64,000 bases of DNA from assembly GCF_014863545.1 (NCBI RefSeq), contig NZ_CP062260.1, positions 1,488,001-1,552,000 on the forward strand. Direction: 5' to 3'. Every line of letters starts with the position of its first letter. The stretch's first letter is position 1. Shown one piece after another: positions 1 to 64,000 of the stretch. Source of the stretch: Paenibacillus sp. JNUCC32. Lineage in GTDB: Bacteria > Bacillota > Bacilli > Paenibacillales > Paenibacillaceae. The translations under genes were made by a program, and so were the position numbers. Under the pieces are notes generated by a model. It was not told the origin of the DNA. It saw only the letters and a list, made by a program, of their open reading frames with translations, and searched no databases.

Positions 1-1
1 C

Positions 2-619
2 CCGGCGATCAAGCAGATTGCGGATTCCAACATGCCGATCGTGCTTGTGGACAGGAAGCTGGACTCGCCGGAAACAGGATCGAAGCTCGATCTGGTGGCC
101 GAGGACAATACCGAGGGAGCCTTGCGCCTAACCCGGAAGCTGCTCGAGGAAGGACATACGGCTATCGGCGTAGTTAACGGGCCAACGAGATCAAGCACGG
201 GGAGGGAACGTCTCGAAGGCGTCATGAACGCGATGAAGGCATTTGGGCTGAACGAGGGCCCCCTGGTGTATAACGGAGATTTTTCCACGGAGGACGGAAT
301 CCGGGCAGTTCAGCAATTTCTGAACGCGGAACGCAGGCCAACCGCCATCATTTCCCTGAATAACCGCATGAGCCTGGGCGTCCTGCTCGAGATTGTGCGC
401 AGCGGCCTGAAAATTCCTGCCGACATGGCAGTTGCTTCTTTCGGCGAGGTGGAAGCCGGGCCTTTACTCAAGGAATCGGGACTCTACTACATGGAGCAGC
501 ATCCCTACGATATGGGAATCAAGGCCGGAGAAATCCTTCTAAGCCGAATACGGGAAGAAGCCCGGCAGGATCCACCGGCTTATGAAATATACAGCAATGA
601 AGTCAAACAGTTGAACTGA
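2..619 (+). CDS. LacI-type transcriptional regulator, C-terminal part (cut by window edge)
   Basis: The frame is open from base 2, so the N-terminal DNA-binding head lies outside the window. The 205 visible residues form the effector-binding domain of a LacI/GalR regulator, with short signatures such as [27 protein letters not shown] and [10 protein letters not shown] in the usual order. The stop is 33 bases before the fucI-like gene on the same strand, so it is probably the regulator of, and co-transcribed with, the sugar genes that follow. A perfect palindrome of LacI-operator type lies at 681-696. Family assignment is firm; the effector (a pentose or arabino-oligosaccharide) is inference. 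Confidence 0.85.
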
Positions 620-651
620 TCGTACATGCCGCCGCTCTAAAAACAGAGAGG

Positions 652-2457
652 ATGATGGAGATGCATAATCAATCAAACATCTGCAATCGATTGCAGAACG
701 AATTGCCTAAAATCGGCATTCGCCCTATCGTGGATGGCCGGCGGGGTGGTATCCGGGAATCGTTAGAGGATGTCACCATGGATATGGCGAAACGAACCGC
801 TCGCTTGCTCACCGAACGGCTAAGGCACAGCAACGGGCTTCCAGTGGAATGCGTGATTGCCGACACCTGTATCGGAGGGGTAGCTGAGGCCGCACGAACC
901 GAAGAGAAATTTGCCAGGGAGAATGTAGGTCTTACCATTTCGGTGACACCATCCTGGTGCTATCCGACGGAAACGATGGATACCCACCCGACCAGGCCAA
1001 AAGCAATTTGGGGTTTCAACGGGACGGAACGTCCCGGGGCCGTATATCTGGCGGCGGCGCTGGGAGCGCATAATCAGAAGGGTCTGCCGGCCTTCTCCAT
1101 CTATGGACGCGATGTACAGGATATCGGGGATACCGAAATAACGGCGGATGTTCAGGAGAAGCTTCTGCAATTTGCCAAGGCAGGCCTTGCCGTAGCGACC
1201 ATGAAGGGGACCTCCTACTTATCGATGGGCACCGTATCCATGGGCATCGCGGGCTGCATCGTCGACGAAAACTTTTTTCAGAGGTATCTGGGGATGCGCA
1301 ACGAATATGTGGATATGACCGAATTCGTAAGGCGGATCGAGCTGGAAATTTACGATCATGACGAATATGAGCGGGCACTGGCCTGGATTAAACAGAATTG
1401 CAAGCCGGGAACGGACGTTAATCCGGAGCATTTAAAGCGGTCCGAAGAACAGAAGGAACAGGATTGGGAAACCGTCGCGAAGATGGCGCTGATTGCACGC
1501 GATTTGATGGTAGGCAATCCGAAGCTGGCGGCCATGGGATATGGAGAAGAAGCGCTCGGCCGACATGCACTGGCTGCAGGATTCCAAGGACAGCGTGCCT
1601 GGACGGATTACTTCCCGACGGGGGATTTCATGGAGGCGATATTGAATTCCTCTTTTGATTGGAACGGTCTGAGGGAGCCGTATATCGTCGCAACGGAGAA
1701 TGACAATCTGAATGGAATCACGATGCTGTTCGGTCATCTCCTGACGAATGCGGCCCAGGTGTTTGCAGACGTTCGTACATATTGGAGTCCGGATGCCGTG
1801 AAGCGAGTGACGGGATACGAGCTGGAGGGCATTGCGGCCAACGGCGTGATCCACCTGATCAATTCAGGACCGGCAGCACTAGACGGAACGGGAAGGCAAT
1901 CGAAAGACGGCAAGCCGGCCATGAAGCCGTTCTGGGATATCACGCAGGAGGAAGTCCAGGATTGTCTGGATGCAGTCAAGTGGTGTCCGGCTATTGATTT
2001 CTTCCGCGGCGGGGGATTCTCCACGGACTTCACGACCCGGGGAGGCATGCCGGCAACGATCGCCAGAATCAATATGGTCGCGGGTGTCGGACCGGTCCTA
2101 CACATCGCCGAGGGAATAACCGTGGAGCTCCCGGAGGCCGTGCACGATGTATTGGACCAGCGAAGCGACCCCACTTGGCCGACGACCTGGTTCGTCCCGA
2201 ACCTTACCGGCGAGGGACTGTTCAAGGATGTTTACACCGTTATGAGTAATTGGGGATCCAACCATGCCGCCATGAGTTACGGCCATATTGGCGGAGATTT
2301 GATTACTTTGGCGTCGATGCTCCGCATTCCGGTATGCATGCACAACGTGCCGGAGGAGCGGATCTTCCGGCCAAGCGCTTGGACCGCTTTCGGCGGGCTG
2401 GAGCCGGTTTCTGCCGATTACCGGGCATGCGCGTCTTATGGTCCTTTGTACAAATAG
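652..2457 (+). CDS. fucI: L-fucose / D-arabinose isomerase FucI
   Basis: Aldose-ketose isomerase converting L-fucose to L-fuculose and, in known FucI enzymes, D-arabinose to D-ribulose. The 601 residues match the E. coli enzyme (591) along the whole length. The three manganese ligands are recognisable: Glu349 in ATEND, Asp373 in FADVRTYW and His538 in NWGSNH, equivalent to Glu337, Asp361 and His528. The C-terminus [11 protein letters not shown] is typical. Several start codons are possible (652, 655, 661); GAGAGG at 645 best suits 655 or 661. The kinase gene follows 12 bases later. No fuculose aldolase gene is present, so use on D-arabinose fits the neighbours better than L-fucose. Confidence 0.93.
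681..696. promoter_or_regulatory. candidate LacI-type operator (perfect 16-bp palindrome)
   Basis: CTGCAATCGATTGCAG is a perfect palindrome with central CG, the form of a LacI-family operator. It sits just inside fucI, about 20-30 bases after the start codons, so repressor bound here could block elongation or initiation. Eleven bases recur at 4247 upstream of the next transcription unit. Binding is inferred from shape and repetition only. Confidence 0.5.
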
Positions 2458-2469
2458 GAGGCAGATGAT

Positions 2470-4170
2470 ATGAAGCAGTTATACACCATCGGGGTTGATT
2501 TCGGTACGGAATCGGGCAGGGCCCTGCTTGTCGATATCACGACGGGCCAGGAAGTAGCGACGCATGTGACGCCTTACGCGCATGGAGTCATGGACGAGGT
2601 GCTGGTCCATTCGGGTTTGAAGCTGGAGCCGGATTGGGCGCTGCAGCATCCAAAGGATTACTTGGAGGTTCTTAGGCAATCGATCCCCCGCGTGCTGTCG
2701 GATGCAGCGATATCGGCTGATCAAGTCATCGGCATTGGCATCGATTTTACGGCATGTACGATGATGCCGCTGGATGCAGGCGGGACCCCGCTCTGTATGA
2801 CGGAGGAATGGAGGGACCATCCGCACAGCTGGGTGAAGCTGTGGAAGCATCATGCGGCGCAGGAAGAAGCGAACCTGATCAATGCAGCCGCAGCTTCGCG
2901 GGGCGAGAAATTTCTTGCGCGTTATGGAGGAAAGCTGTCCTCCGAGTGGATGCTTGCAAAGTGTTTGCAGATTCTGAGGGAAGCTCCCGAATTATATGAA
3001 CGGTCCGTGTTGTTCATGGAAGCTGCCGATTGGGTGGTCATGCAATTGACCGGCCAGCTCGCGCGAAGCAGCTGCACCGCCGGCTATAAAGCCAATTGGC
3101 ATAAACGGGAGGGTTATCCGTCCAAGGCGTTCCTGCATTCGCTCGATCCAAGGTTCGGAAATCTCGTCGAGACGAAGCTGAGAGGAGCGATCAAGCCCCT
3201 GGGTTCGAAAGCAGGCGGATTAACCGAAAGTATGGCGGCGATGACGGGGCTTCTGCCGGGAACCGCGGTAGCCGTAGCCAACATCGATGCCCATGCGATG
3301 GTACCGGCCGTCAGCGTCGTAACCCCGGGGAAGCTGGTACTCGCTATGGGAACCTCTACTTGTCACTTGATTTTAAGCGACAAAGAAGTGACCGGCGAAG
3401 GCATTTGCGGCGTCGTCGAGGATGGGATCATTCCCGGTTATTACGGGTATGAGGCAGGACAATCGGCCGTTGGCGATATATTCGCCTGGTATGTGGATGA
3501 GGCAGTTCCGGAATACGTTAGGCTTAAGGCTGCAGAAGAGCGGCTTGGCGTTCATGAGTGGCTCGAGAAGGAAGCGGCCCGATACGCGCCTGGACAAAGC
3601 GGACTGCTTGCCCTGGACTGGTGGAACGGAAGCCGTTCCGTGCTGATGGATGCCGATCTTAGCGGCGTCATGCTTGGTTTCACCTTGCAGACCAAGCCGG
3701 AGGAGATTTATCGGGCCCTGCTCGAAGCCACAGCCTTTGGTACCCGGGCTATTATCGAGGCGTTTACCGATAGCGGCATTGAAGTTCAGGAGCTTTATGC
3801 TTGCGGCGGATTGCCGCAGCGCAACCGGCTGCTGATGCAGATTTATGCCGACGTTACCGGCAAAGAGATCAAGATCGCGGATACCGTCCAGACGGCCGCT
3901 TTTGGCGCAGCCATGTTCGGTGCGGTTGCGGCAGGCAAAGATCAGGGAGGATATGGCAGCATCGTGGAAGCTTCGGAGGCGATGGCCCGCGTTCGGGAAG
4001 AAACATTCAAGCCGATTGAAGCTAACGTCCGAATGTATGACCTGTTATACAAGGAGTATAAAGGACTTCATGATTATTTGGGCAGGGACGAAAATGGGGT
4101 GTTGAAACGGCTGAAAGCGTTAAGAAGCAGTTTTAACTCTGAAGGATCAACGGATTCGGCCCGAGGATAG
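2470..4170 (+). CDS. araB: ribulokinase-type FGGY carbohydrate kinase (AraB-like)
   Basis: ATP-dependent kinase of the FGGY family, here read as phosphorylating a ketopentulose. The 566 residues equal the usual AraB length. The N-terminal phosphate-binding stretch [13 protein letters not shown] (residues about 8-20) and the C-terminal nucleotide-site ACGGLPQRN around residues 444-452 are clear, as are AraB-specific blocks [10 protein letters not shown] and MGTSTCHL. E. coli AraB phosphorylates all four 2-ketopentuloses including D-ribulose (established). Paired with FucI, the likely product is D-ribulose 5-phosphate, which needs no aldolase to enter the pentose phosphate pathway. It lies 12 bases after fucI. 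Confidence 0.88.
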
Positions 4171-4191
4171 ACAACGGGTTATGACTCACAT

Positions 4192-4235
4192 AAGGAATGC
4201 AGGCTGTCGTGTTGGTAGCATGGCCTGCATTCCTT
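4192..4235. other. perfect 13-bp stem-loop downstream of the kinase gene
   Basis: AAGGAATGCAGGC (4192-4204) pairs perfectly with GCCTGCATTCCTT (4223-4235) around an 18-base loop. There is no T run after it, so it is either a weak terminator or an RNA-stabilising structure separating fucI-araB from the glycosidase genes. Confidence 0.55.
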
Positions 4236-4246
4236 AACCACCCATT

Positions 4247-4295
4247 CTGCAATCGATGTCACATTGTTGGCAAATTGTTTTAAGAAGCGCTTTTA
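4247..4295. promoter_or_regulatory. candidate operator pair upstream of the GH172-GH183 unit
   Basis: CTGCAATCGATGTCAC at 4247-4262 shares its first 11 bases with the perfect palindrome at 681-696. About 20 bases on, TAAGAAGCGCTTTTA (4281-4295) contains the AAGCGCTT core seen in LacI/CcpA operators, although it fits the cre consensus poorly. Both lie within 85 bases of the start of the first GH172 gene. The sites are visible; binding is inference. Confidence 0.42.
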
Positions 4296-4328
4296 CCTAC
4301 GCCATCAACTTATGAGGAGCGATCATCC

Positions 4329-5438
4329 ATGGACAATCAAACAGCGTTATTTTCACTCAGCCGCAAGCGATCCGGAAAAAGAAAAAGGGAATCCAGCTAC
4401 GACCGTTCGGGAGGGAATAAGGATTACTTCTCCATCCAGCCGGGCGACCTGACCGAAATTTGCAGCATTCCGGGAGCGGGTGCCATCACCCATATTTGGA
4501 TGACCATGGCGACCGACGCCCCTGCCGAGGAATTGTATCTGCCGCGCAAAGTCGTACTCCGCATGTACTGGGACCAGGAGACCGAGCCCAGCGTGGAAGC
4601 GCCGATTGGCGATTTTTTCGGAATGGGGCACGGCCTCACCAAAAATTATACGTCAGCGGCGTTGATGATGAGTCCCGAGGACGGCAAAGCATTCAACAGC
4701 TTTTTTCGCATGCCGTATGGGAATGGCGCTCGTATAACGATCGAGAGCGAAGCGGAGCATCCGATTAAATTTTATTTCTATGTGGACTATGAATCGTACG
4801 ATAAGCTGCCCGAGGAGGAGCTGCGATTCCATGCCCAGTGGCACCGGGAAAATCCGACCGACGGGATCGCGGATCACGGGGTGGATAACGCTTTCTACGA
4901 ATTCGGCGGCAAGAATACGACGGGCAGCGGCAACTATGTCATTTTGGACGCGGTTGGGAAGGGCCATTACATCGGCTGCAACTTCAATGTCCATAACCTC
5001 CGCGATACGCGGGAATGGAACTGGTACGGCGAAGGAGACGACATGATCTTCATCGATGGGGAGCCATGGCCTCCGACTCTGCACGGCACGGGCATGGAGG
5101 ATTATTTCAATACGGCCTGGTGTCCGCAGCAGGAGGTGTGCACCCCGTATCATGGCATCATTATGGGCGGCGGCCCGAACTGGAGCGGAAAAATCTCCAC
5201 GTACCGGTATCATATCCTGGATCCGATCATGTTCGATAGCAGCATCAAGGTCACGATCGAGCACGGTCATAACAATCATCGGAGCGACGATATTTCCTCG
5301 ACGGCGTACTGGTACCAGGCGGAACCCCATCGTTCTTTCCCGAAGCTGCCAAAGGTGGATAAACGCTTGCCAATGCCGGATACGAAGCCGCTCAATCCTG
5401 CTAGTTTGAATCAGATATTCGGTCATAACAATCCCTGA
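4329..5438 (+). CDS. GH172 (DUF2961) glycosidase, first copy
   Basis: Family GH172, the former DUF2961, which includes exo-alpha-D-arabinofuranosidases and difructose-anhydride enzymes. The 369 residues carry the family blocks GAGAITHIWMT, GDFFGMGHG, FFYVDYE, GTGMEDYF (Glu257, a probable catalytic glutamate) and the ending STAYWYQ. There is no signal peptide or membrane segment, so it should act in the cytoplasm on imported oligosaccharides. The start is supported by AGGAGC eight bases upstream. A GH183 lipoprotein gene follows 47 bases later and a second GH172 lies at 14348. Alpha-D-arabinofuranosidase is the favoured activity because of the FucI and GH183 neighbours; fructan-type activity is the alternative. 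Confidence 0.88.
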   Translation: MDNQTALFSLSRKRSGKRKRESSYDRSGGNKDYFSIQPGDLTEICSIPGAGAITHIWMTMATDAPAEELYLPRKVVLRMYWDQETEPSVEAPIGDFFGMGHGLTKNYTSAALMMSPEDGKAFNSFFRMPYGNGARITIESEAEHPIKFYFYVDYESYDKLPEEELRFHAQWHRENPTDGIADHGVDNAFYEFGGKNTTGSGNYVILDAVGKGHYIGCNFNVHNLRDTREWNWYGEGDDMIFIDGEPWPPTLHGTGMEDYFNTAWCPQQEVCTPYHGIIMGGGPNWSGKISTYRYHILDPIMFDSSIKVTIEHGHNNHRSDDISSTAYWYQAEPHRSFPKLPKVDKRLPMPDTKPLNPASLNQIFGHNNP

Positions 5439-5485
5439 TGTTCACGGGTGGAATATAGGAATCCACAATCAGATCGAAAGGGGAG

Positions 5486-6607
5486 ATGAGCTTGAAATGG
5501 AAAAATGCCCTCTTCGCAGGCATGATTTTGCTGTTATGCGGCTGCGCGGGGGGCGGCAAGGTGAATCCTCTGCTTGATGCGACAGACAAAAGCTTTTTAT
5601 TAAAAGGCATGACCGGCGTGGAGCAGGTTTCGCAATTAACCGGGGAATCCTCCCCCAATCGTACCGATCAATACGCCGTGTACGGCACCGATCTGGGTTC
5701 CATGATGAATGACGGGGAACGAACTTACTTCGTGTTCGGGGATACGTTCGGCGAGAGGGCGACTGATCAGACAGGCGGAGGGGGAAGCTATTGGCGCTCC
5801 AATACGATAGCCTATACAACGGACGCTCATCCGGCTGACGGTATCGCATTCGAGGGAATGATCACGGATGAATTCGGCACGGCGAAGGAACTGCTGCCTT
5901 CCGCCAAAATCGATTACGAAGAAATGACGAAAATTCCGACCCATGGCATTGCGGCAGGCGGCGCCTTGTATTTGCACTACATGTCGGTCAACCATTGGGG
6001 CAATCCGGGGAAGTGGGACGCCAATTACAGCAGCGTGGCCAAATCGACCGATAACGGTGAAACCTGGGAGCTGCAGGACCGGCTCCGTTGGCCGGGAGAC
6101 AGCAATTTCATCCAGGTTAGCCCCTATAAGGTGGAGAATGAAGCAGGCGGTTCGGATATTTATTTTTGGGGGATTCCTTCGGGCCGCTTTGGCGGCGTTC
6201 AGCTTATGAAGGTGGGCGAGGAGCACATCGAGAATATGTCCGAGTACCGATATTACAGCGGATTGAACGATGACGGCAGTCCCAGGTGGAGCGCGGATAT
6301 GAAGGATGCCAGGTATGTGGTGGATGACACCGTCGGCGAGCTGTCCGTAGTGTGGAATTCTTATCTGGAACGCTGGCTGATGACCTATTTGAAGGAAGGC
6401 CAAGGGGTTGTCATACGTGAAGGCATGACGCCTTGGGGGCCATGGGGCGAGCCCCTGGATTTGGTCCGAGCCGAGGATTATCCGGGGCTATACGGGCCCT
6501 ATATGAACGATCGGTATACGGAGAATGACGGGCAGACGATCTATTTCACATTGTCTTTATGGGATCCCTACAATGTTTTCTGGTTTAAGGCTTCGCTCGA
6601 AAAGTGA
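5486..6607 (+). CDS. GH183 (DUF4185) lipoprotein, probable endo-D-arabinanase
   Basis: Family DUF4185, now GH183, whose characterised members are endo-alpha-D-arabinanases with a five-bladed beta-propeller. The 373 residues begin with a lipoprotein signal (lipobox LCGC, Cys20), so the enzyme is anchored outside the membrane. Family motifs are YGTDLGSM (Asp69), FVFGDTFG (Asp86), YWRSNTIAYT and a repeated blade pattern ending in ERWLMTYL; the two aspartates are likely active-site residues. GGGGAG abuts the ATG at 5486, so TTG 5492 may be the true start. It is the only glycosidase of the locus with an export signal, which suits a first, extracellular polymer-cutting step. Confidence 0.87.
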   Translation: MSLKWKNALFAGMILLLCGCAGGGKVNPLLDATDKSFLLKGMTGVEQVSQLTGESSPNRTDQYAVYGTDLGSMMNDGERTYFVFGDTFGERATDQTGGGGSYWRSNTIAYTTDAHPADGIAFEGMITDEFGTAKELLPSAKIDYEEMTKIPTHGIAAGGALYLHYMSVNHWGNPGKWDANYSSVAKSTDNGETWELQDRLRWPGDSNFIQVSPYKVENEAGGSDIYFWGIPSGRFGGVQLMKVGEEHIENMSEYRYYSGLNDDGSPRWSADMKDARYVVDDTVGELSVVWNSYLERWLMTYLKEGQGVVIREGMTPWGPWGEPLDLVRAEDYPGLYGPYMNDRYTENDGQTIYFTLSLWDPYNVFWFKASLEK

Positions 6608-6630
6608 GGCGCGGATTCCAAGAATGATCG

Positions 6631-6656
6631 GTTTAAATGCGGACCAGCGTTTAAAT
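6631..6656. repeat. direct repeat GTTTAAAT upstream of the sugar-binding protein gene
   Basis: GTTTAAAT occurs at 6631-6638 and 6649-6656, 18 bases centre to centre, 27 bases before the binding-protein start. It could be a regulator site or AT-rich promoter elements for extra expression of the binding protein. Only the repeat itself is certain. Confidence 0.3.
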
Positions 6657-6682
6657 AGTTTGATCCATTATAAGGAGGGTTC

Positions 6683-8083
6683 ATGATGCAGAAAAATACC
6701 ATCGGCTTCAAATCCTGGCCTGTTCTGTTCTCCGTTGTTCTTGTTCTGGCGATGCTCGTTACGGGCTGCGGCGGACGATCTGGCGGTCCCGGAGGAGGAG
6801 CTTTAAGCAATCCACCGGAAAATGAAAGCGCAAACAACGGGAATGAAGCCAGCGGCAAGGTTGTGATCGATTTCTGGGCGCAAAAATTCGAGGATACCAC
6901 CGATGCCTGGTTCAAGAAATGGGTCGGCGAGTTCAATAAATCCCAGAGCGAGGTTGAAGTGAAGCTGACCATCGTTCCGGCCGACGCCTGGGACCAGAAG
7001 ATGAAAGCAGCGCAGGCCGCAGGCAAGGCACCGGACATCCGAACGATCAACTACGGCAATGTGGCCAATGCGGCAAAAACGGGTCAACTGATGGCCCTGA
7101 ACGATTTAATGGAGCCTTCAGCCTTCGATGATTTGTACGACAATATGAAGGACTTCGTATCCGTTAACGGTCAGTACTATGCATATCCGAAGCTGGTTGA
7201 GCCGTCTGCTGTGATGTTCTATCGGAAGGATATGTTCCAGGAAGCCGGGCTTGACCCCAATCAGCCGCCGAAAACATGGGCTGAGCTTCTGGATGCGGCC
7301 CAGAAGCTCACCAAGAAAGGCGTGTTCGGCTTATCGATTGCGCAAACTGCGCCGGATCTGGGCTGGTCGAGCTGGGGCCTGCAGTATAACGGGGCAGGTC
7401 ATCTGGCGGTTACGGAGGACTGGTCCCAAGCGGACGTGAACAATGACGGTTACAAGGCCGTTTTGGACTTTTACCAAAAAGCGTACCAGTCCGGCGTCAT
7501 GCCGAAGCAGGCATTGGCCGGATATGCGGACATCAAGCCTTTCGGCGAAGGCAAGATCGCCATCCAGATTTGCGGTTCCTGGGCGATCGGTCAGCTTCGC
7601 AACACCTATAAAGACATGGTGGATAAGGTAGGGATTGCGCCGATGGCATCGATGGACGGCGATTTGACGAAGCCGACGGCAACGCTCGGCGGCTGGTCGC
7701 TGGCGGTGGACGGCAAATCCGAGCATCCGCAGGAATCGGCCGATTTCATCTCCTATTTGCTCGCAGGCGACCCGAACATCATGATCGATTTTTTCAAGAC
7801 GTCCCAGTTCTCCAAGTTCTCCCCGCGCAAATCCGTGGACGAAGCGATGAAATCCGATCCGGATGCATCCAAGGATGAATGGCGTGCACTCGTATCCGAG
7901 CGGATCATTCCGCATTCGCAGGCTGAGCCAGTTTATCCGTGGGACATCAGCTTCGCGCTCGCCACGTCCATCGAGTCCGCCATGAAGGGTACTTCGGTGG
8001 ATAAGGCGCTGGCGAAGGCAGAGAAAGACATTAACGATTTCATCGCGAAGAATAAGCTTGCCGGTACGAATCCGAAAAAATAG
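6683..8083 (+). CDS. carbohydrate ABC transporter substrate-binding lipoprotein
   Basis: Solute-binding protein of a family 1 (MalE-like) sugar importer. The 466 residues start with a lipoprotein signal ending LVTGC (Cys29) and a Gly/Ser-rich linker, then a domain beginning VVIDFWAQKFED. Typical family blocks include GKAPDIRTI, YAYPKLVEPSAVMFYRKD and FGEGKIAIQICGSWAIG. A clear AAGGAGG-type site precedes the start. It is followed by two permease genes and sits between glycosidases, so its ligands are probably arabino-oligosaccharides released by the GH183 enzyme. A stem-loop after the gene may keep its mRNA more abundant than that of the permeases. Confidence 0.92.
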   Translation: MMQKNTIGFKSWPVLFSVVLVLAMLVTGCGGRSGGPGGGALSNPPENESANNGNEASGKVVIDFWAQKFEDTTDAWFKKWVGEFNKSQSEVEVKLTIVPADAWDQKMKAAQAAGKAPDIRTINYGNVANAAKTGQLMALNDLMEPSAFDDLYDNMKDFVSVNGQYYAYPKLVEPSAVMFYRKDMFQEAGLDPNQPPKTWAELLDAAQKLTKKGVFGLSIAQTAPDLGWSSWGLQYNGAGHLAVTEDWSQADVNNDGYKAVLDFYQKAYQSGVMPKQALAGYADIKPFGEGKIAIQICGSWAIGQLRNTYKDMVDKVGIAPMASMDGDLTKPTATLGGWSLAVDGKSEHPQESADFISYLLAGDPNIMIDFFKTSQFSKFSPRKSVDEAMKSDPDASKDEWRALVSERIIPHSQAEPVYPWDISFALATSIESAMKGTSVDKALAKAEKDINDFIAKNKLAGTNPKK

Positions 8084-8088
8084 TGTTG

Positions 8089-8137
8089 GCAGCCGTCCGG
8101 AAATCCGGTTTTCGAAATGTTATTTTCGGATGGCTGC
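8089..8137 (+). other. intercistronic stem-loop between binding protein and permease
   Basis: GCAGCCGTCCGGAAA (8089-8103) pairs with TTTTCGGATGGCTGC (8123-8137) with two interruptions. Hairpins at this position in sugar ABC operons usually allow partial read-through or protect the binding-protein message. No T run follows, so full termination is unlikely. Confidence 0.55.
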
Positions 8138-8167
8138 TTCATCCTTGGCCAATGGTGGTGACGCTAC

Positions 8168-9055
8168 ATGTTCAAGAAAAATTATCGGCAGGACAACGGC
8201 GTGGCTTACATGCTGCTCGCTCCCATCGTCATCCTGCTGACCGTCTTTGTCATCATTCCGTTCTTCTATGCACTGCGGGTGAGCTTCTATAATTGGAGTT
8301 TCTATCAGGATTCCACCTTTGTGGGCTTGCAGAATTTCTATATGGTGCTGACCGATGACCTCTTTCTCCAATCCATCTGGGTAGGGCTTAAGTTCGCGCT
8401 GATGGTCGTTCCGACGATGCTGATTCTCTCGTTTCTGTTCGCGAACATCATTAAGAATCTGGGCTCCGGTTTCGCAAGCGTTGTTAAGACTTCCGTCTAC
8501 ATTCCCACCATTATTTCCGGAATCGTGGCGTCGGTCATCTTTGTCTTCATCTTCGATTATGCCGGAGGCCTGGCCAATTACATCATCGGGCTGTTCGGAT
8601 CGGAGCCGAAAGCCTGGCTTGCCGACGTGGCAACGGCGCTGCCGAGCATCGCGGCTCCAGCCGTGTGGCTGGGCTTCGGACTCACGACGCTCATCATGCT
8701 GGCAGGCCTCCACGATATCCCAAAAAGTTACTATGAGGCTGCCGAACTCGAGGGGGCGGGCACCTTCGTTCGCATGTGGTACATCACGATTCCGCTCATG
8801 CGCAATGTGATCCTGTATCTGCTCGTAACCGGATTTACGGCGCAAATCTCCCAGTTCGAGCTGTCCCTCGTCATGACGGGCGGCGGCCCGCTCAGCGAGA
8901 CCACGACGCCGAACCTCTACATCCTGAACCACTTCCGAAACGACGTCATGGTCGGGAACTCCATCGCGGCATCGCTGCTGTTGTTTGTGGTCCTTGGCAG
9001 TATTTCGGCCATTATCTTCAGAGTACTGAATTCGGAAAAAGCGATCGACGGATAA
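8168..9055 (+). CDS. sugar ABC transporter permease (MalF/UgpA type)
   Basis: Integral membrane component, 295 residues with six predicted transmembrane segments, the first at about residues 16-38. The cytoplasmic EAA loop that docks the ATPase is present as YYEAAELEGAGTFVRMW near residues 190-206. A second permease follows 17 bases after the stop, and the binding protein precedes it. No ATPase gene accompanies the set; in Gram-positive bacteria such importers commonly share a MsmX-type ATPase encoded elsewhere (established pattern, inferred here). Confidence 0.92.
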   Translation: MFKKNYRQDNGVAYMLLAPIVILLTVFVIIPFFYALRVSFYNWSFYQDSTFVGLQNFYMVLTDDLFLQSIWVGLKFALMVVPTMLILSFLFANIIKNLGSGFASVVKTSVYIPTIISGIVASVIFVFIFDYAGGLANYIIGLFGSEPKAWLADVATALPSIAAPAVWLGFGLTTLIMLAGLHDIPKSYYEAAELEGAGTFVRMWYITIPLMRNVILYLLVTGFTAQISQFELSLVMTGGGPLSETTTPNLYILNHFRNDVMVGNSIAASLLLFVVLGSISAIIFRVLNSEKAIDG

Positions 9056-9072
9056 GAAGGCAGGAGGATAAC

Positions 9073-9900
9073 ATGATGAAATCGTTAAACGGTGTCCAAA
9101 AAACATTGATGACGCTCTTGACCGGACTGGTGACGATCATGGCGCTGTTCCCGCTGCTCTGGGTCATCATTGCCGGTTTCAAAGATAAGGCGGAGGTGCT
9201 TGCAACGCCGTTCCGTTTCTTCCCGAAGAAATGGATGGTTCAGAATTACACGGATATTCTGAGCGACGCGACCTTCATTCAATCGATGCTGGTCACATTC
9301 GGGGGCGCCGTTCTCTTCGCGGCGCTGAGCTTGGCCGTGAACGCCACCGCGGCTTACGTTTTCGCCAGGCTGGAATTCAGGTTCAAGACGATGCTGTGGG
9401 TTTATGTCATCGTCACCATGTTCATTCCAGGCATGGCCATTCTGCTGACCTCCTTCATTGTGGTGAATGAGATGGGAATGCTCGATACGCTGGCGGTGCT
9501 CGTATTGCCCGGCATTGCTTCCGCGGGTCATATGTTCTTCATCCGCCAATTCTACTTGAATATTCCGATGGCGCTTGAAGAGGCGGCGCTGATTGACGGA
9601 GCAGGAAGGATCAAGATTTTTACGCATATCTTCATTCCAATGTCGTTTCCGGTCTTCGTCATCGTGGGCATAGGCTCCTATTTGGCCTATTGGAACTCCT
9701 TCGTATGGCCGACGATGACGATCACCAACCCGGAGCTCTTTCAAATCATGCAATATTTATACACCTTCCGTTCCGAACGGGCAACCGAAATGGGCATGCT
9801 GATGGCCGGATCGGCGCTTTCCTGCCTGCCGACCATTATCTTGTTCCTCTTCTTCCAGAAGCACATCATTTCAGGAATCAAAATCTCCGGTTTGAAGTAA
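9073..9900 (+). CDS. sugar ABC transporter permease (MalG/UgpE type)
   Basis: Second permease of the importer, 275 residues, six membrane segments, with the EAA loop EEAALIDGAGRIKIFTHI. ATG 9073 is chosen because AGGAGG lies at 9062-9067; the frame is open further upstream but overlaps the first permease without its own site. It ends with the common GIKISGLK-type C-terminus. The DUF6259-like gene follows 29 bases later, so importer and intracellular glycosidases are probably one transcript. Confidence 0.92.
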   Translation: MMKSLNGVQKTLMTLLTGLVTIMALFPLLWVIIAGFKDKAEVLATPFRFFPKKWMVQNYTDILSDATFIQSMLVTFGGAVLFAALSLAVNATAAYVFARLEFRFKTMLWVYVIVTMFIPGMAILLTSFIVVNEMGMLDTLAVLVLPGIASAGHMFFIRQFYLNIPMALEEAALIDGAGRIKIFTHIFIPMSFPVFVIVGIGSYLAYWNSFVWPTMTITNPELFQIMQYLYTFRSERATEMGMLMAGSALSCLPTIILFLFFQKHIISGIKISGLK

Positions 9901-9929
9901 CATTCTAAGCCAACAGGTGGAGGTGGGGC

Positions 9930-12155
9930 ATGATTATACTTGAGAACAGGCATATCCGGCTGGAAATCAGCGAGATTGACGGCACGGTTCGAGGCATTCG
10001 CGATAACGTTAGAGGAATCGGGCTTATCGCGGATACGGGCACGGCGGATCCATTTCGCTTGGAGACGGACGCGGGTTTCAGCAGCTCCTTTCAGAACTTC
10101 GGATGGAGCAGGGAAAATACGGAAGACGGGACAGATCAGGTTCAGTTGAGCTGGGACACGCAGCAAGGTATGATCGTCACGGCTTCCGTAAAGCTCGCAG
10201 AAGAAGCGGATTGCATTGAATTCCGATGCGCAGCAGAGAACCATTCGGGAATCCGATTGCTGAGCCTGGAATATCCGGTTATTCCGAATTTGACCACGAT
10301 CACGGAGCACGGCGAGGAGGATTATATCGCCCATTCCTTTGCAACCGGCTTTGAGGTCAACAACCCGATGAAGGTATTTGAAACGGACGGAATCGGATTT
10401 CGTTTCATGCCGTATCCGGAGAGCTTTTCCGGGGCAACGATGCAGTTTTTTGCCTATTACGGCAAAGACAGGGGCGGGCTGCAACTCGCTGCCCTGGACG
10501 GCGAGGGCCATCCGAAATGGCTCAATTTCTTCAAGAACGGGAACGGCTTGCTGGAAGCCTCCGTGATCCATGGCTGCAGTGATATGGGACCCGGCAAGGG
10601 GATCAAGCCGCATTATCCGGTGCAAGTGTCGATTCTGTCAGGAAGCGGCTGGTACGAAGCTGCTGACCGGTACAAGTGCTGGGCCGTGCAACAGAAGTGG
10701 TGTAGACGCGGCAAGCTTTCGGAGAGGGCTGCGAAGGAAGGCAGTCCATGGCTGCATGAGGATATGGGCGCGGCAACCTTCGGTATCAATGCGGGATCGG
10801 ATCGTACGGCATGGATACAACAATACCACGACAGCATCGGAACGCCGATGCTCCACATCCTGGGCCCCGATTGGACGCATCGGCCGCAAACCTTCGGCAG
10901 CGGCGTGCCGGGGGGATATGATGATTGGTTTCCGACCCGCTTCAACCCAGAAAACATCGCTCTGATCCGAAAGCTGGGCCATCGCTTCGCTCCGTTCGAA
11001 TTCGATTACCTTTATCATTTTGACGGAGCCGACGGAGAGCTTGGCAGAGCAGCCGAGCAGAAGTTTCCCGAGCTGAAAAAAAGCGTGGATGCTTACCGCT
11101 TTCCGTTCCTTTGTCCGGCGCATCCGTACACCCACGATTTTCATGTGAGGCGGGATACGGCACTGCAGCAGAGCGATGACATCGATTCGATCTACTACGA
11201 TATCTCCGCCAACAACATTCTGAAGATCTGCATGGATGACAGCCACGGTCATCCGGTCGGAGCCGGCAGCATCATTGAGGAGGCTTACCGGCGGAACTTT
11301 GCCGATACGAAGGCGGCCATGTGCGAAACAGCCGGACGCTATATCCCCATGGGAACCGAGATGATGAATGAAACGATGCTGGATCTGATCGACTACTATC
11401 AAGCCCGGGCAGGGGGGCAGCCGGCGGCGCCGCTCGAAGGATGGCCGATCCGGGAGCTGCTTAAAACAGGTGCGGCCTATCTCATCCCGATGTTTACTTA
11501 CGTATATCACGAGTACGGCGCGCTGAGATTGGACGGCTGGGGCAAGCTGACCGAGGAAATCGGAGAGCTTTACTATTTTACGGTAGCACGCACGTATCTC
11601 TGGGGCGGCCTGTACGAATTGAATTACGAGTACAGTCCGATGGAGGCGCTGGACGGCAACGAAAATACCGCGGAGGAGCATTATTATCCGTTTGAACCGC
11701 GCGGGTATGCCTTCTCGGCGAACAGGGCCGATTACTTGGCTCTGTATGCACGGCTGCGAATCGGTGCCGCGAAGCCGTATTGGTCGTATGGCACGATGCT
11801 TCGGCCGCTCTCCTTCGACGTTCCTATGACGCCGATGAAGTGGTTTCATTACAACCACGGCAAGGATACGCCGGAATATAACAATTCGGGAGAACTGCTG
11901 ACAGACGCCGTTATCCACTCGGCATGGCAGAATGATCAAGGGGATGTCGGCTTGTTCTTTGCGAATGTGACCGGAGAGGAGCAGACAATAAGCATCGAGC
12001 TCCGTCCGGAAGACTTCGGAAAGACGACCGTGACCGGGCAGCTGTACACGAAAGCGGGAGAGCCGGCCATTGATTGCTCCATGGAACAAGGCGGATTGCG
12101 TTTGCTTAAGCTGCCGGCACGAAGCATAGCGATGTTGGAACTGACTTCGCCTTAA
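9930..12155 (+). CDS. DUF6259-like protein, putative cytoplasmic glycoside hydrolase
   Basis: A 741-residue protein without signal peptide. The N-terminal 270 residues look like a beta-sandwich (glycosidase supersandwich style), followed by a TIM-barrel-like region and a short C-terminal beta domain that closes LLKLPARSIAMLEL. Acidic residues at barrel-strand ends, Asp424 in IYYDIS and Glu477 in PMGTEMMNE, could be nucleophile and acid/base. The layout resembles DUF6259 proteins, which have no settled activity that I know of. Preceded by a GGTGGAGGTGGGG site and embedded between an importer and a GH172 gene, it probably removes a specific linkage or side group from imported arabino-oligosaccharides. 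The activity is not recognised. Confidence 0.6.
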   Translation: MIILENRHIRLEISEIDGTVRGIRDNVRGIGLIADTGTADPFRLETDAGFSSSFQNFGWSRENTEDGTDQVQLSWDTQQGMIVTASVKLAEEADCIEFRCAAENHSGIRLLSLEYPVIPNLTTITEHGEEDYIAHSFATGFEVNNPMKVFETDGIGFRFMPYPESFSGATMQFFAYYGKDRGGLQLAALDGEGHPKWLNFFKNGNGLLEASVIHGCSDMGPGKGIKPHYPVQVSILSGSGWYEAADRYKCWAVQQKWCRRGKLSERAAKEGSPWLHEDMGAATFGINAGSDRTAWIQQYHDSIGTPMLHILGPDWTHRPQTFGSGVPGGYDDWFPTRFNPENIALIRKLGHRFAPFEFDYLYHFDGADGELGRAAEQKFPELKKSVDAYRFPFLCPAHPYTHDFHVRRDTALQQSDDIDSIYYDISANNILKICMDDSHGHPVGAGSIIEEAYRRNFADTKAAMCETAGRYIPMGTEMMNETMLDLIDYYQARAGGQPAAPLEGWPIRELLKTGAAYLIPMFTYVYHEYGALRLDGWGKLTEEIGELYYFTVARTYLWGGLYELNYEYSPMEALDGNENTAEEHYYPFEPRGYAFSANRADYLALYARLRIGAAKPYWSYGTMLRPLSFDVPMTPMKWFHYNHGKDTPEYNNSGELLTDAVIHSAWQNDQGDVGLFFANVTGEEQTISIELRPEDFGKTTVTGQLYTKAGEPAIDCSMEQGGLRLLKLPARSIAMLELTSP

Positions 12156-12164
12156 CTTGGCACA

Positions 12165-14333
12165 ATGACGCGGTTTTCTGAGGCGGAGGATGATAGAAAT
12201 TGGGGCGGCGACGTCGGACAATTGGATCAGATTGACGATTTCAGCCTGTTAAAGAATGGACGACGTGTCGCTGGCGGGGATTTCTTGCCGGAAAACGAGC
12301 AGAATGGAGGACTTATGGCACAATTACCGGACGCTTATGTAAAGCGGTGGGATTATGACCAATTAGGGAGTGCAGCTCCCAAGCTGAGTCTTAAACAAAT
12401 CGATAAAGGCACTTATCACTGCATAATGACATTTGAGCTGGATCAGGAGATACGACAGGATGATTGGCAGCTGCGCCTGGAGCCTGCGTTCCAGCCGTAT
12501 TTTCACTGGGCTCCTCATATAACGCCGACTTCCCGGCATGTGATGGATCAGCACAGCTTTCGGTCGCCTGCCCTCATTGCTCATGACGGCACCAGACTGC
12601 TCACACTGATACCGGATCTGGATCTGATCGCGAAGGATGCGGACGCTCGTTGGTACTTGGATCTGGATGCTCCGAACAACCAATTCGTCTTGGGAATGAG
12701 CCGGACCCGTGTGAGTGATCACGTGCTGTTTGAGAAGGTGGAGGGTGCTGCTTATTCGCCCGGAACGTTCTGCATCGGCTTCTACCTCATGACGTTGGAG
12801 GATGATCAAGCTGCATTGAACCCCTGGCGGCCGGTGCTGCAATTTTTATGGGAGCGATGGGGTCACTCCCGACTCCGTCAGGGCATCCATGACAGAGCTC
12901 CTCTCGAACACTATGTAAAATATGCGTACGACTGGGCTTTTCGCCATTGGAAAGATACGGTGTGGCAGGAATTCGAATGGAACGGACTGAAGGTCGGGGC
13001 TCCCGTATTCATTGCCGACGTGAGTCAAAGCCCGAATTATCCTGGCGTTCCGAACGAACGGGAAAGCCGATCGATTTGGAACCAAGCGTGGTTCAGCTCC
13101 CTTCGTTCGGCGCAAGGCCTCTATCGTTACGGTAAGAAACAGGATGATCCGGAACTGGTTCGCAAGGCCAGGCTCATGAAAGAGCTGGCTCTTGCTGCTC
13201 CGCAGCGAAGCGGGTTCTTTCCCGCCGTTATTGCGACGGAGATGAAGCGGGTGATGGTGGAGGGACAGGAAGTTAACCGGTCAGGTAGTTGGGACCATGC
13301 CTTCTGGGGGAATTCCAATCGCAATCCGGCCGATCCTTGGGGCTCGATCGCGGAAGCGCCTTACCATGTGCTGGACATGAGCTGGACGGCGCTGCTCATG
13401 CTTCGCTGGCATGATGAAATCGAGCCGGATCCAAGGCTCATGGAATACGCCGTACGCTATGCGGATGAGCTTCTGGCTCTTCAGGACGAGAAGGGCTATT
13501 TTCCGGCCTGGCTTGACCAAGAGACGTTAGCGCCGCTGGATATTCTTCGAGAGTCTCCGGAGACGTCGCTCTCCGTCACGTTTTTGCTGAAGCTGCACGA
13601 CATGCGGCCGGATCCCAGATATTTGGAAACGGCAGTAAGGGCGCTGGAGGTTGTCGTCAACGAGATCGTACCGTCCGGCAGATGGGAGGATTTCGAGACG
13701 TATTGGTCCTGCTGCTCCTTTGGCCGCGAAGAGCTCCCCGGCTGCAAGGTGGTTAGGAATAACATGTTCAAGCAGTGCAATTTCTCCATGTTCTGGACGG
13801 CGGAGGCCTTATTTCAGATGTACAAGACGACCGGCGAGATGCGATATCTGACACTCGGCACACGTGTGCTGGATGAAATGCTGATGACGCAAGCCTCCTG
13901 GCAGCCTCCCTATCTGTATGTTGACGTATTGGGCGGATTCGGCGTCATGAACTGCGACGGGGAGTGGAATGATGCGAGGCAAAGCCTGTTTGCAGAGCTG
14001 ATCCTTCAATACGGCGTGGAATTGGACCAGCCGGAATATATTGAACGCGGTGTTGCCGCATTGCAGGCCTCTTTTGCCATGATGTATTGCCCCGAGAATA
14101 TAAAAACAAAACAGCAGTGGGAACGGGCGTATCCTTTCTTTAACGAGAAGGATTACGGCTTCATGATGGAGAATTACGGTCATGACGGCGATGTAGGTGA
14201 GGACGGGCGGGGCATGGGGACTTTCACCATTTTTGATTGGGGGAACGGCGCGGCCGCCGAAGCTTACCTGCGGATCAAGGCCCATCTGGGTCAGACGTTG
14301 AAAGACCGGTACGGATACGATATCACACACTAA
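12165..14333 (+). CDS. uncharacterised six-hairpin-like protein of the arabinan locus
   Basis: Unrecognised 722-residue cytoplasmic protein. The first 250 residues look beta-rich; from there repeated amphipathic helices (for example AFRHWKDTVWQEFEWNG, SLRSAQGLYRYG, MSWTALLMLRWHDE) suggest an alpha/alpha toroid of the six-hairpin glycosidase kind. A cysteine cluster (Cys516, Cys517, Cys527, then KQCNFSMFW) could bind metal, as cysteines do in GH127-type arabinofuranosidases, but the GH127 motifs themselves are not seen. ATG 12165 has no ribosome site; ATG 12315, preceded by GGAGG, is a rival that would remove 50 residues. It begins nine bases after the DUF6259-like gene. A role on beta-D-arabinofuranosyl ends is only a guess. 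Confidence 0.55.
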   Translation: MTRFSEAEDDRNWGGDVGQLDQIDDFSLLKNGRRVAGGDFLPENEQNGGLMAQLPDAYVKRWDYDQLGSAAPKLSLKQIDKGTYHCIMTFELDQEIRQDDWQLRLEPAFQPYFHWAPHITPTSRHVMDQHSFRSPALIAHDGTRLLTLIPDLDLIAKDADARWYLDLDAPNNQFVLGMSRTRVSDHVLFEKVEGAAYSPGTFCIGFYLMTLEDDQAALNPWRPVLQFLWERWGHSRLRQGIHDRAPLEHYVKYAYDWAFRHWKDTVWQEFEWNGLKVGAPVFIADVSQSPNYPGVPNERESRSIWNQAWFSSLRSAQGLYRYGKKQDDPELVRKARLMKELALAAPQRSGFFPAVIATEMKRVMVEGQEVNRSGSWDHAFWGNSNRNPADPWGSIAEAPYHVLDMSWTALLMLRWHDEIEPDPRLMEYAVRYADELLALQDEKGYFPAWLDQETLAPLDILRESPETSLSVTFLLKLHDMRPDPRYLETAVRALEVVVNEIVPSGRWEDFETYWSCCSFGREELPGCKVVRNNMFKQCNFSMFWTAEALFQMYKTTGEMRYLTLGTRVLDEMLMTQASWQPPYLYVDVLGGFGVMNCDGEWNDARQSLFAELILQYGVELDQPEYIERGVAALQASFAMMYCPENIKTKQQWERAYPFFNEKDYGFMMENYGHDGDVGEDGRGMGTFTIFDWGNGAAAEAYLRIKAHLGQTLKDRYGYDITH

Positions 14334-14347
14334 AGGAGCGATTACGG

Positions 14348-15430
14348 ATGATGAACTTTAACGGGCTCAACATGCATCTCGGAAACTTATCCAAGCTGTC
14401 TAATGCGAAGACGAGATCCATCAGCGCGGAGAATTTTACCGGCGAGAAAGGAAAAGGGGGCATGGCGACGGACGGCACGGGTGCAGCGGCTTCCAGGGAT
14501 CTGGGCGCGGGCTGGAAGGTGTCTCCTTCCGTGGAGATTATGCCGGGAGAAACCTTTACTATGGGTGACATTCAAGGCCCTGGGGCCATTCAGCATATTT
14601 GGCTGACCTGTCATCCGTCGCTGTGGCGCAATATGATTATCCGCATGTATTGGGACGAAGAGCAGGACCCTTCGGTTGAGGTTCCGGTGGGCGATTTGTT
14701 CTGTAACGGGTGGGGTGAACGTAGCGATGTCAATTCGATTCCGGTTGCCGTCAATCCGGCCGGCGGCATGAACAGCTACTGGCAGATGCCGTTTCGCAAG
14801 CAAGCCCGATTGACGATGGAGAATCGCGCGCCGGAAAAGGCGGTCCTTTACTACCAAATCGACTATACCCTGACGGACATCCCCGAAGAAGAGGCTTATT
14901 TTCATGCACAGTGGCGGAGAACGAATCCCGTTCCTTATAAGGACGTTTACACGATCCTGGATGGCGTGAAGGGACAGGGGCACTATGTAGGGACTTACCT
15001 AGCCTGGCAGGTGAACAACAGCGGCTGGTGGGGCGAAGGGGAGATCAAGTTTTATATGGACGGGGACCAGGATTACCCGACCATCTGCGGTACGGGAACG
15101 GAGGATTATTTCGGCGGAGCTTGGAACTGGGAACAGCCGATCGGTACGTACCGAACCTACTCGACGCCTTATCTGGGGATGCACCAAGTGCTGAAGCCGG
15201 ACGGATTATATCGCAGCCAGCAGCGCTTCGGCATGTATCGATGGCATGTCATGGATCCGATCCGCTTCCAAAGCGATCTTCGCGTCACGATCCAGGACCT
15301 CGGCTGGAGGTCAGGAGGCAGATACCTGCCGCAGCAGAGCGATATTGCATCGACGGCGTTCTGGTATCAGGCGGAGCCCCATGCGCCATTCCCGGAACTA
15401 CCGGATAACGATGAGCGGGAGGTTATATAA
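14348..15430 (+). CDS. GH172 (DUF2961) glycosidase, second copy
   Basis: Second DUF2961/GH172 enzyme, 360 residues, clearly homologous to but diverged from the copy at 4329. Shared blocks are GPGAIQHIWLT, RMYWDEEQDPSVEVPVGD, HAQWRR, GTGTEDYFGGAWN (Glu252 as probable catalytic residue) and STAFWYQAEPHAPFPELP. No signal peptide. AAGGAG lies nine bases before ATG 14348, just after the stop of the preceding gene. Two non-identical copies in one locus suggest different linkage preferences, for example alpha-1,5 versus alpha-1,3 branches, which is inference. Confidence 0.88.
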   Translation: MMNFNGLNMHLGNLSKLSNAKTRSISAENFTGEKGKGGMATDGTGAAASRDLGAGWKVSPSVEIMPGETFTMGDIQGPGAIQHIWLTCHPSLWRNMIIRMYWDEEQDPSVEVPVGDLFCNGWGERSDVNSIPVAVNPAGGMNSYWQMPFRKQARLTMENRAPEKAVLYYQIDYTLTDIPEEEAYFHAQWRRTNPVPYKDVYTILDGVKGQGHYVGTYLAWQVNNSGWWGEGEIKFYMDGDQDYPTICGTGTEDYFGGAWNWEQPIGTYRTYSTPYLGMHQVLKPDGLYRSQQRFGMYRWHVMDPIRFQSDLRVTIQDLGWRSGGRYLPQQSDIASTAFWYQAEPHAPFPELPDNDEREVI

Positions 15431-15528
15431 GCAGGCGCTATTGCTTAGCTTCCGGTATGGTGATAGTGTGAAGCCATGGACCCTTTTGCATCTGCTTGTC
15501 GGTTTCATGGTCGTTAATGGAGGATAGG

Positions 15529-16542
15529 ATGGACAAACATACAATTTATACCATTGCAGATCGGGTAGGCGTATCTCCTTCCACGGTGTCCAGAGCCTTG
15601 TCGGGGAGAGGTTACTGCAGTCCCAAGACGAAGAGCAAAATTCTGGCGGCTGCCCAAGAAATGAACTATGCGCCCGATCATGCAGCGAAGATGCTGAAAA
15701 TGAGGCAAACCAATAAAATCATTTTTGCCGTTCCGGATATATGCAACCCTTTCTATTTCGATATGATCAACGGCATCAATCAGGTGCTGGAGGAGCATGA
15801 TTACCTGATGATTCTGTTCTACACCAAGCACAGGCTCCAGGAGGAGATGAAGGCGATCCAGACGCTTCGGGAAAACGTCGCCGACGGCATGATCATGGTG
15901 TCTTTCGATTTTGGAGAAGAAAATATCGGGGCTATCAATGCGCTGCAGGCTCCGGTCGTGCTGACGAATAAATACGTGTCGCCGGATGGCAGCGACCGCT
16001 TTGACTACGTATATGTGGATACGTATGACGGAATCAAGCAAAGCACGGAGCATCTGATCAAGCAAGGCCTGCGCAGCATCGCCTATGTCGGCGGTAATCT
16101 CAGCGAGCAGACCGGCCATGAGCGGTTCTGCGGGTATCGGGATGCCATGCTGGAGGCAGGAATCCCCTTGATTCCTCGTTTTATCGCCGAATCCGACTAT
16201 ACGGAAAGCGGCGGTTATGCGATGGCGAAAGCGTGGCTGCAAGGGCCCGACCACCCGGAGGGCATCGTTGCCGCGAACGATCTAATGGCGATCGGCGTCA
16301 TGAAAGCTTGCGAAGAAGCCGGATTAAAAATTCCCCATGACGTTGCCGTTGTGGGCATGGATAATCTGGACATTGCCTCCCGCGTATATCCCAAGCTGAC
16401 GTCCGTTGCTTTGCAGCAGGAGGAAATCGGCCGCAAAGCGGCCCAGATCCTGATGGATCGCATAATGGGAATTCCGAGGGAGGAGCGGGCCGTGAAATTG
16501 ATGCCGCAGATGGTCGTGCGCGATTCCAGCGTAAAGATATGA
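15529..16542 (+). CDS. LacI-family transcriptional regulator
   Basis: Complete 337-residue LacI/GalR regulator. The N-terminal head has the canonical helix-turn-helix YTIADRVGVSPSTVSRAL (about residues 6-23) and hinge, and the effector domain follows (KIIFAVPDICNPFYFD, PEGIVAANDLMAIG, DVAVVGMDNLDIA). ATG 15529 is chosen for its GGAGGATA site; the open frame upstream is not supported. It closes the D-arabinan locus about 100 bases after GH172-2, giving the locus a LacI regulator at each end, perhaps for two inducers or two nested controls. Confidence 0.93.
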   Translation: MDKHTIYTIADRVGVSPSTVSRALSGRGYCSPKTKSKILAAAQEMNYAPDHAAKMLKMRQTNKIIFAVPDICNPFYFDMINGINQVLEEHDYLMILFYTKHRLQEEMKAIQTLRENVADGMIMVSFDFGEENIGAINALQAPVVLTNKYVSPDGSDRFDYVYVDTYDGIKQSTEHLIKQGLRSIAYVGGNLSEQTGHERFCGYRDAMLEAGIPLIPRFIAESDYTESGGYAMAKAWLQGPDHPEGIVAANDLMAIGVMKACEEAGLKIPHDVAVVGMDNLDIASRVYPKLTSVALQQEEIGRKAAQILMDRIMGIPREERAVKLMPQMVVRDSSVKI

Positions 16543-16639
16543 AGCGAGGATGGAGTATAATGGGTTGTTTCCGAATGAACATGAACGTCATGATAAAGGC
16601 TCCATCATGAACTAGCATGCTTGCGTTGAATATGGTGTT

Positions 16640-16686
16640 GAACCGTTCCTAGCAGTACAACTGCCAAGAGAACGGTTCTTTTTTTT
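16640..16686 (+). terminator. rho-independent terminator ending the arabinan locus
   Basis: GAACCGTTC (16640-16648) pairs perfectly with GAACGGTTC (16670-16678); the loop can form an extra GCAG/CTGC stem. A run of T follows. Confidence 0.85.
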
Positions 16687-16713
16687 GTTGTAAGGAAATG
16701 ATCTTTGGTGGGG

Positions 16714-16755
16714 AAGTCCCCAACCTTCGCGCTTGCGTGATCGGGTTGGGGACTT
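16714..16755. repeat. perfect 12-bp intergenic hairpin
   Basis: AAGTCCCCAACC (16714-16725) and GGTTGGGGACTT (16744-16755) are exact inverted copies with an 18-base loop containing TTCGCGCTTGCG. It lies after an already adequate terminator, so it may be a second terminator or a dispersed palindromic element; a similar-sized hairpin is at 25423-25471. Confidence 0.55.
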
Positions 16756-16818
16756 TGTCGTGGATCAAGGATTTGTAGGATCATAGCGAACTGAGAAGCG
16801 GAGGTGTTCGCTGTAGGG

Positions 16819-16880
16819 GTAATAATTATTACTCTTCAGAGTAAAATTGATTGACTATTAAAGTAATTTAAAATACTCTA
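16819..16880 (+). promoter_or_regulatory. palindrome-rich promoter region of the formamidase operon
   Basis: GTAATAATTATTAC (16819-16832) is a perfect palindrome and runs into ACTCT-TC-AGAGT. TTGACT at about 16851 with an AT-rich -10 near 16874 forms a plausible promoter, and ACTCT/AGTA elements recur near the -10. This suggests a dedicated regulator, possibly the helix-turn-helix protein encoded by the third gene of the operon. Confidence 0.4.
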
Positions 16881-16902
16881 TAAAGTAACAAGGAGGTTCA
16901 CA

Positions 16903-17907
16903 TTGAAAAAGTCCAATCGAATCATGGTTGTTGTGAAGGGAGAGAAACGGATGTCAACAATCCATAGTCTTCAACCGGATATTCACACGCTTCACGGATT
17001 TTTTAGCAAGGAGCTGGAACCGGCCCTATATATTCAGTCCGGGGATACCGTGGTGTATCGAACCTTGGATGCGGGATGGGGACTTGCGAAGCGCTCTGCT
17101 CCGGGAGCGCCGAGATCGAAGTTTACGGAGCGTGCGCCGGAGCGGGTGGAGAAGCAGTTCGGGCATGCCTTATTGGGTCCCGTGCATATCCAAGGGGCTA
17201 AACCGGGGCTTACCTTGGAGATTCAGATCAACGAGGTCGTTCCCGGGCCGTGGGGTTGGACCTCTGCCGGAGGGTTTCCAAGCTATTGGAACGAGAAGCT
17301 GGGCATGACCGATACCCAGGAAATGACATTGGACTTTGAATTGGATGCCAAAACAATGACTGGCAGGAGTCAGTTCGAAAATTTCAAGTACAGCGTCGGA
17401 CTGAAGCCATTCATGGGGATTATGGGCATGCCGCCGGAGGAAGAAGGTCAGCATACGACTTTTGTGCCGCGCCCTTATGGAGGAAATCTCGATTGCAAAG
17501 AATTAACCGCCGGGAGCACCTTGTATCTGCCGATTCCGGTAGATGGCGGGCTGTTCTCAACAGGGGATGGACATGCGGCTCAAGGCGACGGCGAAGTTAG
17601 CGGTCCCGCTTTGGAATGTCCCATGGAGAAGGTGAGCCTAACCTTTCATGTCCGTGACGACATGCCCATTAAGATGCCCAGAGCAAAGACGAGTACCGGT
17701 TGGCTGACGATGGGATTCCACGAGGACCTGGACGAAGCGATGTGGATGGCCTTGAGCGGGATGCTGGATCTCATGACAGAGCTTTATTCCATTTCGAGAA
17801 CGGAGGCGTACGCATACGCCACCTTGACGGTGGATCTGAGAGTAACCCAGATCGTGAATATCCTGAAGGGCGTGCATGCATTTTTGCCTTTTGGCGCGTT
17901 GAGGTGA
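16903..17907 (+). CDS. acetamidase/formamidase family protein
   Basis: Member of the FmdA/AmdA amidase family that hydrolyses short amides such as formamide or acetamide to ammonia and the acid. The 334 residues have the family landmarks HGFFSKELEPAL, SGDTVVYRTLDAGWG, GHALLGPVHIQGAKPG and GDGHAAQGDGEVSG. TTG 16903 is placed six bases after AAGGAGG; ATG 16951, matching the usual homologue start at MSTIHSLQ, is a serious alternative. First gene of a three-gene set with an alpha/beta hydrolase and the HTH-F1-beta protein. The natural substrate is unknown. Confidence 0.85.
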   Translation: MKKSNRIMVVVKGEKRMSTIHSLQPDIHTLHGFFSKELEPALYIQSGDTVVYRTLDAGWGLAKRSAPGAPRSKFTERAPERVEKQFGHALLGPVHIQGAKPGLTLEIQINEVVPGPWGWTSAGGFPSYWNEKLGMTDTQEMTLDFELDAKTMTGRSQFENFKYSVGLKPFMGIMGMPPEEEGQHTTFVPRPYGGNLDCKELTAGSTLYLPIPVDGGLFSTGDGHAAQGDGEVSGPALECPMEKVSLTFHVRDDMPIKMPRAKTSTGWLTMGFHEDLDEAMWMALSGMLDLMTELYSISRTEAYAYATLTVDLRVTQIVNILKGVHAFLPFGALR

Positions 17908-17963
17908 ACGAATGCACCAAGTGTTGGCTTTTTTTAATGTAGATTTTATAGGAGGGCTCATGC

Positions 17964-18752
17964 ATGCAGTTATACGAAACGATGGTCAATAACCATGGGG
18001 TACATATTCATGTGACGGAGGTACATCGGGAACTTAGAAATGAACAAAGCTCACTGGTTATCATCCCGGGGCTTTCCGAGTCGGCCGAGGATTATATCGA
18101 CATTATGGAAAAAATGGTAACGCTGTCGCCCAGGCATATCGTTGTCATTACGCTCCGAGGCCGTGGCCGAAGTAATTCTCCTGATTCGGGATACACGCTC
18201 GAGGATCATATCAGCGATCTGGATGCGGCCATTCGCCATCTTGAACTGGAACAGTTCGTACTCATGGGATACTCACGAGGGGTAGCCTATCAATTAGGTT
18301 ATGCCATTCGGAACCCGAAACGCATTGAAGGTCTGATCATCGGAGACTATCCGGCGATACACACCCAGCTGCCAGCGGGATGGGTGGATTTCTTTACAAC
18401 GCTGCCGCCTTGGAGAGGGAAGAAGCTATTCGACCGGATGAAACCATCGGCCCTGCATGCCCTGCAGAAGGATTCCGCGAAGGTAGAATTTTGGAGCGAC
18501 CTGTCCCGATTCACATGCCCTGTTCTCATTATACGTGGCGCAAAACCGCATCCCGGGTTATCATTAGAAGCAGTGGAACAATATAAGCTATCGCTGCCGC
18601 AGGCACGAATCGTGGAATTCGAGCAGCATGATCATAATATTTTCGAACCGGATGCGGACGAGTTTGTTCGCACCGCAGACTCTTTTCTGAGAGAGATTAA
18701 GAAGAAATCAATAAACTATCACAAGAAGGGTGTACGGACTTGGACAATCTGA
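17964..18752 (+). CDS. alpha/beta-fold hydrolase
   Basis: 262-residue alpha/beta hydrolase. The oxyanion-side motif IIPGLSES, the LRGRGRS strand turn and the nucleophile elbow GYSRG (Ser at about residue 97) are present; the acid is probably in VLIIRGAKP and the histidine in EQHDHNIFEP. Esterase, lactonase or amidase activity cannot be separated from sequence. A good GGAGGG site precedes ATG 17964. Its last 13 bases overlap the next gene, indicating translational coupling. Confidence 0.85.
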   Translation: MQLYETMVNNHGVHIHVTEVHRELRNEQSSLVIIPGLSESAEDYIDIMEKMVTLSPRHIVVITLRGRGRSNSPDSGYTLEDHISDLDAAIRHLELEQFVLMGYSRGVAYQLGYAIRNPKRIEGLIIGDYPAIHTQLPAGWVDFFTTLPPWRGKKLFDRMKPSALHALQKDSAKVEFWSDLSRFTCPVLIIRGAKPHPGLSLEAVEQYKLSLPQARIVEFEQHDHNIFEPDADEFVRTADSFLREIKKKSINYHKKGVRTWTI

Positions 18753-19786
18753 AGCTGAATGTATCACTTTTAAGACAAAGGGTTCCGAACCTCACCAGCG
18801 CGGCCAAATCCGTCGGATTGCGGCCCGCCACGGTTTCCAATCTATGTACGGGAAAAATACCCGTAGGCCGGGCGGAAGTTCGCACCATAGCCGCGCTGGC
18901 AGCCTTGGCGAAATGCAGCCTTGACGAACTGATCCTGCGCGGGGAAAGCGTGGAGATGATCGAAACGGGCATTAAGCCTCTTGATCTATTCGCTCCTCTG
19001 GCAAAAGGCGGCACCGTCGGGCTGGTAGCTCGTCCCGGTATGGGGCAGCTGGTGCTGCTCGGGGAGTTGTTTCATCACTTCAAGCAGGAAGGGTATATGA
19101 CGATTCTGCTGAAGCCGGAAGGGAACTACCCGGAGCTGCAGGATATGCTGAATGACGTAGAGCGGGTTGCTTCTTCAATAGAAGAAATCCATTCTATCGT
19201 ATCGCATGCGAATACCGATAAAGAAATTGTGTTTGCCGCGGATCGGGAGCATGTCTTAACCGGCAAGATCTATGATCTTCAGGAACGTTTTCAACAGGAA
19301 GGCATGCAGCAGATCACGACTTTTCTTGTGGACCTCAAAGGTGCGGTTGTTGATGAAAACATGCCTTACGGGCCGCTGGAGACGCTGTGGTATTTCGATG
19401 CCGATCTGGCGGCAAGACATCTGTTTCCTGCCGTGAACCCGTTATATTCCACCTCTTCCGTATTAGAAGGCGTTCATCTGGATCAGGCTCACTTAGCGGT
19501 CCAACAGCGGGCCCAGAAGCTGCTTCGCCGCTATCGGGAGCTGCGTTCGCTGGTTCAAGTACGAGGATTGGAGGCCATTCCGTCATCCGAAATGGAGGTT
19601 TATGAGCGGGGAGAACGGCTCGAAGCTTATCTAACGCAGCCTTTTTACGTTGCTGAAGCTTATACCGGACTGCCAGGCGAGCGGGTCCACTTGCAAGAAG
19701 CGCTGCATGACGTTCAAGCCATATTGAACGGCAGCATGGATCATCGATCGGTGGAGAGTTTATCCTGGATCGGGACAATAAAATAA
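18740..19786 (+). CDS. XRE-type HTH fused to a degenerate F1-ATPase beta-subunit-like domain
   Basis: A 348-residue protein of unusual build. Residues 17-67 form a helix-turn-helix of XRE type (SAAKSVGLRPATVSNLCTGK, then KCSLDELI). From residue 75 the sequence follows the beta subunit of F1-ATPase: ETGIKPLDLFAPLAKGG, then a P-loop position reading ARPGMGQLV instead of GGAGVGKTV, so the catalytic Lys and Thr are Gln103 and Leu104. HLFPAVNPLYSTSS, RRYREL and LTQPFYVAEAYTGLPGE (299-313) match the C-terminal helical domain. The DELSEED motif is lost. It should bind DNA and perhaps a nucleotide or protein without hydrolysis. TTG 18740 has AGAAGGG upstream and overlaps the hydrolase gene. Function unknown; regulation of the operon is inferred. 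Confidence 0.85.
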   Translation: MDNLKLNVSLLRQRVPNLTSAAKSVGLRPATVSNLCTGKIPVGRAEVRTIAALAALAKCSLDELILRGESVEMIETGIKPLDLFAPLAKGGTVGLVARPGMGQLVLLGELFHHFKQEGYMTILLKPEGNYPELQDMLNDVERVASSIEEIHSIVSHANTDKEIVFAADREHVLTGKIYDLQERFQQEGMQQITTFLVDLKGAVVDENMPYGPLETLWYFDADLAARHLFPAVNPLYSTSSVLEGVHLDQAHLAVQQRAQKLLRRYRELRSLVQVRGLEAIPSSEMEVYERGERLEAYLTQPFYVAEAYTGLPGERVHLQEALHDVQAILNGSMDHRSVESLSWIGTIK

Positions 19787-19801
19787 GAAGTTAGTTGACC
19801 A

Positions 19802-19846
19802 AAGCTGAATTCCCTAAGTTTGTTCATCGGGAATATCGGCTTTTTT
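19802..19846 (+). terminator. terminator after the HTH-F1-beta gene
   Basis: AAGCTGAATTCCC pairs imperfectly with GGGAATATCGGCTT (19829-19842), followed by a T run. Confidence 0.75.
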
Positions 19847-20011
19847 ACATGATTTTGCATAATATAATCCGTACGTCCCATAGCTGATACGCAAAGGTCA
19901 GTATATAATATGTGCTAGTTTGTACCGTACAGATGGCAAGAAGTGTATTTAACAACTGAAACTCTGCTGATTCCGTACGGACACGAAACTATACATAAGG
20001 GAGAAATGGAC

Positions 20012-20485
20012 ATGAAAAGAAAAGGTTGGCTAATCGCATTTGCAGCGGCATTATTGTTAACGCTTATCGTAGTACCGGTTCAGCAGTCTTTTAGCGCAGA
20101 GGGCAATCCGACGGCAACGGCCATTACGCAGAGCGCCCTGAACAATCAGTTCCACTTGGATCACGTCGTGAAGATTTACGTGCCTTCCACCGTAAAGGGG
20201 GATATTCCCATCACGGATGCGGCTCACCAAAAGTTTGTCGATCAAGCGTTGACGAAGCTGTCCGGCTGGTTTGGCGGGGCAACGGCAATACCGGGCGAAG
20301 GGGCTTGGGTGGATAACAACAAAACCTTGATCAAGGAAAAAGTAACCATCGTGTACGCTTTTGCCGAGAAACTCGACAAGGATTCGCTCAATCAAGTGGT
20401 AGACTATGCGAAGAAACTCAAGGATGATCTTTCGCAATCTGCCATTTCGCTTGAGGTTGACGGTAAACTGTATTTCATTGAATAG
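20012..20485 (+). CDS. secreted protein of unknown function
   Basis: 157-residue protein with a clean signal peptide (basic MKRKG, hydrophobic core, cleavage near SFSA at about residue 29). The mature part has VVKIYVPSTV, a KLSGWFGGATAIPGEGAW block and VTIVYAFAEKL, giving a small alpha/beta fold like other uncharacterised exported proteins. No family recognised. ATG 20012 lies eight bases after AAGGGAG; ATG 20006 is too close to it. A TATAAT box occurs near 19903, so it is probably monocistronic. Confidence 0.75.
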   Translation: MKRKGWLIAFAAALLLTLIVVPVQQSFSAEGNPTATAITQSALNNQFHLDHVVKIYVPSTVKGDIPITDAAHQKFVDQALTKLSGWFGGATAIPGEGAWVDNNKTLIKEKVTIVYAFAEKLDKDSLNQVVDYAKKLKDDLSQSAISLEVDGKLYFIE

Positions 20486-20513
20486 CAGTCTCCGATCCAT
20501 GAAGTGATCATAG

Positions 20514-20570
20514 GGGAGGTCTCCCAGCTGTCTGTTGTATGGCAGAAGAGGGAGACGTCCTCTTTATTAT
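20514..20570. terminator. bidirectional terminator between converging genes
   Basis: GTCTCCC (about 20519-20525) pairs with GGGAGAC further on and flanking GAGG/CCTC adds base pairs, followed by TTTATT. It lies between the secreted-protein gene and alkA, which converge. Confidence 0.55.
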
Positions 20571-20580
20571 GTTGGACTTG

Positions 20581-21573
20581 TTAGTAGAGAAACCTCCACA
20601 GATAAAAAGTGGCGTAAGATTCCCAGTTCGCCCATCCTGCGGACAGCTCCAGAATCTCCCTCTTCGACGGTTTCGCCTCTAGGCCCAGCAGATGTTTGAT
20701 GGCATTATGCAGTCCCACATCATCGATGGGAAAAGCCGCCGGCATTCGCAAACAGCGCATCAGCACATAATTGGCCGTCCACGGTCCGATGCCGCGGATG
20801 CCGACCAGTTGTTTCTCCGCTTTCTTTAAGCCGCCAGCTTCCAGCAGCAGTTCTTTCGTTAATTTTCCATCCGTCATAAGCTCAGCTACTCCGAGGAGAT
20901 ACTCGCATTTTTTCACGGTCATCCGAAGTCCACCAAGATCTTCAACACGCAGCGGCGCGATGTCCTCAGGCCTTGGAAACATCCAGTAAACCTCGCCTTC
21001 ACACTCGATGCGTCTGCCGAAGGCCTCGACGAAACGCCTTTTTAGCGTATACGCGTAAGCCAGGTTAATCTGCTGTCCCAGAATGCCCCAGCATAAAGCC
21101 TCGAACAGATCGGGAATGCCCATGTTGCGAAGCCCGTAGAAGGACTGTACGGCTTGACTGAGCAGGGGATCGGTCTCGGCCATCGAATAGAACGGCACTA
21201 AATCGGTGTTTAGATCGAACCAGTCCCGGACATAAATGGCTACCTCCGCCCGCTTGCTTGGTTCGGTCGGGGTGGTATTCCCCAAAAATCGAACCAGGAT
21301 CGCTTGCTCTTGATTCCTGGCGCTGACTTCGATCACGGCAACGTCATCTTCAAGCGGGATCGCCCGGTAGATGCTGTCGTTCCGAATCGTAAAGAGACAT
21401 TCATTCGGCGATCTTTGCAAATAATTGAGGTTCTCCTGAAAGCTGAATTCCTTCGGCACGAATAGCTTTAGCGTATGGATATGATCCTCCCAGCTGTCCT
21501 TGGGAAGCCGTTGTTGTTGTTCCATGGTATACGGCTTGTCGCCGCGATTGTGGTCCGGTTCATGCATGATCAT
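20581..21573 (-). CDS. alkA: DNA-3-methyladenine glycosylase II (AlkA)
   Basis: Base-excision glycosylase removing alkylated purines. The 330 residues have an AlkA-type N-terminal domain and the HhH-GPD domain: LVGIRGIGPWTANYVLMR (about 256-273) followed by AFPIDDVGL with catalytic Asp285, equivalent to E. coli Asp238. GILGQQINLAYA is the other landmark. It is divergent from adaA with a 141-base shared control region, so it is probably induced by the same methylated AdaA protein. The start could also be Met3 or Met17. Confidence 0.93.
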   Translation of the reverse strand: MIMHEPDHNRGDKPYTMEQQQRLPKDSWEDHIHTLKLFVPKEFSFQENLNYLQRSPNECLFTIRNDSIYRAIPLEDDVAVIEVSARNQEQAILVRFLGNTTPTEPSKRAEVAIYVRDWFDLNTDLVPFYSMAETDPLLSQAVQSFYGLRNMGIPDLFEALCWGILGQQINLAYAYTLKRRFVEAFGRRIECEGEVYWMFPRPEDIAPLRVEDLGGLRMTVKKCEYLLGVAELMTDGKLTKELLLEAGGLKKAEKQLVGIRGIGPWTANYVLMRCLRMPAAFPIDDVGLHNAIKHLLGLEAKPSKREILELSAGWANWESYATFYLWRFLY

Positions 21574-21714
21574 CGTTTCCTTTCGTTCCTGATCTACTCT
21601 ATACTAGTTGTACCATAAACGCGGACCTCATAATTTTGTTATCTTGCTCTTATATTCCAAAAAGCGTACAACCGGATCTTCCTGTGGTTATAATGTTAGC
21701 GGAGGTGAGGAAAG

Positions 21715-22308
21715 GTGGCAAACCGGATACAACCGACCGAAGCCCAGTGGAAAGCCATTATCGACAATGACAAGGACAGTGACGGCCAATTTTTCTACGC
21801 GGTGCAGACGACGAAAATCTTCTGCAGGCCATCCTGCAAATCCAGGCCCCCGAAATTTGAAAATGTGCGCGTGTTTCGATCGGCGGATGAAGCGAGGGCC
21901 GAACGCTTCCGGCCATGCAAAAGGTGCAAGCCGACCGGCGAGCGCCTGCCGGACCACGAATGGATCGAACTCGTTGCCGAGTATATCGATGCGCATTATA
22001 CGGATCATTTGACGCTGGATGTCTTGGCGGATGTAAGCCACGGCAGTCCGTACCATCTGCACCGGATTTTTAAGCGGGTCAAAGGGCAGACTCCGATGGA
22101 ATACATTCAGGATTACCGGATCGGCAAGGCCAAAGAGCTTCTTGCGAATACCAGCCTGGCTATTTCGGATGTCGGCCATCAAGTGGGCATAGAGAACACG
22201 GCTTATTTTATCACGCTGTTTAAGAAAAAGACGGGAATGACCCCCCTAAGCTATCGAGGGCAATATATGAACAATACGAGTGCGGAGGTGCATAATCATG
22301 AAATCTAA
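21715..22308 (+). CDS. adaA: AdaA: methylphosphotriester-DNA methyltransferase and AraC-type activator
   Basis: Sensor and activator of the alkylation (adaptive) response. 197 residues: an Ada zinc domain with Cys37, Cys41, Cys68 and Cys71 (Cys37 equals the methyl acceptor Cys38 of E. coli Ada), then an AraC helix-turn-helix from about residue 82 (LTLDVLADVSHGSPYHLHRIF). Methyl transfer from phosphotriesters to Cys37 is expected to turn on alkA and the adaB operon. GTG 21715 follows a GGAGGTGAGG site. It overlaps adaB by 11 bases. Confidence 0.95.
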   Translation: MANRIQPTEAQWKAIIDNDKDSDGQFFYAVQTTKIFCRPSCKSRPPKFENVRVFRSADEARAERFRPCKRCKPTGERLPDHEWIELVAEYIDAHYTDHLTLDVLADVSHGSPYHLHRIFKRVKGQTPMEYIQDYRIGKAKELLANTSLAISDVGHQVGIENTAYFITLFKKKTGMTPLSYRGQYMNNTSAEVHNHEI

Positions 22309-22843
22309 TCATTCGATCATTAGCTGGACACGATTGCGGCATGATGACTGGAACATAGATATCGCGGCCACGCCGCAAGGTTTATGTTATATCGGATCAC
22401 CGGATAAACCGTTCAAAGAGCTGGAGGAATGGGTGAACGCGAAATTTCCTGGCTGTGAACTATTCCAGAATGATGAGGGCATGCAGCCATATGCCGCCGA
22501 GCTGGCGGACTATTTTCAGGGGAAACGGGAACGGTTTGAGTTCGCAATGGATTACAAGGGTACCGATTTCCAGATGGCGGTATGGAATGCACTGTGCCAG
22601 ATCCCGTATGGGCAAACCTTCACGTACTCTGACATTGCGCACCAGATCGGCAAGCCGGCGGCTGTGCGTGCTGTTGGTGCGGCTATCGGGGCGAACCCGC
22701 TGCTTATCACCGTGCCTTGTCATCGGGTAATCGGCAAAAGCGGCGCATTGACGGGATATCGCGGGGGACTTGAAATGAAGACAAGATTGCTGCAATTGGA
22801 GCGAATGAACGTCTCCGTGAGGGAGACGAAGGAGTATGCCTAA
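22298..22843 (+). CDS. adaB: O6-methylguanine-DNA methyltransferase (AdaB/Ogt type)
   Basis: Suicide methyltransferase for O6-methylguanine, 181 residues. The active-site motif is VPCHRV with Cys141, and GQTFTYSDIA / RAVGAAIGANP form the DNA-binding helices. GGAGGTG lies within the end of adaA, and ATG 22298 overlaps adaA by 11 bases. The upstream extension of the frame lacks support. Confidence 0.95.
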   Translation: MKSNHSIISWTRLRHDDWNIDIAATPQGLCYIGSPDKPFKELEEWVNAKFPGCELFQNDEGMQPYAAELADYFQGKRERFEFAMDYKGTDFQMAVWNALCQIPYGQTFTYSDIAHQIGKPAAVRAVGAAIGANPLLITVPCHRVIGKSGALTGYRGGLEMKTRLLQLERMNVSVRETKEYA

Positions 22844-23549
22844 TCCTTTGCTGCAGCGCATAAAGAATCTGGATTGGCCTGCCGTACAGGCAGCTTTGGA
22901 TGAACAGGGATATGCGGTCATTCCCAAGCTGCTCTTGCCCGAGGAATGCGCAGAGATCATAGGCACGTATACGGAAGAGCAGCGTTTTCGCAGCACGATC
23001 CAAATGGCCAGGCACCGGTTCGGACTGGGGGAGTACAAATATTATCAGGCGCCGCTTCCCGAAACGCTGCAGCAGCTTCGGGAAGGCTTGTATCCTGAAC
23101 TTGCGCTGACGGCAAACCGCTGGTTGAACCGGCTAGGGCATGAAGAGAAGTATCCGGCAAGTCTGGATGAGTTTCTGGGGATGTGTCATGCCCAAGGTCA
23201 GGAGCGGTCAACGCCGCTGATTTTAAAATATGAAGAAGGCGGATATAATTGCCTGCATCAGGATTTGTACGGTGATGAGTTCTTTCCGTTCCAAGCGGTC
23301 TTTGTGCTGAATGAGAAGGAAGTCCATTACACGGGCGGGGAGTTTCTGCTGGTGGAGCAGCGGCCGCGGGCACAGAGCCGGGGACATGCGATCGCCTTGG
23401 ATCAGGGAGCGGGACTGATCTTTCCGACCAACCATCGTCCGGTGCAGGGAACAAGGGGATATTACCGGACTACGCTCCGGCATGGCGTCAGCACGGTCAC
23501 GTCGGGGACAAGATACAGCCTGGGGATTATTTTTCATGACGCGAAGTAA
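22836..23549 (+). CDS. 2-oxoglutarate/Fe(II) oxygenase of the DNA-repair-associated type
   Basis: 237-residue 2OG-Fe(II) dioxygenase. Iron ligands His141 and Asp143 (LHQDLYGD) and His216 (LRHGVS), with Arg226 (GTRYSLG) for 2-oxoglutarate, give a complete jelly-roll site. It resembles the COG3826 group often found with ada genes and proposed to repair alkylated DNA, distinct from classical AlkB. It overlaps adaB by eight bases, so it belongs to the adaptive-response operon. Oxidative demethylation is inferred. Confidence 0.85.
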   Translation: MPNPLLQRIKNLDWPAVQAALDEQGYAVIPKLLLPEECAEIIGTYTEEQRFRSTIQMARHRFGLGEYKYYQAPLPETLQQLREGLYPELALTANRWLNRLGHEEKYPASLDEFLGMCHAQGQERSTPLILKYEEGGYNCLHQDLYGDEFFPFQAVFVLNEKEVHYTGGEFLLVEQRPRAQSRGHAIALDQGAGLIFPTNHRPVQGTRGYYRTTLRHGVSTVTSGTRYSLGIIFHDAK

Positions 23550-23633
23550 AGGAGCTGGATGCGCATTCACTCATTCGTAATGTAAGGAGGGAAGTCGTAT
23601 AATAGAAGAAAGTATAGGAATGAGGTGTCCCAG

Positions 23634-24452
23634 GTGAAACATGAAGTGCTTTATAAAACGCCGAAGACCCTGCTCAATAAAGGAACCGGTTTCCTGAATG
23701 GATACAGCCATACCTTGAATCCGTATACAGGATGTACCTTCGCTTGCTCCTACTGCTACGTCCGGCAAATGCCGGTTTCGATATTCCGAAATCAGGAATG
23801 GGGAAGTTGGGTTGACGTTAAGCTCGAATCTGCTGCCATTCTGCGTAAAGAACTGAAGCGTGCCAAGTCCAAGGGGCCCGTCACGATCTTCATGTCATCC
23901 AGTACCGATCCCTATCAGCCGATTGAGGCCAAGGAAGAAGTGACCCGTGCCTTGCTGGAGGCCATGGTTAGCGAGCCGCCGGATTTCCTGCTGGTGCAGA
24001 CGCGCAGTCCGTTGGTCCGACGGGATATCGATTTGCTGCAGCAGTTAGGAGCACGCGTGCGGGTAAGCATGACGGTCGAGACCGATCGAGAGGATATTCG
24101 CAAGCATTTTACGCCTTCCGCTCCGCCGATCCAAGCCAGATTGAAAAGCCTTGAGCTGCTAAGAGACGCAGGAATACCAACGCAAGCAGCGATTGCTCCC
24201 GTCCTTCCAAGCACGGAGGCATTTCCTCAGATCCTCAGGCCGCTCGTCAATCGCGTGTGCATCGACGATTATTTCATGGGGGACGGCAGCGGAGGCAAAC
24301 GTACGAGACGGCTGCCCGTTCAGGCGTTGTACGAGAAGCTTGATCTGGAAGAATGGTATGATCCCGCCGCATATCAGGTGGTCTACGATCGATTCAACAG
24401 GGCGTTTCCGCAAGAGCAGCTATTTGTCAGTCAGAAGGGTTTTGAACCTTAA
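23634..24452 (+). CDS. radical SAM protein of the spore photoproduct lyase family
   Basis: 272-residue radical SAM enzyme. The cluster motif is Cys34-x3-Cys38-x2-Cys41 (CTFACSYCY), followed by MSSSTDPYQP and VSMTVETD, typical of the SPL-like Rv2578c group rather than of SplB itself, which is longer. GTG 23634 lies six bases after GAGGTG; GTG 23625 is the alternative. It has its own spacing of about 85 bases from the repair operon, so a DNA-repair function is suggested only by position and family. Confidence 0.82.
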   Translation: MKHEVLYKTPKTLLNKGTGFLNGYSHTLNPYTGCTFACSYCYVRQMPVSIFRNQEWGSWVDVKLESAAILRKELKRAKSKGPVTIFMSSSTDPYQPIEAKEEVTRALLEAMVSEPPDFLLVQTRSPLVRRDIDLLQQLGARVRVSMTVETDREDIRKHFTPSAPPIQARLKSLELLRDAGIPTQAAIAPVLPSTEAFPQILRPLVNRVCIDDYFMGDGSGGKRTRRLPVQALYEKLDLEEWYDPAAYQVVYDRFNRAFPQEQLFVSQKGFEP

Positions 24453-24523
24453 ACGTTAGATGGCTCGTCTAGCAGATGAGCGCTTGCTGTGTAAGATGTT
24501 AAATGAAAGAGTTTAAAGGTAAG

Positions 24524-24550
24524 GACCGGGAGATAGCTTCCGGTCTTTTT
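24524..24550 (+). terminator. terminator after the radical SAM gene
   Basis: GACCGGGAG (24524-24532) pairs with CTTCCGGTC (24537-24545), then a T run. Confidence 0.85.
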
Positions 24551-24624
24551 ATCATGCCGAGCAGTAGATGATTATGGTATGATAGGCGAAAATCACCAGT
24601 CAAACGTAGAGGAGCGAATGAACA

Positions 24625-25389
24625 ATGAAGTTGGATTTGACGGATCAAATTGCGTTAGTCACCGGTGCTGCGGGCCAATTGGGCCGGGTCATGGTCCGAA
24701 CCTTGGCGGAATGCGGCGCAGATGTGGTTATCCATTATCGGGGAAGCTTAGCCAAGGCGGAAGAGCTTCAGCGCGAGGTGGAGTCGATGGGCAGACGCGC
24801 GTACACGGTGCAAGCCGACGTGACGGATCAAGCATCCGTGAATGCCATGCGGGATGCAGTGCTTGAACACTTTGGCATGCTGCCTCATATCATCGTTGCG
24901 AATGCCGTGGAATCCTATCAATGGACGTCTGTCTTGGAGCAAGCGCCGGAAGATTACGAGAGCCAGTTCCAATCCTGCGTCATGCAAAGCGTCTACCTGG
25001 CAAAAGCCTTCGTGCCTGCCATGATCGAGCGAAAGAGCGGCCGCTTCATCGGCATCAATACCGAATGTTCGATCCAGAACTTTCCGAGTCAATCCGCCTA
25101 CGTAGCTGGCAAGCGCGGCATGGACGGCGTATACCGCGTACTCGCGAAAGAAATCGGCGAGCATGGGATCACCGTCAATCAAGTCGCGCCCGGCTGGACG
25201 ATCAGCGACCGCGATCGGGAGAACGGTACCGAGCATAGCGCCTCCTACGAAGCTTCCGTGCCCCTGAAACGCCGCGGAACGGACCAGGAGATTGCCAATG
25301 CCGTGGCATTCCTGGCCTCGGATTTGTCATCATTTATCACAGGGGCTTATATTCCGGTATGCGGCGGCAATGTGATGGTGGGGATTTAG
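24625..25389 (+). CDS. short-chain dehydrogenase/reductase
   Basis: 254-residue SDR with the NAD(P) motif VTGAAGQLG (residues 13-21), QADVTD, and the active site Tyr159-x3-Lys163 (YVAGK). The usual catalytic serine region reads NTECS, a little unusual. The C-terminus ITGAYIPVCGGNVM is typical of FabG-like enzymes. AGGAG precedes ATG 24625. It stands alone, so the substrate is unknown. Confidence 0.9.
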   Translation: MKLDLTDQIALVTGAAGQLGRVMVRTLAECGADVVIHYRGSLAKAEELQREVESMGRRAYTVQADVTDQASVNAMRDAVLEHFGMLPHIIVANAVESYQWTSVLEQAPEDYESQFQSCVMQSVYLAKAFVPAMIERKSGRFIGINTECSIQNFPSQSAYVAGKRGMDGVYRVLAKEIGEHGITVNQVAPGWTISDRDRENGTEHSASYEASVPLKRRGTDQEIANAVAFLASDLSSFITGAYIPVCGGNVMVGI

Positions 25390-25422
25390 CGGTTCGACCC
25401 ATGGATTGAAAGTGTGAAACGT

Positions 25423-25471
25423 CCACGAACTTCGGATTCGCATTGCGATTAAGGACAGGCGAAGTTCGTGG
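25423..25471. repeat. perfect 12-bp intergenic hairpin
   Basis: CCACGAACTTCG (25423-25434) and CGAAGTTCGTGG (25460-25471) are exact inverted copies around a 25-base loop with TTCGCATTGCG. It may terminate the SDR transcript (weak T run GGCTTT) or belong with the hairpin at 16714-16755. Confidence 0.55.
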
Positions 25472-25528
25472 AGGTGGCTTTAATTTAAAGTAGCTCCTAA
25501 TGAACCTCATACGAAAGGAGCGGTTGCA

Positions 25529-25843
25529 ATGGAGATTAAAAATACATATATACCTAAGTTAATTAGCTGGCAATTTGATGACGAAGTAGTTGATGACCCA
25601 GATGAGTGGAACTGGATAGAGATCACTATGGTTTTCAGTGATGGCTCTAAAAGATGGAGTATTTTGTATACGCCGGAAAGGTTACTGAATAATTTGAATA
25701 GGGCAAATATTGACCCACCAGGGCTTCATATCAAACATATGATTATAGTTAGAAGCTATCAAAGAAGCGATATACAAAGAGTGCTTGAAGAACTGGATAA
25801 CCATCAGGAATTAATCGAGGCATCAAAGGCATACGATTGTTAG
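25529..25843 (+). CDS. hypothetical protein, 104 residues
   Basis: Small acidic protein without recognised domain. It reads as strands and helices (LISWQFDDEV, WIEITMVFSDGSKRWSILYT, SDIQRVLEELDNHQ), resembling small immunity-type or Imm-like proteins in compactness. GAAAGGAG lies upstream of ATG 25529. Base composition is clearly more AT-rich than the genes before it, marking the start of a low-GC stretch that continues to about 28700. Confidence 0.65.
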   Translation: MEIKNTYIPKLISWQFDDEVVDDPDEWNWIEITMVFSDGSKRWSILYTPERLLNNLNRANIDPPGLHIKHMIIVRSYQRSDIQRVLEELDNHQELIEASKAYDC

Positions 25844-25948
25844 TTTGGGAAGTCGGCAATGACGACTAGTGTTTATGCGGACGGTCCCTCGTAAACACGA
25901 ATACATAGATGATCTCAGGAATTCAGTAAGATAGAAGGAGACGAGACA

Positions 25949-26545
25949 ATGACGGCAAAGCCACAACTGGTATTGGATTTAGCTGGCGTATTGGTGAGTA
26001 ATTTTTCATCTGCTTTTTGGCTTACATTAGCGGAGGGCTCCGAAATCTCGTTTCAAGATATCAGGGTACAATTTGATGAGGTTCGTAGAGACTTATGGAC
26101 AGGAAAGATGAAGGAAGATGAGTTTTGGGGATGGATGAGCCTGCGAATGAAGCAAATCAACAAAGAGGAAGCCAGGGAGTTAATAACTCAATCGTTGCAA
26201 CCGCTTCCTGGATTAAATCACTTGGCGCAATGGAGCGAAATCGCGGATATCCATGTACTAAGCAATCATTGCAAGGAATGGCTGGAGCCGATTTTAGAAA
26301 AAGTAGAACCTTATGCTAGGAGCATTACCATTTCGAATCAAGTCGGTTTGAGGAAACCTGATCTGCAAATTTATAAACATGTTGTGAAACAATTCGAACG
26401 TTCAGAACTGACGGTTGTTTATGTTGATGATCAGGAAAAGAACCTGAAACCGGCTATCGACCTTGGATGGAAAACCTTGCTGGCCGATCAAGAGCATAAA
26501 TGGATAGAACAAGTGGGACCTATGTTGGTGACAAACGTCTTGTAA
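25949..26545 (+). CDS. HAD-superfamily protein
   Basis: 198-residue haloacid dehalogenase-fold protein. Motif I is LVLDLAGVL, so the usual second aspartate is alanine, as in the DLGGVL-type subgroup; motif II is HVLSNH, motif III Lys in LRKPD and motif IV VVYVDDQEKNL. Loss of the acid/base Asp predicts weak phosphatase activity or a different role. AAGGAGACGAG precedes the start. Substrate unknown. Confidence 0.8.
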   Translation: MTAKPQLVLDLAGVLVSNFSSAFWLTLAEGSEISFQDIRVQFDEVRRDLWTGKMKEDEFWGWMSLRMKQINKEEARELITQSLQPLPGLNHLAQWSEIADIHVLSNHCKEWLEPILEKVEPYARSITISNQVGLRKPDLQIYKHVVKQFERSELTVVYVDDQEKNLKPAIDLGWKTLLADQEHKWIEQVGPMLVTNVL

Positions 26546-26611
26546 GTCAGCCGAGAACCACTGGAAAAAATGATATCGGAAATGTAGTCAATGAAAAGTG
26601 AGGAATTCTAA

Positions 26612-27484
26612 ATGTTTGGACGAGGGAATCAAAAGTACCCTATACCCGCAACGCTGCTCAAGTTGAAAGAAATGAATGAGCAAATCGTACATGATCTCGA
26701 GGTGGAACTTGACGATATTCTGGAAATCTATATGGATTATGATCTTAACAATCAAGACGCCGAATTTGCATACAGCGGCCATCCGTTGGATGTAATTCCA
26801 TTTGCCTTTACCGCTTTTGGAGGCGAGCATTTCGGATTTTTGACCGATTTTGGATCGGTGACTGATCTCGAGGATGCCCCTGTCGTGTTTGTCCAAGCTT
26901 TACCATCAGAGGAGTTTCATGTCACTCTAATTGCGAGAAACATAAGGGATTACCTGGGTTTATTTTTAACCTATAAATGTATGATAAATATGTTTTCCAC
27001 GGTTAATGAACCAAGTCAAGAACCGAGTGCTGTTGAAACGCACCCTCATTTATCAGCCGTAGAAGCCAAACTTATTCATGAGTTGGGAATCCAAAAGATA
27101 GAACCGGTTTCTTACCGTCAGAACATGCTGAGGGAGCGTTCCAAAGAAGTTGTGCAAACCATAAACGGAATCGGCGTAAAACGAATGACTGCGCGTGAGT
27201 TAGGACCAACCTTTAATGTGGAGGAATATGATAAATATGATGTATTGAACAATAAAGTGCGGGAGTTTTTTCAAGAGGCTTGCTTAGAGAATAAACTGGC
27301 CTGCATTGCAGATCTTCAAGAAGCGGGCATCTTGTTGACCCACACGTACGACCTAAATGAGTTTTTAATAAATGAACTGAGAGGGATGGGCTGCATTTAT
27401 GAGTCGAGAATACTTGAATTAACAACGAAGTCTTACGATTTTTCGATGAGTAGCACACTTCATGAAATCATTCCAGAGATTTGA
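26612..27484 (+). CDS. SUKH (SMI1/KNR4)-like hypothetical protein
   Basis: 290 residues, acidic, no export signal. The segment HPLDVIPFAFTAFGGEHFGFLTDF-like (positions about 57-81, followed by FGSVTDLEDAPVVFV) has the look of SMI1/KNR4 proteins, several of which are immunity proteins to polymorphic toxins. The C-terminal half is not recognised. No toxin gene lies beside it. It belongs to the low-GC accessory stretch, suggesting acquisition. Confidence 0.5.
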   Translation: MFGRGNQKYPIPATLLKLKEMNEQIVHDLEVELDDILEIYMDYDLNNQDAEFAYSGHPLDVIPFAFTAFGGEHFGFLTDFGSVTDLEDAPVVFVQALPSEEFHVTLIARNIRDYLGLFLTYKCMINMFSTVNEPSQEPSAVETHPHLSAVEAKLIHELGIQKIEPVSYRQNMLRERSKEVVQTINGIGVKRMTARELGPTFNVEEYDKYDVLNNKVREFFQEACLENKLACIADLQEAGILLTHTYDLNEFLINELRGMGCIYESRILELTTKSYDFSMSSTLHEIIPEI

Positions 27485-27520
27485 ACGAAGCATCAAGCAT
27501 GCAGGGAGGACGCCATGTAA

Positions 27521-28093
27521 ATGATCATATTAATCAGCGGAAACAGCTGCACGGGAAAGACATATATGGCTCAACAATTACTTGAAAAGTATCACGTGCC
27601 TTATCTGTCCATCGATCATTTGAAAATGGGCTTGTACAGAGCAGACATGAACTGCGGTTTCACGCCGGTGGATTCAACCGAGCATATCGGTGCACAATTA
27701 TGGCCGATCATCAAAGGGATCATCATGACAAACATTGAAAACAAGCAAAATCTAATCATTGAAGGCTGTTACATTTTGCCTCATCATCTGCAAGATTTTG
27801 AGCCGTCCTATTCACAACACATCATTTCCGTGTTCTTAGGATTCTCCACCTCGTACATCCGGCAGAATTTCCAATCCAACATCGTTCAACTCCGCAATGC
27901 TATCGAAGCGCGAATGTATCCTGAAGAGAGAACTGTTGCCGACTATACTCATGAGCATGATGTATTCCGTGAAAAGTGTGCGTCATCGAATGTCCCTTAT
28001 TTTGAAATTCAAGAGAACTATGAAGAAGAAACCGCAAATATATATGCCTACATAGATCGTGAGAAGAAGAAACTCGAGTATGAACAGCGGTAA
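27521..28093 (+). CDS. P-loop kinase-like protein
   Basis: 190 residues with Walker A GNSCTGKT (residues 7-14) and an ILIEGCYILP-like Walker B region, typical of small-molecule kinases or chloramphenicol phosphotransferase-like P-loop proteins. The lid-like region ARMYPEERTVADYTHEHDVF contains several acidic residues and histidines. The ribosome site GGGAGGA is rather far (13 bases). Substrate unknown. Confidence 0.75.
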   Translation: MIILISGNSCTGKTYMAQQLLEKYHVPYLSIDHLKMGLYRADMNCGFTPVDSTEHIGAQLWPIIKGIIMTNIENKQNLIIEGCYILPHHLQDFEPSYSQHIISVFLGFSTSYIRQNFQSNIVQLRNAIEARMYPEERTVADYTHEHDVFREKCASSNVPYFEIQENYEEETANIYAYIDREKKKLEYEQR

Positions 28094-28145
28094 TTAAAGT
28101 TTGGAACAAACCATAACATAGGTTGACGAAGAAAGGACAGTCGCC

Positions 28146-28685
28146 ATGGATTTATATCTATATCATTATTATGATGCGGCAACAGGACCCTTTCAAAATC
28201 TATCCTCGTTATCCATCGAAGAAGCGTTGCAGGTACAGAGGAGACTCAAACAAAACAAAAATTGGTTTGCGAGTCAACGTGCGGATGATTATATGACCAT
28301 CCGTCGCGATCTGGAAGCACGGGCTAGAGCTCTATTCAGGGCCAAAGGCGGCAAACCAACAAAAGAATATCCGCATTACATGACGCTTGGATCTTGCGAA
28401 TGGATTAAGGAATGGTATCCGAATGGAAAAGAAATCAGGATTCTGCTGGATGATATGCAACCCGAAATGATGAGTTTCACTTATGGCGACTTATTTCCGA
28501 CCATGCGGTATCAAGACGACAAGCCTTATAGAGGAAAGGTATATGTAAAAAACGAAATCCTTCAACTTGTAGACGAGTTTGGCTGGCCTCAAGATTGGAA
28601 CAAAGACGGTCGTCATGGACCTGAGCGGTATATTGAAGTGCAGGTTTGGGACGATCGGGCACTCGGTCCTTTTATGAAATCCTAG
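28146..28685 (+). CDS. hypothetical protein, 179 residues
   Basis: Soluble protein starting MDLYLYHYYDAATGPFQNLSS, with a helical centre and a C-terminal tryptophan/aspartate-rich part ending VQVWDDRALGPFM. No family assigned with confidence, although similar short proteins occur in Bacillus-type genomes. Last gene of the low-GC stretch, closed by a terminator. Confidence 0.7.
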   Translation: MDLYLYHYYDAATGPFQNLSSLSIEEALQVQRRLKQNKNWFASQRADDYMTIRRDLEARARALFRAKGGKPTKEYPHYMTLGSCEWIKEWYPNGKEIRILLDDMQPEMMSFTYGDLFPTMRYQDDKPYRGKVYVKNEILQLVDEFGWPQDWNKDGRHGPERYIEVQVWDDRALGPFMKS

Positions 28686-28717
28686 ATTGGATGAAATTGA
28701 AAAAATGAAATGTTCTG

Positions 28718-28756
28718 ACCACAATTCGATTAAAACTCGACTTGTGGTTTTTCTTT
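28718..28756 (+). terminator. terminator closing the low-GC gene run
   Basis: ACCACAA and TCGA pair with TCGA and TTGTGGT (28718-28748), followed by TTTTTCTTTT. The following sequence to 28981 is AT-rich promoter DNA of the chitinase gene, including an AAGGAGGTGATG with an eight-codon frame that was not called. Confidence 0.8.
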
Positions 28757-28981
28757 TCACCAAATTGATCCTTTTGAGCTATTGATAATGATTAACATAT
28801 AAAGTAAATTTTTTACATATCAATCAACTTACAAAATACGTAAAAGAATCAAAATTGAGTAAGAACAATGTATCGACATGGTTTTAAAAATTAACAAGAT
28901 AGTTTTCATCAAGGAGGTGATGCCGGCTTACATCAAGATAGGCTAACGTTTAATTATCAATGATTGAGGAGGGATTAATGG

Positions 28982-30445
28982 ATGAAAAGGGATTTATCCA
29001 GATTGCCGGACAAATCGAGAGTGATGTTATTGCCTTTAATGGTCGTCATGTCTATGATTATGAACTTTTTTCCCCTTGAAGTTTCTGCAGCAGAACGGGG
29101 CGCTTGGGCACCCAATGTATCTTATGTCGTTAACGACAACGTGACGTACGACGGGAAGGCGTATAAAGCTATTCAATCTCATACCTCATTACCCGGATGG
29201 GAACCACCCAATGTTCCTGCATTGTGGCAATTTGTTCAAGGTGGTGGAGGTAATGATACAGTAGCTCCGACAACTCCTACGAATGTAATTGTAAGCGCAA
29301 TCACATCTTCAACCGTTACTTTATCCTGGCAAGCATCTACGGACAATGTAGGTGTGGCAGGATATGATGTATACCGAGGAACATCCCTTGCCATCTCTGT
29401 TACAGGAACGACAGCGACAATAACGGGTCTCTCACCGAACACGACATATTCTTTTAAGGTCATTGCGAAGAATGCTGCCGGGAACCTTTCTCCTGCCAGT
29501 GCGATCGTCAATGCCACCACTTCAGATGGAACGGGTGGGGGTCCCCAGCCGACGAAGCATATATTGACAGGGTACTGGCAGAACTTTGTCAATGGTGCCA
29601 GCAAATTGAAAGTTAGAGATATACCGGATCAGTACGACATCATTGTTTTAGCGTTTGCCGAGATGGATCCTGCTAACCCTGGTGGTGTCACTTTCAACGT
29701 TGATTCCGCACTATCCGCAGCTCTTGGCGGGTACACCAGTGCCGAACTAATCGCGGATATTCAGGCTAAACGCGCTCAAGGTAAGAAGATCATCATATCC
29801 ATTGGAGGGGAATTAGGGAACATTAATTTGAATAATCCTTCCCCGAATGTAGCGAACTTTGTGAACAGCATGTACGGAATCATCACTCAATATGGGCTTG
29901 ACGGGATAGACATTGATCTGGAGCATGGCATGAATGTACCTAATGTAACCAATGCGATCCGCCAACTAAAACAAAAAGTAGGAAATGATTTTGTTCTGAC
30001 GATGGCTCCCCAAACGATAGACATGCAGAATCCAAACACTTCTTACATGCAGCTATATAACAATCTGAAGGATATGACTACCGTAATTAACGTCCAGTAT
30101 TATAATTCTGGATGCATGTTAGGACGCGACGGGAAATGCTATTCCCAAGGCACGGTTGATTTCCTGACGGCTCTTTCGGACTTAACGCTGCAGTGGGTAT
30201 CGCCTTCCCAATTGGGAATAGGAGTACCTGCTACCTCTTCAGCTGCCGGAGGTGGATATGTTTCTCCAGCGGTCGTAAATAATGCCCTCAATTGTCTAGC
30301 AACCGGAAACAGCTGTGGTAGTTATAAGCCTGTGGCTAAATACCCCGATATACGGGGAGCAATGACGTGGTCCATTAACTGGGATGCGACTACGAATTAC
30401 GCGCTTGCCAAAACGGTGAGACCATTCCTAAACACCCTTCCTTAA
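28982..30445 (+). CDS. secreted GH18 chitinase with CBM5/12 and fibronectin III domains
   Basis: 487-residue exported chitinase. A signal peptide ends near SAA (residue about 37); a CBM5/12 chitin-binding domain with GAWAPNVSYVVNDNVTYDGKAYKA follows to about 87; a fibronectin III domain spans about 93-180; and the GH18 catalytic domain from about 190 carries DGIDIDLE with acid Glu314. The order resembles Bacillus ChiD-type enzymes. GAGGAGGG precedes the start. It stands alone under an AT-rich promoter region and degrades chitin outside the cell. Confidence 0.93.
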   Translation: MKRDLSRLPDKSRVMLLPLMVVMSMIMNFFPLEVSAAERGAWAPNVSYVVNDNVTYDGKAYKAIQSHTSLPGWEPPNVPALWQFVQGGGGNDTVAPTTPTNVIVSAITSSTVTLSWQASTDNVGVAGYDVYRGTSLAISVTGTTATITGLSPNTTYSFKVIAKNAAGNLSPASAIVNATTSDGTGGGPQPTKHILTGYWQNFVNGASKLKVRDIPDQYDIIVLAFAEMDPANPGGVTFNVDSALSAALGGYTSAELIADIQAKRAQGKKIIISIGGELGNINLNNPSPNVANFVNSMYGIITQYGLDGIDIDLEHGMNVPNVTNAIRQLKQKVGNDFVLTMAPQTIDMQNPNTSYMQLYNNLKDMTTVINVQYYNSGCMLGRDGKCYSQGTVDFLTALSDLTLQWVSPSQLGIGVPATSSAAGGGYVSPAVVNNALNCLATGNSCGSYKPVAKYPDIRGAMTWSINWDATTNYALAKTVRPFLNTLP

Positions 30446-30855
30446 TACGCATGATATTTGTACAACTTAAGTAGATTTTATATAAAATAAGGAAACCTCT
30501 CCTAGATGAGTGGTGGTCTCAAACCATCATGATCACAGAGAGGTTTCTGTATGGATATCTAGCCTCAACGGAGCAGGCGGAATCATGCTGGAGAAGCAGA
30601 GAGGTCCCCTTTGTCCCCGGATTTCAACCATATAATAGGATCATAAGAAATCTGGGGGCAACAGGGATCGGAAGCATGATCCGCATGCGTAGTGCTGCAT
30701 TGCCTAGTAAAGAAATGAAGCGACCGTTTACCCAGCAATATTTGAGGGAGAACGGTCATTCTTTGATGCAGACAGTGCAATAACAGCAATACGCCCCGGC
30801 CTAAAGCCAGGGCGCATCTTCTATCTGAATATAGCTTTGAAATACAAACTGAGTT
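30446..30855. other. intergenic stretch with nested hairpin and an unsupported short frame
   Basis: A nested hairpin occupies 30492-30547: GAAACCTCTC pairs with GAGAGGTTTC, and TGGT/ACCA arms pair inside. A frame of 84 codons (30529-30783) has no recognisable domain or ribosome site and starts inside this hairpin, so it is not called as a gene; it might be a decayed element. Confidence 0.5.
30790..30817. terminator. terminator for the minus-strand glycosidase-like gene
   Basis: ACGCCCCGGC pairs with GCCAGGGCGC around CTAAA; read on the minus strand it follows the stop of the gene at 30856 and is followed by a weak T-rich tract. Confidence 0.65.
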
Positions 30856-33252
30856 TCACGGCTCCCATATCACCGTTGGATACGGGAGTTGGTCATAAGC
30901 ACTTGCCCAGTAGTAGGAGTCCCCCATGATTCGCCTCGGCAGGAAGCCGATCTCGCCGCGGGATACGGTGACGAGCTCGGACTGCGATTGGAATATGCCC
31001 TCCGCACTCGTCGCGGCCGTAACGTATTTGCCTGCCATATGGGTGAATCGTCCGCTGATCTTGGCCGCAACAGGCATTCTTGTCTCCATATCGACCATCT
31101 TAAAAGTGACTTTGGCGATGCCGGCGGTGTAAGTGATGTTCATCTGGTCGATCACCATCGGTTTCATCGCAGACGGCATCGTTGATGCGGATGCAGCCAA
31201 ACTGGGAGCTCCTTCATTGCCGCTGATATCGACTGCAGTGATTTTGTAATAATAGGTGGTGTCCGGCAGCAACCCTGTATCTTTATAAGAAAGTCCTTTC
31301 GAGGTTCCGGCGTAAGTAGCGGATCCAATCTCAAAGCCGGCTTCGGTCCCACGATAGATCCGGTATGCATTTACGGCACTGTTATCCATAGCCATATCGT
31401 AGGTTATATTGATCCGTTGATAATCAAATGCTTTAGCTGCTGCTCCGCTGACCGCGCTTGGCGGTTCATGGTCCGCAGGAGGCTGCCAGGTATAGCCGCC
31501 AGGTCCCCATTCGCTTGGAAAATCCAAGATTGAGGAGTAATGGTGGAGGGCAATGCCTCCAAACGCCGGGTCATTCTGAACAGCGTCGTACACCTTGTTT
31601 AACTCCGACTCCATATAAATTCGTCCTTCTTCATGGAAGCTGATGGTTTCGGGGTCCCCGCCATCCGCGATGTCTTTGGTCTCGACACCGATCACAACCG
31701 ATTTTGGCTTGCCGATCAGATTAGCATAGGCCAGCTCATTCAGCGCTTGCGCGATAATGCCTGCACTGCCATCCGCCTGATCGCGGTAATTCATGATCGA
31801 GATGTAATCGGCGGTATCCTGAATGTGTTCAGACAGCCATTTGGTTTGCCCGTTCCACGGGATATTGCTCGCATCGGCCGAAGTGTCATACCATCTCGGG
31901 ATCGCTGCGCCAACCGACAAGGTGAGTCCCGATGCTTGTTTGCGTTCCATGAGCAGCTGCAGCATATCCAGATACTGAATCTGGACGGAGGGCTTTGCGG
32001 TTTTGAAGTCCGGCAGGATATACGGCTCCGTATCCACGTTCACGCCGTCGAAGCGAGCGGAATCGCCGGAAGCCAGGTTGTAATTCAGGATTTGCTCAAA
32101 CTCCCGCACGGCGTGAGTTTGATATCGGCTGTAGGCTCCGAAGTAAGGCGGCACGGTCCCCCCGGCGATTAAGGCTTGAACATAAAAACCCTCGGCGTGA
32201 GCCCATTCGACGAACTGTTGGACTTCGCTCCGGTAATCCTCCAACATTTTTGCTCCATTATATTGCCCCACAGCCAAATAGAGCGTCGTGATGGGACGTT
32301 GATGAAAAGTCGTAACATCCTTCGCCATAGAAGAGAGAACGGCTCGGGAATTCGGATTCAGGACCAGGGGATAGGAGGCATTCTCCCAGATCCAGATCGC
32401 ACGATCCTGATCCGGCAGCGGTTCCGGTTCATACGTGCTGCTGGTCACCGTCTCAGGATTCGTCGCCGAGGGATTGTAAACATCACCCATTACATTAGCG
32501 AGATGTGGGTTGATATGATCATCCGACATATAAACGGTATTCGTAACCGCAGCGAAATCCTGATCTTGCTGAGCCGACGTCTGTCCCCCGGTTCTTGCAT
32601 AGACCGTCAGACTATAACCTGTATTGCCGCGTGAATCGGTTGCCCTTGCCTCCAGACTGTGAATGTGGCGAGGGGATTGTCGTAGATCCAATGTATATTG
32701 ATATCCGTTCTTGGCAGGGGAAACCTGCAGCCAGTCGCCGCCGTCGATGCGGAGCTCAACCAGCGCAATCGGATTCTTCCCTTCTGCGGAAATGTTGATT
32801 TTCATTTTGTTGCGCTGCAGCGTAGACTCGGTTGGGCTGGTAATCTCCACTTCCGGTGTATCAGCTGCAGGATTATCGATGTTCAAGTGAATCCAAGGAG
32901 ACCAGATGCCATAACGCGTTATCGCGTCATTGCCTTTCAGGACCATTTCGACGGGGCCGTCAAGTCGGCTTGTGTCGAGTTTATAGGACCAGTTCCCGCT
33001 GTCATCGCCGTTTGGATCCTCCATCTGAACATCCGCCATGAACTCACCGTTCACGATGAGTTGAAGCTCATACACCCCGGAATAGGTTCCGAATAACTCC
33101 GTTACGCCTAGCTGTATTGCTTGCCCGTCCTGATGGGAGTCAATCGTAATGAACGCTGCCGCTTTAACCTGCGGCAATGGAACGCAGAGTGTAGTAAACA
33201 GAACGGCCGCCAGAAACAAAAGCCCGCACCTTCGTAAATGTGAAAGCATCAT
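30856..33252 (-). CDS. secreted multidomain protein with TIM-barrel glycosidase-like core and FnIII domain
   Basis: 798-residue exported protein. ATG 33252 (MMLSHLRR) is chosen because AAGGAT precedes it and the signal peptide starts there; TTG 33288 lacks a site. After cleavage near VKAAA come two immunoglobulin-like domains (NGEFMADV; VELRIDGGDWLQV), a TIM-barrel-like domain with GVNVDTEPYILPD as likely active-site strand, then a fibronectin III domain (NAYRIYRGTEAGF) and a C-terminal beta domain. No GH family is recognised. A cre-like box upstream suggests catabolite control. A role in polysaccharide or peptidoglycan breakdown is inferred. Confidence 0.7.
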   Translation of the reverse strand: MMLSHLRRCGLLFLAAVLFTTLCVPLPQVKAAAFITIDSHQDGQAIQLGVTELFGTYSGVYELQLIVNGEFMADVQMEDPNGDDSGNWSYKLDTSRLDGPVEMVLKGNDAITRYGIWSPWIHLNIDNPAADTPEVEITSPTESTLQRNKMKINISAEGKNPIALVELRIDGGDWLQVSPAKNGYQYTLDLRQSPRHIHSLEARATDSRGNTGYSLTVYARTGGQTSAQQDQDFAAVTNTVYMSDDHINPHLANVMGDVYNPSATNPETVTSSTYEPEPLPDQDRAIWIWENASYPLVLNPNSRAVLSSMAKDVTTFHQRPITTLYLAVGQYNGAKMLEDYRSEVQQFVEWAHAEGFYVQALIAGGTVPPYFGAYSRYQTHAVREFEQILNYNLASGDSARFDGVNVDTEPYILPDFKTAKPSVQIQYLDMLQLLMERKQASGLTLSVGAAIPRWYDTSADASNIPWNGQTKWLSEHIQDTADYISIMNYRDQADGSAGIIAQALNELAYANLIGKPKSVVIGVETKDIADGGDPETISFHEEGRIYMESELNKVYDAVQNDPAFGGIALHHYSSILDFPSEWGPGGYTWQPPADHEPPSAVSGAAAKAFDYQRINITYDMAMDNSAVNAYRIYRGTEAGFEIGSATYAGTSKGLSYKDTGLLPDTTYYYKITAVDISGNEGAPSLAASASTMPSAMKPMVIDQMNITYTAGIAKVTFKMVDMETRMPVAAKISGRFTHMAGKYVTAATSAEGIFQSQSELVTVSRGEIGFLPRRIMGDSYYWASAYDQLPYPTVIWEP

Positions 33253-33346
33253 CTTAGTCACATCCTTGTCAGTTTTGATGTAAACCAAATGGACTCAACG
33301 GCAGCCATCATGATCGGAAGAGCCTAAAAATACCATGCTGCGCAAA

Positions 33347-33362
33347 TTTAAAGCGCTTACTT
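33347..33362 (-). promoter_or_regulatory. cre-like catabolite control box
   Basis: TTTAAAGCGCTTACTT matches eight of the ten fixed positions of the Bacillus cre consensus and lies 95 bases before the ATG of the secreted glycosidase-like gene. CcpA repression is inferred. Confidence 0.5.
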
Positions 33363-33600
33363 TTTAAATATTACGAAAAAGATCGATTAGAACCGATGCC
33401 TGGCATGTGTCAGGTTATTTTTGTTGTGTTCGAATGGGCGTCCATTCAATCGACAAGAGCAGTTTGAAATGGACCTCCGCCTGGAGACCGAGTAAAACTC
33501 TATACCTGAGGCGGTGTGAACCTGCGCAGATCTCCATTAAGATGTGAGTAACGATTTTTTCCTGACTAATGATGGAATGTAATATTCATCAAAAAATGGG

Positions 33601-34248
33601 GTGTTGGATCTGCTGCAAAAATCATTTAAAACCATCATGCAGAGCACATGGATGATATGGGAGCGCTTCTTCAGCTTTATTTCCAGATTCCGCAGCTCGC
33701 ATATCTCGCGCTTTGGCATATGCACGGTCATGATCAAGAAGCATCGGGGGGAGCGCATCGTCTGCGAGGATTCCACGGTCATTCAGGATGGGGATCTGGT
33801 AGGCGAGCTTCATTTGGATAATGAGACGGTGCTGAAGCTCATTCGAGCAGAAGGGCCGGACCGCGCGGCCCTGAAGATTGCGAGACTTGGAAGAAAATCC
33901 ATGCAGCAGATTAGCCGGGCTTACGAAAGCCAGTCCGAGTTCAGCGAGGTTAACGCATTGGTCGGGATTACGCTGCTTCACCGGGGATTAACGCATGGAC
34001 TTGGTTTTGAGCATCAAGCAATGAAACCGGATCTGTTCCAGAAGCTGACCACTTCCTATCTGCGCATGCTGTTGTCCGTGATGCACCCGGAGGGGAAGAG
34101 CCGCATCGATCGAAGAACCGAATTGCTCGTACCGATGAAGTTGATTCATACCCGATCCTCTTTAAGGAAGCGATTTTCGATGGGAGATCGGAGACAGCCA
34201 CATGAAGAGGGGAACGCGGCCTTCGTATCGGCTGCGGTAGAAGGTTGA
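33601..34248 (+). CDS. YkoP-like protein
   Basis: 215 residues, basic N-terminus with an amphipathic stretch (WMIWERFFSFISRF) and a central block VIQDGDLVGELHLDN / QQISRAYESQSEFSEVNALVGIT, which recalls the B. subtilis YkoP group, a small envelope-associated family of unknown activity. The start is GTG 33601 with a weak ATGGGG site. It precedes an acyltransferase-like gene by 78 bases, so envelope or lipid modification is possible. Confidence 0.55.
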   Translation: MLDLLQKSFKTIMQSTWMIWERFFSFISRFRSSHISRFGICTVMIKKHRGERIVCEDSTVIQDGDLVGELHLDNETVLKLIRAEGPDRAALKIARLGRKSMQQISRAYESQSEFSEVNALVGITLLHRGLTHGLGFEHQAMKPDLFQKLTTSYLRMLLSVMHPEGKSRIDRRTELLVPMKLIHTRSSLRKRFSMGDRRQPHEEGNAAFVSAAVEG

Positions 34249-34326
34249 GTATAAGGGCGATATATCCATATAGTAGACCGGTATGCTGTTTAAACGGGAG
34301 AACATGAAGAAACGGGGAGAACGTAC

Positions 34327-35598
34327 ATGGAAGAATGGTATAAACTTGACCACGCGGGAAAGCTGTTCCCCGCGGTTGCGGGGAGGGAGAACTCATCCAC
34401 CTACCGGCTGTCGATGATGCTGACAAGCCGGGTGAAACCATCGGTTTTGCAAGAGGCGCTCGATAGCGTGATTAAGAGATTTCCTCTACTCAATGTCGAG
34501 CTAAGAAACGGACTGTTCTGGAAATTTCTGCGGGAGAAGGAGACACGCTTGACGGTGGAGCCGGAATCCGCCTATCCCTGTGCCCCCGTTACTCTTTCGC
34601 ATGAGAACGGAAGCTTGGTAAGGGTTCTGTATTACGGCAGCAAGATCAGCGTGGAAATTTTTCATGCTCTAACGGACGGAGGAGGGGCATTGGAGTTCCT
34701 CAAAACCTTGGTATTCCAGTATTTATCTCTGCTCGGCGAGGACGTGGAGGACAAGGAAGGCCTGATTCTGCCGCCCGCTTCATTTGCCCGATATGCTGAA
34801 GCTCAAGATAGCTTTCAAGCGCATTATACTTCGGCCACTCCCGACGCCAGGATGCAGGATGCACTTCAAATTCCGGGCACCCGTTTCTCGCCTTATGGAC
34901 ACAACGTCATACACGGGATGGTTCACGCATCGCGGCTGAATGCGGCAGCCAAGCAGAAGGGAGCAACCCTTACCGCTTACCTGACGGCAATTTTGATTAT
35001 GGCGGTTTACGATACCACACTGCCTTTCAATAAGGATAACCGTCCGGTCGTGATCAGCATGCCGGTGAACCTGCGAAAAATGTTCCCTTCCAGCAGCCTC
35101 CGCAACTTTTTTGCGGTCATCAACATTGGCGTGCAACTAAAGGAAGGCATGACATTCGAGCAGGTGCTCGAAATCGTTCATGCACAGATGAAAGAGAAAA
35201 CGACCAAGTCTTATTTAAGCCAAGCGATGGCCGGCAGCATGAAGTACGAAAAAAACCTGTTTTCCCGATTCACGCCGCTGAAATTAAAGGATCTGGCAAT
35301 CCGTTACGGCTTTGACCATTTCGGGGAAGAAGCCAAAACGCTTACGCTTACCAACCTAGGTCGAGTCGACATTCCAGCTAGCATGGCCTCGCAAATCGAG
35401 GCGATGGAAACCACGATGTATCCCACAGCCAAAAGTCCCATGAACTGTGCCGTCAGCTCGATCAACGATCAGCTCACCATCACGTTTGCGCGAAATATCG
35501 TCGAAAGCGATGTGATCATGCGCTTTTTTCGCCAGCTTGCCAGCCTAAGCGATTTGGACATTACGATTGTCAGCAATGATTGGGGGATGGGCGCATGA
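34327..35598 (+). CDS. condensation-domain-like acyltransferase
   Basis: 423-residue member of the CoA-dependent acyltransferase / condensation superfamily. The catalytic HxxxDG motif is seen as FHALTDGGG at about residues 117-125, and the second structural motif as MPVNLRKMFPSSSLRNFF. It resembles alcohol acetyltransferase and PapA-type proteins, not an NRPS module since no carrier domain is present. Its stop overlaps the next start by four bases (ATGA), so the two products likely work together. The acceptor, possibly a lipid or glycan, is unknown. Confidence 0.8.
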   Translation: MEEWYKLDHAGKLFPAVAGRENSSTYRLSMMLTSRVKPSVLQEALDSVIKRFPLLNVELRNGLFWKFLREKETRLTVEPESAYPCAPVTLSHENGSLVRVLYYGSKISVEIFHALTDGGGALEFLKTLVFQYLSLLGEDVEDKEGLILPPASFARYAEAQDSFQAHYTSATPDARMQDALQIPGTRFSPYGHNVIHGMVHASRLNAAAKQKGATLTAYLTAILIMAVYDTTLPFNKDNRPVVISMPVNLRKMFPSSSLRNFFAVINIGVQLKEGMTFEQVLEIVHAQMKEKTTKSYLSQAMAGSMKYEKNLFSRFTPLKLKDLAIRYGFDHFGEEAKTLTLTNLGRVDIPASMASQIEAMETTMYPTAKSPMNCAVSSINDQLTITFARNIVESDVIMRFFRQLASLSDLDITIVSNDWGMGA

Positions 35599-36275
35599 GA
35601 TGCGAAAACTGTGGCGTATCCGTAGATCCGGCGCATCAAGCGTGTCCCTTATGCCGCAGGAATGTGCAAGGTAAAGATGATAAGTACCTCGTAAGTAATT
35701 CATGGTATCCCGTCTATGAGGCTGCGGAGGAGCAGCATGCGAGCAGCAGTCTTGTATCCAAGTGGCTTACCTTTCTTGCGGTATCCGTCATGGTGATATC
35801 CGTCCTGATTAACCTACTTGGAAATCGCGAGGTATGGTGGAGTTTAACTCTCATACCCTGCGTGTTGTATGCGTGGCTGTCCATCAGGCATACCCTGATG
35901 TCCGGGTCGCATCTCGGCGGCAAAATTATCGTTCAGCTGCTCGGGCTGTCCGGTATGCTGCTGTGGATCAACGTGGCGTCGGGAACGTCTTACTGGTCGA
36001 CCGGCTATGTCATTCCGTTCCTGATGATGGCGGCAACCTTGCTCATTACCGTTATATGCTGTTCGCGAAAAATGGGCTGGCGGGAGTTCGCAGGTTACTT
36101 ATTAACTCTGATCCTTCTTGGTATCGTTCCCTTATTGCTGTATGCCGTTGGCATGTCGCATGTATTATGGACAGCCGTAGCTGCGGCGGTGTACGCCTTG
36201 CTGACATTCGGCGGGATGTGCCTGATTGCAGACAAGGGATTCCGCAAGGAAATGAAGCGCAGACTACATTTTTGA
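35595..36275 (+). CDS. zinc-ribbon membrane protein (DUF6320-like)
   Basis: 226 residues: an N-terminal zinc ribbon (MRCENCGVS, then ACPLCRRN) followed by about six membrane segments. ATG 35595 overlaps the acyltransferase stop (ATGA). DUF6320 proteins are frequently coupled to such acyltransferases, and may present or recruit the acyl acceptor at the membrane; that role is inference. Confidence 0.8.
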   Translation: MRCENCGVSVDPAHQACPLCRRNVQGKDDKYLVSNSWYPVYEAAEEQHASSSLVSKWLTFLAVSVMVISVLINLLGNREVWWSLTLIPCVLYAWLSIRHTLMSGSHLGGKIIVQLLGLSGMLLWINVASGTSYWSTGYVIPFLMMAATLLITVICCSRKMGWREFAGYLLTLILLGIVPLLLYAVGMSHVLWTAVAAAVYALLTFGGMCLIADKGFRKEMKRRLHF

Positions 36276-36290
36276 CAGGAGGTAATCACG

Positions 36291-36890
36291 ATGTGCGCGA
36301 TCACGGTTAGAAGCATGGCCGATTACGAACGCGATGTTCGCGGCGAAGTGGCCGAGGTGTTTGTTAACGGGTATTATAAGGAGTTGTCTTATTTCACCCG
36401 AGACCGGAACATGCTGGAGAACGCCTTCCGGACGTTGTTCAGCCCGGAGGTGTTTTATGTGGCGGAGGTCCAGGGAATCATAGTCGGAATCTTGGCTTGT
36501 TCCCATAATGGGCAGCGGGCCATGCCGGTCGCGTTAGCCCCGCTTCAGGATGCTTTTGGAGGCAAGACGGGAGAGCTTGCATATAACGTCATGAAGGACG
36601 AATTCAACCCGGCATTGCCCTATGATGACGAGACCGGATATATCGAATGCGTGGCCACAACCGAAAAAGCACGCGGCAAAGGCGTATCAACCGCTTTGAT
36701 GAAACACGTCATGACGGAGCTGCCATACAGGCGTTACGTTCTGGAAGTGACGGACAGCAACCAAACCGCGCTTCGATTATATCAGAAATTAGGATTTCGG
36801 GAGTTTAAGCGTATATCCGAGGACTCGGATGAGAAAGGCTTCAACGACCGGATTTATATGGAGTGGACCAAATCGGCTCCACGCGGTTAG
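36291..36890 (+). CDS. GNAT-family N-acetyltransferase
   Basis: 199 residues. Acetyl-CoA motif A reads ATTEKARGKGVSTALM with the R-x-x-G-x-G/A pattern modified to RGKGVS, and motif B is ALRLYQKLGF. AGGAGGT precedes the ATG, 15 bases after the zinc-ribbon membrane gene. The substrate is unknown; co-transcription hints at the same envelope pathway. Confidence 0.85.
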   Translation: MCAITVRSMADYERDVRGEVAEVFVNGYYKELSYFTRDRNMLENAFRTLFSPEVFYVAEVQGIIVGILACSHNGQRAMPVALAPLQDAFGGKTGELAYNVMKDEFNPALPYDDETGYIECVATTEKARGKGVSTALMKHVMTELPYRRYVLEVTDSNQTALRLYQKLGFREFKRISEDSDEKGFNDRIYMEWTKSAPRG

Positions 36891-36942
36891 GCAAGCGTGT
36901 TATGTTTTGGTTTTAATTAGAAAAAGTGAATAGCTTACAGAA

Positions 36943-36984
36943 AAACCGTCCACGGAGATCATCCAAGGACGGTTTCTTTTTTCT
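36943..36984 (+). terminator. terminator after the acetyltransferase gene
   Basis: AAACCGTCC (36943-36951) pairs perfectly with GGACGGTTT (36967-36975), followed by a T run. Confidence 0.9.
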
Positions 36985-37110
36985 GGATAAGATAGCCACG
37001 GGCAAATATGCCCAAGCCATCGGAGATTCGTGCAAATAATCGACAGGCTATCGCTCATAAGATGAAGTGTTAAGGATTCATGTAACGGGATTGTGGGGAG
37101 GTGGCATGGC

Positions 37111-37752
37111 TTGTTGACGATGCTGCTCTTTATGTTTGCGGTCGGTGCCGCAATGGCCAGCGTGGATACCACCTGCGGACTGAACGTGCTAGGCAGCCTG
37201 GACAGCACGAAGGTCAGTAAATTCAAATATGCGCTGGTCTATATCGCGACCTGTACCCTTGGCGGCGCCGTAACGGGGCTTGCGGTCGGGGGCATCAATT
37301 ATGTGCTGAAATTAACCCCCGCGGGCTTATATCAAAACTACGTCATCGTTGGGCTGTTGGTCGTGTTTCTGGTCTTGGAGTTGATTCAAAAATCGGGAAT
37401 CCTGCCCTCCGGCAATTTCATCGTTCCCTCGGAATGGATCAAGGCTGCAGGGTATCGATCCGCGGCGTTATGGGGCCTGATTCTGGGCTTGGGTTTCATC
37501 ACGCTGCAAGTGGGCGTCCTCTTTCATGCCTACATCGTGGTTTCCTTGTTTGCGGCTCCATGGTGGTTGAGCCTGCTGGCAGGCGCGACGTTTGGAATGG
37601 TTCGAGGCACCTTGTTCAGCCTTCCGCTGATGCGGTCCATCGTATACCGCATGCTTAAAAGAAGAGTATACAGCTTCACGCTGCTGACGGCGGTGCGGCT
37701 GACGGCTTCCATGCTGCTGATCATTGGAGCCATCATCTGCATCATCAGCTGA
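37111..37752 (+). CDS. MauF/CcdA-like polytopic membrane protein
   Basis: 213 residues, about six membrane helices. Cysteines in the first two helices (ASVDTTCG and YIATCTLGG) could form a redox pair as in CcdA/DsbD or MauF. TTG 37111 is chosen from the GGAGG nine bases upstream. It begins a four-gene run whose other members resemble MauE, MauD and MauA, matching the mau cluster order F-(B)-E-D-A without B. Expected role: passing electrons across the membrane for disulfide handling of the MauA-like protein. Sequence similarity to MauF is not proven by eye; position is the main argument. Confidence 0.55.
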   Translation: MLTMLLFMFAVGAAMASVDTTCGLNVLGSLDSTKVSKFKYALVYIATCTLGGAVTGLAVGGINYVLKLTPAGLYQNYVIVGLLVVFLVLELIQKSGILPSGNFIVPSEWIKAAGYRSAALWGLILGLGFITLQVGVLFHAYIVVSLFAAPWWLSLLAGATFGMVRGTLFSLPLMRSIVYRMLKRRVYSFTLLTAVRLTASMLLIIGAIICIIS

Positions 37753-37779
37753 TGATGCCAAAAAGGAGCATACAGGTCC

Positions 37780-38307
37780 ATGTACGATGTTCTCGCGATA
37801 TTCGTTACGCTTCCCATGCTATTGTCGGTGGCAAGTTATGCCTGGGGCCGTGCCTTCGGTGATCCGGATCCATTCCCCGGGGGAGCCGGGCTGCATGTGC
37901 TGCTCATTCTTCTGCAAATTTTGACGGTGACCTTGGTATACAGCTTTCCGTCGTTGATCAGCTTCCTGGGCATTTCCTTGCTCTATTTCATTCAAGGACT
38001 GGGCGTGGCTTATTTCATCCGAATAAAAGGAAGGGTAGACTGCGGCTGCTTCGGGCCTCAGATCAGCTCCAGGCTGGGGTTTCCGTTGATTGGGTTTAAT
38101 CTGGCGATGGGCTTCGCAGGATTGGTTTGCAGCTCTTCCGCAAGGCTTGCGTTTCAACAGTCGTTCACGGTAACGGGTCTGCTTATGGAAGGGATGATAT
38201 TGCTGGTTGCGCTGTTTGTAGTTGTAGGGGTGCCGGATGCCTTACACGCGATCCGAATATACCGCGAAATTGCCGCACCGCATATTTTAAAGATAAAAAG
38301 AAGGTAG
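37780..38307 (+). CDS. MauE/DoxX-family redox-associated membrane protein
   Basis: 175 residues, four to five membrane helices, with the family hallmark VDCGCFG (about residues 87-93) on a loop. MauE proteins work with MauD in forming the many disulfides of the methylamine dehydrogenase small subunit (established in methylotrophs). AAGGAGC precedes the ATG. Membership in this four-gene set makes a similar job for the cysteine-rich protein at 38873 likely. Confidence 0.82.
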   Translation: MYDVLAIFVTLPMLLSVASYAWGRAFGDPDPFPGGAGLHVLLILLQILTVTLVYSFPSLISFLGISLLYFIQGLGVAYFIRIKGRVDCGCFGPQISSRLGFPLIGFNLAMGFAGLVCSSSARLAFQQSFTVTGLLMEGMILLVALFVVVGVPDALHAIRIYREIAAPHILKIKRR

Positions 38308-38318
38308 AGGAGGCCGCG

Positions 38319-38858
38319 ATGAACACGTTCTTCTGGTTCTCATATGCCATGCTGTGGATTTTGGTCGTGCCTTTGGTGATTCTGAATTTGGTCCTGTTCC
38401 GGCAGCTCGGGATTATGGTAATGGGCACCGCAAGAGGAGTGAATCAGTCCGGTATCCCGGTCGGCAACAAAATGCCCGGAGCCACAACGACAACCTTGCA
38501 AGGAGCCGAGTGGTCCACCAGCGAGCTGATTGGCACGCCGTCCCTTATGCTGTTCGGATCACCGACGTGCAAGGAATGCGCCGAGATCCTGCCGGATTTT
38601 CAGCGGATCGCCATGATGAATAACGTGAAACCGATCCTGCTGTTATTTTCGTCCGCGGATTTGGCTTCGGATTATGTCCGCAAAATAGCATATGACGATG
38701 AGGTGTTGATCGTAAGCTCGGAGTTCGCAAATCACTTGGATGTACAGGTCACGCCTTACGCCTATGCGGTGGATACAAACGGCATCATCCGGCATAAGGG
38801 TCTGGTCAACAGCCGGGAACAGCTTGAAGCGTATGCGAAAGCATCAAGAGTTTCCTAA
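38319..38858 (+). CDS. MauD-like membrane-anchored thioredoxin-fold protein
   Basis: 179 residues: an N-terminal membrane anchor (YAMLWILVVPLVILNLVLF), a RQLGIM segment typical of MauD, then a thioredoxin fold with CKEC (GSPTCKECAEILPDF) and the cis-proline region VTPYAY. ATG 38319 is preceded by AGAGGAGG. It should face outside the membrane as a disulfide reductase or isomerase for the MauA-like protein encoded next. Confidence 0.85.
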   Translation: MNTFFWFSYAMLWILVVPLVILNLVLFRQLGIMVMGTARGVNQSGIPVGNKMPGATTTTLQGAEWSTSELIGTPSLMLFGSPTCKECAEILPDFQRIAMMNNVKPILLLFSSADLASDYVRKIAYDDEVLIVSSEFANHLDVQVTPYAYAVDTNGIIRHKGLVNSREQLEAYAKASRVS

Positions 38859-38872
38859 GACGAGGTGAGAGC

Positions 38873-39343
38873 ATGTGGAGGAAGCCGGAGAGCAAGGACG
38901 AAGAGACGCAGGTGCTGATCAGCCGGGTTACCCGGAAAATGAACCGCAAGACGCTCCTGAATAAAGTCGCGCAAAGGACGGCCGAGGCGCTCGCCAAAGT
39001 GTTGGTACGGCCCAACGATGACGATATTCTCAAACACGCGTTTGCCGCGGGGCCCTGCAGACCTCCGCACGGACAATATTGCACGGGCTGCGGCGCAGAT
39101 GCCTCCTGCCCGTCCGATTATATCATTTGCACGCCAAAGACGGTGATCAACGATTGCAAGGGCTTATGTCCTTATCCTTCCGGGTGGTGGTATACAAGCG
39201 ATCCGGTGGGACATCGGGCCAAGTGTCAGGATTGCATCTCGCAATACGTACATCCTTATGTCGGACGGGACTGGTGTTACCAGGGGGCCAGGGTCTATGG
39301 GCGGTATGTAATCTGTGCATGCCGTTCAACGGAAATGTATTGA
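38873..39343 (+). CDS. MauA-like cysteine-rich protein (methylamine dehydrogenase small-subunit type)
   Basis: 156 residues with exactly 12 cysteines at 62, 70, 73, 79, 86, 95, 99, 118, 121, 135, 148 and 150, after a cysteine-free leader of about 60 residues that includes a basic NRKTLL stretch. The methylamine dehydrogenase small subunit also has 12 cysteines in six disulfides, and local patterns correspond (GQYCTGCGADASCP; DWCYQG). Trp134 fits the second cofactor tryptophan (Trp108), but the first (Trp57) is not conserved; Cys95 or Val91 falls there. So a standard tryptophan tryptophylquinone cannot form. The export route is unclear because the leader is not strongly hydrophobic. Function unknown. 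Confidence 0.7.
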   Translation: MWRKPESKDEETQVLISRVTRKMNRKTLLNKVAQRTAEALAKVLVRPNDDDILKHAFAAGPCRPPHGQYCTGCGADASCPSDYIICTPKTVINDCKGLCPYPSGWWYTSDPVGHRAKCQDCISQYVHPYVGRDWCYQGARVYGRYVICACRSTEMY

Positions 39344-39382
39344 TCGAAGAATGAGGCATGCATAGAATACCCATCCCGTCGA

Positions 39383-39825
39383 TCAGAACCGTACGGACAG
39401 GTTCCGTCGGCTGAAACCCTCGTGTTTGGTACAGCCCTGTCGATAAGCCGACATCCCCGTGATCTGGCGGAAACGGCGACTGAAGCAGTACTCATCCGTG
39501 TATCCCACTTCTTGGGCAATGGATCGCATCGGCTCATTTTTCCGTAGCAGAAGTTCTTTGACACGGTTAATACGCAAATCGGTTACGTAATGCAATGGTT
39601 TCTTCCCTGTGAGTTCCTGAAATATAGGCGTGAAACGCCAGGTCGAAGATAATCGAGCCATGTGCGCCAGCTGTTTTACCGTCAAATCAGGATCCATGTA
39701 ATGCTCGTCTACATAGTGAAGGACGTTTTCAAAGGTTTGTGCCAAGGTCGCGATTGGCCGTCCTGAATATTTTGCTGGAGCAAAACAGTCATCAATTCAT
39801 AAAACCGGGCAGCCGTTTAACCCGG
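39383..39825 (-). pseudogene. decayed AraC-family regulator
   Basis: The 120-residue frame starting at 39745 is an AraC helix-turn-helix domain (LTVKQLAHMARLSSTWRFTPIF; IAQEVGYTDEYCFSRRFRQITG). Just upstream, the expected linker RFYELMTVLLQQN is readable in a different frame, so there is a frameshift near 39745-39770. A stop codon precedes that linker and no N-terminal sensor domain is found. The gene is therefore truncated and frameshifted, though an HTH-only product could still be made. Confidence 0.8.
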
Positions 39826-39913
39826 ATAGCGAATGTGACAAAACTCATTTCCACGGCTTCGAGCATCGTTCATACTTGGGTTCCGAAGACTTTGCACGTC
39901 GGGAGGGAGCACC

Positions 39914-40315
39914 TTGTCCAGAATAAGACGCGGGGATATGATTTTGTTCGCCATCATCCTGATCCTTGGATCCTTCACGGGGCTGCAATGGTGGAAGCAT
40001 AGTCACGTGGAATATCAGCAGGGTCAGCTTCAGGCGCTGATCACGGTGAATGGCAAAGAATACGAAACCGTCCCGCTGAACGGGGACGAACGCATCATCG
40101 ACATTAAGACCAAGTTTGGACACAATACATTGAAAGTTTATGACTACGGGATCCAGATGATATATTCGGATGCTCCGAAGCGAATCGCGCTGGACATGGG
40201 TTTTATCTCGGAACCTTATCAACAGATTATTTGTGTGCCGACCAGAGTGGTGGTAGAGGTGCTGGTACCTGAGCATGAACGGAACGAGTCCGAACTGGAT
40301 GCCGTGGTGAGCTAG
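39914..40315 (+). CDS. NusG domain II-containing protein
   Basis: 133 residues: one N-terminal membrane helix (MILFAIILILGSFTGLQWW) and a NusG-II-type beta domain (ALITVNGKEYETVPL; GHNTLKVYDYGIQMI; QQIICVPTRVVVEV). TTG 39914 follows GGGAGGGAGC by a few bases. Such proteins are common in Bacillota near membrane redox or quinone genes; no exact role is known. Closed by a terminator. Confidence 0.8.
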   Translation: MSRIRRGDMILFAIILILGSFTGLQWWKHSHVEYQQGQLQALITVNGKEYETVPLNGDERIIDIKTKFGHNTLKVYDYGIQMIYSDAPKRIALDMGFISEPYQQIICVPTRVVVEVLVPEHERNESELDAVVS

Positions 40316-40351
40316 GCTCAGGGAGAAGAGTAAGTATCATAGGCTTAAATG

Positions 40352-40385
40352 AAAGAACCGGGTTTTGAACCGGTTCTTTTTGTTG
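40352..40385 (+). terminator. terminator after the NusG-II gene
   Basis: AAAGAACCGG pairs perfectly with CCGGTTCTTT around TTTTGAA, followed by T residues. Confidence 0.9.
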
Positions 40386-40552
40386 TTTAGGACATCTGGT
40401 ATGAATGCAAGGATAGCGTAACTTTGTCGCAGAAAAGACAGTTATAATAAATGAAGGGATAAAGTTGCGTAACCACGTGCTTCCGGGGCATAAGATCCGT
40501 AGATCTTAGGTCGACGGGATGCCCAGTCGCAGAGTAAAGGTGGGGAGTTAAC

Positions 40553-40678
40553 ATGGAGCTGGTCGCACTGATACTAGTTGTGGGCTTTTTGTTCGTTGTG
40601 GTATATTTGAGGGCAATTTGGAACGTGTTGCTGGACATTCGAAACGAGTTAAGAAGTGATGGCGACAGAGGGGCGTGA
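40553..40678 (+). CDS. small single-pass membrane protein, 41 residues
   Basis: ATG 40553 is preceded by GGTGGGGAG seven bases upstream. The product begins MELVALILVVGFLFVVVY, a single hydrophobic helix, and ends with a charged tail (LLDIRNELRSDGDRGA). It stops five bases before the start of the kinase-like gene, so the two are likely coupled. The strong site, adjacent spacing and hydrophobic-then-charged pattern argue for a real gene; function unknown. Confidence 0.6.
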   Translation: MELVALILVVGFLFVVVYLRAIWNVLLDIRNELRSDGDRGA

Positions 40679-40682
40679 TACG

Positions 40683-41339
40683 ATGCTGAGCGAGAAAAAA
40701 GACTACTCCCATGTATACTGGATCGGAGGCTCCCCCTGCTCGGGCAAGTCGACGATTGCCGAAAAATTGGCGAAGGATTACAGCTGCACCTATTATCAAT
40801 GCGATCTATTCAACGAGAAGCATGTGACCATATGCCATCCGTCGGAGCACCCCACCATGTCTCGATTGAAGGATATGTCCTGGAATGCATTGTGGTCGCG
40901 GCCGGTGGAGCAGCAGGTTGAGGAAGAATTGGAATTTTACCGAGAGGAATTTGGCATGATTATGGATGATGTTTCGGCCCTGCCGGACACGAGCCCCATC
41001 ATCGTTGAAGGTGCGGCTCTATTGCCGGAAAAAGTTGAGCACCTGGTACCCAGCCCCCATCATGCGATATGGATCGTCCCGGTTCCGGCATTCCAGAAGG
41101 AGCATTATGCCAAACGGGAATGGATCCACGAAATTTTGGTATCATGCGATGATCCCGGCGGCGCGTTTCGAAACTGGATGGACCGGGATATCGGTTTTGC
41201 GAGATACGTGGCCAAGGATGCCTTGGACCGCGGATTCAAGGTGATGTTCGTGGACGGGAGCCGAAGTGTTCGGGAGAACTACGAAGAGGTCAGGCGTCAT
41301 TTTATGCTATGCAAACAACAGGGACAGGGAATCCAATGA
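40683..41339 (+). CDS. P-loop kinase-like protein
   Basis: 218 residues with Walker A GGSPCSGKST (about residues 16-25) and a TSPIIVEGAALLP Walker-B-like strand, similar to uncharacterised small-molecule kinases of Bacillota. ATG 40683 is preferred over upstream ATGs because GAGGGG lies about ten bases before it. Its stop overlaps the next start (ATGA). Substrate unknown. Confidence 0.78.
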   Translation: MLSEKKDYSHVYWIGGSPCSGKSTIAEKLAKDYSCTYYQCDLFNEKHVTICHPSEHPTMSRLKDMSWNALWSRPVEQQVEEELEFYREEFGMIMDDVSALPDTSPIIVEGAALLPEKVEHLVPSPHHAIWIVPVPAFQKEHYAKREWIHEILVSCDDPGGAFRNWMDRDIGFARYVAKDALDRGFKVMFVDGSRSVRENYEEVRRHFMLCKQQGQGIQ

Positions 41340-41677
41340 AGAAAATCAAAATCGCATTGTTGGTTTTGCTAGTGTTTGTGCTCTTGTCTCCCTTTGTGTA
41401 TGTGCAAGCCAACAAAATGATCTATGCCAAGAAGGTGAAAACCTACCTGCTTGAAGAAGAACATTATACGCAGGATGAAATCCAGTCGGTCCAAGGCATC
41501 TGGGGCGTTAAGCTGCCTCCTTTTTATGCCGTCGTGGTATTTAAAGACGAGCCTGAGGTAGAGTATATTTATTTTGCCCATGATACGATTATGCAGTTTG
41601 AATACCGATTGACGCCTGAGGGGGAAGCCCGTGGAATTACACGATCCATGCTAAAGCATGATATCCCAAGGGATTGA
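41336..41677 (+). CDS. DUF3139-like membrane-anchored protein
   Basis: 113 residues with an N-terminal membrane helix (IALLVLLVFVLLSPFVYV) and an extracellular part with YTQDEIQSVQGIWG and VVVFKDEPEVEYIYFAHD, the signature of DUF3139. It overlaps the kinase-like gene by four bases. Function unknown. Confidence 0.8.
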   Translation: MKKIKIALLVLLVFVLLSPFVYVQANKMIYAKKVKTYLLEEEHYTQDEIQSVQGIWGVKLPPFYAVVVFKDEPEVEYIYFAHDTIMQFEYRLTPEGEARGITRSMLKHDIPRD

Positions 41678-41725
41678 TATGGTGTTGCAATTTTTAGTTT
41701 AAAGCTGTTCAGGGGGGAGCATCGC

Positions 41726-42271
41726 ATGTCCATAACGCTACAAACTTCACGTCTGCAGTTGAAAACCGTGGATCGGGAACGGGCAGCGGATGTGTTGGAT
41801 TTTATCGTCAGGAACGATGAGTTTTGGAAGATTTGGGAGCCTACCAGGGAAGCGGAGTTTTATACCCTGGAGAAACAGGCTGAGATTCTGGCAGCGGAAA
41901 GTCGAAGCATCGCTGACGGTTCCCTGCTTAAAGTGTGGCTGCATCAAAACGATGAGATGATCGGCTCGATTGCGATCAGCAATATCGTGCGGGGTGTTTT
42001 TCAATCGGCTCATGTCGGGTATAAGCTGGCGCAATCTCATACGGGAAAAGGGTATATGACCGAAGCTCTGAGCGCCGTGGTCGGCTATTGCTTTGATACG
42101 CTGGAGCTGCACCGTTTGGAAGCCAACATCATGCCGAGAAACAAAGCCTCGATGAACGTCGTGAAACGACTGGGCTTCTATGAGGAAGGTCTGGCGATCA
42201 AATACCTGAAGATAAACGGTGTATGGGAAGACCACCTTCACATGGTGCTCCGTAACGAACGTATGGAGTAG
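41726..42271 (+). CDS. GNAT acetyltransferase (RimJ/RimL type)
   Basis: 181 residues, beginning ITLQTSRLQLKTVDRE, with acetyl-CoA loop SHTGKGYMTEAL and the ending NKASMNVVKRLGFYEEG typical of RimJ-like acetylators of protein N-termini or small amines. GGGGGGAG precedes ATG 41726. Specific substrate unknown. Confidence 0.87.
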   Translation: MSITLQTSRLQLKTVDRERAADVLDFIVRNDEFWKIWEPTREAEFYTLEKQAEILAAESRSIADGSLLKVWLHQNDEMIGSIAISNIVRGVFQSAHVGYKLAQSHTGKGYMTEALSAVVGYCFDTLELHRLEANIMPRNKASMNVVKRLGFYEEGLAIKYLKINGVWEDHLHMVLRNERME

Positions 42272-42440
42272 ATCATGTGGAAGAGAGTCTCTACACTTAT
42301 TCTTCTCGTTTCATCATGACAACATCTAGACTGGGAACTGAAATTCCATATACGAAGGTGTTGAGTTTTTGTATTTTTGGAGTTAGCGAATGGTCGAGTA
42401 CAGGAATTACCCATAAATGATGATCGGAGGTATATGAAAA

Positions 42441-43085
42441 ATGCCATGGCCCATGGTCCATTTTGCGATTGCCCAGCAGCTGGGTACGCCGGAGCCGACA
42501 CCGAGTTTATTGCTTGGGAGCATCGCTCCCGATGCCGTCCATGTCAGGGGCAACATAACGAGAGAACAAAAAGGGATCACGCATCTGGTAAACGAAGATT
42601 TGTTGCCGGATGCCAATCGAATCAGGGAGAATTATTTGTTATATGTAACACAGAAGCCGGGAAAAGAGTGGATTGAGTTTGTATACGGTTATTTTGCTCA
42701 TATCTACACGGATTTAAGGTGGGTGCAGACGCTGTACGCTGATTACAAAAAAGAAAACAAAGCGGACAATGAAAGCTTGAGATTTACATATAACCAGGAG
42801 GTCAGCCAGCTTGAGTTCGAAATCATACGATCTCAGCATTGGGCAGGTTCCGTACTGAATAAACTTACGGATTCGATGGGGCATGCACTGGCCCCGTTTG
42901 TTGACAAGTCCGAGGTGGAGCAGTATCGAACAATTAAACTAGAATGGTTGTTGGAGGAAGGTAATGAGCCGAAGATTGAACTGATTTATTTTACTTTGGA
43001 TAAAGTGGAGAGGTTCGTACAGAACACGGCTGCGGAGTTGAGCACATTATTGGCTCCCGAAGGGATCCATGTACAAGGAGGTTAG
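42441..43085 (+). CDS. zinc-dependent phospholipase C-like protein
   Basis: 214 residues without signal peptide. Histidine and aspartate positions (PMVHFAIA, GSIAPDAVH, YGYFAHIYTDLRW) follow the pattern of the zinc-dependent phospholipase C / S1-P1 fold. A cytoplasmic hydrolase is expected; the substrate is unknown. GGAGG lies ten bases upstream. The following lipoprotein gene begins two bases after the stop. Confidence 0.7.
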   Translation: MPWPMVHFAIAQQLGTPEPTPSLLLGSIAPDAVHVRGNITREQKGITHLVNEDLLPDANRIRENYLLYVTQKPGKEWIEFVYGYFAHIYTDLRWVQTLYADYKKENKADNESLRFTYNQEVSQLEFEIIRSQHWAGSVLNKLTDSMGHALAPFVDKSEVEQYRTIKLEWLLEEGNEPKIELIYFTLDKVERFVQNTAAELSTLLAPEGIHVQGG

Positions 43086-43087
43086 GC

Positions 43088-43555
43088 GTGTTACTGAAAT
43101 ACATACAACAAACGGGTTCGTGGATCTGTATCCTATGGATCGTGTTGGCATTATGCTCTTGTCAGAACGGAGGGGAGCGGGTAGAGCACATTGAGGCTTT
43201 TATCGTTGAAGATGTGATGATAACTGCAGATGGACTCAACATGCCTTCAGGTTATAAAAAAGTGAATTCGATAACCATTCATGAAGATAATCAAGGGGCC
43301 ACGCTGTCGCGTGTACGAGCGATTGAAGACTATTACGATAGCGAAGGGAAGTTTGTGAAAACCAGGGTGTATGATCAGAGTCATAAACGTTGGAAAAATA
43401 TACCGAACGAGGATTCCAGCAGCCAAGAAAAGGAGCTTGAAACACCTCTAACCATCCACATCCCCGACAATCATTCCTGGACACCCGTTGAGCTATCGGA
43501 TCAACAAAAGGATGAAATAAAAGCCCATGTTATCAAACACACCCAAAAATGGTGA
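43088..43555 (+). CDS. hypothetical lipoprotein
   Basis: 155 residues. GTG 43088 follows AAGGAGG. The signal sequence ends in a lipobox-like ALCSC, so Cys25 or so would be lipid-modified. The mature part is hydrophilic with SITIHEDNQG and a charged C-terminus. No known family. It is tightly spaced after the phospholipase-like gene. Confidence 0.7.
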   Translation: MLLKYIQQTGSWICILWIVLALCSCQNGGERVEHIEAFIVEDVMITADGLNMPSGYKKVNSITIHEDNQGATLSRVRAIEDYYDSEGKFVKTRVYDQSHKRWKNIPNEDSSSQEKELETPLTIHIPDNHSWTPVELSDQQKDEIKAHVIKHTQKW

Positions 43556-43591
43556 GTCTATTTGTAATTGACGATAGGAGGAGGACTCCTC

Positions 43592-44155
43592 ATGTTTCAT
43601 GTAGAGATTAGGCGGCCGAATCGTAGTGATATGAAAGCGATGGAGCATTTTTTCCGGATCGTGATTACCGATACGTTTGCCAAAGAAGGCTTGGTTGATT
43701 TATCGGAGGACATCGAGCAGGAGATTGACAGCAAAATTAGGTGCTTGAACGCGGATATTGCAACGAACGGAGAGCAGAGGTATTTTCTGATCGGACTTAT
43801 AGACAACAGCGTTGTAAGTAGCATCGAGTTTGGCCCGTCCAATGCATTGATACGGAAAAGTTCCAATGGAGTACTGCGTGACGTGGTTGAAATCGGAACC
43901 GTATTTGTGCATCCTGATTATCAGCAACAGGGAATCGGCAGTCTGATGCTTCAAATCATGTATCTTACGCTGCTCAATAAGGGGATAACGGAATTTTGTT
44001 TGGATAGCGGATATACGCGTGCTCAGAAAATATGGAAGAAGAAACTAGGTGAACCCGATTACGTCCTTCAAGATCACTGGGGGCGCGGAATCGACCATTT
44101 GATATGGAGAAGAAGGATGACGGACGTTCCCATTGTGTTTAGTATGGGCCGATAG
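43592..44155 (+). CDS. GNAT-family N-acetyltransferase
   Basis: 187 residues. Motif A is VHPDYQQQGIGSLML with the full Q-x-x-G-I-G loop. ATG 43592 follows AGGAGGAGG. The C-terminal region WKKKLGEPDYVLQDHWG is typical of small-molecule acetylators. Substrate unknown. Confidence 0.87.
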   Translation: MFHVEIRRPNRSDMKAMEHFFRIVITDTFAKEGLVDLSEDIEQEIDSKIRCLNADIATNGEQRYFLIGLIDNSVVSSIEFGPSNALIRKSSNGVLRDVVEIGTVFVHPDYQQQGIGSLMLQIMYLTLLNKGITEFCLDSGYTRAQKIWKKKLGEPDYVLQDHWGRGIDHLIWRRRMTDVPIVFSMGR

Positions 44156-44272
44156 ATCCAAGGAATTAGCAGAATCGAGTGGCGTGCAGGATACATGAAG
44201 AAGATCATTTTAATTGAATAATAATACAAATAAATGTATATTAATTCCTATCATACGGTAGGAGTGGTATAC

Positions 44273-45019
44273 GTGCTAAAGAGAATCGAAGAACTTGCCT
44301 TAAACGCTTGGCCGGCGCTTCAAACCTTGACGCACCATGGGTGGCTGTTACGTTTTGCAGACGGTTATACGAAGAGATCCAACTCGATTAATGCCTTATA
44401 CACGGATCCATCGATAGACCTTGACGCCAAAATTCATGAATGCGAGCGGTTATATGTTAAGGCTGGGCTTGACGTCGTATTTAAAATCACCCCGTTCAAT
44501 CCGCAGGAGCTGGACCGTATGTTGGATTCCAGGGGTTATTCCATACTCGATCCAACCAGTCTGAGGGTGTTAGATCATCTGGATCATCTGGAGCTTCCAA
44601 CGCATAAGGAGGTTAAGATCGAAGAACGGCTGACGGATGAATGGCTGAGCGTGCTGACCGAGATAACTGGAATATCCGAGAAATATAAGGCTGTAAAAAG
44701 AAAGCTGTTCAACTATTCCGTGATTCAATACGGATTCTTCATCCTATATGATCTTGGTGAGCCTGTGGCATGCGGGATCGGGGCAATAGAGCAAGGCGTC
44801 GTCGGCATATTTGATCTCGCCACAGCTCCGGCATGCCGAAATCGCGGGTTCGGAAAACAGTTACTGTTACATATTCTGCATTGGGCCAAGAAGAATGGAG
44901 CCGCAAGCAGCTATCTACAAGTGGTCCAGAACAATGTTGCTGCAAACCGGTTGTACGATCGTCTTCAGTACAGGGAGATCTATTCCTATTGGTATAGACA
45001 TAAGCGTATCGAAGGATAA
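44273..45019 (+). CDS. GNAT-family N-acetyltransferase
   Basis: 248 residues. An N-terminal domain (ALNAWPALQTLTHHGWLLRFADGYTKRSNS) like that of two-domain GNATs precedes the acetyl-CoA motif TAPACRNRGFGKQLL. GTG 44273 has AGGAG eight bases upstream; the longer frame upstream lacks a site. Substrate unknown. Confidence 0.85.
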   Translation: MLKRIEELALNAWPALQTLTHHGWLLRFADGYTKRSNSINALYTDPSIDLDAKIHECERLYVKAGLDVVFKITPFNPQELDRMLDSRGYSILDPTSLRVLDHLDHLELPTHKEVKIEERLTDEWLSVLTEITGISEKYKAVKRKLFNYSVIQYGFFILYDLGEPVACGIGAIEQGVVGIFDLATAPACRNRGFGKQLLLHILHWAKKNGAASSYLQVVQNNVAANRLYDRLQYREIYSYWYRHKRIEG

Positions 45020-45124
45020 AGGCAGCATCCGTAGCGTATGAACCGGTGAATCTGAGCTTATCGGATCCAGGGGTTACCCAATCGAATGAACAGTTGTATA
45101 ATCATGGAAGATGCCTGCCACAGA

Positions 45125-45165
45125 GGACCCCGCCTTAGATGAAGCTGTCTAAGTTGGGTCTTTTT
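45125..45165 (+). terminator. terminator after the GNAT gene
   Basis: GACCC and TTAGA pair with TCTAA and GGGTC across 45125-45160, followed by TTTTT. Confidence 0.85.
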
Positions 45166-45249
45166 AGTCAAATGGGCTGTTCGCAGTCATAAATCGCGTT
45201 TTCCCTTTTTCTAACGTACTCATGAAGGATACAGAAAGTTGGTGAAATC

Positions 45250-45948
45250 ATGTTCGACTTATCTTCGAAGTATTATGACGTGATCTACAGCTTCAAGGAC
45301 TATGAGCAGGAGGCGCGGCAGGTCCGGGAATATATCGAAAGACAAAGCAAGGAGTACCAAACCATTCTGGATGTAGCCTGCGGAACGGCGGAACACGCTG
45401 TTTTCTTGAAGCAGCACTATGCAATCGATGGAATCGATTTGAACCCCGAATTCGTAGCTATAGCGAAGTCGAAGAATCCCAAGGGGGATTATTCGGTGGC
45501 TGATATGACCCGTTTTCGACTCGGCCGGAAGTATGACGTGATTATGTGTCTGTTCAGCTCCATCGGGTATGTGAAGACGCCGGAGCTGTTGGTTCAAACC
45601 CTTGTGCAGTTTAGGGAACATCTGAACGAGGAAGGTATCATTCTAGTTGAGCCATGGCTTACGCCGGACGTTTGGACAACCGGAAGAGTGGACACGATCA
45701 CGACCGAGCGCCATGGGATCCATATGAGCAGAATGTCCCATTCGGATCGCGCAGGTAATGTTTCGATCATGAATTTTTCGTATTTGTTTGGCAGCGAGGT
45801 TGGAATCGAGCATTACACGGAGGAGCATCGTATGGGTCTGTTTACCGTGGAAGAGATGATCGGGGCATTTCGGGAAGCGGGACTGGATGTGGAGCACGAT
45901 ACGCAAGGCTTGATCGGAAGAGGCATGTATATTGCCCGAATAGCTTAG
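45250..45948 (+). CDS. class I SAM-dependent methyltransferase
   Basis: 232 residues with motif I ILDVACGTAEHAVFL (about residues 38-52), acidic loop GIDLNPEFV and motif post-II YDVIMCLFSSIGY, characteristic of small-molecule methyltransferases. The ribosome site is weak. Acceptor unknown. A GNAT gene follows after 18 bases. Confidence 0.88.
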   Translation: MFDLSSKYYDVIYSFKDYEQEARQVREYIERQSKEYQTILDVACGTAEHAVFLKQHYAIDGIDLNPEFVAIAKSKNPKGDYSVADMTRFRLGRKYDVIMCLFSSIGYVKTPELLVQTLVQFREHLNEEGIILVEPWLTPDVWTTGRVDTITTERHGIHMSRMSHSDRAGNVSIMNFSYLFGSEVGIEHYTEEHRMGLFTVEEMIGAFREAGLDVEHDTQGLIGRGMYIARIA

Positions 45949-45966
45949 TAAGGAGGACCTCAAAAT

Positions 45967-46446
45967 ATGTATGCGCATAGACCGCTGAGGGATGAGGATT
46001 TGCAAGCGATTTGCAGCTTTCCTCAAACGCCGGAAGAACTGTTTTACATGAGCCCGAGATCGGAATTCCCTTTGACGCCGGATCAAATCCTGAGTTTGCT
46101 TGAGAACCGCTTTGATCCCACGGTTATCGTTGAAGAATCCACCGGGCAGGTCGTCGCCTACGCGAATTTTTATGAAGATGCGGATGGATCGTTGTGGCTT
46201 GGCAATGTCGTTGTTGCACCGTCGCACCGTGGACTCGGTGCAGCGCAGAAGCTGTTGCGTACCATGATGGACATCGCCAAAGAAAAATACGAAATGGAAC
46301 GTTTTTATCTAAGCTGTCATAATACCAATTCCAGAGGGCTTGTTTTTTATCATAAGTTGGGGTTCGAGCCGTTCGATGTCCGCATCACGGCGTTAGATGA
46401 CGATCGGAAAATGATTACCATTCAGATGAGGATGGATTTGGTCTGA
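45967..46446 (+). CDS. GNAT-family N-acetyltransferase
   Basis: 159 residues with motif A VAPSHRGLGAAQKLL and the ending GLVFYHKLGF. Preceded by AAGGAGG and spaced 18 bases from the methyltransferase, so the two are probably co-transcribed. Substrate unknown. Confidence 0.87.
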   Translation: MYAHRPLRDEDLQAICSFPQTPEELFYMSPRSEFPLTPDQILSLLENRFDPTVIVEESTGQVVAYANFYEDADGSLWLGNVVVAPSHRGLGAAQKLLRTMMDIAKEKYEMERFYLSCHNTNSRGLVFYHKLGFEPFDVRITALDDDRKMITIQMRMDLV

Positions 46447-46495
46447 GCAAGTCGTGTTGTTCAGTCGGATTCTGAGGTGAAAGGGGAGCTTTGGG

Positions 46496-47152
46496 ATGAA
46501 CACCATACAAGCGGTGCTGTTTGATTTCGATGGTACTTTAGCAAATACGCTGCCGCTCTCGTTTAAAGCGTTCCGGGCGGTTTTCTTGAAGTACGAAGGC
46601 CAGCGGTTGACCGATGCCGAGATCGTTCAGACGTTTGGGCCAACGGAGGAAGAGATCATTGCCAATTATCTTTCGAATCCGGCCCATGTTGATGAAGCCG
46701 TAGAATATTATTACGAAGTGTTTGAGCAGAATTTTCAAGAGCATGTGCAGGTATCGGAAGCCGTACAGGATCTAATTGTGAAGCTGTCGGATTTACGTTT
46801 ACCCATGGTTATTATTACGGGCAAGAGCAGAAGATGCCTGGATATATGTTTAAGAAACCTGAAGCTGGACGGGTATTTTGCCGCTACCATTACGGGAGAT
46901 GAGGTTGAACGTTCTAAACCGGACCCGGAAGGGATATTCAAAGCCGTTCAACTGTTGGGTCTGAGGACATCGGACGTGGTTTTTGTCGGGGACAGCGATG
47001 CCGACATTGCGGCTGGCAAATCAGCTCAGCTATTAACCATCGGGGCGCATTGGTTTGATACCGTTCAGAATGCACAATTTGCGGTGGAACCCGACTATAT
47101 GTTTACACGGCCCGATCAGTTGATAACATGGATCATGGCGAGGAATCATTGA
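46496..47152 (+). CDS. HAD-superfamily phosphatase (phosphoglycolate phosphatase-like)
   Basis: 218 residues. Motif I FDFDGTLANT (Asp residues 10 and 12), motif II VIITGKS, motif III Lys in RSKPDPEG and motif IV VFVGDSDADI are all intact, with a small helical cap typical of subfamily IA. Likely a sugar-phosphate or nucleotide phosphatase. The GNAT gene follows after four bases. Confidence 0.88.
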   Translation: MNTIQAVLFDFDGTLANTLPLSFKAFRAVFLKYEGQRLTDAEIVQTFGPTEEEIIANYLSNPAHVDEAVEYYYEVFEQNFQEHVQVSEAVQDLIVKLSDLRLPMVIITGKSRRCLDICLRNLKLDGYFAATITGDEVERSKPDPEGIFKAVQLLGLRTSDVVFVGDSDADIAAGKSAQLLTIGAHWFDTVQNAQFAVEPDYMFTRPDQLITWIMARNH

Positions 47153-47156
47153 GCGA

Positions 47157-47756
47157 ATGAAAGCAGGGGTTATATTGAACAGCAAGACAACTATCGATTT
47201 CCAGGGTAAGCCCTTTACGATTGAATGTGAGGACATCTTCCTTCGGGAATATTTGTTGGAAGATCTGGATGCGATCTGCAAGATCACGCACGAACCGGAG
47301 ATCAGACAGTTCCTGCCTGGCTGGGATGTATCAAGGGAACAGCGGCGAGAATGGTTAACCGACTATGAAATGCCGGAGAATCGGCGGTTCCTGCAAGCCG
47401 TTCAAGACGGCGGGGATGTGGGGCAGCTGCGTCTGCGGTTAGCCATCGTCTTGAAAGAAACAGGCGAGTGCATCGGCTGGTGCAATAGCGGTCCTAAGGA
47501 AGAGCTGCCCCCGCCTAACCGGGAGATCATGTACGGAATCTCCAATCGGTATTACAATAAGGGATATGCCACCCAAGCCGTGCGGGCGTTAATCCGTTAT
47601 TTGTTCCGGAATACAAGGGAGCGAGAACTCAACGCAATCGCCGTCGTTCATAATCGTGCTTCCAATAAAGTAATCCAAAAGTGCGGATTTGCCTATATCG
47701 GCGAGATCGAACTTGAGCAGGAGCGGTATCATCACTATAAATTATGCGATGAGTAA
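47157..47756 (+). CDS. GNAT acetyltransferase (RimJ-like)
   Basis: 199 residues with ECEDIFLREYLLEDLDAICK at the start of the fold and acetyl-CoA loop SNRYYNKGYATQAV. The ATG at 47157 lacks a good site; TTG 47175 after AGGGG is an alternative. It is followed 12 bases later by a small membrane protein gene. Substrate unknown. Confidence 0.83.
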   Translation: MKAGVILNSKTTIDFQGKPFTIECEDIFLREYLLEDLDAICKITHEPEIRQFLPGWDVSREQRREWLTDYEMPENRRFLQAVQDGGDVGQLRLRLAIVLKETGECIGWCNSGPKEELPPPNREIMYGISNRYYNKGYATQAVRALIRYLFRNTRERELNAIAVVHNRASNKVIQKCGFAYIGEIELEQERYHHYKLCDE

Positions 47757-47768
47757 CAGGGAGGCCCA

Positions 47769-48038
47769 ATGAAACAGCTTGCCCTTGGAGCGGGGATATT
47801 CATTGTGACGGAATTGCTTTTGATCACGCTTTTAGGCGTGGACGAATGGGCAATGATGGTGTTCTCAGCAGGTGTAATCATTACGATATTATTGTTGATT
47901 TTCATGCGTCTGACGGAGTTGGTGAAGAGTAACAGAGACCGTCTAGATCATCAACAAAGGCAGAGGATCCAGGAATTGAACCGGCAATCCAGATTAACTT
48001 CGACATCCGACAATGGTTCGATGAATCCGGATGAATAA
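47769..48038 (+). CDS. small membrane protein, 89 residues
   Basis: Two hydrophobic segments (LALGAGIFIVTELLLITLLG and MMVFSAGVIITILLLIFM) followed by a charged, glutamine-rich tail (RLDHQQRQRIQEL). GGGAGG precedes the ATG. No family recognised; a membrane anchor or regulator is possible. Confidence 0.7.
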   Translation: MKQLALGAGIFIVTELLLITLLGVDEWAMMVFSAGVIITILLLIFMRLTELVKSNRDRLDHQQRQRIQELNRQSRLTSTSDNGSMNPDE

Positions 48039-48102
48039 AATGTTATGCTGGGTAGCGAAAGGGTAATGGTTGAAGTTAAGCAGCAAGAAAGGAGGCCCAG
48101 CC

Positions 48103-48801
48103 TTGCGATACAACGTTATTTTATTTGATGCGGACGATACGCTATACGACTATGCCCAATCGGAGGCGTTTGCGTTAGCCGGCGTTTTTGGCGAAATCCA
48201 CCAGGAGTGCACGAATGCGATCGTAGACAGTTACAGGCGCATAAACCAGCAGTTGTGGAACGATTTCGAGCAGGGGATCGTGACGCAGGGCGAATTGCGT
48301 ACGGCTCGGTTCGAAAGACTCCTGGAGGAACATAGTATCAAATGCGCTTTGGACGCTGAAGCCTTTAGCAATATCTACATAAAGTATTTAGGACAGGGCT
48401 CCTTTCTCATGGAAGGGGCAGAGAAGCTGTGCAGTCAACTGTCCGAGCGCGGTCAACGCATGGCCATCATCACGAACGGAATCAAGGAAGTGCAGTTTAA
48501 TCGTATCAGCCGATCGGCGCTGTGCGATTCCTTTGAATGTATCGTGGTTTCGGAGGATGCAGGATCTCAAAAGCCGCACGAAGGAATATTCGATTACGCC
48601 TTCCATAAGTTAAACCACCCGGATAAAAGCGAGGTGCTCATTGTTGGCGATTCGTTAACTTCCGATATACAAGGAGGCATCCGTTACGGGATAGATACCT
48701 GCTGGTATAACCCGCAGCGAAAGGCCAATCCGACGTCCATTCACCCCAAGTATGAGATACATACTTTGGAGGAGCTTCACGACATCATTTCATCCGAATG
48801 A
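48103..48801 (+). CDS. HAD-superfamily nucleotidase (YjjG type)
   Basis: 232 residues. TTG 48103 is chosen because AAAGGAGG lies seven bases upstream. Motif I is LFDADDTLYDY, motif II ITNGI, motif III Lys in SQKPHEGIF and motif IV IVGDSLTSDI, the pattern of YjjG-type nucleotidases that remove non-canonical pyrimidine nucleotides. The substrate assignment is by family resemblance. Confidence 0.85.
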   Translation: MRYNVILFDADDTLYDYAQSEAFALAGVFGEIHQECTNAIVDSYRRINQQLWNDFEQGIVTQGELRTARFERLLEEHSIKCALDAEAFSNIYIKYLGQGSFLMEGAEKLCSQLSERGQRMAIITNGIKEVQFNRISRSALCDSFECIVVSEDAGSQKPHEGIFDYAFHKLNHPDKSEVLIVGDSLTSDIQGGIRYGIDTCWYNPQRKANPTSIHPKYEIHTLEELHDIISSE

Positions 48802-48913
48802 CCGTGCTTTGGCCAGATTGATGAAGTTGGGGCAATATAATCCTTTCTAGATGTTTCAATTATCCTGAGGGTTTTCCAATAGGTTCCATGCGAAAAGGGA
48901 GGAAGGTGCAGAG

Positions 48914-49306
48914 GTGGTTCAGTGTCCATGGTGTGCGCAGGAGGTAACGTTGATTGATAGTATGTGTCCGGAATGCAAGCATGAGGTATTGCCGGAGCAT
49001 CTGAGCACAGAGACGAATGAACAAACTACCGACCGGTACGATTCAACAGCCGAAATGGATTACCTAAGCATTGAGGAATTAATGGCCAGCAAGTTCCATT
49101 GCCGCCGCTGCGGTCACCGTGAATGCAGCTCGCAGGAAGTCAGCATGAGCGGTACGGGCATAAGCAAAATATTCGATATCGACTATCATCATTATCTCTT
49201 CGTATCCTGTACGCGGTGCGGTTTCGTCGAGGTATTCAATCCCGATGTCCTCCGCGGACATCAATCCGGAGTGCTGGGAACGGTGCTCGATCTCATCTGG
49301 GGTTAA
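48914..49306 (+). CDS. double zinc-ribbon protein
   Basis: 130 residues with an N-terminal ribbon (CPWCAQEV / CPECKHEV) and a second one (FHCRRCGHRECSS / VSCTRCGFVEVF). GTG 48914 is preceded by GGGAGGAAGG. The second part resembles small zinc-ribbon nucleic-acid-binding proteins of Bacillota. Function unknown. Confidence 0.75.
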   Translation: MVQCPWCAQEVTLIDSMCPECKHEVLPEHLSTETNEQTTDRYDSTAEMDYLSIEELMASKFHCRRCGHRECSSQEVSMSGTGISKIFDIDYHHYLFVSCTRCGFVEVFNPDVLRGHQSGVLGTVLDLIWG

Positions 49307-49337
49307 CTAACAGAACATTCAGCAAAGGAGCATGAAC

Positions 49338-49985
49338 ATGATACAGGCATTTATTTTTGACATGGACGGGGTCATTATTGACAGCGAACCGCTGCACTTT
49401 GAAGTGGATATCCAGGTGATGAACTACTACGGATCCTCGATAACCCATGAACAATTGGAGAAGTATGTAGGCATGACCAATCCGGAGATGTGGGCAGCCA
49501 TTAAACATGAGCATCAGCTTGAGCAATCCGTATCGGAGATTATCGAATACCAATTGTCCAATAAAATCGAGATGCTCACCTCTCGGGAAATGGAGCCGAT
49601 TGCCGGCATTCGGGAGCTTCTGGCTGAACTTAAAGCACGTCGTATCCCTGCTGCGATTGCATCATCCTCGCCTCCCGTATTTATTACGGCCGTCTTGCGC
49701 AAGTTCGATCTCCTGGATCAATTCGAATGCGTCGTGAGCGGTGAAGAAGTGGAAAAAGGAAAACCGGCGCCGGATGTGTACCTCAAAGCGGCTGAATTGT
49801 TAGGCGTGGAGCCCGAGCACTGCATGGTGCTGGAGGATGCCCGGCATGGCGTCGCTGCAGCGAAGGCGGCCGGCATGACATGCATCGGCTTCGTGAACCC
49901 GAATTCGGGAAATCAGGATTTGTCGCAAGCCGATCATGTCGTGGATTCCATCGGGGACGTTCTGAGGATTTGCCAATTTGAATAG
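49338..49985 (+). CDS. HAD-superfamily hydrolase (beta-phosphoglucomutase-like)
   Basis: 215 residues. ATG 49338 is preferred over 49332, which abuts AAAGGAG. Motif I FDMDGVIIDSEPLHF, motif II ASSSPP, motif III KGKPAPDVY and motif IV VLEDARHGV are intact, as in beta-phosphoglucomutase and related sugar phosphatases. Substrate unknown. Confidence 0.87.
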   Translation: MIQAFIFDMDGVIIDSEPLHFEVDIQVMNYYGSSITHEQLEKYVGMTNPEMWAAIKHEHQLEQSVSEIIEYQLSNKIEMLTSREMEPIAGIRELLAELKARRIPAAIASSSPPVFITAVLRKFDLLDQFECVVSGEEVEKGKPAPDVYLKAAELLGVEPEHCMVLEDARHGVAAAKAAGMTCIGFVNPNSGNQDLSQADHVVDSIGDVLRICQFE

Positions 49986-50002
49986 GGCTTGGTCTTGGAT
50001 CC

Positions 50003-50046
50003 TGGCAGTTTGGCCGCGCACATTGCGGCTGAGCTGTTTTTTTGTT
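50003..50046 (+). terminator. terminator after the HAD hydrolase gene
   Basis: CAG-TTTG-GCCGC pairs with GCGGC-TGAG-CTG around GCACATT, followed by a long T run. Confidence 0.85.
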
Positions 50047-50318
50047 TTTGGTCCAATTGGTTATAAACCCAACTTATTGATCATAAAACTCGTTTATACT
50101 ATATCTACTATATTATATCTACTATTAGGATCTAGACCTAAGTCTAGGTTCATTATCGTCTGAAGACGGAAGGCATCCTCCTCCATTCGTGATATCCTTG
50201 CATTAACATGATACGGGAGAGGAATGTGAACCGATGATTTCAAATTCGTATGTAAGCAACGATATCGCACGATACACGGGCTGCCCAAGGGTCAGCCAAG
50301 CAGAGGAGATTAGGCTTG
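50047..50318. promoter_or_regulatory. control region with tandem repeats and a palindrome
   Basis: TATATCTACTAT occurs at 50100-50111 and 50114-50125 (14-base period). CTAGAC-CTAA-GTCTAG (50132-50147) is a perfect inverted repeat. Both lie well upstream of the membrane-lipid operon and could be regulator sites; no gene is seen in this 330-base gap. Confidence 0.45.
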
Positions 50319-50936
50319 ATGGATTTTTTACGTAATTTAGGCGGTATCGGATTATTCATTCATGCCATGATCGACGCGATCATTTTTCCGATTCCGGCAC
50401 TGTTCTCGCAGTTGTCCTTAAGTGCCTTGAGTCCGGACCGTGCGATCTGGCTCGCCACGATCGGGTTTGTCGGGTGCTTGATCGGAACGCCCATCGGATA
50501 TGGAATCGGCAAGGCTTCAGGTCATTTGGTGTTGACCAAGATCATGAAGAAAAAATGGTATGATTCTGCCACCGCTTTGTTCACCAAGCATGGCGAAGCC
50601 GCTATCCTGGTCGGTGCGTTTACGCCGATTCCCTTCAAAATATTCACCATTCTATCCGGCTGCATGAACTATCCTTTATGGAAGCTTATCAGCTATGCAG
50701 CGCTCGGACGCGCCGTGAAGTTCTACACGGTGGGTGTGCTGTTCTACGTATATGGCCGTGCTGCCGAGAATATGGTGGACAGCGTGCTTACGATTATTTT
50801 GTTATCCGTAGGTGCTCTGATCGGGGGCATTTGGTTGACGGTGCGGCTTATCAAGAAGCGCAGGGATAAACGTTCGGAGGTCCCCGTCGTGAAGGGGCCA
50901 AAAGATTCAATTGACGTAACGGCAGGTGAAGAATGA
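50319..50936 (+). CDS. VTT/DedA-related membrane protein
   Basis: 205 residues, several membrane helices. GKASGHLVLTKIMKKKWYD and ILVGAFTPIPFKIFTILSGCMNYP carry the VTT-domain signature (the FTPIPFK segment with re-entrant helix). ATG 50319 is chosen; TTG 50316 is equally well placed relative to GAGGAG. It begins a four-gene set for membrane lipid metabolism. Confidence 0.82.
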   Translation: MDFLRNLGGIGLFIHAMIDAIIFPIPALFSQLSLSALSPDRAIWLATIGFVGCLIGTPIGYGIGKASGHLVLTKIMKKKWYDSATALFTKHGEAAILVGAFTPIPFKIFTILSGCMNYPLWKLISYAALGRAVKFYTVGVLFYVYGRAAENMVDSVLTIILLSVGALIGGIWLTVRLIKKRRDKRSEVPVVKGPKDSIDVTAGEE

Positions 50937-51473
50937 ATGATAAAGCGACTGCAAAGTTTTGATCACCGGGTATTCGTTTGGTGCAACCAGACGATCAGCA
51001 ACCGAGCCTTTGACCGGTTGTTCGGCGGCATCACCCATCTCGGCGGAGCCACCTTCACCATTCTGAGCGCGTTGCTTATCGCCTGGGCAGCATTCGAAGC
51101 TTGGGATATAACGGCATATCAGAGTGCCATTGCGTTAACCGTTAGCCATCTGATCGTGGTCCTCATCAAGAGAATCGTCAGAAGAGATCGTCCCTTCCGG
51201 GTTTTGGAGCAGGTAAAGATCGGAAATTTCCCGCTGAAGGATTACTCCTTCCCTTCCGGTCATACAACGGCGATTTTTGCAGTCATTACCCCGCTGCTGT
51301 TTCTGGTTTCGCCGCTGCCGACGATACTGCTGATCATGCTGGCTGCGCTGGTCGGTCTATCCCGTATCTATTGGGGATATCATTACCCGACCGATTGTCT
51401 GGCGGGAAGCCTGATCGGATTCGGATCGGGATGGCTGGTCGTTTACCTGATGCATGTCTTGGGAAACACATAA
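50937..51473 (+). CDS. PAP2-family phosphatase
   Basis: 178 residues, membrane-embedded. The three motifs are complete: KRIVRRDRP (K-x6-RP), FPSGHT (PSGH) and SRIYWGYHYPTD (SR-x5-H-x3-D). The enzyme dephosphorylates lipids such as phosphatidate or undecaprenyl pyrophosphate. Its ATG directly follows the stop of the VTT gene. The glycosyltransferase next door uses diacylglycerol, which this enzyme could supply. Confidence 0.92.
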   Translation: MIKRLQSFDHRVFVWCNQTISNRAFDRLFGGITHLGGATFTILSALLIAWAAFEAWDITAYQSAIALTVSHLIVVLIKRIVRRDRPFRVLEQVKIGNFPLKDYSFPSGHTTAIFAVITPLLFLVSPLPTILLIMLAALVGLSRIYWGYHYPTDCLAGSLIGFGSGWLVVYLMHVLGNT

Positions 51474-51495
51474 CGTTAGATAAGGAGTAATATCA

Positions 51496-52737
51496 ATGAG
51501 ATCCATATATGAGCAAAAAATCATCATATTAACCGGAAGTCTGGGAGAGGGTCATAACCAGGCATCAAAGGCCATTGTGGAATCAGCAAAAAGAAAATAC
51601 CCTCATCTGCGCGTTAAAGTCATTGATTACATGGAGTTAACCCATCCGCGGCTGCATGTGGCCGGACAGTTTTTCTTTGTGCAGTGGATGAAGCATTTTC
51701 CATCCGTTTACGGTTATTTGTTCCAAAAAACGCGCGAGGAAAACACGCTCATTCAGATGCTGAAACGCTTCAGTACCTTCAGTCTTCAAAAACTGAGCGC
51801 AATGCTGGAAATCGAAAAGCCGGCTATCGTAGTCAGTACGTTTCCGCCGGCAGCGGCAGGCATGTCGCTGTTGAAAGCAATGGGTTACACGGACGTGCCG
51901 ACGGCCACCGTCATGACGGATCATACGGATCACAGCTATTGGATCCATTCGCATACGGATTATTACATGGTGGGTTCCGATGTGGTCCAGGTTGCATTGG
52001 AGCGCAAAGGCGTGCCGAGCGAAAAAATCTCGGTGACCGGAATACCCGTCAACCCGCTCTATAGTCAACCGGTGGATGAGGAACGGCTGCGCGATTATTA
52101 TGGCTTGAAACCATCCGAGCAGGTCGTGCTGATCATGGGCGGCGGAGAAGGGATGATCGATAAAGAAATTATCGAGCTCTTGAAATCCAGGGCATACCCG
52201 CAGGATGTTCGGTTTATGGTCGTCTGCGGACGCAATATGAAATTATATCAATCGCTGCTGGAAGAGTTTGCGGAGCATCCGCAAATCACCGTCATGGGTT
52301 ATGTGGATCGTATGCATGAATTGATGGCGATGGCCGACTTGATGGTGACGAAGCCGGGAGGTCTCACGATTTCCGAAGCATTAACGATGGAACGTCCCAT
52401 GCTGTTGGTTAAACCCTTGCCTGGCCAAGAGCAGGACAATGCCGACTACCTTGTTGGCATTGGCGTGGCACGTCAAGCTATGGCGGGAGAACTGCAGCTT
52501 CAATTCATGACGCTAATGACGGATCCGTCCTTGCTGCAAGAGATGAAGCGAAAAGCGGCCATTAACACGCATAAAGATTCGGCTCTATCGGTTCTGACCC
52601 GATTGATGGAGATTCAACGGCGTTACCGCCCTTCGCGAGAATGGGCCGAAGAAAAGAACCCGGTGCCCTACGAGGTGCTGAACAGGGAAGTTTATGTGAA
52701 TGAAGCCCTGCACCACTACCATGACAGTTATCGGTAA
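51496..52737 (+). CDS. ugtP: processive diacylglycerol glycosyltransferase (MGDG-synthase/UgtP type)
   Basis: 413 residues of the GT28 family. The N-terminal GSLGEGHNQASKAI loop, the middle MTDHTDHSYW, and the C-terminal nucleotide-sugar site MVTKPGGLTISEAL and PLPGQEQDNADYL match MGDG synthase and UgtP, which build mono- and diglucosyl diacylglycerol for membranes and lipoteichoic acid anchors. The PAP2 phosphatase precedes it and a DedA gene follows. The sugar donor (UDP-glucose) is inferred. Confidence 0.9.
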   Translation: MRSIYEQKIIILTGSLGEGHNQASKAIVESAKRKYPHLRVKVIDYMELTHPRLHVAGQFFFVQWMKHFPSVYGYLFQKTREENTLIQMLKRFSTFSLQKLSAMLEIEKPAIVVSTFPPAAAGMSLLKAMGYTDVPTATVMTDHTDHSYWIHSHTDYYMVGSDVVQVALERKGVPSEKISVTGIPVNPLYSQPVDEERLRDYYGLKPSEQVVLIMGGGEGMIDKEIIELLKSRAYPQDVRFMVVCGRNMKLYQSLLEEFAEHPQITVMGYVDRMHELMAMADLMVTKPGGLTISEALTMERPMLLVKPLPGQEQDNADYLVGIGVARQAMAGELQLQFMTLMTDPSLLQEMKRKAAINTHKDSALSVLTRLMEIQRRYRPSREWAEEKNPVPYEVLNREVYVNEALHHYHDSYR

Positions 52738-52755
52738 GACGAAGGAGTTTTCCCC

Positions 52756-53391
52756 ATGAATTTGTTTGAATTGGTTGAGCGGTTGTTTGAACAATATGGT
52801 TATCTGGTGTTATTGATTGGGCTCCCTCTTGATTTTATTGCTCTTCCAATCCCTCCAGGAAATACTACCCTGACGTATACCGGGTTCCTGACCTATAAGG
52901 GGGTCATCGACATGGTTCCGGCCATGGGATCTGCTTTTATAGGAGCGGCCATGGGACTGACCATTACCTATATCCTCGGCTACCGGTTAGGGATGCCGCT
53001 GATTGAACGCTATGGAAAATGGCTGTTCATCAAGCCGTCCCTTGTGGAGAAAACACAGGCGTATTACAGCAAGTATGGGAACAAGCTGCTCATTGTCTGT
53101 TTTTTCATACCCGGAGTCAGGCAGTTTATCGGGTATTTCATCGGCATGATTCGAGTTCCCTATCGGACGGTTTGGATATATGGATACACGGGAGTGGCTG
53201 CATGGGTATTGGCCTTCTTCAGCATAGGCTTTATATTCGGGGAGCAGTGGCAGTACATTCTGAATGTAGTGGAGCATTATTTGAAAGTCATCTTTCTCTG
53301 TCTGGCAGGTTCGTTTCTCGTTCTGCTGGTTTGGAGCCGCGTGAAACGCGAGAAGGCCAAGAAACTAACCAAAGTGACAAGGAATGAATAG
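52756..53391 (+). CDS. DedA-family membrane protein
   Basis: 211 residues with the DedA/VTT signature GYRLGMPLIERYGKW and FFIPGVRQFIGYFIGM, and re-entrant hydrophobic helices. DedA proteins move lipid carriers across membranes (established for undecaprenyl phosphate and phosphatidylethanolamine in relatives). AAGGAG precedes ATG 52756, 18 bases after the glycosyltransferase gene. With the VTT protein at 50319 it frames the lipid operon. Confidence 0.88.
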   Translation: MNLFELVERLFEQYGYLVLLIGLPLDFIALPIPPGNTTLTYTGFLTYKGVIDMVPAMGSAFIGAAMGLTITYILGYRLGMPLIERYGKWLFIKPSLVEKTQAYYSKYGNKLLIVCFFIPGVRQFIGYFIGMIRVPYRTVWIYGYTGVAAWVLAFFSIGFIFGEQWQYILNVVEHYLKVIFLCLAGSFLVLLVWSRVKREKAKKLTKVTRNE

Positions 53392-53547
53392 TTTGGATCC
53401 ATGACCCGGCAAGGATCATTGGTTTGCTCGGGTTTAGTTTATATAAGATAGGGACGAGCTGTGAAGTGATTTGTGATAAGATCTAAATTAAGTCAACAGC
53501 AGCACATACATAATGTAAACGAATGATGAGAGGAGGGAGGGGCTGGC

Positions 53548-53913
53548 ATGAGCAAAATCATACCGTTGTTCAGGGTGTTCGACGAAACGAAGGCAAGGGA
53601 ATTCTACTTGCAGTATCTTGGTTTCACCTTGGACTGGGAGCACCGGTTTGACGATTCGGCGCCGCTTTACATGCAAATATCCAAAGGTTCGTTATTGATC
53701 CATTTAACGGAGCATTACGGTGACTGCTCCCCTGGAGCAGCCATTCGCGTTGAGATCGCAGGAATTGAAGCTTTTCACGAACAGCTGTCAAACCAGAACT
53801 ATCCGTATCAGAGACCCGGAATCGAGATCGCCCCATGGAACAGCAAAGAGGTACGTGTAACGGATCCGTTCGGCAATCGAATCACTTACTACGAGGAGAT
53901 GGAACCCGAGTGA
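53548..53913 (+). CDS. glyoxalase/bleomycin-resistance (VOC) family protein
   Basis: 121 residues with the VOC fold: FRVFDETKAREFYLQYLGF, then LLIHLTEHYGD and RVTDPFGNRITY. Such proteins bind bleomycin-type drugs or act as metalloenzymes. GAGGAGGGAGG precedes ATG 53548. The next gene starts on its stop codon (TGATG), indicating coupling. Confidence 0.85.
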   Translation: MSKIIPLFRVFDETKAREFYLQYLGFTLDWEHRFDDSAPLYMQISKGSLLIHLTEHYGDCSPGAAIRVEIAGIEAFHEQLSNQNYPYQRPGIEIAPWNSKEVRVTDPFGNRITYYEEMEPE

Positions 53914-54818
53914 TGAAGCTAAACGAGATACGATGGGAACAAGCAAGGCAATATATGCTGCAGCGGGCCAGAAGCCTTGAACGGGCCTTGTTCCGATATG
54001 AATTCGAGAACGGGTCGTTTACGGATGTGCTGATTGAGCTCTCCAGCTACCAGAACGAGGATGGCGGATTCGGTCATGGTCTTGAGCCTGACCTTCGCTG
54101 CAAGGAATCATCCGCCCTGGCGACGACCAGAGCGCTGGAGATCCTTCGGTTACATCCGAATCATCCCGAGCGGAACGAACGGGTTATATCCGCGTTACAG
54201 TATCTCGAGCATACGTATGTGCCTGAACGCTCAGGATGGGACATTATCCCCAAAGAAGCGGAGCAGTCACCTAGAGCGATTTGGTGGCAATACGGCGCTT
54301 TTAAGGACCATTGGGGCAATCCCAATGCAGACATCATCGCTTATTTTATCGATGAACGGGAGCTGTATCCTCTGGAATCGCTGGATTCCTTGGTTCGTTA
54401 TGCTCTGGACTATCTGAATCGAACCAGCGATTTAAAAGAAATGCATGAACTGTTTTGTTACTTGCGCTTGAATGAGCGATTGCCAAAGGAACAGGCATCG
54501 GAGATCAGGGAGGCTTTGGAGGCTTTCATGGACAACTGCATTAGCCTGGACCCCGGCAGCCGGGAGGGATACGGGGCAACACCGCTGAGCATTATGGACA
54601 CGCCGAACTCTCCTTACTTTCCAAAATATCGAGCGCTTCTTCCGGCGGAGCTGGATTTGCTTATAGAGAACCAGGGCGAAGATGGGGCCTGGGAGCCGAA
54701 TTGGAGCTGGTACCAATTCGCAGAGGTATGGCCGTCGGCCAAGGAAGAATGGAAGGGCGTTATGACACTGAATGCGCTTCGGACGCTGCGTAATTTTGAC
54801 CGGATTGAAGGGATATGA
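53913..54818 (+). CDS. alpha/alpha-toroid (prenyltransferase/terpene-cyclase-like) protein
   Basis: 301 residues of repeated helices with QNEDGGFGHG and ENQGEDGAWEPNW, resembling the QW repeats of squalene-cyclase and prenyltransferase folds. The catalytic DxDD of cyclases was not found, so a binding or structural role is possible. ATG 53913 overlaps the VOC stop by one base; the longer frame upstream is not supported. Confidence 0.7.
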   Translation: MKLNEIRWEQARQYMLQRARSLERALFRYEFENGSFTDVLIELSSYQNEDGGFGHGLEPDLRCKESSALATTRALEILRLHPNHPERNERVISALQYLEHTYVPERSGWDIIPKEAEQSPRAIWWQYGAFKDHWGNPNADIIAYFIDERELYPLESLDSLVRYALDYLNRTSDLKEMHELFCYLRLNERLPKEQASEIREALEAFMDNCISLDPGSREGYGATPLSIMDTPNSPYFPKYRALLPAELDLLIENQGEDGAWEPNWSWYQFAEVWPSAKEEWKGVMTLNALRTLRNFDRIEGI

Positions 54819-54845
54819 TGGCAAGATCCTGAGGATGAAACAGAT

Positions 54846-54879
54846 ATGGCTCGGTTCGCCGTAAAGCGAACCGAGCCAT
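54846..54879. terminator. bidirectional hairpin between converging genes
   Basis: ATGGCTCGGTTCGC (54846-54859) and GCGAACCGAGCCAT (54866-54879) are perfect complements around CGTAAA; it separates the toroid gene and the converging MocR gene. Confidence 0.85.
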
Positions 54880-54912
54880 TGTTGTTTGGAGAAGGGAAGA
54901 TATGCCCGCAAA

Positions 54913-56340
54913 TCAAGATGAATCCCTGCAATGGGAAGCAAATGCGTAAACCCTGCTTAAGCCTTCTTCGATCTCTTCCGTCGAAAGGTTTCCATATCCC
55001 AATACGATCCCTGTCGAACCCGGAGGACGCGATGGCGAGATTCTGTAATTAGAAGCAGGCTCGACGCGAAACCCGTATGAGACCGTATCGTTCCATGGGA
55101 GGAGAGCGTAAGCTTGAGGACCGAATATCACCTGAAGATGCATCCCCGCATCATCGCCGACAATGGAAATATCCTGCCCGAACAAGTGATGGAGCCGCTC
55201 CGTTAATACATTGCGGCGTTTCTTGTACACTTTTTTCATCTTATGGATATGCCGTTCCAGATGGCCGTCCAGAATGAATTGGCTTAGCGCTTGTTGAATG
55301 ACGGTTGGGGTATGTATATTCAGTTTATCTTTCATCTCGGTTATGGCATCGGTTAGATCAGGCGGGACGATCATGAATCCGATTCGGAGGCTCGGCGTTA
55401 AGGTTTTACTGAATGTTCCCACGTGAATGACTCTCGAAGGCGAGAGCGTCTGCAGAGGAGGCACCGGGATTCCTCGAAGCCGGAATTCGCTGTCATAATC
55501 ATCTTCGATCACGAAGGAGTCGGCTTCCTCCAGCATCCGGATGGCCTGATGTCTGCGCTGGATGGATAGTACGCTGCCGGAAGGAAACTGATGTGACGGC
55601 GTTAATAAAACCAGATGACCTGGTGCGAAACTCGTCATGGCGTCGATGCGCATGCCGCTGTGATCCACCTCAACCGGCACAAGCCGATAGTTCATCATCT
55701 GAAAAATATCGCGGGTAATATCGATCGTGGGGTCTTCGATATAGATGGAATGAAACCTGGAAGCTAACGATTTGGCAAGGAGGAGCAACCCTTCGGAAGC
55801 GCCGGACACGATCACGATTTGATCGGATGAGCATTGGATGCCCTTGGACCGGAATACATAGTCGCAAATGGTAGAGCGCAGCATCTTATCACCTTTGATG
55901 TGACCGTAATCATGGTTTGCATTCACGGAGTCCTCAGCAGCTTGTTTCAAGTACTTGGCCCAGATGTGCCTTGGAAACATCTTCTGATCGGGAATGCCGG
56001 CGGCAAAATCGATCATGTGCGAATGTTCAGTCGATGTAACTTTATGGATCGGCTGCTCGCCGACAGATGGCTCGTTTCGTGGACGGGGAGAAGGTATTAT
56101 CCCGCCCGCTACATAGGTGCCTGATCCTACGTGCCCTTCCAAATATCCCTCAGCCGTCAGCTGCTCATATACCTCGATGACTACATTGCGCGCAATGCCC
56201 CACTCTTTGGCCAGAACCCGGGTCGGAAGCAGCCGTGCTCCCGCTGCCAGCTGTCCCGATTCGATCAGCCTTCGCAGCTGCTGGCATACCTGATGGGTAA
56301 CGGATCGTTTCGATTCACGGTCGATATAAATGCCGTACAC
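54913..56340 (-). CDS. MocR/PdxR-family regulator (GntR HTH plus aminotransferase domain)
   Basis: 475 residues: a GntR winged helix at about 1-72 (GARLLPTRVLAKEWGIARNVV; GSGTYVAGG) joined to a fold-type I aminotransferase domain with the PLP lysine at Lys312 (GTFSKTLTPSLRIG) and acidic partner in IEDDYDSEFRLRG. GTG 56340 follows AAAGGAGG. It is divergent from the aldo-keto reductase gene, which it probably controls. The effector is likely pyridoxal 5'-phosphate or an amino compound. Confidence 0.92.
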   Translation of the reverse strand: MYGIYIDRESKRSVTHQVCQQLRRLIESGQLAAGARLLPTRVLAKEWGIARNVVIEVYEQLTAEGYLEGHVGSGTYVAGGIIPSPRPRNEPSVGEQPIHKVTSTEHSHMIDFAAGIPDQKMFPRHIWAKYLKQAAEDSVNANHDYGHIKGDKMLRSTICDYVFRSKGIQCSSDQIVIVSGASEGLLLLAKSLASRFHSIYIEDPTIDITRDIFQMMNYRLVPVEVDHSGMRIDAMTSFAPGHLVLLTPSHQFPSGSVLSIQRRHQAIRMLEEADSFVIEDDYDSEFRLRGIPVPPLQTLSPSRVIHVGTFSKTLTPSLRIGFMIVPPDLTDAITEMKDKLNIHTPTVIQQALSQFILDGHLERHIHKMKKVYKKRRNVLTERLHHLFGQDISIVGDDAGMHLQVIFGPQAYALLPWNDTVSYGFRVEPASNYRISPSRPPGSTGIVLGYGNLSTEEIEEGLSRVYAFASHCRDSS

Positions 56341-56354
56341 CGTATCCCTCCTTT

Positions 56355-56431
56355 AATTGGTTCCTCCAAATTCACCATCATTGGATCTCATCACAAACCA
56401 TTTTCCTAATTATAATGAAGGCGAACCAATT
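56355..56431. promoter_or_regulatory. divergent control region with inverted repeat, candidate MocR operator
   Basis: AATTGGTTC (56355-56363) and GAACCAATT (56423-56431) are exact inverted copies 59 bases apart in the region between the two start codons. Binding by the adjacent MocR regulator is inferred. Confidence 0.4.
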
Positions 56432-56450
56432 CGAAAAGGGAGGAACTATC

Positions 56451-57431
56451 ATGGATAGAACGTTAGGCAGATCGCAAATCCCGGTAAGCCCGCTCGGCTT
56501 AGGCTGCTGGGCAATGGGCGGGAATTTTACGTTGGACGGCTTGTCCGACGGATGGGGCGAGGTGGACGAACGTGAATCCGTTGCAGGGATTCATGCGGCC
56601 CTGGAGAGGGTCGTTAACTTTTTTGATACGGCAGACGTTTATGGTACCGGGCATAGCGAACGGGTGCTTGGCCGCGCATTAAAAGGAAAGCGGCACGAAG
56701 CCGTGATAGCCACCAAATTCGGATATACCTATGATGAAACAACGAAGGAAGTTTTTACGCGTTATAATGTTACGCCGGATTATATCCGCTACGCTTGCGA
56801 GCGGTCTCTTCAGCGACTCGATACGGATTATATCGATCTCTATCAGATTCATGTAGGCGGATTACGACCGGATGAGGTGGAAACGGTGATTGATGCCTTA
56901 AACGGTCTTCGTCAAGAAGGGCTGATCCGTACATATGGCTGGAGTACCTGGGATACGGCCAATGCCGAGTTATTTGCAGAGCGATCCGAAGCGGCAGCCA
57001 TTCAGCACGTGCTGAATGTTCTCAGTGACGATAAGGAGATGCTTGCCCGTTGCGAACGTCATGGTTTGGCGAGCATCAATAATACGCCTTTGGCCATGGG
57101 GCTGTTAAGCGGGAAATTTAATCAGGACACCCGATTCAATGATCAAGATGTGCGAGGAAGCGGTCACGACTGGGTCGCCTATTTCAAGGAGGGTAAGGCC
57201 GTACCGTCGTTCCTCGCTAAACTTGAAGCGGTGCGGGAGATTTTGACGAGTGAAGACCGTACTTTAGTTCAAGGAGCGTTAGCATGGATTTGGGGAAGAA
57301 GCCGCGCGGCGATTCCGATTCCGGGTTTCAAAACGAGAAGGCAAGCGGAAGAACTAATAGGAGCCGTTGCTTTTGGACCTTTAACGGCTGGACAGATGAA
57401 CGAAATCGAAGGAATACTGGGCTCCATGTAG
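56451..57431 (+). CDS. aldo/keto reductase
   Basis: 326-residue NADPH-dependent reductase. The catalytic tetrad region is present as FDTADVYGTGHSE (Asp and Tyr), ATKFGY (Lys) and YQIHVGG (His), and IPGFKTRRQAEE binds cofactor. GGGAGGAAC precedes ATG 56451. Transcribed divergently from the MocR regulator, possibly acting on a pyridoxal-related or sugar aldehyde. Substrate unknown. Confidence 0.92.
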   Translation: MDRTLGRSQIPVSPLGLGCWAMGGNFTLDGLSDGWGEVDERESVAGIHAALERVVNFFDTADVYGTGHSERVLGRALKGKRHEAVIATKFGYTYDETTKEVFTRYNVTPDYIRYACERSLQRLDTDYIDLYQIHVGGLRPDEVETVIDALNGLRQEGLIRTYGWSTWDTANAELFAERSEAAAIQHVLNVLSDDKEMLARCERHGLASINNTPLAMGLLSGKFNQDTRFNDQDVRGSGHDWVAYFKEGKAVPSFLAKLEAVREILTSEDRTLVQGALAWIWGRSRAAIPIPGFKTRRQAEELIGAVAFGPLTAGQMNEIEGILGSM

Positions 57432-57460
57432 TCACATTCCAGTTATGTAGCAGGAGAGAA

Positions 57461-57487
57461 GCCCTTGGCAGATGCCGAGGGCCTTTT
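57461..57487 (+). terminator. terminator after the aldo/keto reductase gene
   Basis: GCCCTTGGC pairs with GCCGAGGGC around AGAT, followed by CTTTT. Confidence 0.85.
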
Positions 57488-57598
57488 CGACGGAAATAAG
57501 CAGCATCCATCAGGAGTGCAGTCACTATTATTTTTCGGCGGAGATGCTAAAATCATGACATGGAATGATCTCAAACATAATGGAAGGGAGAGAGGAAC

Positions 57599-58123
57599 AT
57601 GGATTTGAGGTATCCGATAGGACAGTTTGACTGGGGAGGCAGCACGTCGCCTGAGCACAGGAAGGTCTGGGTCCGAGAGATTAAGGGAATGCCGGAGAAG
57701 CTGAGGGCAGCGGTCCAGGGGTTAAGCCACGAACAACTGGATACGGCTTATCGCGAGGGCGGCTGGACGATCCGCCAGGTTGTTCACCATCTTGCTGACA
57801 GTCATATGAACAGCTATATCCGGTTTAAACTTGCGTTGACGGAAGAGAACCCGACGATTAAACCGTATGACGAACAGAAATGGGCTGCCCTGCACGATTC
57901 ATTGACACAAGACATTGAGGCTTCGCTTGCATTGATCGACGGATTACATGCCAGATGGGTCGCTTTATTGGAGAATATGAAGGATGGGGACTATCTGAGA
58001 ACGTTCTACCATCCCGAAAACCAGCGAACAACGAGTTTGGAATACGCCGCAGGCATGTATGCATGGCATGGAAATCACCACATTGCCCACATCACGTCAG
58101 CCAGAGAACGATTTGGATTTTAG
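57599..58123 (+). CDS. DinB-like bacillithiol S-transferase (BstA/YfiT type)
   Basis: 174 residues of the DinB/YfiT fold. The nickel/zinc ligands are visible as VVHHLADSH and WHGNHHIAHI, and the start MDLRYPIGQF matches YfiT. These enzymes transfer bacillithiol to electrophiles, consistent with the YojF and BshB2 genes at the end of the window. AAGGGAG precedes the ATG. Confidence 0.85.
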   Translation: MDLRYPIGQFDWGGSTSPEHRKVWVREIKGMPEKLRAAVQGLSHEQLDTAYREGGWTIRQVVHHLADSHMNSYIRFKLALTEENPTIKPYDEQKWAALHDSLTQDIEASLALIDGLHARWVALLENMKDGDYLRTFYHPENQRTTSLEYAAGMYAWHGNHHIAHITSARERFGF

Positions 58124-58136
58124 TCGAAATCACATT

Positions 58137-58165
58137 GAACTCCGTCATACGACGGGGTTCTTTTT
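58137..58165 (+). terminator. terminator after the BstA-like gene
   Basis: GAACTCCGTC pairs with GACGGGGTTC around ATAC, followed by TTTTT. Confidence 0.85.
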
Positions 58166-58281
58166 GTGCGGACATGTCGTGATTTCTAACTTGATTGTCG
58201 CAATTTTACACTGTGAATCAGGCGGTACGTGTGATAGATTAATGGCATGATGTCTTAATATTAGATACTGAGGTGACTAGA

Positions 58282-59283
58282 ATGATCAGAATCGGAAAAA
58301 TTAGTTATTGGCATGTGCACGCATGGGATTATACGAAACAAGCGCAGGAGCATCCCGATGCTCAGATCGTAGCGGTATGGGATGAGAATCCGGAGCGGGG
58401 AAGAGAAGCCGCCGAGAAGCAAGGCGTGCGTTTTCATGAATCGCTGGATGATATGCTGCAAAGCGACGATATTGATGCCGTGATCGTGGATGCTCCGACA
58501 TCCATGCACAGAGAAGTCATGTTGAAGGCCGCAGCGGCAGGCAAGCATATTTTCACGGAAAAAGTAATTGCTGCAACCCTTCAGGAGGTCAATGATATCA
58601 TTAAAGCCGTGAAGGAGAATCAGGTCAAATTCACGGTATCGCTACCGCGGCTGAATGACGGTTATACGCTGGCGATCCGTGAGGTATTGGAGCAGGGATT
58701 GCTGGGAACCGTGACGCTCGTTCGCGTTCGCTTGTCCCACAATGGCGCAACCGCCGGTTGGCTGCCTGAGCATTTCTACAGCCTGGAGGAGTGCCGCGGG
58801 GGTGCCCTGATCGATCTGGGCTGCCATCCGATGTATTTGACGCGCCTGTTCCTTGGTGAGGAAGCCATTGACGTCCAAGCGAATTTCGGATACATAACCG
58901 GCAAAGAGGTAGAAGACAACGCCGTTGCCACGCTCTCTACGGCGGCGGGTGCCGTCGGCGTGGTGGAAGCCGGATTCGTTAACAACTTCTCTCCGTTCAC
59001 GATCGAGATTCATGGCACGGATGGAACCATCCTGTACGGTACGCCGGATAGCAAGCTTCTGATTCGTTCAACGAAAAAAGAAGAGTACAAGGATGCTTGG
59101 GTTGAGCTGCCGGTACCGGCGAACCGCGCAAGTGCTTTTGAACAATGGATTTCTCATATTCAAGAAGATACCGTTGCCGAAGAAAATATCGCATATGCGG
59201 TTGAATTGACCAAATTGATGGAGGCAGCCAATCGTTCGGCCAAGGAGCATCGTGCTGTAAGATTGGATGAACTTCAAGCATAA
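58282..59283 (+). CDS. Gfo/Idh/MocA-family oxidoreductase
   Basis: 333 residues: an N-terminal Rossmann domain (IRIGKISYWHVHAWDYT; IDAVIVDAPTSMH; KHIFTEKV with the conserved Lys) and a C-terminal beta-sheet domain. ATG 58282 follows GAGGTGA; the GTG upstream is part of the ribosome site. Likely NAD(P)-dependent oxidation of a sugar or inositol. The following AraC regulator starts 22 bases later. Confidence 0.9.
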   Translation: MIRIGKISYWHVHAWDYTKQAQEHPDAQIVAVWDENPERGREAAEKQGVRFHESLDDMLQSDDIDAVIVDAPTSMHREVMLKAAAAGKHIFTEKVIAATLQEVNDIIKAVKENQVKFTVSLPRLNDGYTLAIREVLEQGLLGTVTLVRVRLSHNGATAGWLPEHFYSLEECRGGALIDLGCHPMYLTRLFLGEEAIDVQANFGYITGKEVEDNAVATLSTAAGAVGVVEAGFVNNFSPFTIEIHGTDGTILYGTPDSKLLIRSTKKEEYKDAWVELPVPANRASAFEQWISHIQEDTVAEENIAYAVELTKLMEAANRSAKEHRAVRLDELQA

Positions 59284-59305
59284 GATACAGGGATGATGCA
59301 CCGGG

Positions 59306-60253
59306 ATGAATAACCATTTTCCATACGAAATGATGAAAGAGCGGCAGGATGCCTTGGAGCGGCTTGATCTTAGGGTCTATTGGGGACGTTACGAGATCCG
59401 GGTCCTTCGGTTTCATCTGACCACCTTCCCGCCCGGGAAGATTGTCTCCTTCCATAAGCATGCGGAGTATGAATTTCATTTCATACCCCGCGGCAAGGGG
59501 ACCGTTATTATGGAGGATGAGCCGTATGCGCTGCGGGAAGGGATGTTCTATTTAACGGGTCCGAACGTGCTTCATTATCAGGAAGCGGATACCGCGGAAC
59601 CGATGGACGAATTATGCCTGCACGTCGACATCATTCCCCGCGATGAGATTTCCGAGCCTGAGAGCCCGGCACTGCCTGTTTCGGATCCTTGGGAAATGGC
59701 GGAAGCCGATGACTGCATGGAGAAGCTGAGAGAATTGCCGATGAAGCCGACGATGGACATCCATCGCGCGATGCCTTATTTTCTTGAGGCTTATCAGGCT
59801 TCGCAGGAGAAATATTCGGGTCTGTACACAACGATCAAGCAATGCCTTATTCAGATATTGCTGCGCGCTGTGCGCGCATATGAATCCGAGCCATCGGAAG
59901 CGGAGCTGCCTTCGCGCGATATGAAGGCTTACCGTTATCAATTGGCGCTGGAGTATATCCATGCGAATTCTTCGGGTGAGGTTGTGCTGGATGACGTCGC
60001 AGAGAAGCTGCATATCAGCTCAAGACAGCTGCAGCGGATATTCAAGGAGCAAGCGGAAGGTCAGTCCTTCAGCGAGATCCTGGAGCATGTCCGCCTGGAA
60101 GCCGTGTGCAGGAAGCTGATCGATACCAATTGGTCGATTGACAAAATCGCCATTCACGAAGGCTTCTCCAGCGGCAGTTATCTGCATACCGTTTTCCGAA
60201 AGAGATACGGATATACGCCAACAACATACCGAGCCATGAATGTGAAATTGTAG
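59306..60253 (+). CDS. AraC-family regulator with cupin sensor domain
   Basis: 315 residues: a cupin domain (IVSFHKHAEYEFHFIPRGKG) at about residues 45-110 and the AraC helix-turn-helix at about 215-310 (VVLDDVAEKLHISSRQLQRIF; GFSSGSYLHTVFRKRYG). It is placed between two Gfo/Idh oxidoreductase genes and likely responds to their sugar substrate. All three genes are in one direction and closely spaced. Confidence 0.9.
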   Translation: MNNHFPYEMMKERQDALERLDLRVYWGRYEIRVLRFHLTTFPPGKIVSFHKHAEYEFHFIPRGKGTVIMEDEPYALREGMFYLTGPNVLHYQEADTAEPMDELCLHVDIIPRDEISEPESPALPVSDPWEMAEADDCMEKLRELPMKPTMDIHRAMPYFLEAYQASQEKYSGLYTTIKQCLIQILLRAVRAYESEPSEAELPSRDMKAYRYQLALEYIHANSSGEVVLDDVAEKLHISSRQLQRIFKEQAEGQSFSEILEHVRLEAVCRKLIDTNWSIDKIAIHEGFSSGSYLHTVFRKRYGYTPTTYRAMNVKL

Positions 60254-60267
60254 GGGGAGTATCAGCC

Positions 60268-61356
60268 ATGGGCAAAACCATTCGAATTGGAATTATTGGA
60301 AGCGGCGGCATTGCGGGGGAGCATGCAAAGTACTATAAACAAATTGACGATGTGCAAATTGTTGCCGTAGCTGATATTTTACCCGGCAGAGCCGATCAGT
60401 TTATTGAGCGCTGGGGATTGCAGGGAGCCATCGGATTCGATGACCACCGCAGATTGTTGGATCTTGACCTGGACGGCGTAAGCATCTGTACGCCGAACGT
60501 CGCTCATTACCGTACGACGATCGATGCGCTGTCGGCGGGCAAACACGTTATGCTTGAAAAACCGATGTCGGTCACTTTGGATGAAGCGATCGAGATGGTT
60601 CAAATCTCGAAGAAGACCGGGAATATGCTTAATGTAGGCTTCCAGCCGCGATATGACCCGAACATGGGCATCATTAAGAATTTGATCCAGAACGGCGAGC
60701 TTGGAAAAGTGTACTATGTGGAAACCGGGGGCGGCCGCCGACGGGGAATGCCAGGCGGCACGTTTGTACGCCAGGAAATCGCCGGGGCAGGCGCTATGGC
60801 GGACATCGGATGCTATTCCCTGGACATGGCGCTGAACGCCCTGGGATATCCCAAGCCATTAACGGTATCCGCTTATACGTCGAATTATTTCGGGACGAAT
60901 CCCAAATACCATGCGGAAGCCGGAGCGTTTAACGTAGAGGACTTCGGGGTAGCCATCATTCGGTTTGAAGGCGACCTTGTGCTTAACTTTAAAACATCCT
61001 GGGCTATGCATATGGATACGCTCGGGGCAACGATGTTCCTTGGGACGGACGCGGGCATGAAGATTACGCCTGCAGGCTCAGGCCCTTGGAGCGGTGTATG
61101 GGACGGGAAGGTAGGATCGATTTCCTTGTTCCACGATATCCAGGGCCATCATACCGAAAGCGCAATACCGCTGATCAGCCATGAGCTGAATGTATTCCAG
61201 GAGAAAATCAAGGATTTCGTTAGCGCGGTGCGCGAAGGCAAGCCGGCGCCGATTCCGGGTGAGCAGGTGCTTCGCAATCAAGCGATACTGGACGGTATTC
61301 TGCGATCCTCCCAAAGCAAAAAAGAAGTGGAAATCCATATTCCGGATATGGATTAA
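60268..61356 (+). CDS. Gfo/Idh/MocA-family oxidoreductase
   Basis: 362 residues: Rossmann motif GIIGSGGIAGEHAKYY, the conserved EKPMSVTLDEA lysine and GGGRRRGMPGG-DIGCYSLD in the substrate domain. It is distant from the oxidoreductase at 58282. AGGGGGAG precedes ATG 60268, 14 bases after the AraC gene, and a terminator follows. Substrate unknown. Confidence 0.92.
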   Translation: MGKTIRIGIIGSGGIAGEHAKYYKQIDDVQIVAVADILPGRADQFIERWGLQGAIGFDDHRRLLDLDLDGVSICTPNVAHYRTTIDALSAGKHVMLEKPMSVTLDEAIEMVQISKKTGNMLNVGFQPRYDPNMGIIKNLIQNGELGKVYYVETGGGRRRGMPGGTFVRQEIAGAGAMADIGCYSLDMALNALGYPKPLTVSAYTSNYFGTNPKYHAEAGAFNVEDFGVAIIRFEGDLVLNFKTSWAMHMDTLGATMFLGTDAGMKITPAGSGPWSGVWDGKVGSISLFHDIQGHHTESAIPLISHELNVFQEKIKDFVSAVREGKPAPIPGEQVLRNQAILDGILRSSQSKKEVEIHIPDMD

Positions 61357-61363
61357 GATGATG

Positions 61364-61392
61364 AAAGCCGTGCAACCAGCGCGGCTTTTTAG
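61364..61392 (+). terminator. terminator after the second Gfo/Idh gene
   Basis: AAAGCCG pairs with CGGCTTT, followed by a T run. Confidence 0.85.
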
Positions 61393-61478
61393 TTGCAATT
61401 TTAATTATTTAATTCGTGAATATGGCATTGCAAATGCTTCCATTTTTTAAATGGATATGATAGTATGAATGCGAACAA

Positions 61479-62342
61479 TTGTTCTTCGAGAGAGATGAAT
61501 TGGAATCCATACATAACATATCCGGTATGAAAGATGGTGCAGACCTGATGACTGATCGATATGCTGAAATCGATGAAGTAATCGCTTATATTCACAAGAA
61601 TATTTACGAGCCTCTCCCGTTATCAACGCTTGCGGATTACATCGGGTACAGCCCATATCACTTCTCGCGTATATTCAAGGATCGAATCGGGCTGCCTCCG
61701 TTATATTATGTTTCATCGCTTCGCCTGGAGAAGGCAAAGGATTTGCTGTTACATACGCATCTAAGCATACGGGATATCGCCATGGAGATCGGCCAGCAGA
61801 GTCTGGGGACGTTTACGACGCGCTTCACGGAGAGGGTGGGGGTGACCCCTTCGCAATTCCGAAACTCGAAGGAGGAGGCCGACGAGCATCTGTTAGCCCT
61901 GCAGAAGCTGAACAGCTGGCGCGAGTCCATGCCGGTAGATAATCCCGATTTGACGGTTGAAGGCACGATCGAGGCCGCGGCTCCCTTTCAGGGCGTGATT
62001 TTGATCGGGCTGTTTGCCAAGCCGATCCCCGAAGGGTTTCCCCTATACGGTACTTTGCTTTCATCCGTCGGCTCCTTTCGTTTTACCGACGTCAGACCCG
62101 GCACGTATTATTTGATGGCTACTTCGGTCCCATGGGGTATGCAGGCGGTCGATTTCCTGCTTCCTCAGTCCACTACGCTGCGTACCCGTTCAAAGGAGCC
62201 CGTTATCGTAAAGCCGTACGCCAGGACGCCGCATCTTCATGTTACGCTCCACGTTCCCCGGCTGGATGATCCGCCGATTCTGATTTCCTTGCCGATTTTA
62301 ATGAATCATTTCCTTAAGAGGGTTGCTCCCATGCTGAGATGA
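61479..62342 (+). CDS. AraC-family regulator with C-terminal beta domain
   Basis: 287 residues. The helix-turn-helix is N-terminal (about 30-125; LSTLADYIGYSPYHFSRIFKDRIG, the repeat DIAMEIGQQSLGTFTTRF), followed by a non-canonical C-terminal part of beta strands (SSVGSFRFTDVRPGTYYLMATS) that may bind a ligand. The start is unsure: TTG 61479, TTG 61500 or a later ATG. Upstream are CCATTT-TTT-AAATGG and GCATT/AATGC inverted repeats. Confidence 0.82.
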   Translation: MFFERDELESIHNISGMKDGADLMTDRYAEIDEVIAYIHKNIYEPLPLSTLADYIGYSPYHFSRIFKDRIGLPPLYYVSSLRLEKAKDLLLHTHLSIRDIAMEIGQQSLGTFTTRFTERVGVTPSQFRNSKEEADEHLLALQKLNSWRESMPVDNPDLTVEGTIEAAAPFQGVILIGLFAKPIPEGFPLYGTLLSSVGSFRFTDVRPGTYYLMATSVPWGMQAVDFLLPQSTTLRTRSKEPVIVKPYARTPHLHVTLHVPRLDDPPILISLPILMNHFLKRVAPMLR

Positions 62343-62528
62343 GTCATGATGGAGAGAAGCGGTCTAAGTTCGTAAAATGGATACACTTTTGGCATTAAGG
62401 GCTTCCGAACGCCGCGGCAGCTCTTCATTGCATTTCGTTGACATTTGGGTTCTGATTCATGATACTTGAATGAGGGCGAACGGCTTCGATTGTAAGTTTG
62501 TATGAACGAAAGATTTGAGGTGGCATCT

Positions 62529-63020
62529 GTGATTGTTGTAAGCTCATGTTTAGCCGGTATGAAAGTTCGCTATAATGCGACTGACAGCATGGATACGAAT
62601 ATTCAGCTGCTTGTTGAAGCGAAGAAAGCCGTAACCGTATGTCCCGAACTGCTGGGTGGATTCACCATCCCTCGAGAACCTGCGGAGATCGTTGGAGGGA
62701 ACGGGGATGATGTACTGGCGGGAAAAGCCAGAGTGGTGGAGCTATCGGGCAGAGACGTGACCGAGATGTATATCCAAGGTGCATACCAGGCTCTTCGAAT
62801 GGCACAAGAGCTTGGAGCCTTGCTGATCGTCCTGAAAGAGGGAAGTCCTTCCTGCGGAAGTGCCATGATTTATAACGGAGAATTTGACAATGTGAAACAG
62901 GCCGGTTATGGCGTGACTACGGCTCTTCTGCGCCGGGAAGGCTATACGGTTATATCTGAGCACGAGCTAAGCGTTTATGCGGCACAGCCGGAATACGCAA
63001 CTCTCTTTGCCGAGAGATAA
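62529..63020 (+). CDS. DUF523-family protein
   Basis: 163 residues starting VIVVSSCLAGMKVRYN after a GAGGTGG site; GTG 62529 is chosen because homologues begin here, not at ATG 62502. Cysteine motifs SSCLAG, VCPELLGG and GSPSCGS define DUF523, probably a metal or thiol-related fold; no activity is known to me. Confidence 0.88.
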   Translation: MIVVSSCLAGMKVRYNATDSMDTNIQLLVEAKKAVTVCPELLGGFTIPREPAEIVGGNGDDVLAGKARVVELSGRDVTEMYIQGAYQALRMAQELGALLIVLKEGSPSCGSAMIYNGEFDNVKQAGYGVTTALLRREGYTVISEHELSVYAAQPEYATLFAER

Positions 63021-63123
63021 TCTTGTTCATCGGTTTTGAGGGTTTTCGTCCTGCTCAATAATTATGATAGAATTATCATATCGACTGCTTATGGCGTAGT
63101 GATTCTTTATATTGGAGGGAAAT

Positions 63124-63468
63124 ATGGAACTCATAAATCAAACTGAAGTACAGCAAATGATTGATAAATTGAAGGATCAGGATTTATATATCCATCTTGA
63201 GATGACGACAGGCGCCTATGCTGCCCATTATGACAGCTCCAAACACCCGGCGGCTAATTTTATTACGAACGCAACCATTCGTTACAGTCATGGTTCCATA
63301 TCCGGCAACGGACCTTACAGGGTCGGATTGAAGATGGGCCAAGGCTGGGTATATACGGAAGGACTCACCCACTTCGAGCAGACGGACACCGAACGGCTCA
63401 TCATGGCGGGTCATGACAGTCAGGGGAAACTGGTTGTCGCTTTGCAGCTGAGCCGGGAACCTTTTTAA
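63124..63468 (+). CDS. yojF: YojF-family (DUF1806) protein
   Basis: 114 residues, MELINQTEVQQMIDKL at the start and the beta core ATIRYSHGSISGNGPYRVGLKMGQGWVYTEG, matching B. subtilis YojF. ATG 63124 is preceded by GGAGGG. In Bacillus yojF sits beside the bacillithiol deacetylase gene bshB2 (yojG), as here with 22 bases between them. Confidence 0.87.
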   Translation: MELINQTEVQQMIDKLKDQDLYIHLEMTTGAYAAHYDSSKHPAANFITNATIRYSHGSISGNGPYRVGLKMGQGWVYTEGLTHFEQTDTERLIMAGHDSQGKLVVALQLSREPF

Positions 63469-63490
63469 TAGAGAGAGGAGACGAGGATCG

Positions 63491-64000
63491 ATGGAGCAAA
63501 ACATACTGGTCGTATTGCCGCATCCGGATGACGAGGCTTTTGGTTTGTCCGGAACGCTGGCTAAATATATTATTGAAGGCGCACATGTAACCTACGCGTG
63601 TTTAACGCTGGGGGAAATGGGCCGCAATATGGGCATTCCTCCCTTCGCGAATCGCATTACGCTTCCAACGATACGCAAAGCGGAGCTGGAAGAATCCTGC
63701 AAAGCCATCGGCATACAGGATCTGAGATTGCTTGGTTTCCATGATAAAACGATTGAGTTCGAGGATCAGGACAAACTGGACGGCGTGATTGCTTCTCTGC
63801 TTCAGGAGATCAAGCCATCGCTGGTGTTCACGTTCTACCCTGGTTACAGCGTGCACCCCGATCATGATGCAACAGGCGCGGCCGTCATTCGAACGATTGG
63901 TCGGATGCCGTCCGAAGAAAGACCCGTGGTCCAATGTCTGGCTTTCTCCAACAACTGTGAACAGGAATTGGGTAAACCGGATGTCTACCAAGACGTATCC
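63491..64000 (+). CDS. bshB2: bacillithiol biosynthesis deacetylase BshB2 (cut by window end)
   Basis: The first 170 residues of an LmbE-family N-deacetylase that removes acetyl from GlcNAc-malate during bacillithiol synthesis. Zinc motifs PHPDDEAFG (residues about 10-18) and HPDHDATG are present. GAGGAGACGAGG precedes ATG 63491. The frame runs off the end of the window. Confidence 0.9.
   Translation, partial: MEQNILVVLPHPDDEAFGLSGTLAKYIIEGAHVTYACLTLGEMGRNMGIPPFANRITLPTIRKAELEESCKAIGIQDLRLLGFHDKTIEFEDQDKLDGVIASLLQEIKPSLVFTFYPGYSVHPDHDATGAAVIRTIGRMPSEERPVVQCLAFSNNCEQELGKPDVYQDVS

Follow-up and report, generated by a model that had tools for sequence, protein, structure and literature searches.

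The sugar polymer D-arabinan is characteristic of the cell walls of mycobacteria, and to our knowledge few enzymes that cut it have been described. A gene cluster of Paenibacillus sp. JNUCC32, at the start of a 64,000-nucleotide stretch of contig NZ_CP062260.1 (the window), raises the question of whether a member of the Bacillota can take this polymer to D-ribulose 5-phosphate, as the initial annotation proposed. According to our analysis, the cluster is with a probability of about 0.86 a regulated operon that serves to break down D-arabinan or its oligosaccharides. Gene content, conservation of catalytic residues, dedicated paralogues, conserved motifs and co-occurrence were observed directly, and from these we infer the substrate, transport, enzyme activities, repression and induction.

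Organization and conservation of the operon

A single operon on the plus strand covers window positions 1–16542 and about 0.45 kb further upstream, with genes in the order of Table 1. All the genes named at first are present, contiguous and in the same direction. FucI and the AraB-type kinase passed curated NCBIfam cut-offs, and both copies of GH172 (DUF2961), GH183 (DUF4185) and DUF6259 passed those of Pfam, confirming their first assignments. Other descriptions needed adjustment. Two LacI-family regulators were found as expected, but the first is incomplete, being cut by the window edge. The unassigned protein of 722 residues (U722) is present, but most likely starts at 12315, where GGAGG precedes the ATG, which gives 672 aa, and its close homologues have about this length. 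The sugar ABC importer has a binding protein and two permeases, but none of the operon genes was seen to encode an ABC ATPase. The start of GH172b lies at 14348 or 14351, and that of LacI2 at 15529.

Table 1. Features of the putative D-arabinan operon, in window positions
Feature	Position	Strand	Comment
LacI1, 3′ part of LacI-family regulator	1..619	+	full gene L012:17612-18619, beginning 389 bases before the window
FucI, L-fucose/D-arabinose isomerase	652..2457	+	operon-specific second copy
Perfect palindrome CTGCAATCGATTGCAG, likely LacI-type operator	681..696	.	inside 5′ end of fucI
AraB-type ribulokinase	2470..4170	+	operon-specific second copy
Degenerate copy of the CTGCAATCGATTGCAG motif	4247..4262	.	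upstream of GH172a; 3 mismatches
GH172a (DUF2961), predicted cytoplasmic exo-alpha-D-arabinofuranosidase	4329..5438	+	DgGH172c-like
GH183 (DUF4185) lipoprotein, predicted surface-anchored endo-D-arabinanase	5486..6607	+	signal read by eye
SBP_bac_8 lipoprotein, sugar-binding protein of importer	6683..8083	+	signal read by eye
MalF-like permease	8168..9055	+	named from size and position; no NCBIfam match at 1e-30
MalG-like permease	9073..9900	+	named from size and position; no NCBIfam match at 1e-30
DUF6259 protein, candidate exo-glycosidase	9930..12155	+	no signal peptide by eye
U722, 672 aa from likely start	12315..14333	+	GH172-associated in several phyla
GH172b (DUF2961), closest to ExoMA1	14348..15430	+	Asn at specificity position
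LacI2, LacI-family regulator	15529..16542	+	

The operon was recovered in 17 loci of related genomes, a count in which the presence of DUF6259 was part of the criterion, so that L129, L135 and L138, which lack it, were left out; L013 and L148 come from one genome, as do L020 and L144. Some fetched flanks were short, and operon labels on the tree were assigned by hand. An upstream GH127 gene (L012:9161-11041), 6.6 kb before LacI1, and a ThuA gene were rejected as operon members: intervening genes separate GH127 from LacI1, and neither GH127 nor ThuA was matched in 19 related neighbourhoods.

Endo-cleavage and the target glycan

The GH183 protein scored 304 bits against PF13810 (cut-off 39.5) and 194 bits against EndoMA1. 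Asp33, Asp51 and Glu243 are described as the catalytic residues of EndoMA1, and W138, P141, R198, L292 and Y293 as its ligand residues; all eight are identical in the Paenibacillus protein by hand count in the alignment. As a lipoprotein anchored outside the cell, this enzyme would make endo-cuts in alpha-D-arabinofuranan. In published descriptions, GH183 enzymes do not all act alike on arabinogalactan, lipoarabinomannan and pilin oligosaccharides, which leaves room for a target outside mycobacterial arabinogalactan and lipoarabinomannan, for example a D-arabinofuranose glycan of an O-antigen or a pilin. We consider such a target somewhat unlikely, since among solved structures the nearest relatives of GH183 and GH172b are those from a degrader of mycobacterial polymers.

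The two GH172 enzymes

Both GH172 copies matched PF11175 (283 and 330 bits) and conserve the two catalytic Glu residues in hand-counted alignments. Closest to GH172b is ExoMA1 (481 bits), an exo-alpha-D-arabinofuranosidase, while GH172a scored 276 bits to DgGH172c, 254 to alphaFFase1 and 141 to ExoMA1. Because alphaFFase1, an alpha-D-fructofuranosidase by its published description, belongs to GH172 and is this close to GH172a, the enzymes might act on fructofuranosides instead. However, Asn253 of ExoMA1, which corresponds to Gly299 in alphaFFase1, is described as the residue that excludes fructose, and the Gly is found in neither protein: GH172b shares the Asn of ExoMA1, and GH172a has Cys as does DgGH172c (8ah3), which would favour D-arabinose over fructose. 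Moreover, fructan use would have no place for GH183 and FucI. Action on fructofuranosides, like the service of L-arabinan discussed below, is therefore very improbable, and both GH172 enzymes are predicted to strip alpha-D-arabinofuranose in the cytoplasm. Two neighbour tallies from hand-picked loci covered 90 of 120 and 78 of 143 listed neighbours, of which 7 and 25, respectively, had DUF2961.

Isomerase, kinase and importer

FucI exceeded the TIGR01089 and NF008220 cut-offs with 1019 and 1074 bits, and AraB those of TIGR01234 and NF003154 with 722 and 756 bits. Since the latter two models describe L-ribulokinase, the locus could be thought to serve L-arabinan, and AraB of this operon could still prefer L-ribulose. 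Nevertheless, the same genome has a separate L-arabinose operon, where an araB paralogue (67% identical) lies within araA-araD, and an L-fucose-like operon, where a fucI paralogue (69% identical) has an aldolase gene and that of a rhamnulokinase-like kinase next to it. These operons resemble the D-arabinan operon in their homologous kinase and isomerase, but retain either AraA with AraD or an aldolase, whereas no araA, araD or aldolase occurs in the D-arabinan operon. With FucI and AraB as second copies in an operon of this composition, the natural reading is that FucI would convert D-arabinose to D-ribulose, and AraB D-ribulose to D-ribulose 5-phosphate. Both genes occur together in 8 of the 17 operons, both are absent from the fetched stretch in another 8, and one operon is cut within AraB.

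Two MalK-type ATPase matches were found elsewhere in the genome. The binding protein and two permeases may thus import oligosaccharides with energy from an ATPase encoded outside the operon.

Candidate enzymes for beta-linked ends

No match to GH116 (PF04685) was obtained in this genome; of the 34 genomes searched in this way, 21 had a match, 17 of them over the cut-off. Hence the removal of beta ends is left without an assigned enzyme. DUF6259 and/or U722 would remove what GH172 cannot, most likely beta-linked D-arabinofuranose ends. It is just short of an even bet that the DUF6259 subfamily and U722 found new D-arabinofuranoside-specific GH families, and that one of the two is an exo-beta-D-arabinofuranosidase not related to GH116. 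If so, Bacillota would break down D-arabinan with their own set of exo-enzymes.

U722 may be this enzyme, as a new (alpha/alpha)-barrel family that replaces GH116. Among the best 80 of its 258 relatives, 57 loci had GH172 within about 10 kb. Members matched GH88 (31 of 38) and GH127 (19 of 38) weakly, and several of the families matched are of (alpha/alpha)-barrel type, a faint hint that U722 has this fold. Its own score stayed below the GH127 cut-off (PF07944, 20.3 bits versus 24.9, over a short stretch), hhalign gave probabilities of 0.8% for GH116 and 1.7% for one GH127 protein, and single-sequence and profile searches against solved structures returned nothing usable. Among the 17 operons, U722 is in or near 10 and an ExoMA2-like GH116 is in 3, without any overlap (chance probability 0.05). 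However, strict replacement was weakened by co-location of GH116 and U722 in 15 of the same best 80 loci, 14 from Bacteroidota and one from Neobacillus (L029); of these 15, the GH116 compared with ExoMA2 was that of L047 (378 bits versus 36). L029, which also holds DUF6259 and GH183, is a counterexample inside Bacillota. In addition, U722 adjoins AraA and AraB in Cohnella lubricantis, and 15 of the best 80 loci have none of GH172, GH183, FucI and AraB nearby. We therefore regard U722 as unlikely to be the exo-beta-D-arabinofuranosidase that replaces GH116.

Alternatively, DUF6259 could be a cytoplasmic exo-beta-D-arabinofuranosidase standing in for the GH116 that this genome lacks, with U722 as an accessory. 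It is present in 17 of 17 operons, a figure to which its own presence contributed. Independently of that count, of the 18 genomes with a full-length GH183 all but G146 and G153 had a strong match (16 of 18), versus 0 of 374 others (p = 1.4e-26, relatedness ignored), in a scan that scored at most two first-look candidates per genome, and the strong matches in the order adjoin GH183 every time. Weak matches to GH38C (8 of 31 members) and GH30C (3 of 31) would fit a glycosidase role, and the DUF6259 operons of G331, G381, G161 and G320 have no adjoining GH116 or close U722. Of these four, G161 has a remote U722 relative (587 bits) about 9 kb off, and G331 has GH116 and U722 on another contig. However, DUF6259 would be redundant in three operons with an ExoMA2-like GH116 (G359, G305 and G378), and alongside the GH116 of L029. 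Neither single-sequence nor profile searches gave a usable link to any solved structure. This assignment of DUF6259 is tentative, with odds somewhat against it, and the L029 locus slightly lowers the odds for DUF6259, for U722 and for the reading of both as founders of new families.

Conserved motifs and regulation

The palindrome in fucI is the sole exact match in the 7.0-Mb genome and is found again at this place in 5 of the 6 operons that could be tested. Upstream of GH172a, all of 16 loci, which come from 14 genomes, have a copy of the motif with 0–4 mismatches. With mismatches allowed, the fucI motif was enriched only weakly in the window (8 matches, as many in 5 of 100 shuffles), and promoter and terminator scans stayed at shuffle level (15 versus 13.7 and 16 versus 15.4). 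The conserved motifs are likely LacI-type operators, through which LacI1 and LacI2 may repress the operon from sites ahead of lacI1 and GH172a and at the beginning of fucI.

Comparison with known systems

The proposed route from D-arabinan to D-ribulose 5-phosphate is supported by catalytic residues and by closeness to characterised D-arabinan enzymes, and further by the dedicated FucI and AraB paralogues, the conserved operon and its conserved operators. The locus had been called complete-looking, which holds as far as GH183, importer, exo-enzymes, isomerase and kinase stand together, but must be qualified by the missing GH116, the distant ATPase and the occurrence of FucI plus AraB in just 8 of the 17 related operons.

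An importer-based version in Bacillota had also been put forward as new. In the literature surveyed, no earlier report of a D-arabinan locus in Bacillota was found, but the importer design itself has been described in Microbacterium, where it is called typical for Gram-positive bacteria (Shimokawa 2023, PMC10509167). The features of that type, a secreted GH183, an importer, intracellular exo-enzymes, an isomerase and a kinase, are all found here (localisation by eye).

In Bacteroidota, PUL42 of Dysgonomonas gadei is described with GH172, GH183 and an abundant fucose isomerase (Al-Jourani 2023, PMC10115798). Two Dysgonomonas loci outside D. gadei itself (L047 and L081) have a U722 homologue near GH116 and GH172, and no DUF6259 match.

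The D-arabinan locus of Microbacterium arabinogalactanolyticum resembles the Paenibacillus operon in its secreted GH183, intracellular GH172, ABC importer with SBP_bac_8, isomerase and kinase, but comes from an Actinobacterium, and four genes for GH183 are described there along with a GH116 exo-beta-D-arabinofuranosidase (PMC10509167). The Paenibacillus operon has instead one lipoprotein GH183, two GH172 enzymes, DUF6259, U722, FucI and AraB paralogues and two LacI regulators, in a genome without GH116. D-arabinan catabolism would thus extend to Bacillota, gene order and co-occurrence link two uncharacterised protein groups with it, and a few genes become candidates for the missing steps in degrading beta-capped D-arabinan. 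What is added to the known systems is the occurrence in Bacillota, together with the enzymes and regulators of this version.

RESULTS

Gene content and enzymes

The predicted D-arabinan operon lies in a single plus-strand gene series of the 7.0-Mb Paenibacillus sp. JNUCC32 genome, with intergenic gaps of about 12–159 bases, and LacI1, its first regulator gene, starts 389 bases upstream of the window edge (table). The window spans contig positions 1488001-1552000. The families proposed in the initial annotation were upheld at curated cut-offs for FucI, the AraB-type kinase, DUF6259 and LacI2, for two DUF2961 proteins (GH172a and GH172b) and for one DUF4185 protein (GH183); the binding protein passed as SBP_bac_8. 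The two permeases, without NCBIfam match at 1e-30, were identified from size and position. The unassigned protein (U722) is present and has no Pfam family over cut-off, but its annotated 722 residues most likely shorten to 672. N-termini read by eye showed lipoprotein signal peptides on GH183 and the binding protein and none on GH172a, GH172b, DUF6259 or U722.

Sequence features (L012, own locus including DNA upstream of the window; other positions, window)
Feature	Position	Remark
Operon gene series	1-16542	plus strand
Most likely U722 start	12315	672 residues
Tandem motif GTAATCGTTTACGTAATCGATTAC	L012:17550-17573	downstream of TTGACA-TAATCT, upstream of LacI1
Second motif CTGCAATCGATTGCAG	681-696	within fucI
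GH127 gene	L012:9161-11041	about 6.6 kb upstream of LacI1, other genes between
GC drop	26001-30000	0.42 versus about 0.50 across most of the remaining window

The two closest GH183 matches were named Paenibacillus lautus (87–88%). Against EndoMA1, a characterized Microbacterium GH183, the score was 194 bits, and the published catalytic (D33, D51, E243) and ligand residues (W138, P141, R198, L292, Y293) of EndoMA1 were all identical, as counted along the alignment. GH172b scored 481 bits to the Microbacterium D-arabinan enzyme ExoMA1 versus 160 to the alpha-D-fructofuranosidase alphaFFase1. GH172a behaved differently, scoring 291 to 4kq7 (a hypothetical protein), 276 to 8ah3, 254 to alphaFFase1 and 141 to ExoMA1. 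Fructose is reportedly blocked by Asn253 in ExoMA1, where alphaFFase1 has Gly299. This position is Asn in GH172b and Cys in both GH172a and 8ah3, whose label, DG02479, agrees with the locus number of DgGH172c, described as active on pNP-alpha-D-Araf. Among proteins caught by a motif scan of related operons, GH172a types carried Cys and GH172b types Asn.

AraB-type kinases accept D-ribulose. Published work supports D-arabinose as a substrate of FucI enzymes. Elsewhere in the genome, a second FucI (69% identical) is encoded near a class II aldolase and a rhamnulokinase-like kinase (both below NCBIfam cut-offs). A second AraB (67%) has as neighbours L-arabinose isomerase and AraD, together with a GntR-type regulator and an alpha-L-arabinofuranosidase. 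Genes for AraA, AraD and an aldolase are all absent from the D-arabinan operon itself.

Conservation and regulation

GH183 matched in 33 of 392 genomes of the order (29 over cut-off) and in 5 of 100 relatives (4 over). Comparison of 19 neighbourhoods, 18 around GH183 and one from P. rhizosphaerae, gave an operon with DUF6259 in all except L129, L135 and L138, hence 17 operons with the window. At least one GH172 occurs in every one of these, and window-type GH183 in 16, the L136 copy being split over two frames; L134 has divergent copies only, and its sequence ends inside AraB. FucI and AraB occur together in eight operons and are missing from the fetched stretch in another eight, among them L142 with a weak 89-bit kinase match. 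In a second operon form (L128, L130–L134, L136), extra divergent GH183 genes accompany a zinc alcohol dehydrogenase gene (about 330–357 residues, family confirmed in 7/7), and L131, L133 and L136 also carry GH116 resembling ExoMA2, the Microbacterium GH116. A phosphotransferase-like gene, named by eye, that lies upstream in G350 (L139) also occurs in our genome (417 bits). Operon GC is 54.3% versus 49–50% in the surroundings; together with the patchy occurrence, this would fit horizontal gain.

When a DUF6259 alignment was searched against the 392 genomes, with at most two candidates scored per genome, strong matches (>1100 bits) appeared in 16 and weak ones only (<=122 bits) in 13. All 16 belong to the 18 genomes with full-length GH183 (>190 bits), the other two being G146 and G153 (the latter with a weak match), and none of the remaining 374 had a strong match (Fisher p = 1.4e-26, ignoring shared ancestry). 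Each of these 16 genomes has a DUF6259 copy no more than a few kb away from GH183, and G331 carries an additional one on a separate contig. In Clostridiaceae locus L060, LacI, DUF6259, importer genes, GH172a and U722 stand together with no GH183 match in the stretch examined, perhaps as an oligosaccharide scavenger.

Upstream of LacI1, TTGACA and TAATCT were recognized by eye at 18-base spacing. With up to three mismatches, GTAATCGTTTACGTAATCGATTAC has a single genomic site, as does its reversed control; with 0–4 mismatches it is present in 6/6 loci having that region. The fucI site is the sole exact genome match of CTGCAATCGATTGCAG, with three more places at two mismatches (control, none), and recurs at the same fucI position in five of six testable operons, L130 being the exception. 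Upstream of GH172a, a copy with 0–4 mismatches was found in 16/16 loci from 14 genomes, and in no locus did more than 2 of 200 mononucleotide shuffles score equally well. Any assignment of a particular LacI to a particular motif is an inference.

U722 and GH116

Among 8000 candidates scored, 1373 were U722 relatives, and 38 members showed weak matches to GH88, GH127, C5-epimerase and others. In the best 80 of 258 U722 loci, a GH172 match lies within about 10 kb in 57, GH183 in 22, and at least one of GH172, GH183, FucI and AraB in 65 (none in 15); at >=200 bits these numbers are 49, 13 and 56. In Cohnella lubricantis (L024), an exception to the D-arabinan link, U722 adjoins AraB and L-arabinose isomerase. 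U722 relatives 56–58% identical occur in Lokiarchaeota, Acidobacteriota and Aminicenantes assemblies (L051, L063, L064, L069, L072, L076, L080). A quick tree required five changes (at least four forced) into or out of the operon, which suggests a movable module.

A genome search found no GH116 in JNUCC32. ExoMA2-like GH116 occurs in 3/17 operons: that of G359 scored 697 bits to ExoMA2 versus 97 to beta-glucosidases, and those of G305 and G378 are 71% identical to it. U722 is in or near 10/17 (in G081, about 11 kb separate it from the closest GH183), and the two coincide in none; the chance of zero overlap is 0.05, so the pattern is only suggestive. Neither is close by in four: G331 has U722 and GH116 on the contig of its second DUF6259, G381 has U722 on another contig, G161 has a remote U722 relative about 9 kb off on the opposite strand, and G320 has remote relatives elsewhere. 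In addition, the GH116 of G371, about 19.5 kb away from GH183, is of a different type, and G336 carries GH116 on contigs other than that of the operon. Exclusion is counted against by 15 of the best 80 of 258 U722 loci, where both occur (14 Bacteroidota and Neobacillus L029); the one compared with ExoMA2, in L047, is related (378 bits). L029 also unites DUF6259, a LacI and divergent GH183.

DISCUSSION

The initial annotation suggested that an importer-based Bacillota version would be new. Searches of open-licence PubMed Central literature turned up neither a paper describing a D-arabinan locus from Bacillota nor one naming DUF6259, and Al-Jourani 2023 (PMC10115798) uses in its main text no word starting Firmicutes, Bacillota or Paenibacillus. 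The importer design, however, is already proposed in Shimokawa 2023 (PMC10509167), where such a scheme is called typical for Gram-positive bacteria. DUF4185 is given there for 2225 species, of which 1476 are Actinobacteria, implying other phyla. That scheme places GH183 outside the cell and GH172 and GH116 inside it, with ABC import between them, and adds an isomerase and a kinase. JNUCC32 differs from it in having no GH116 match in the genome, whereas GH183, GH172, importer, isomerase and kinase are common to both.
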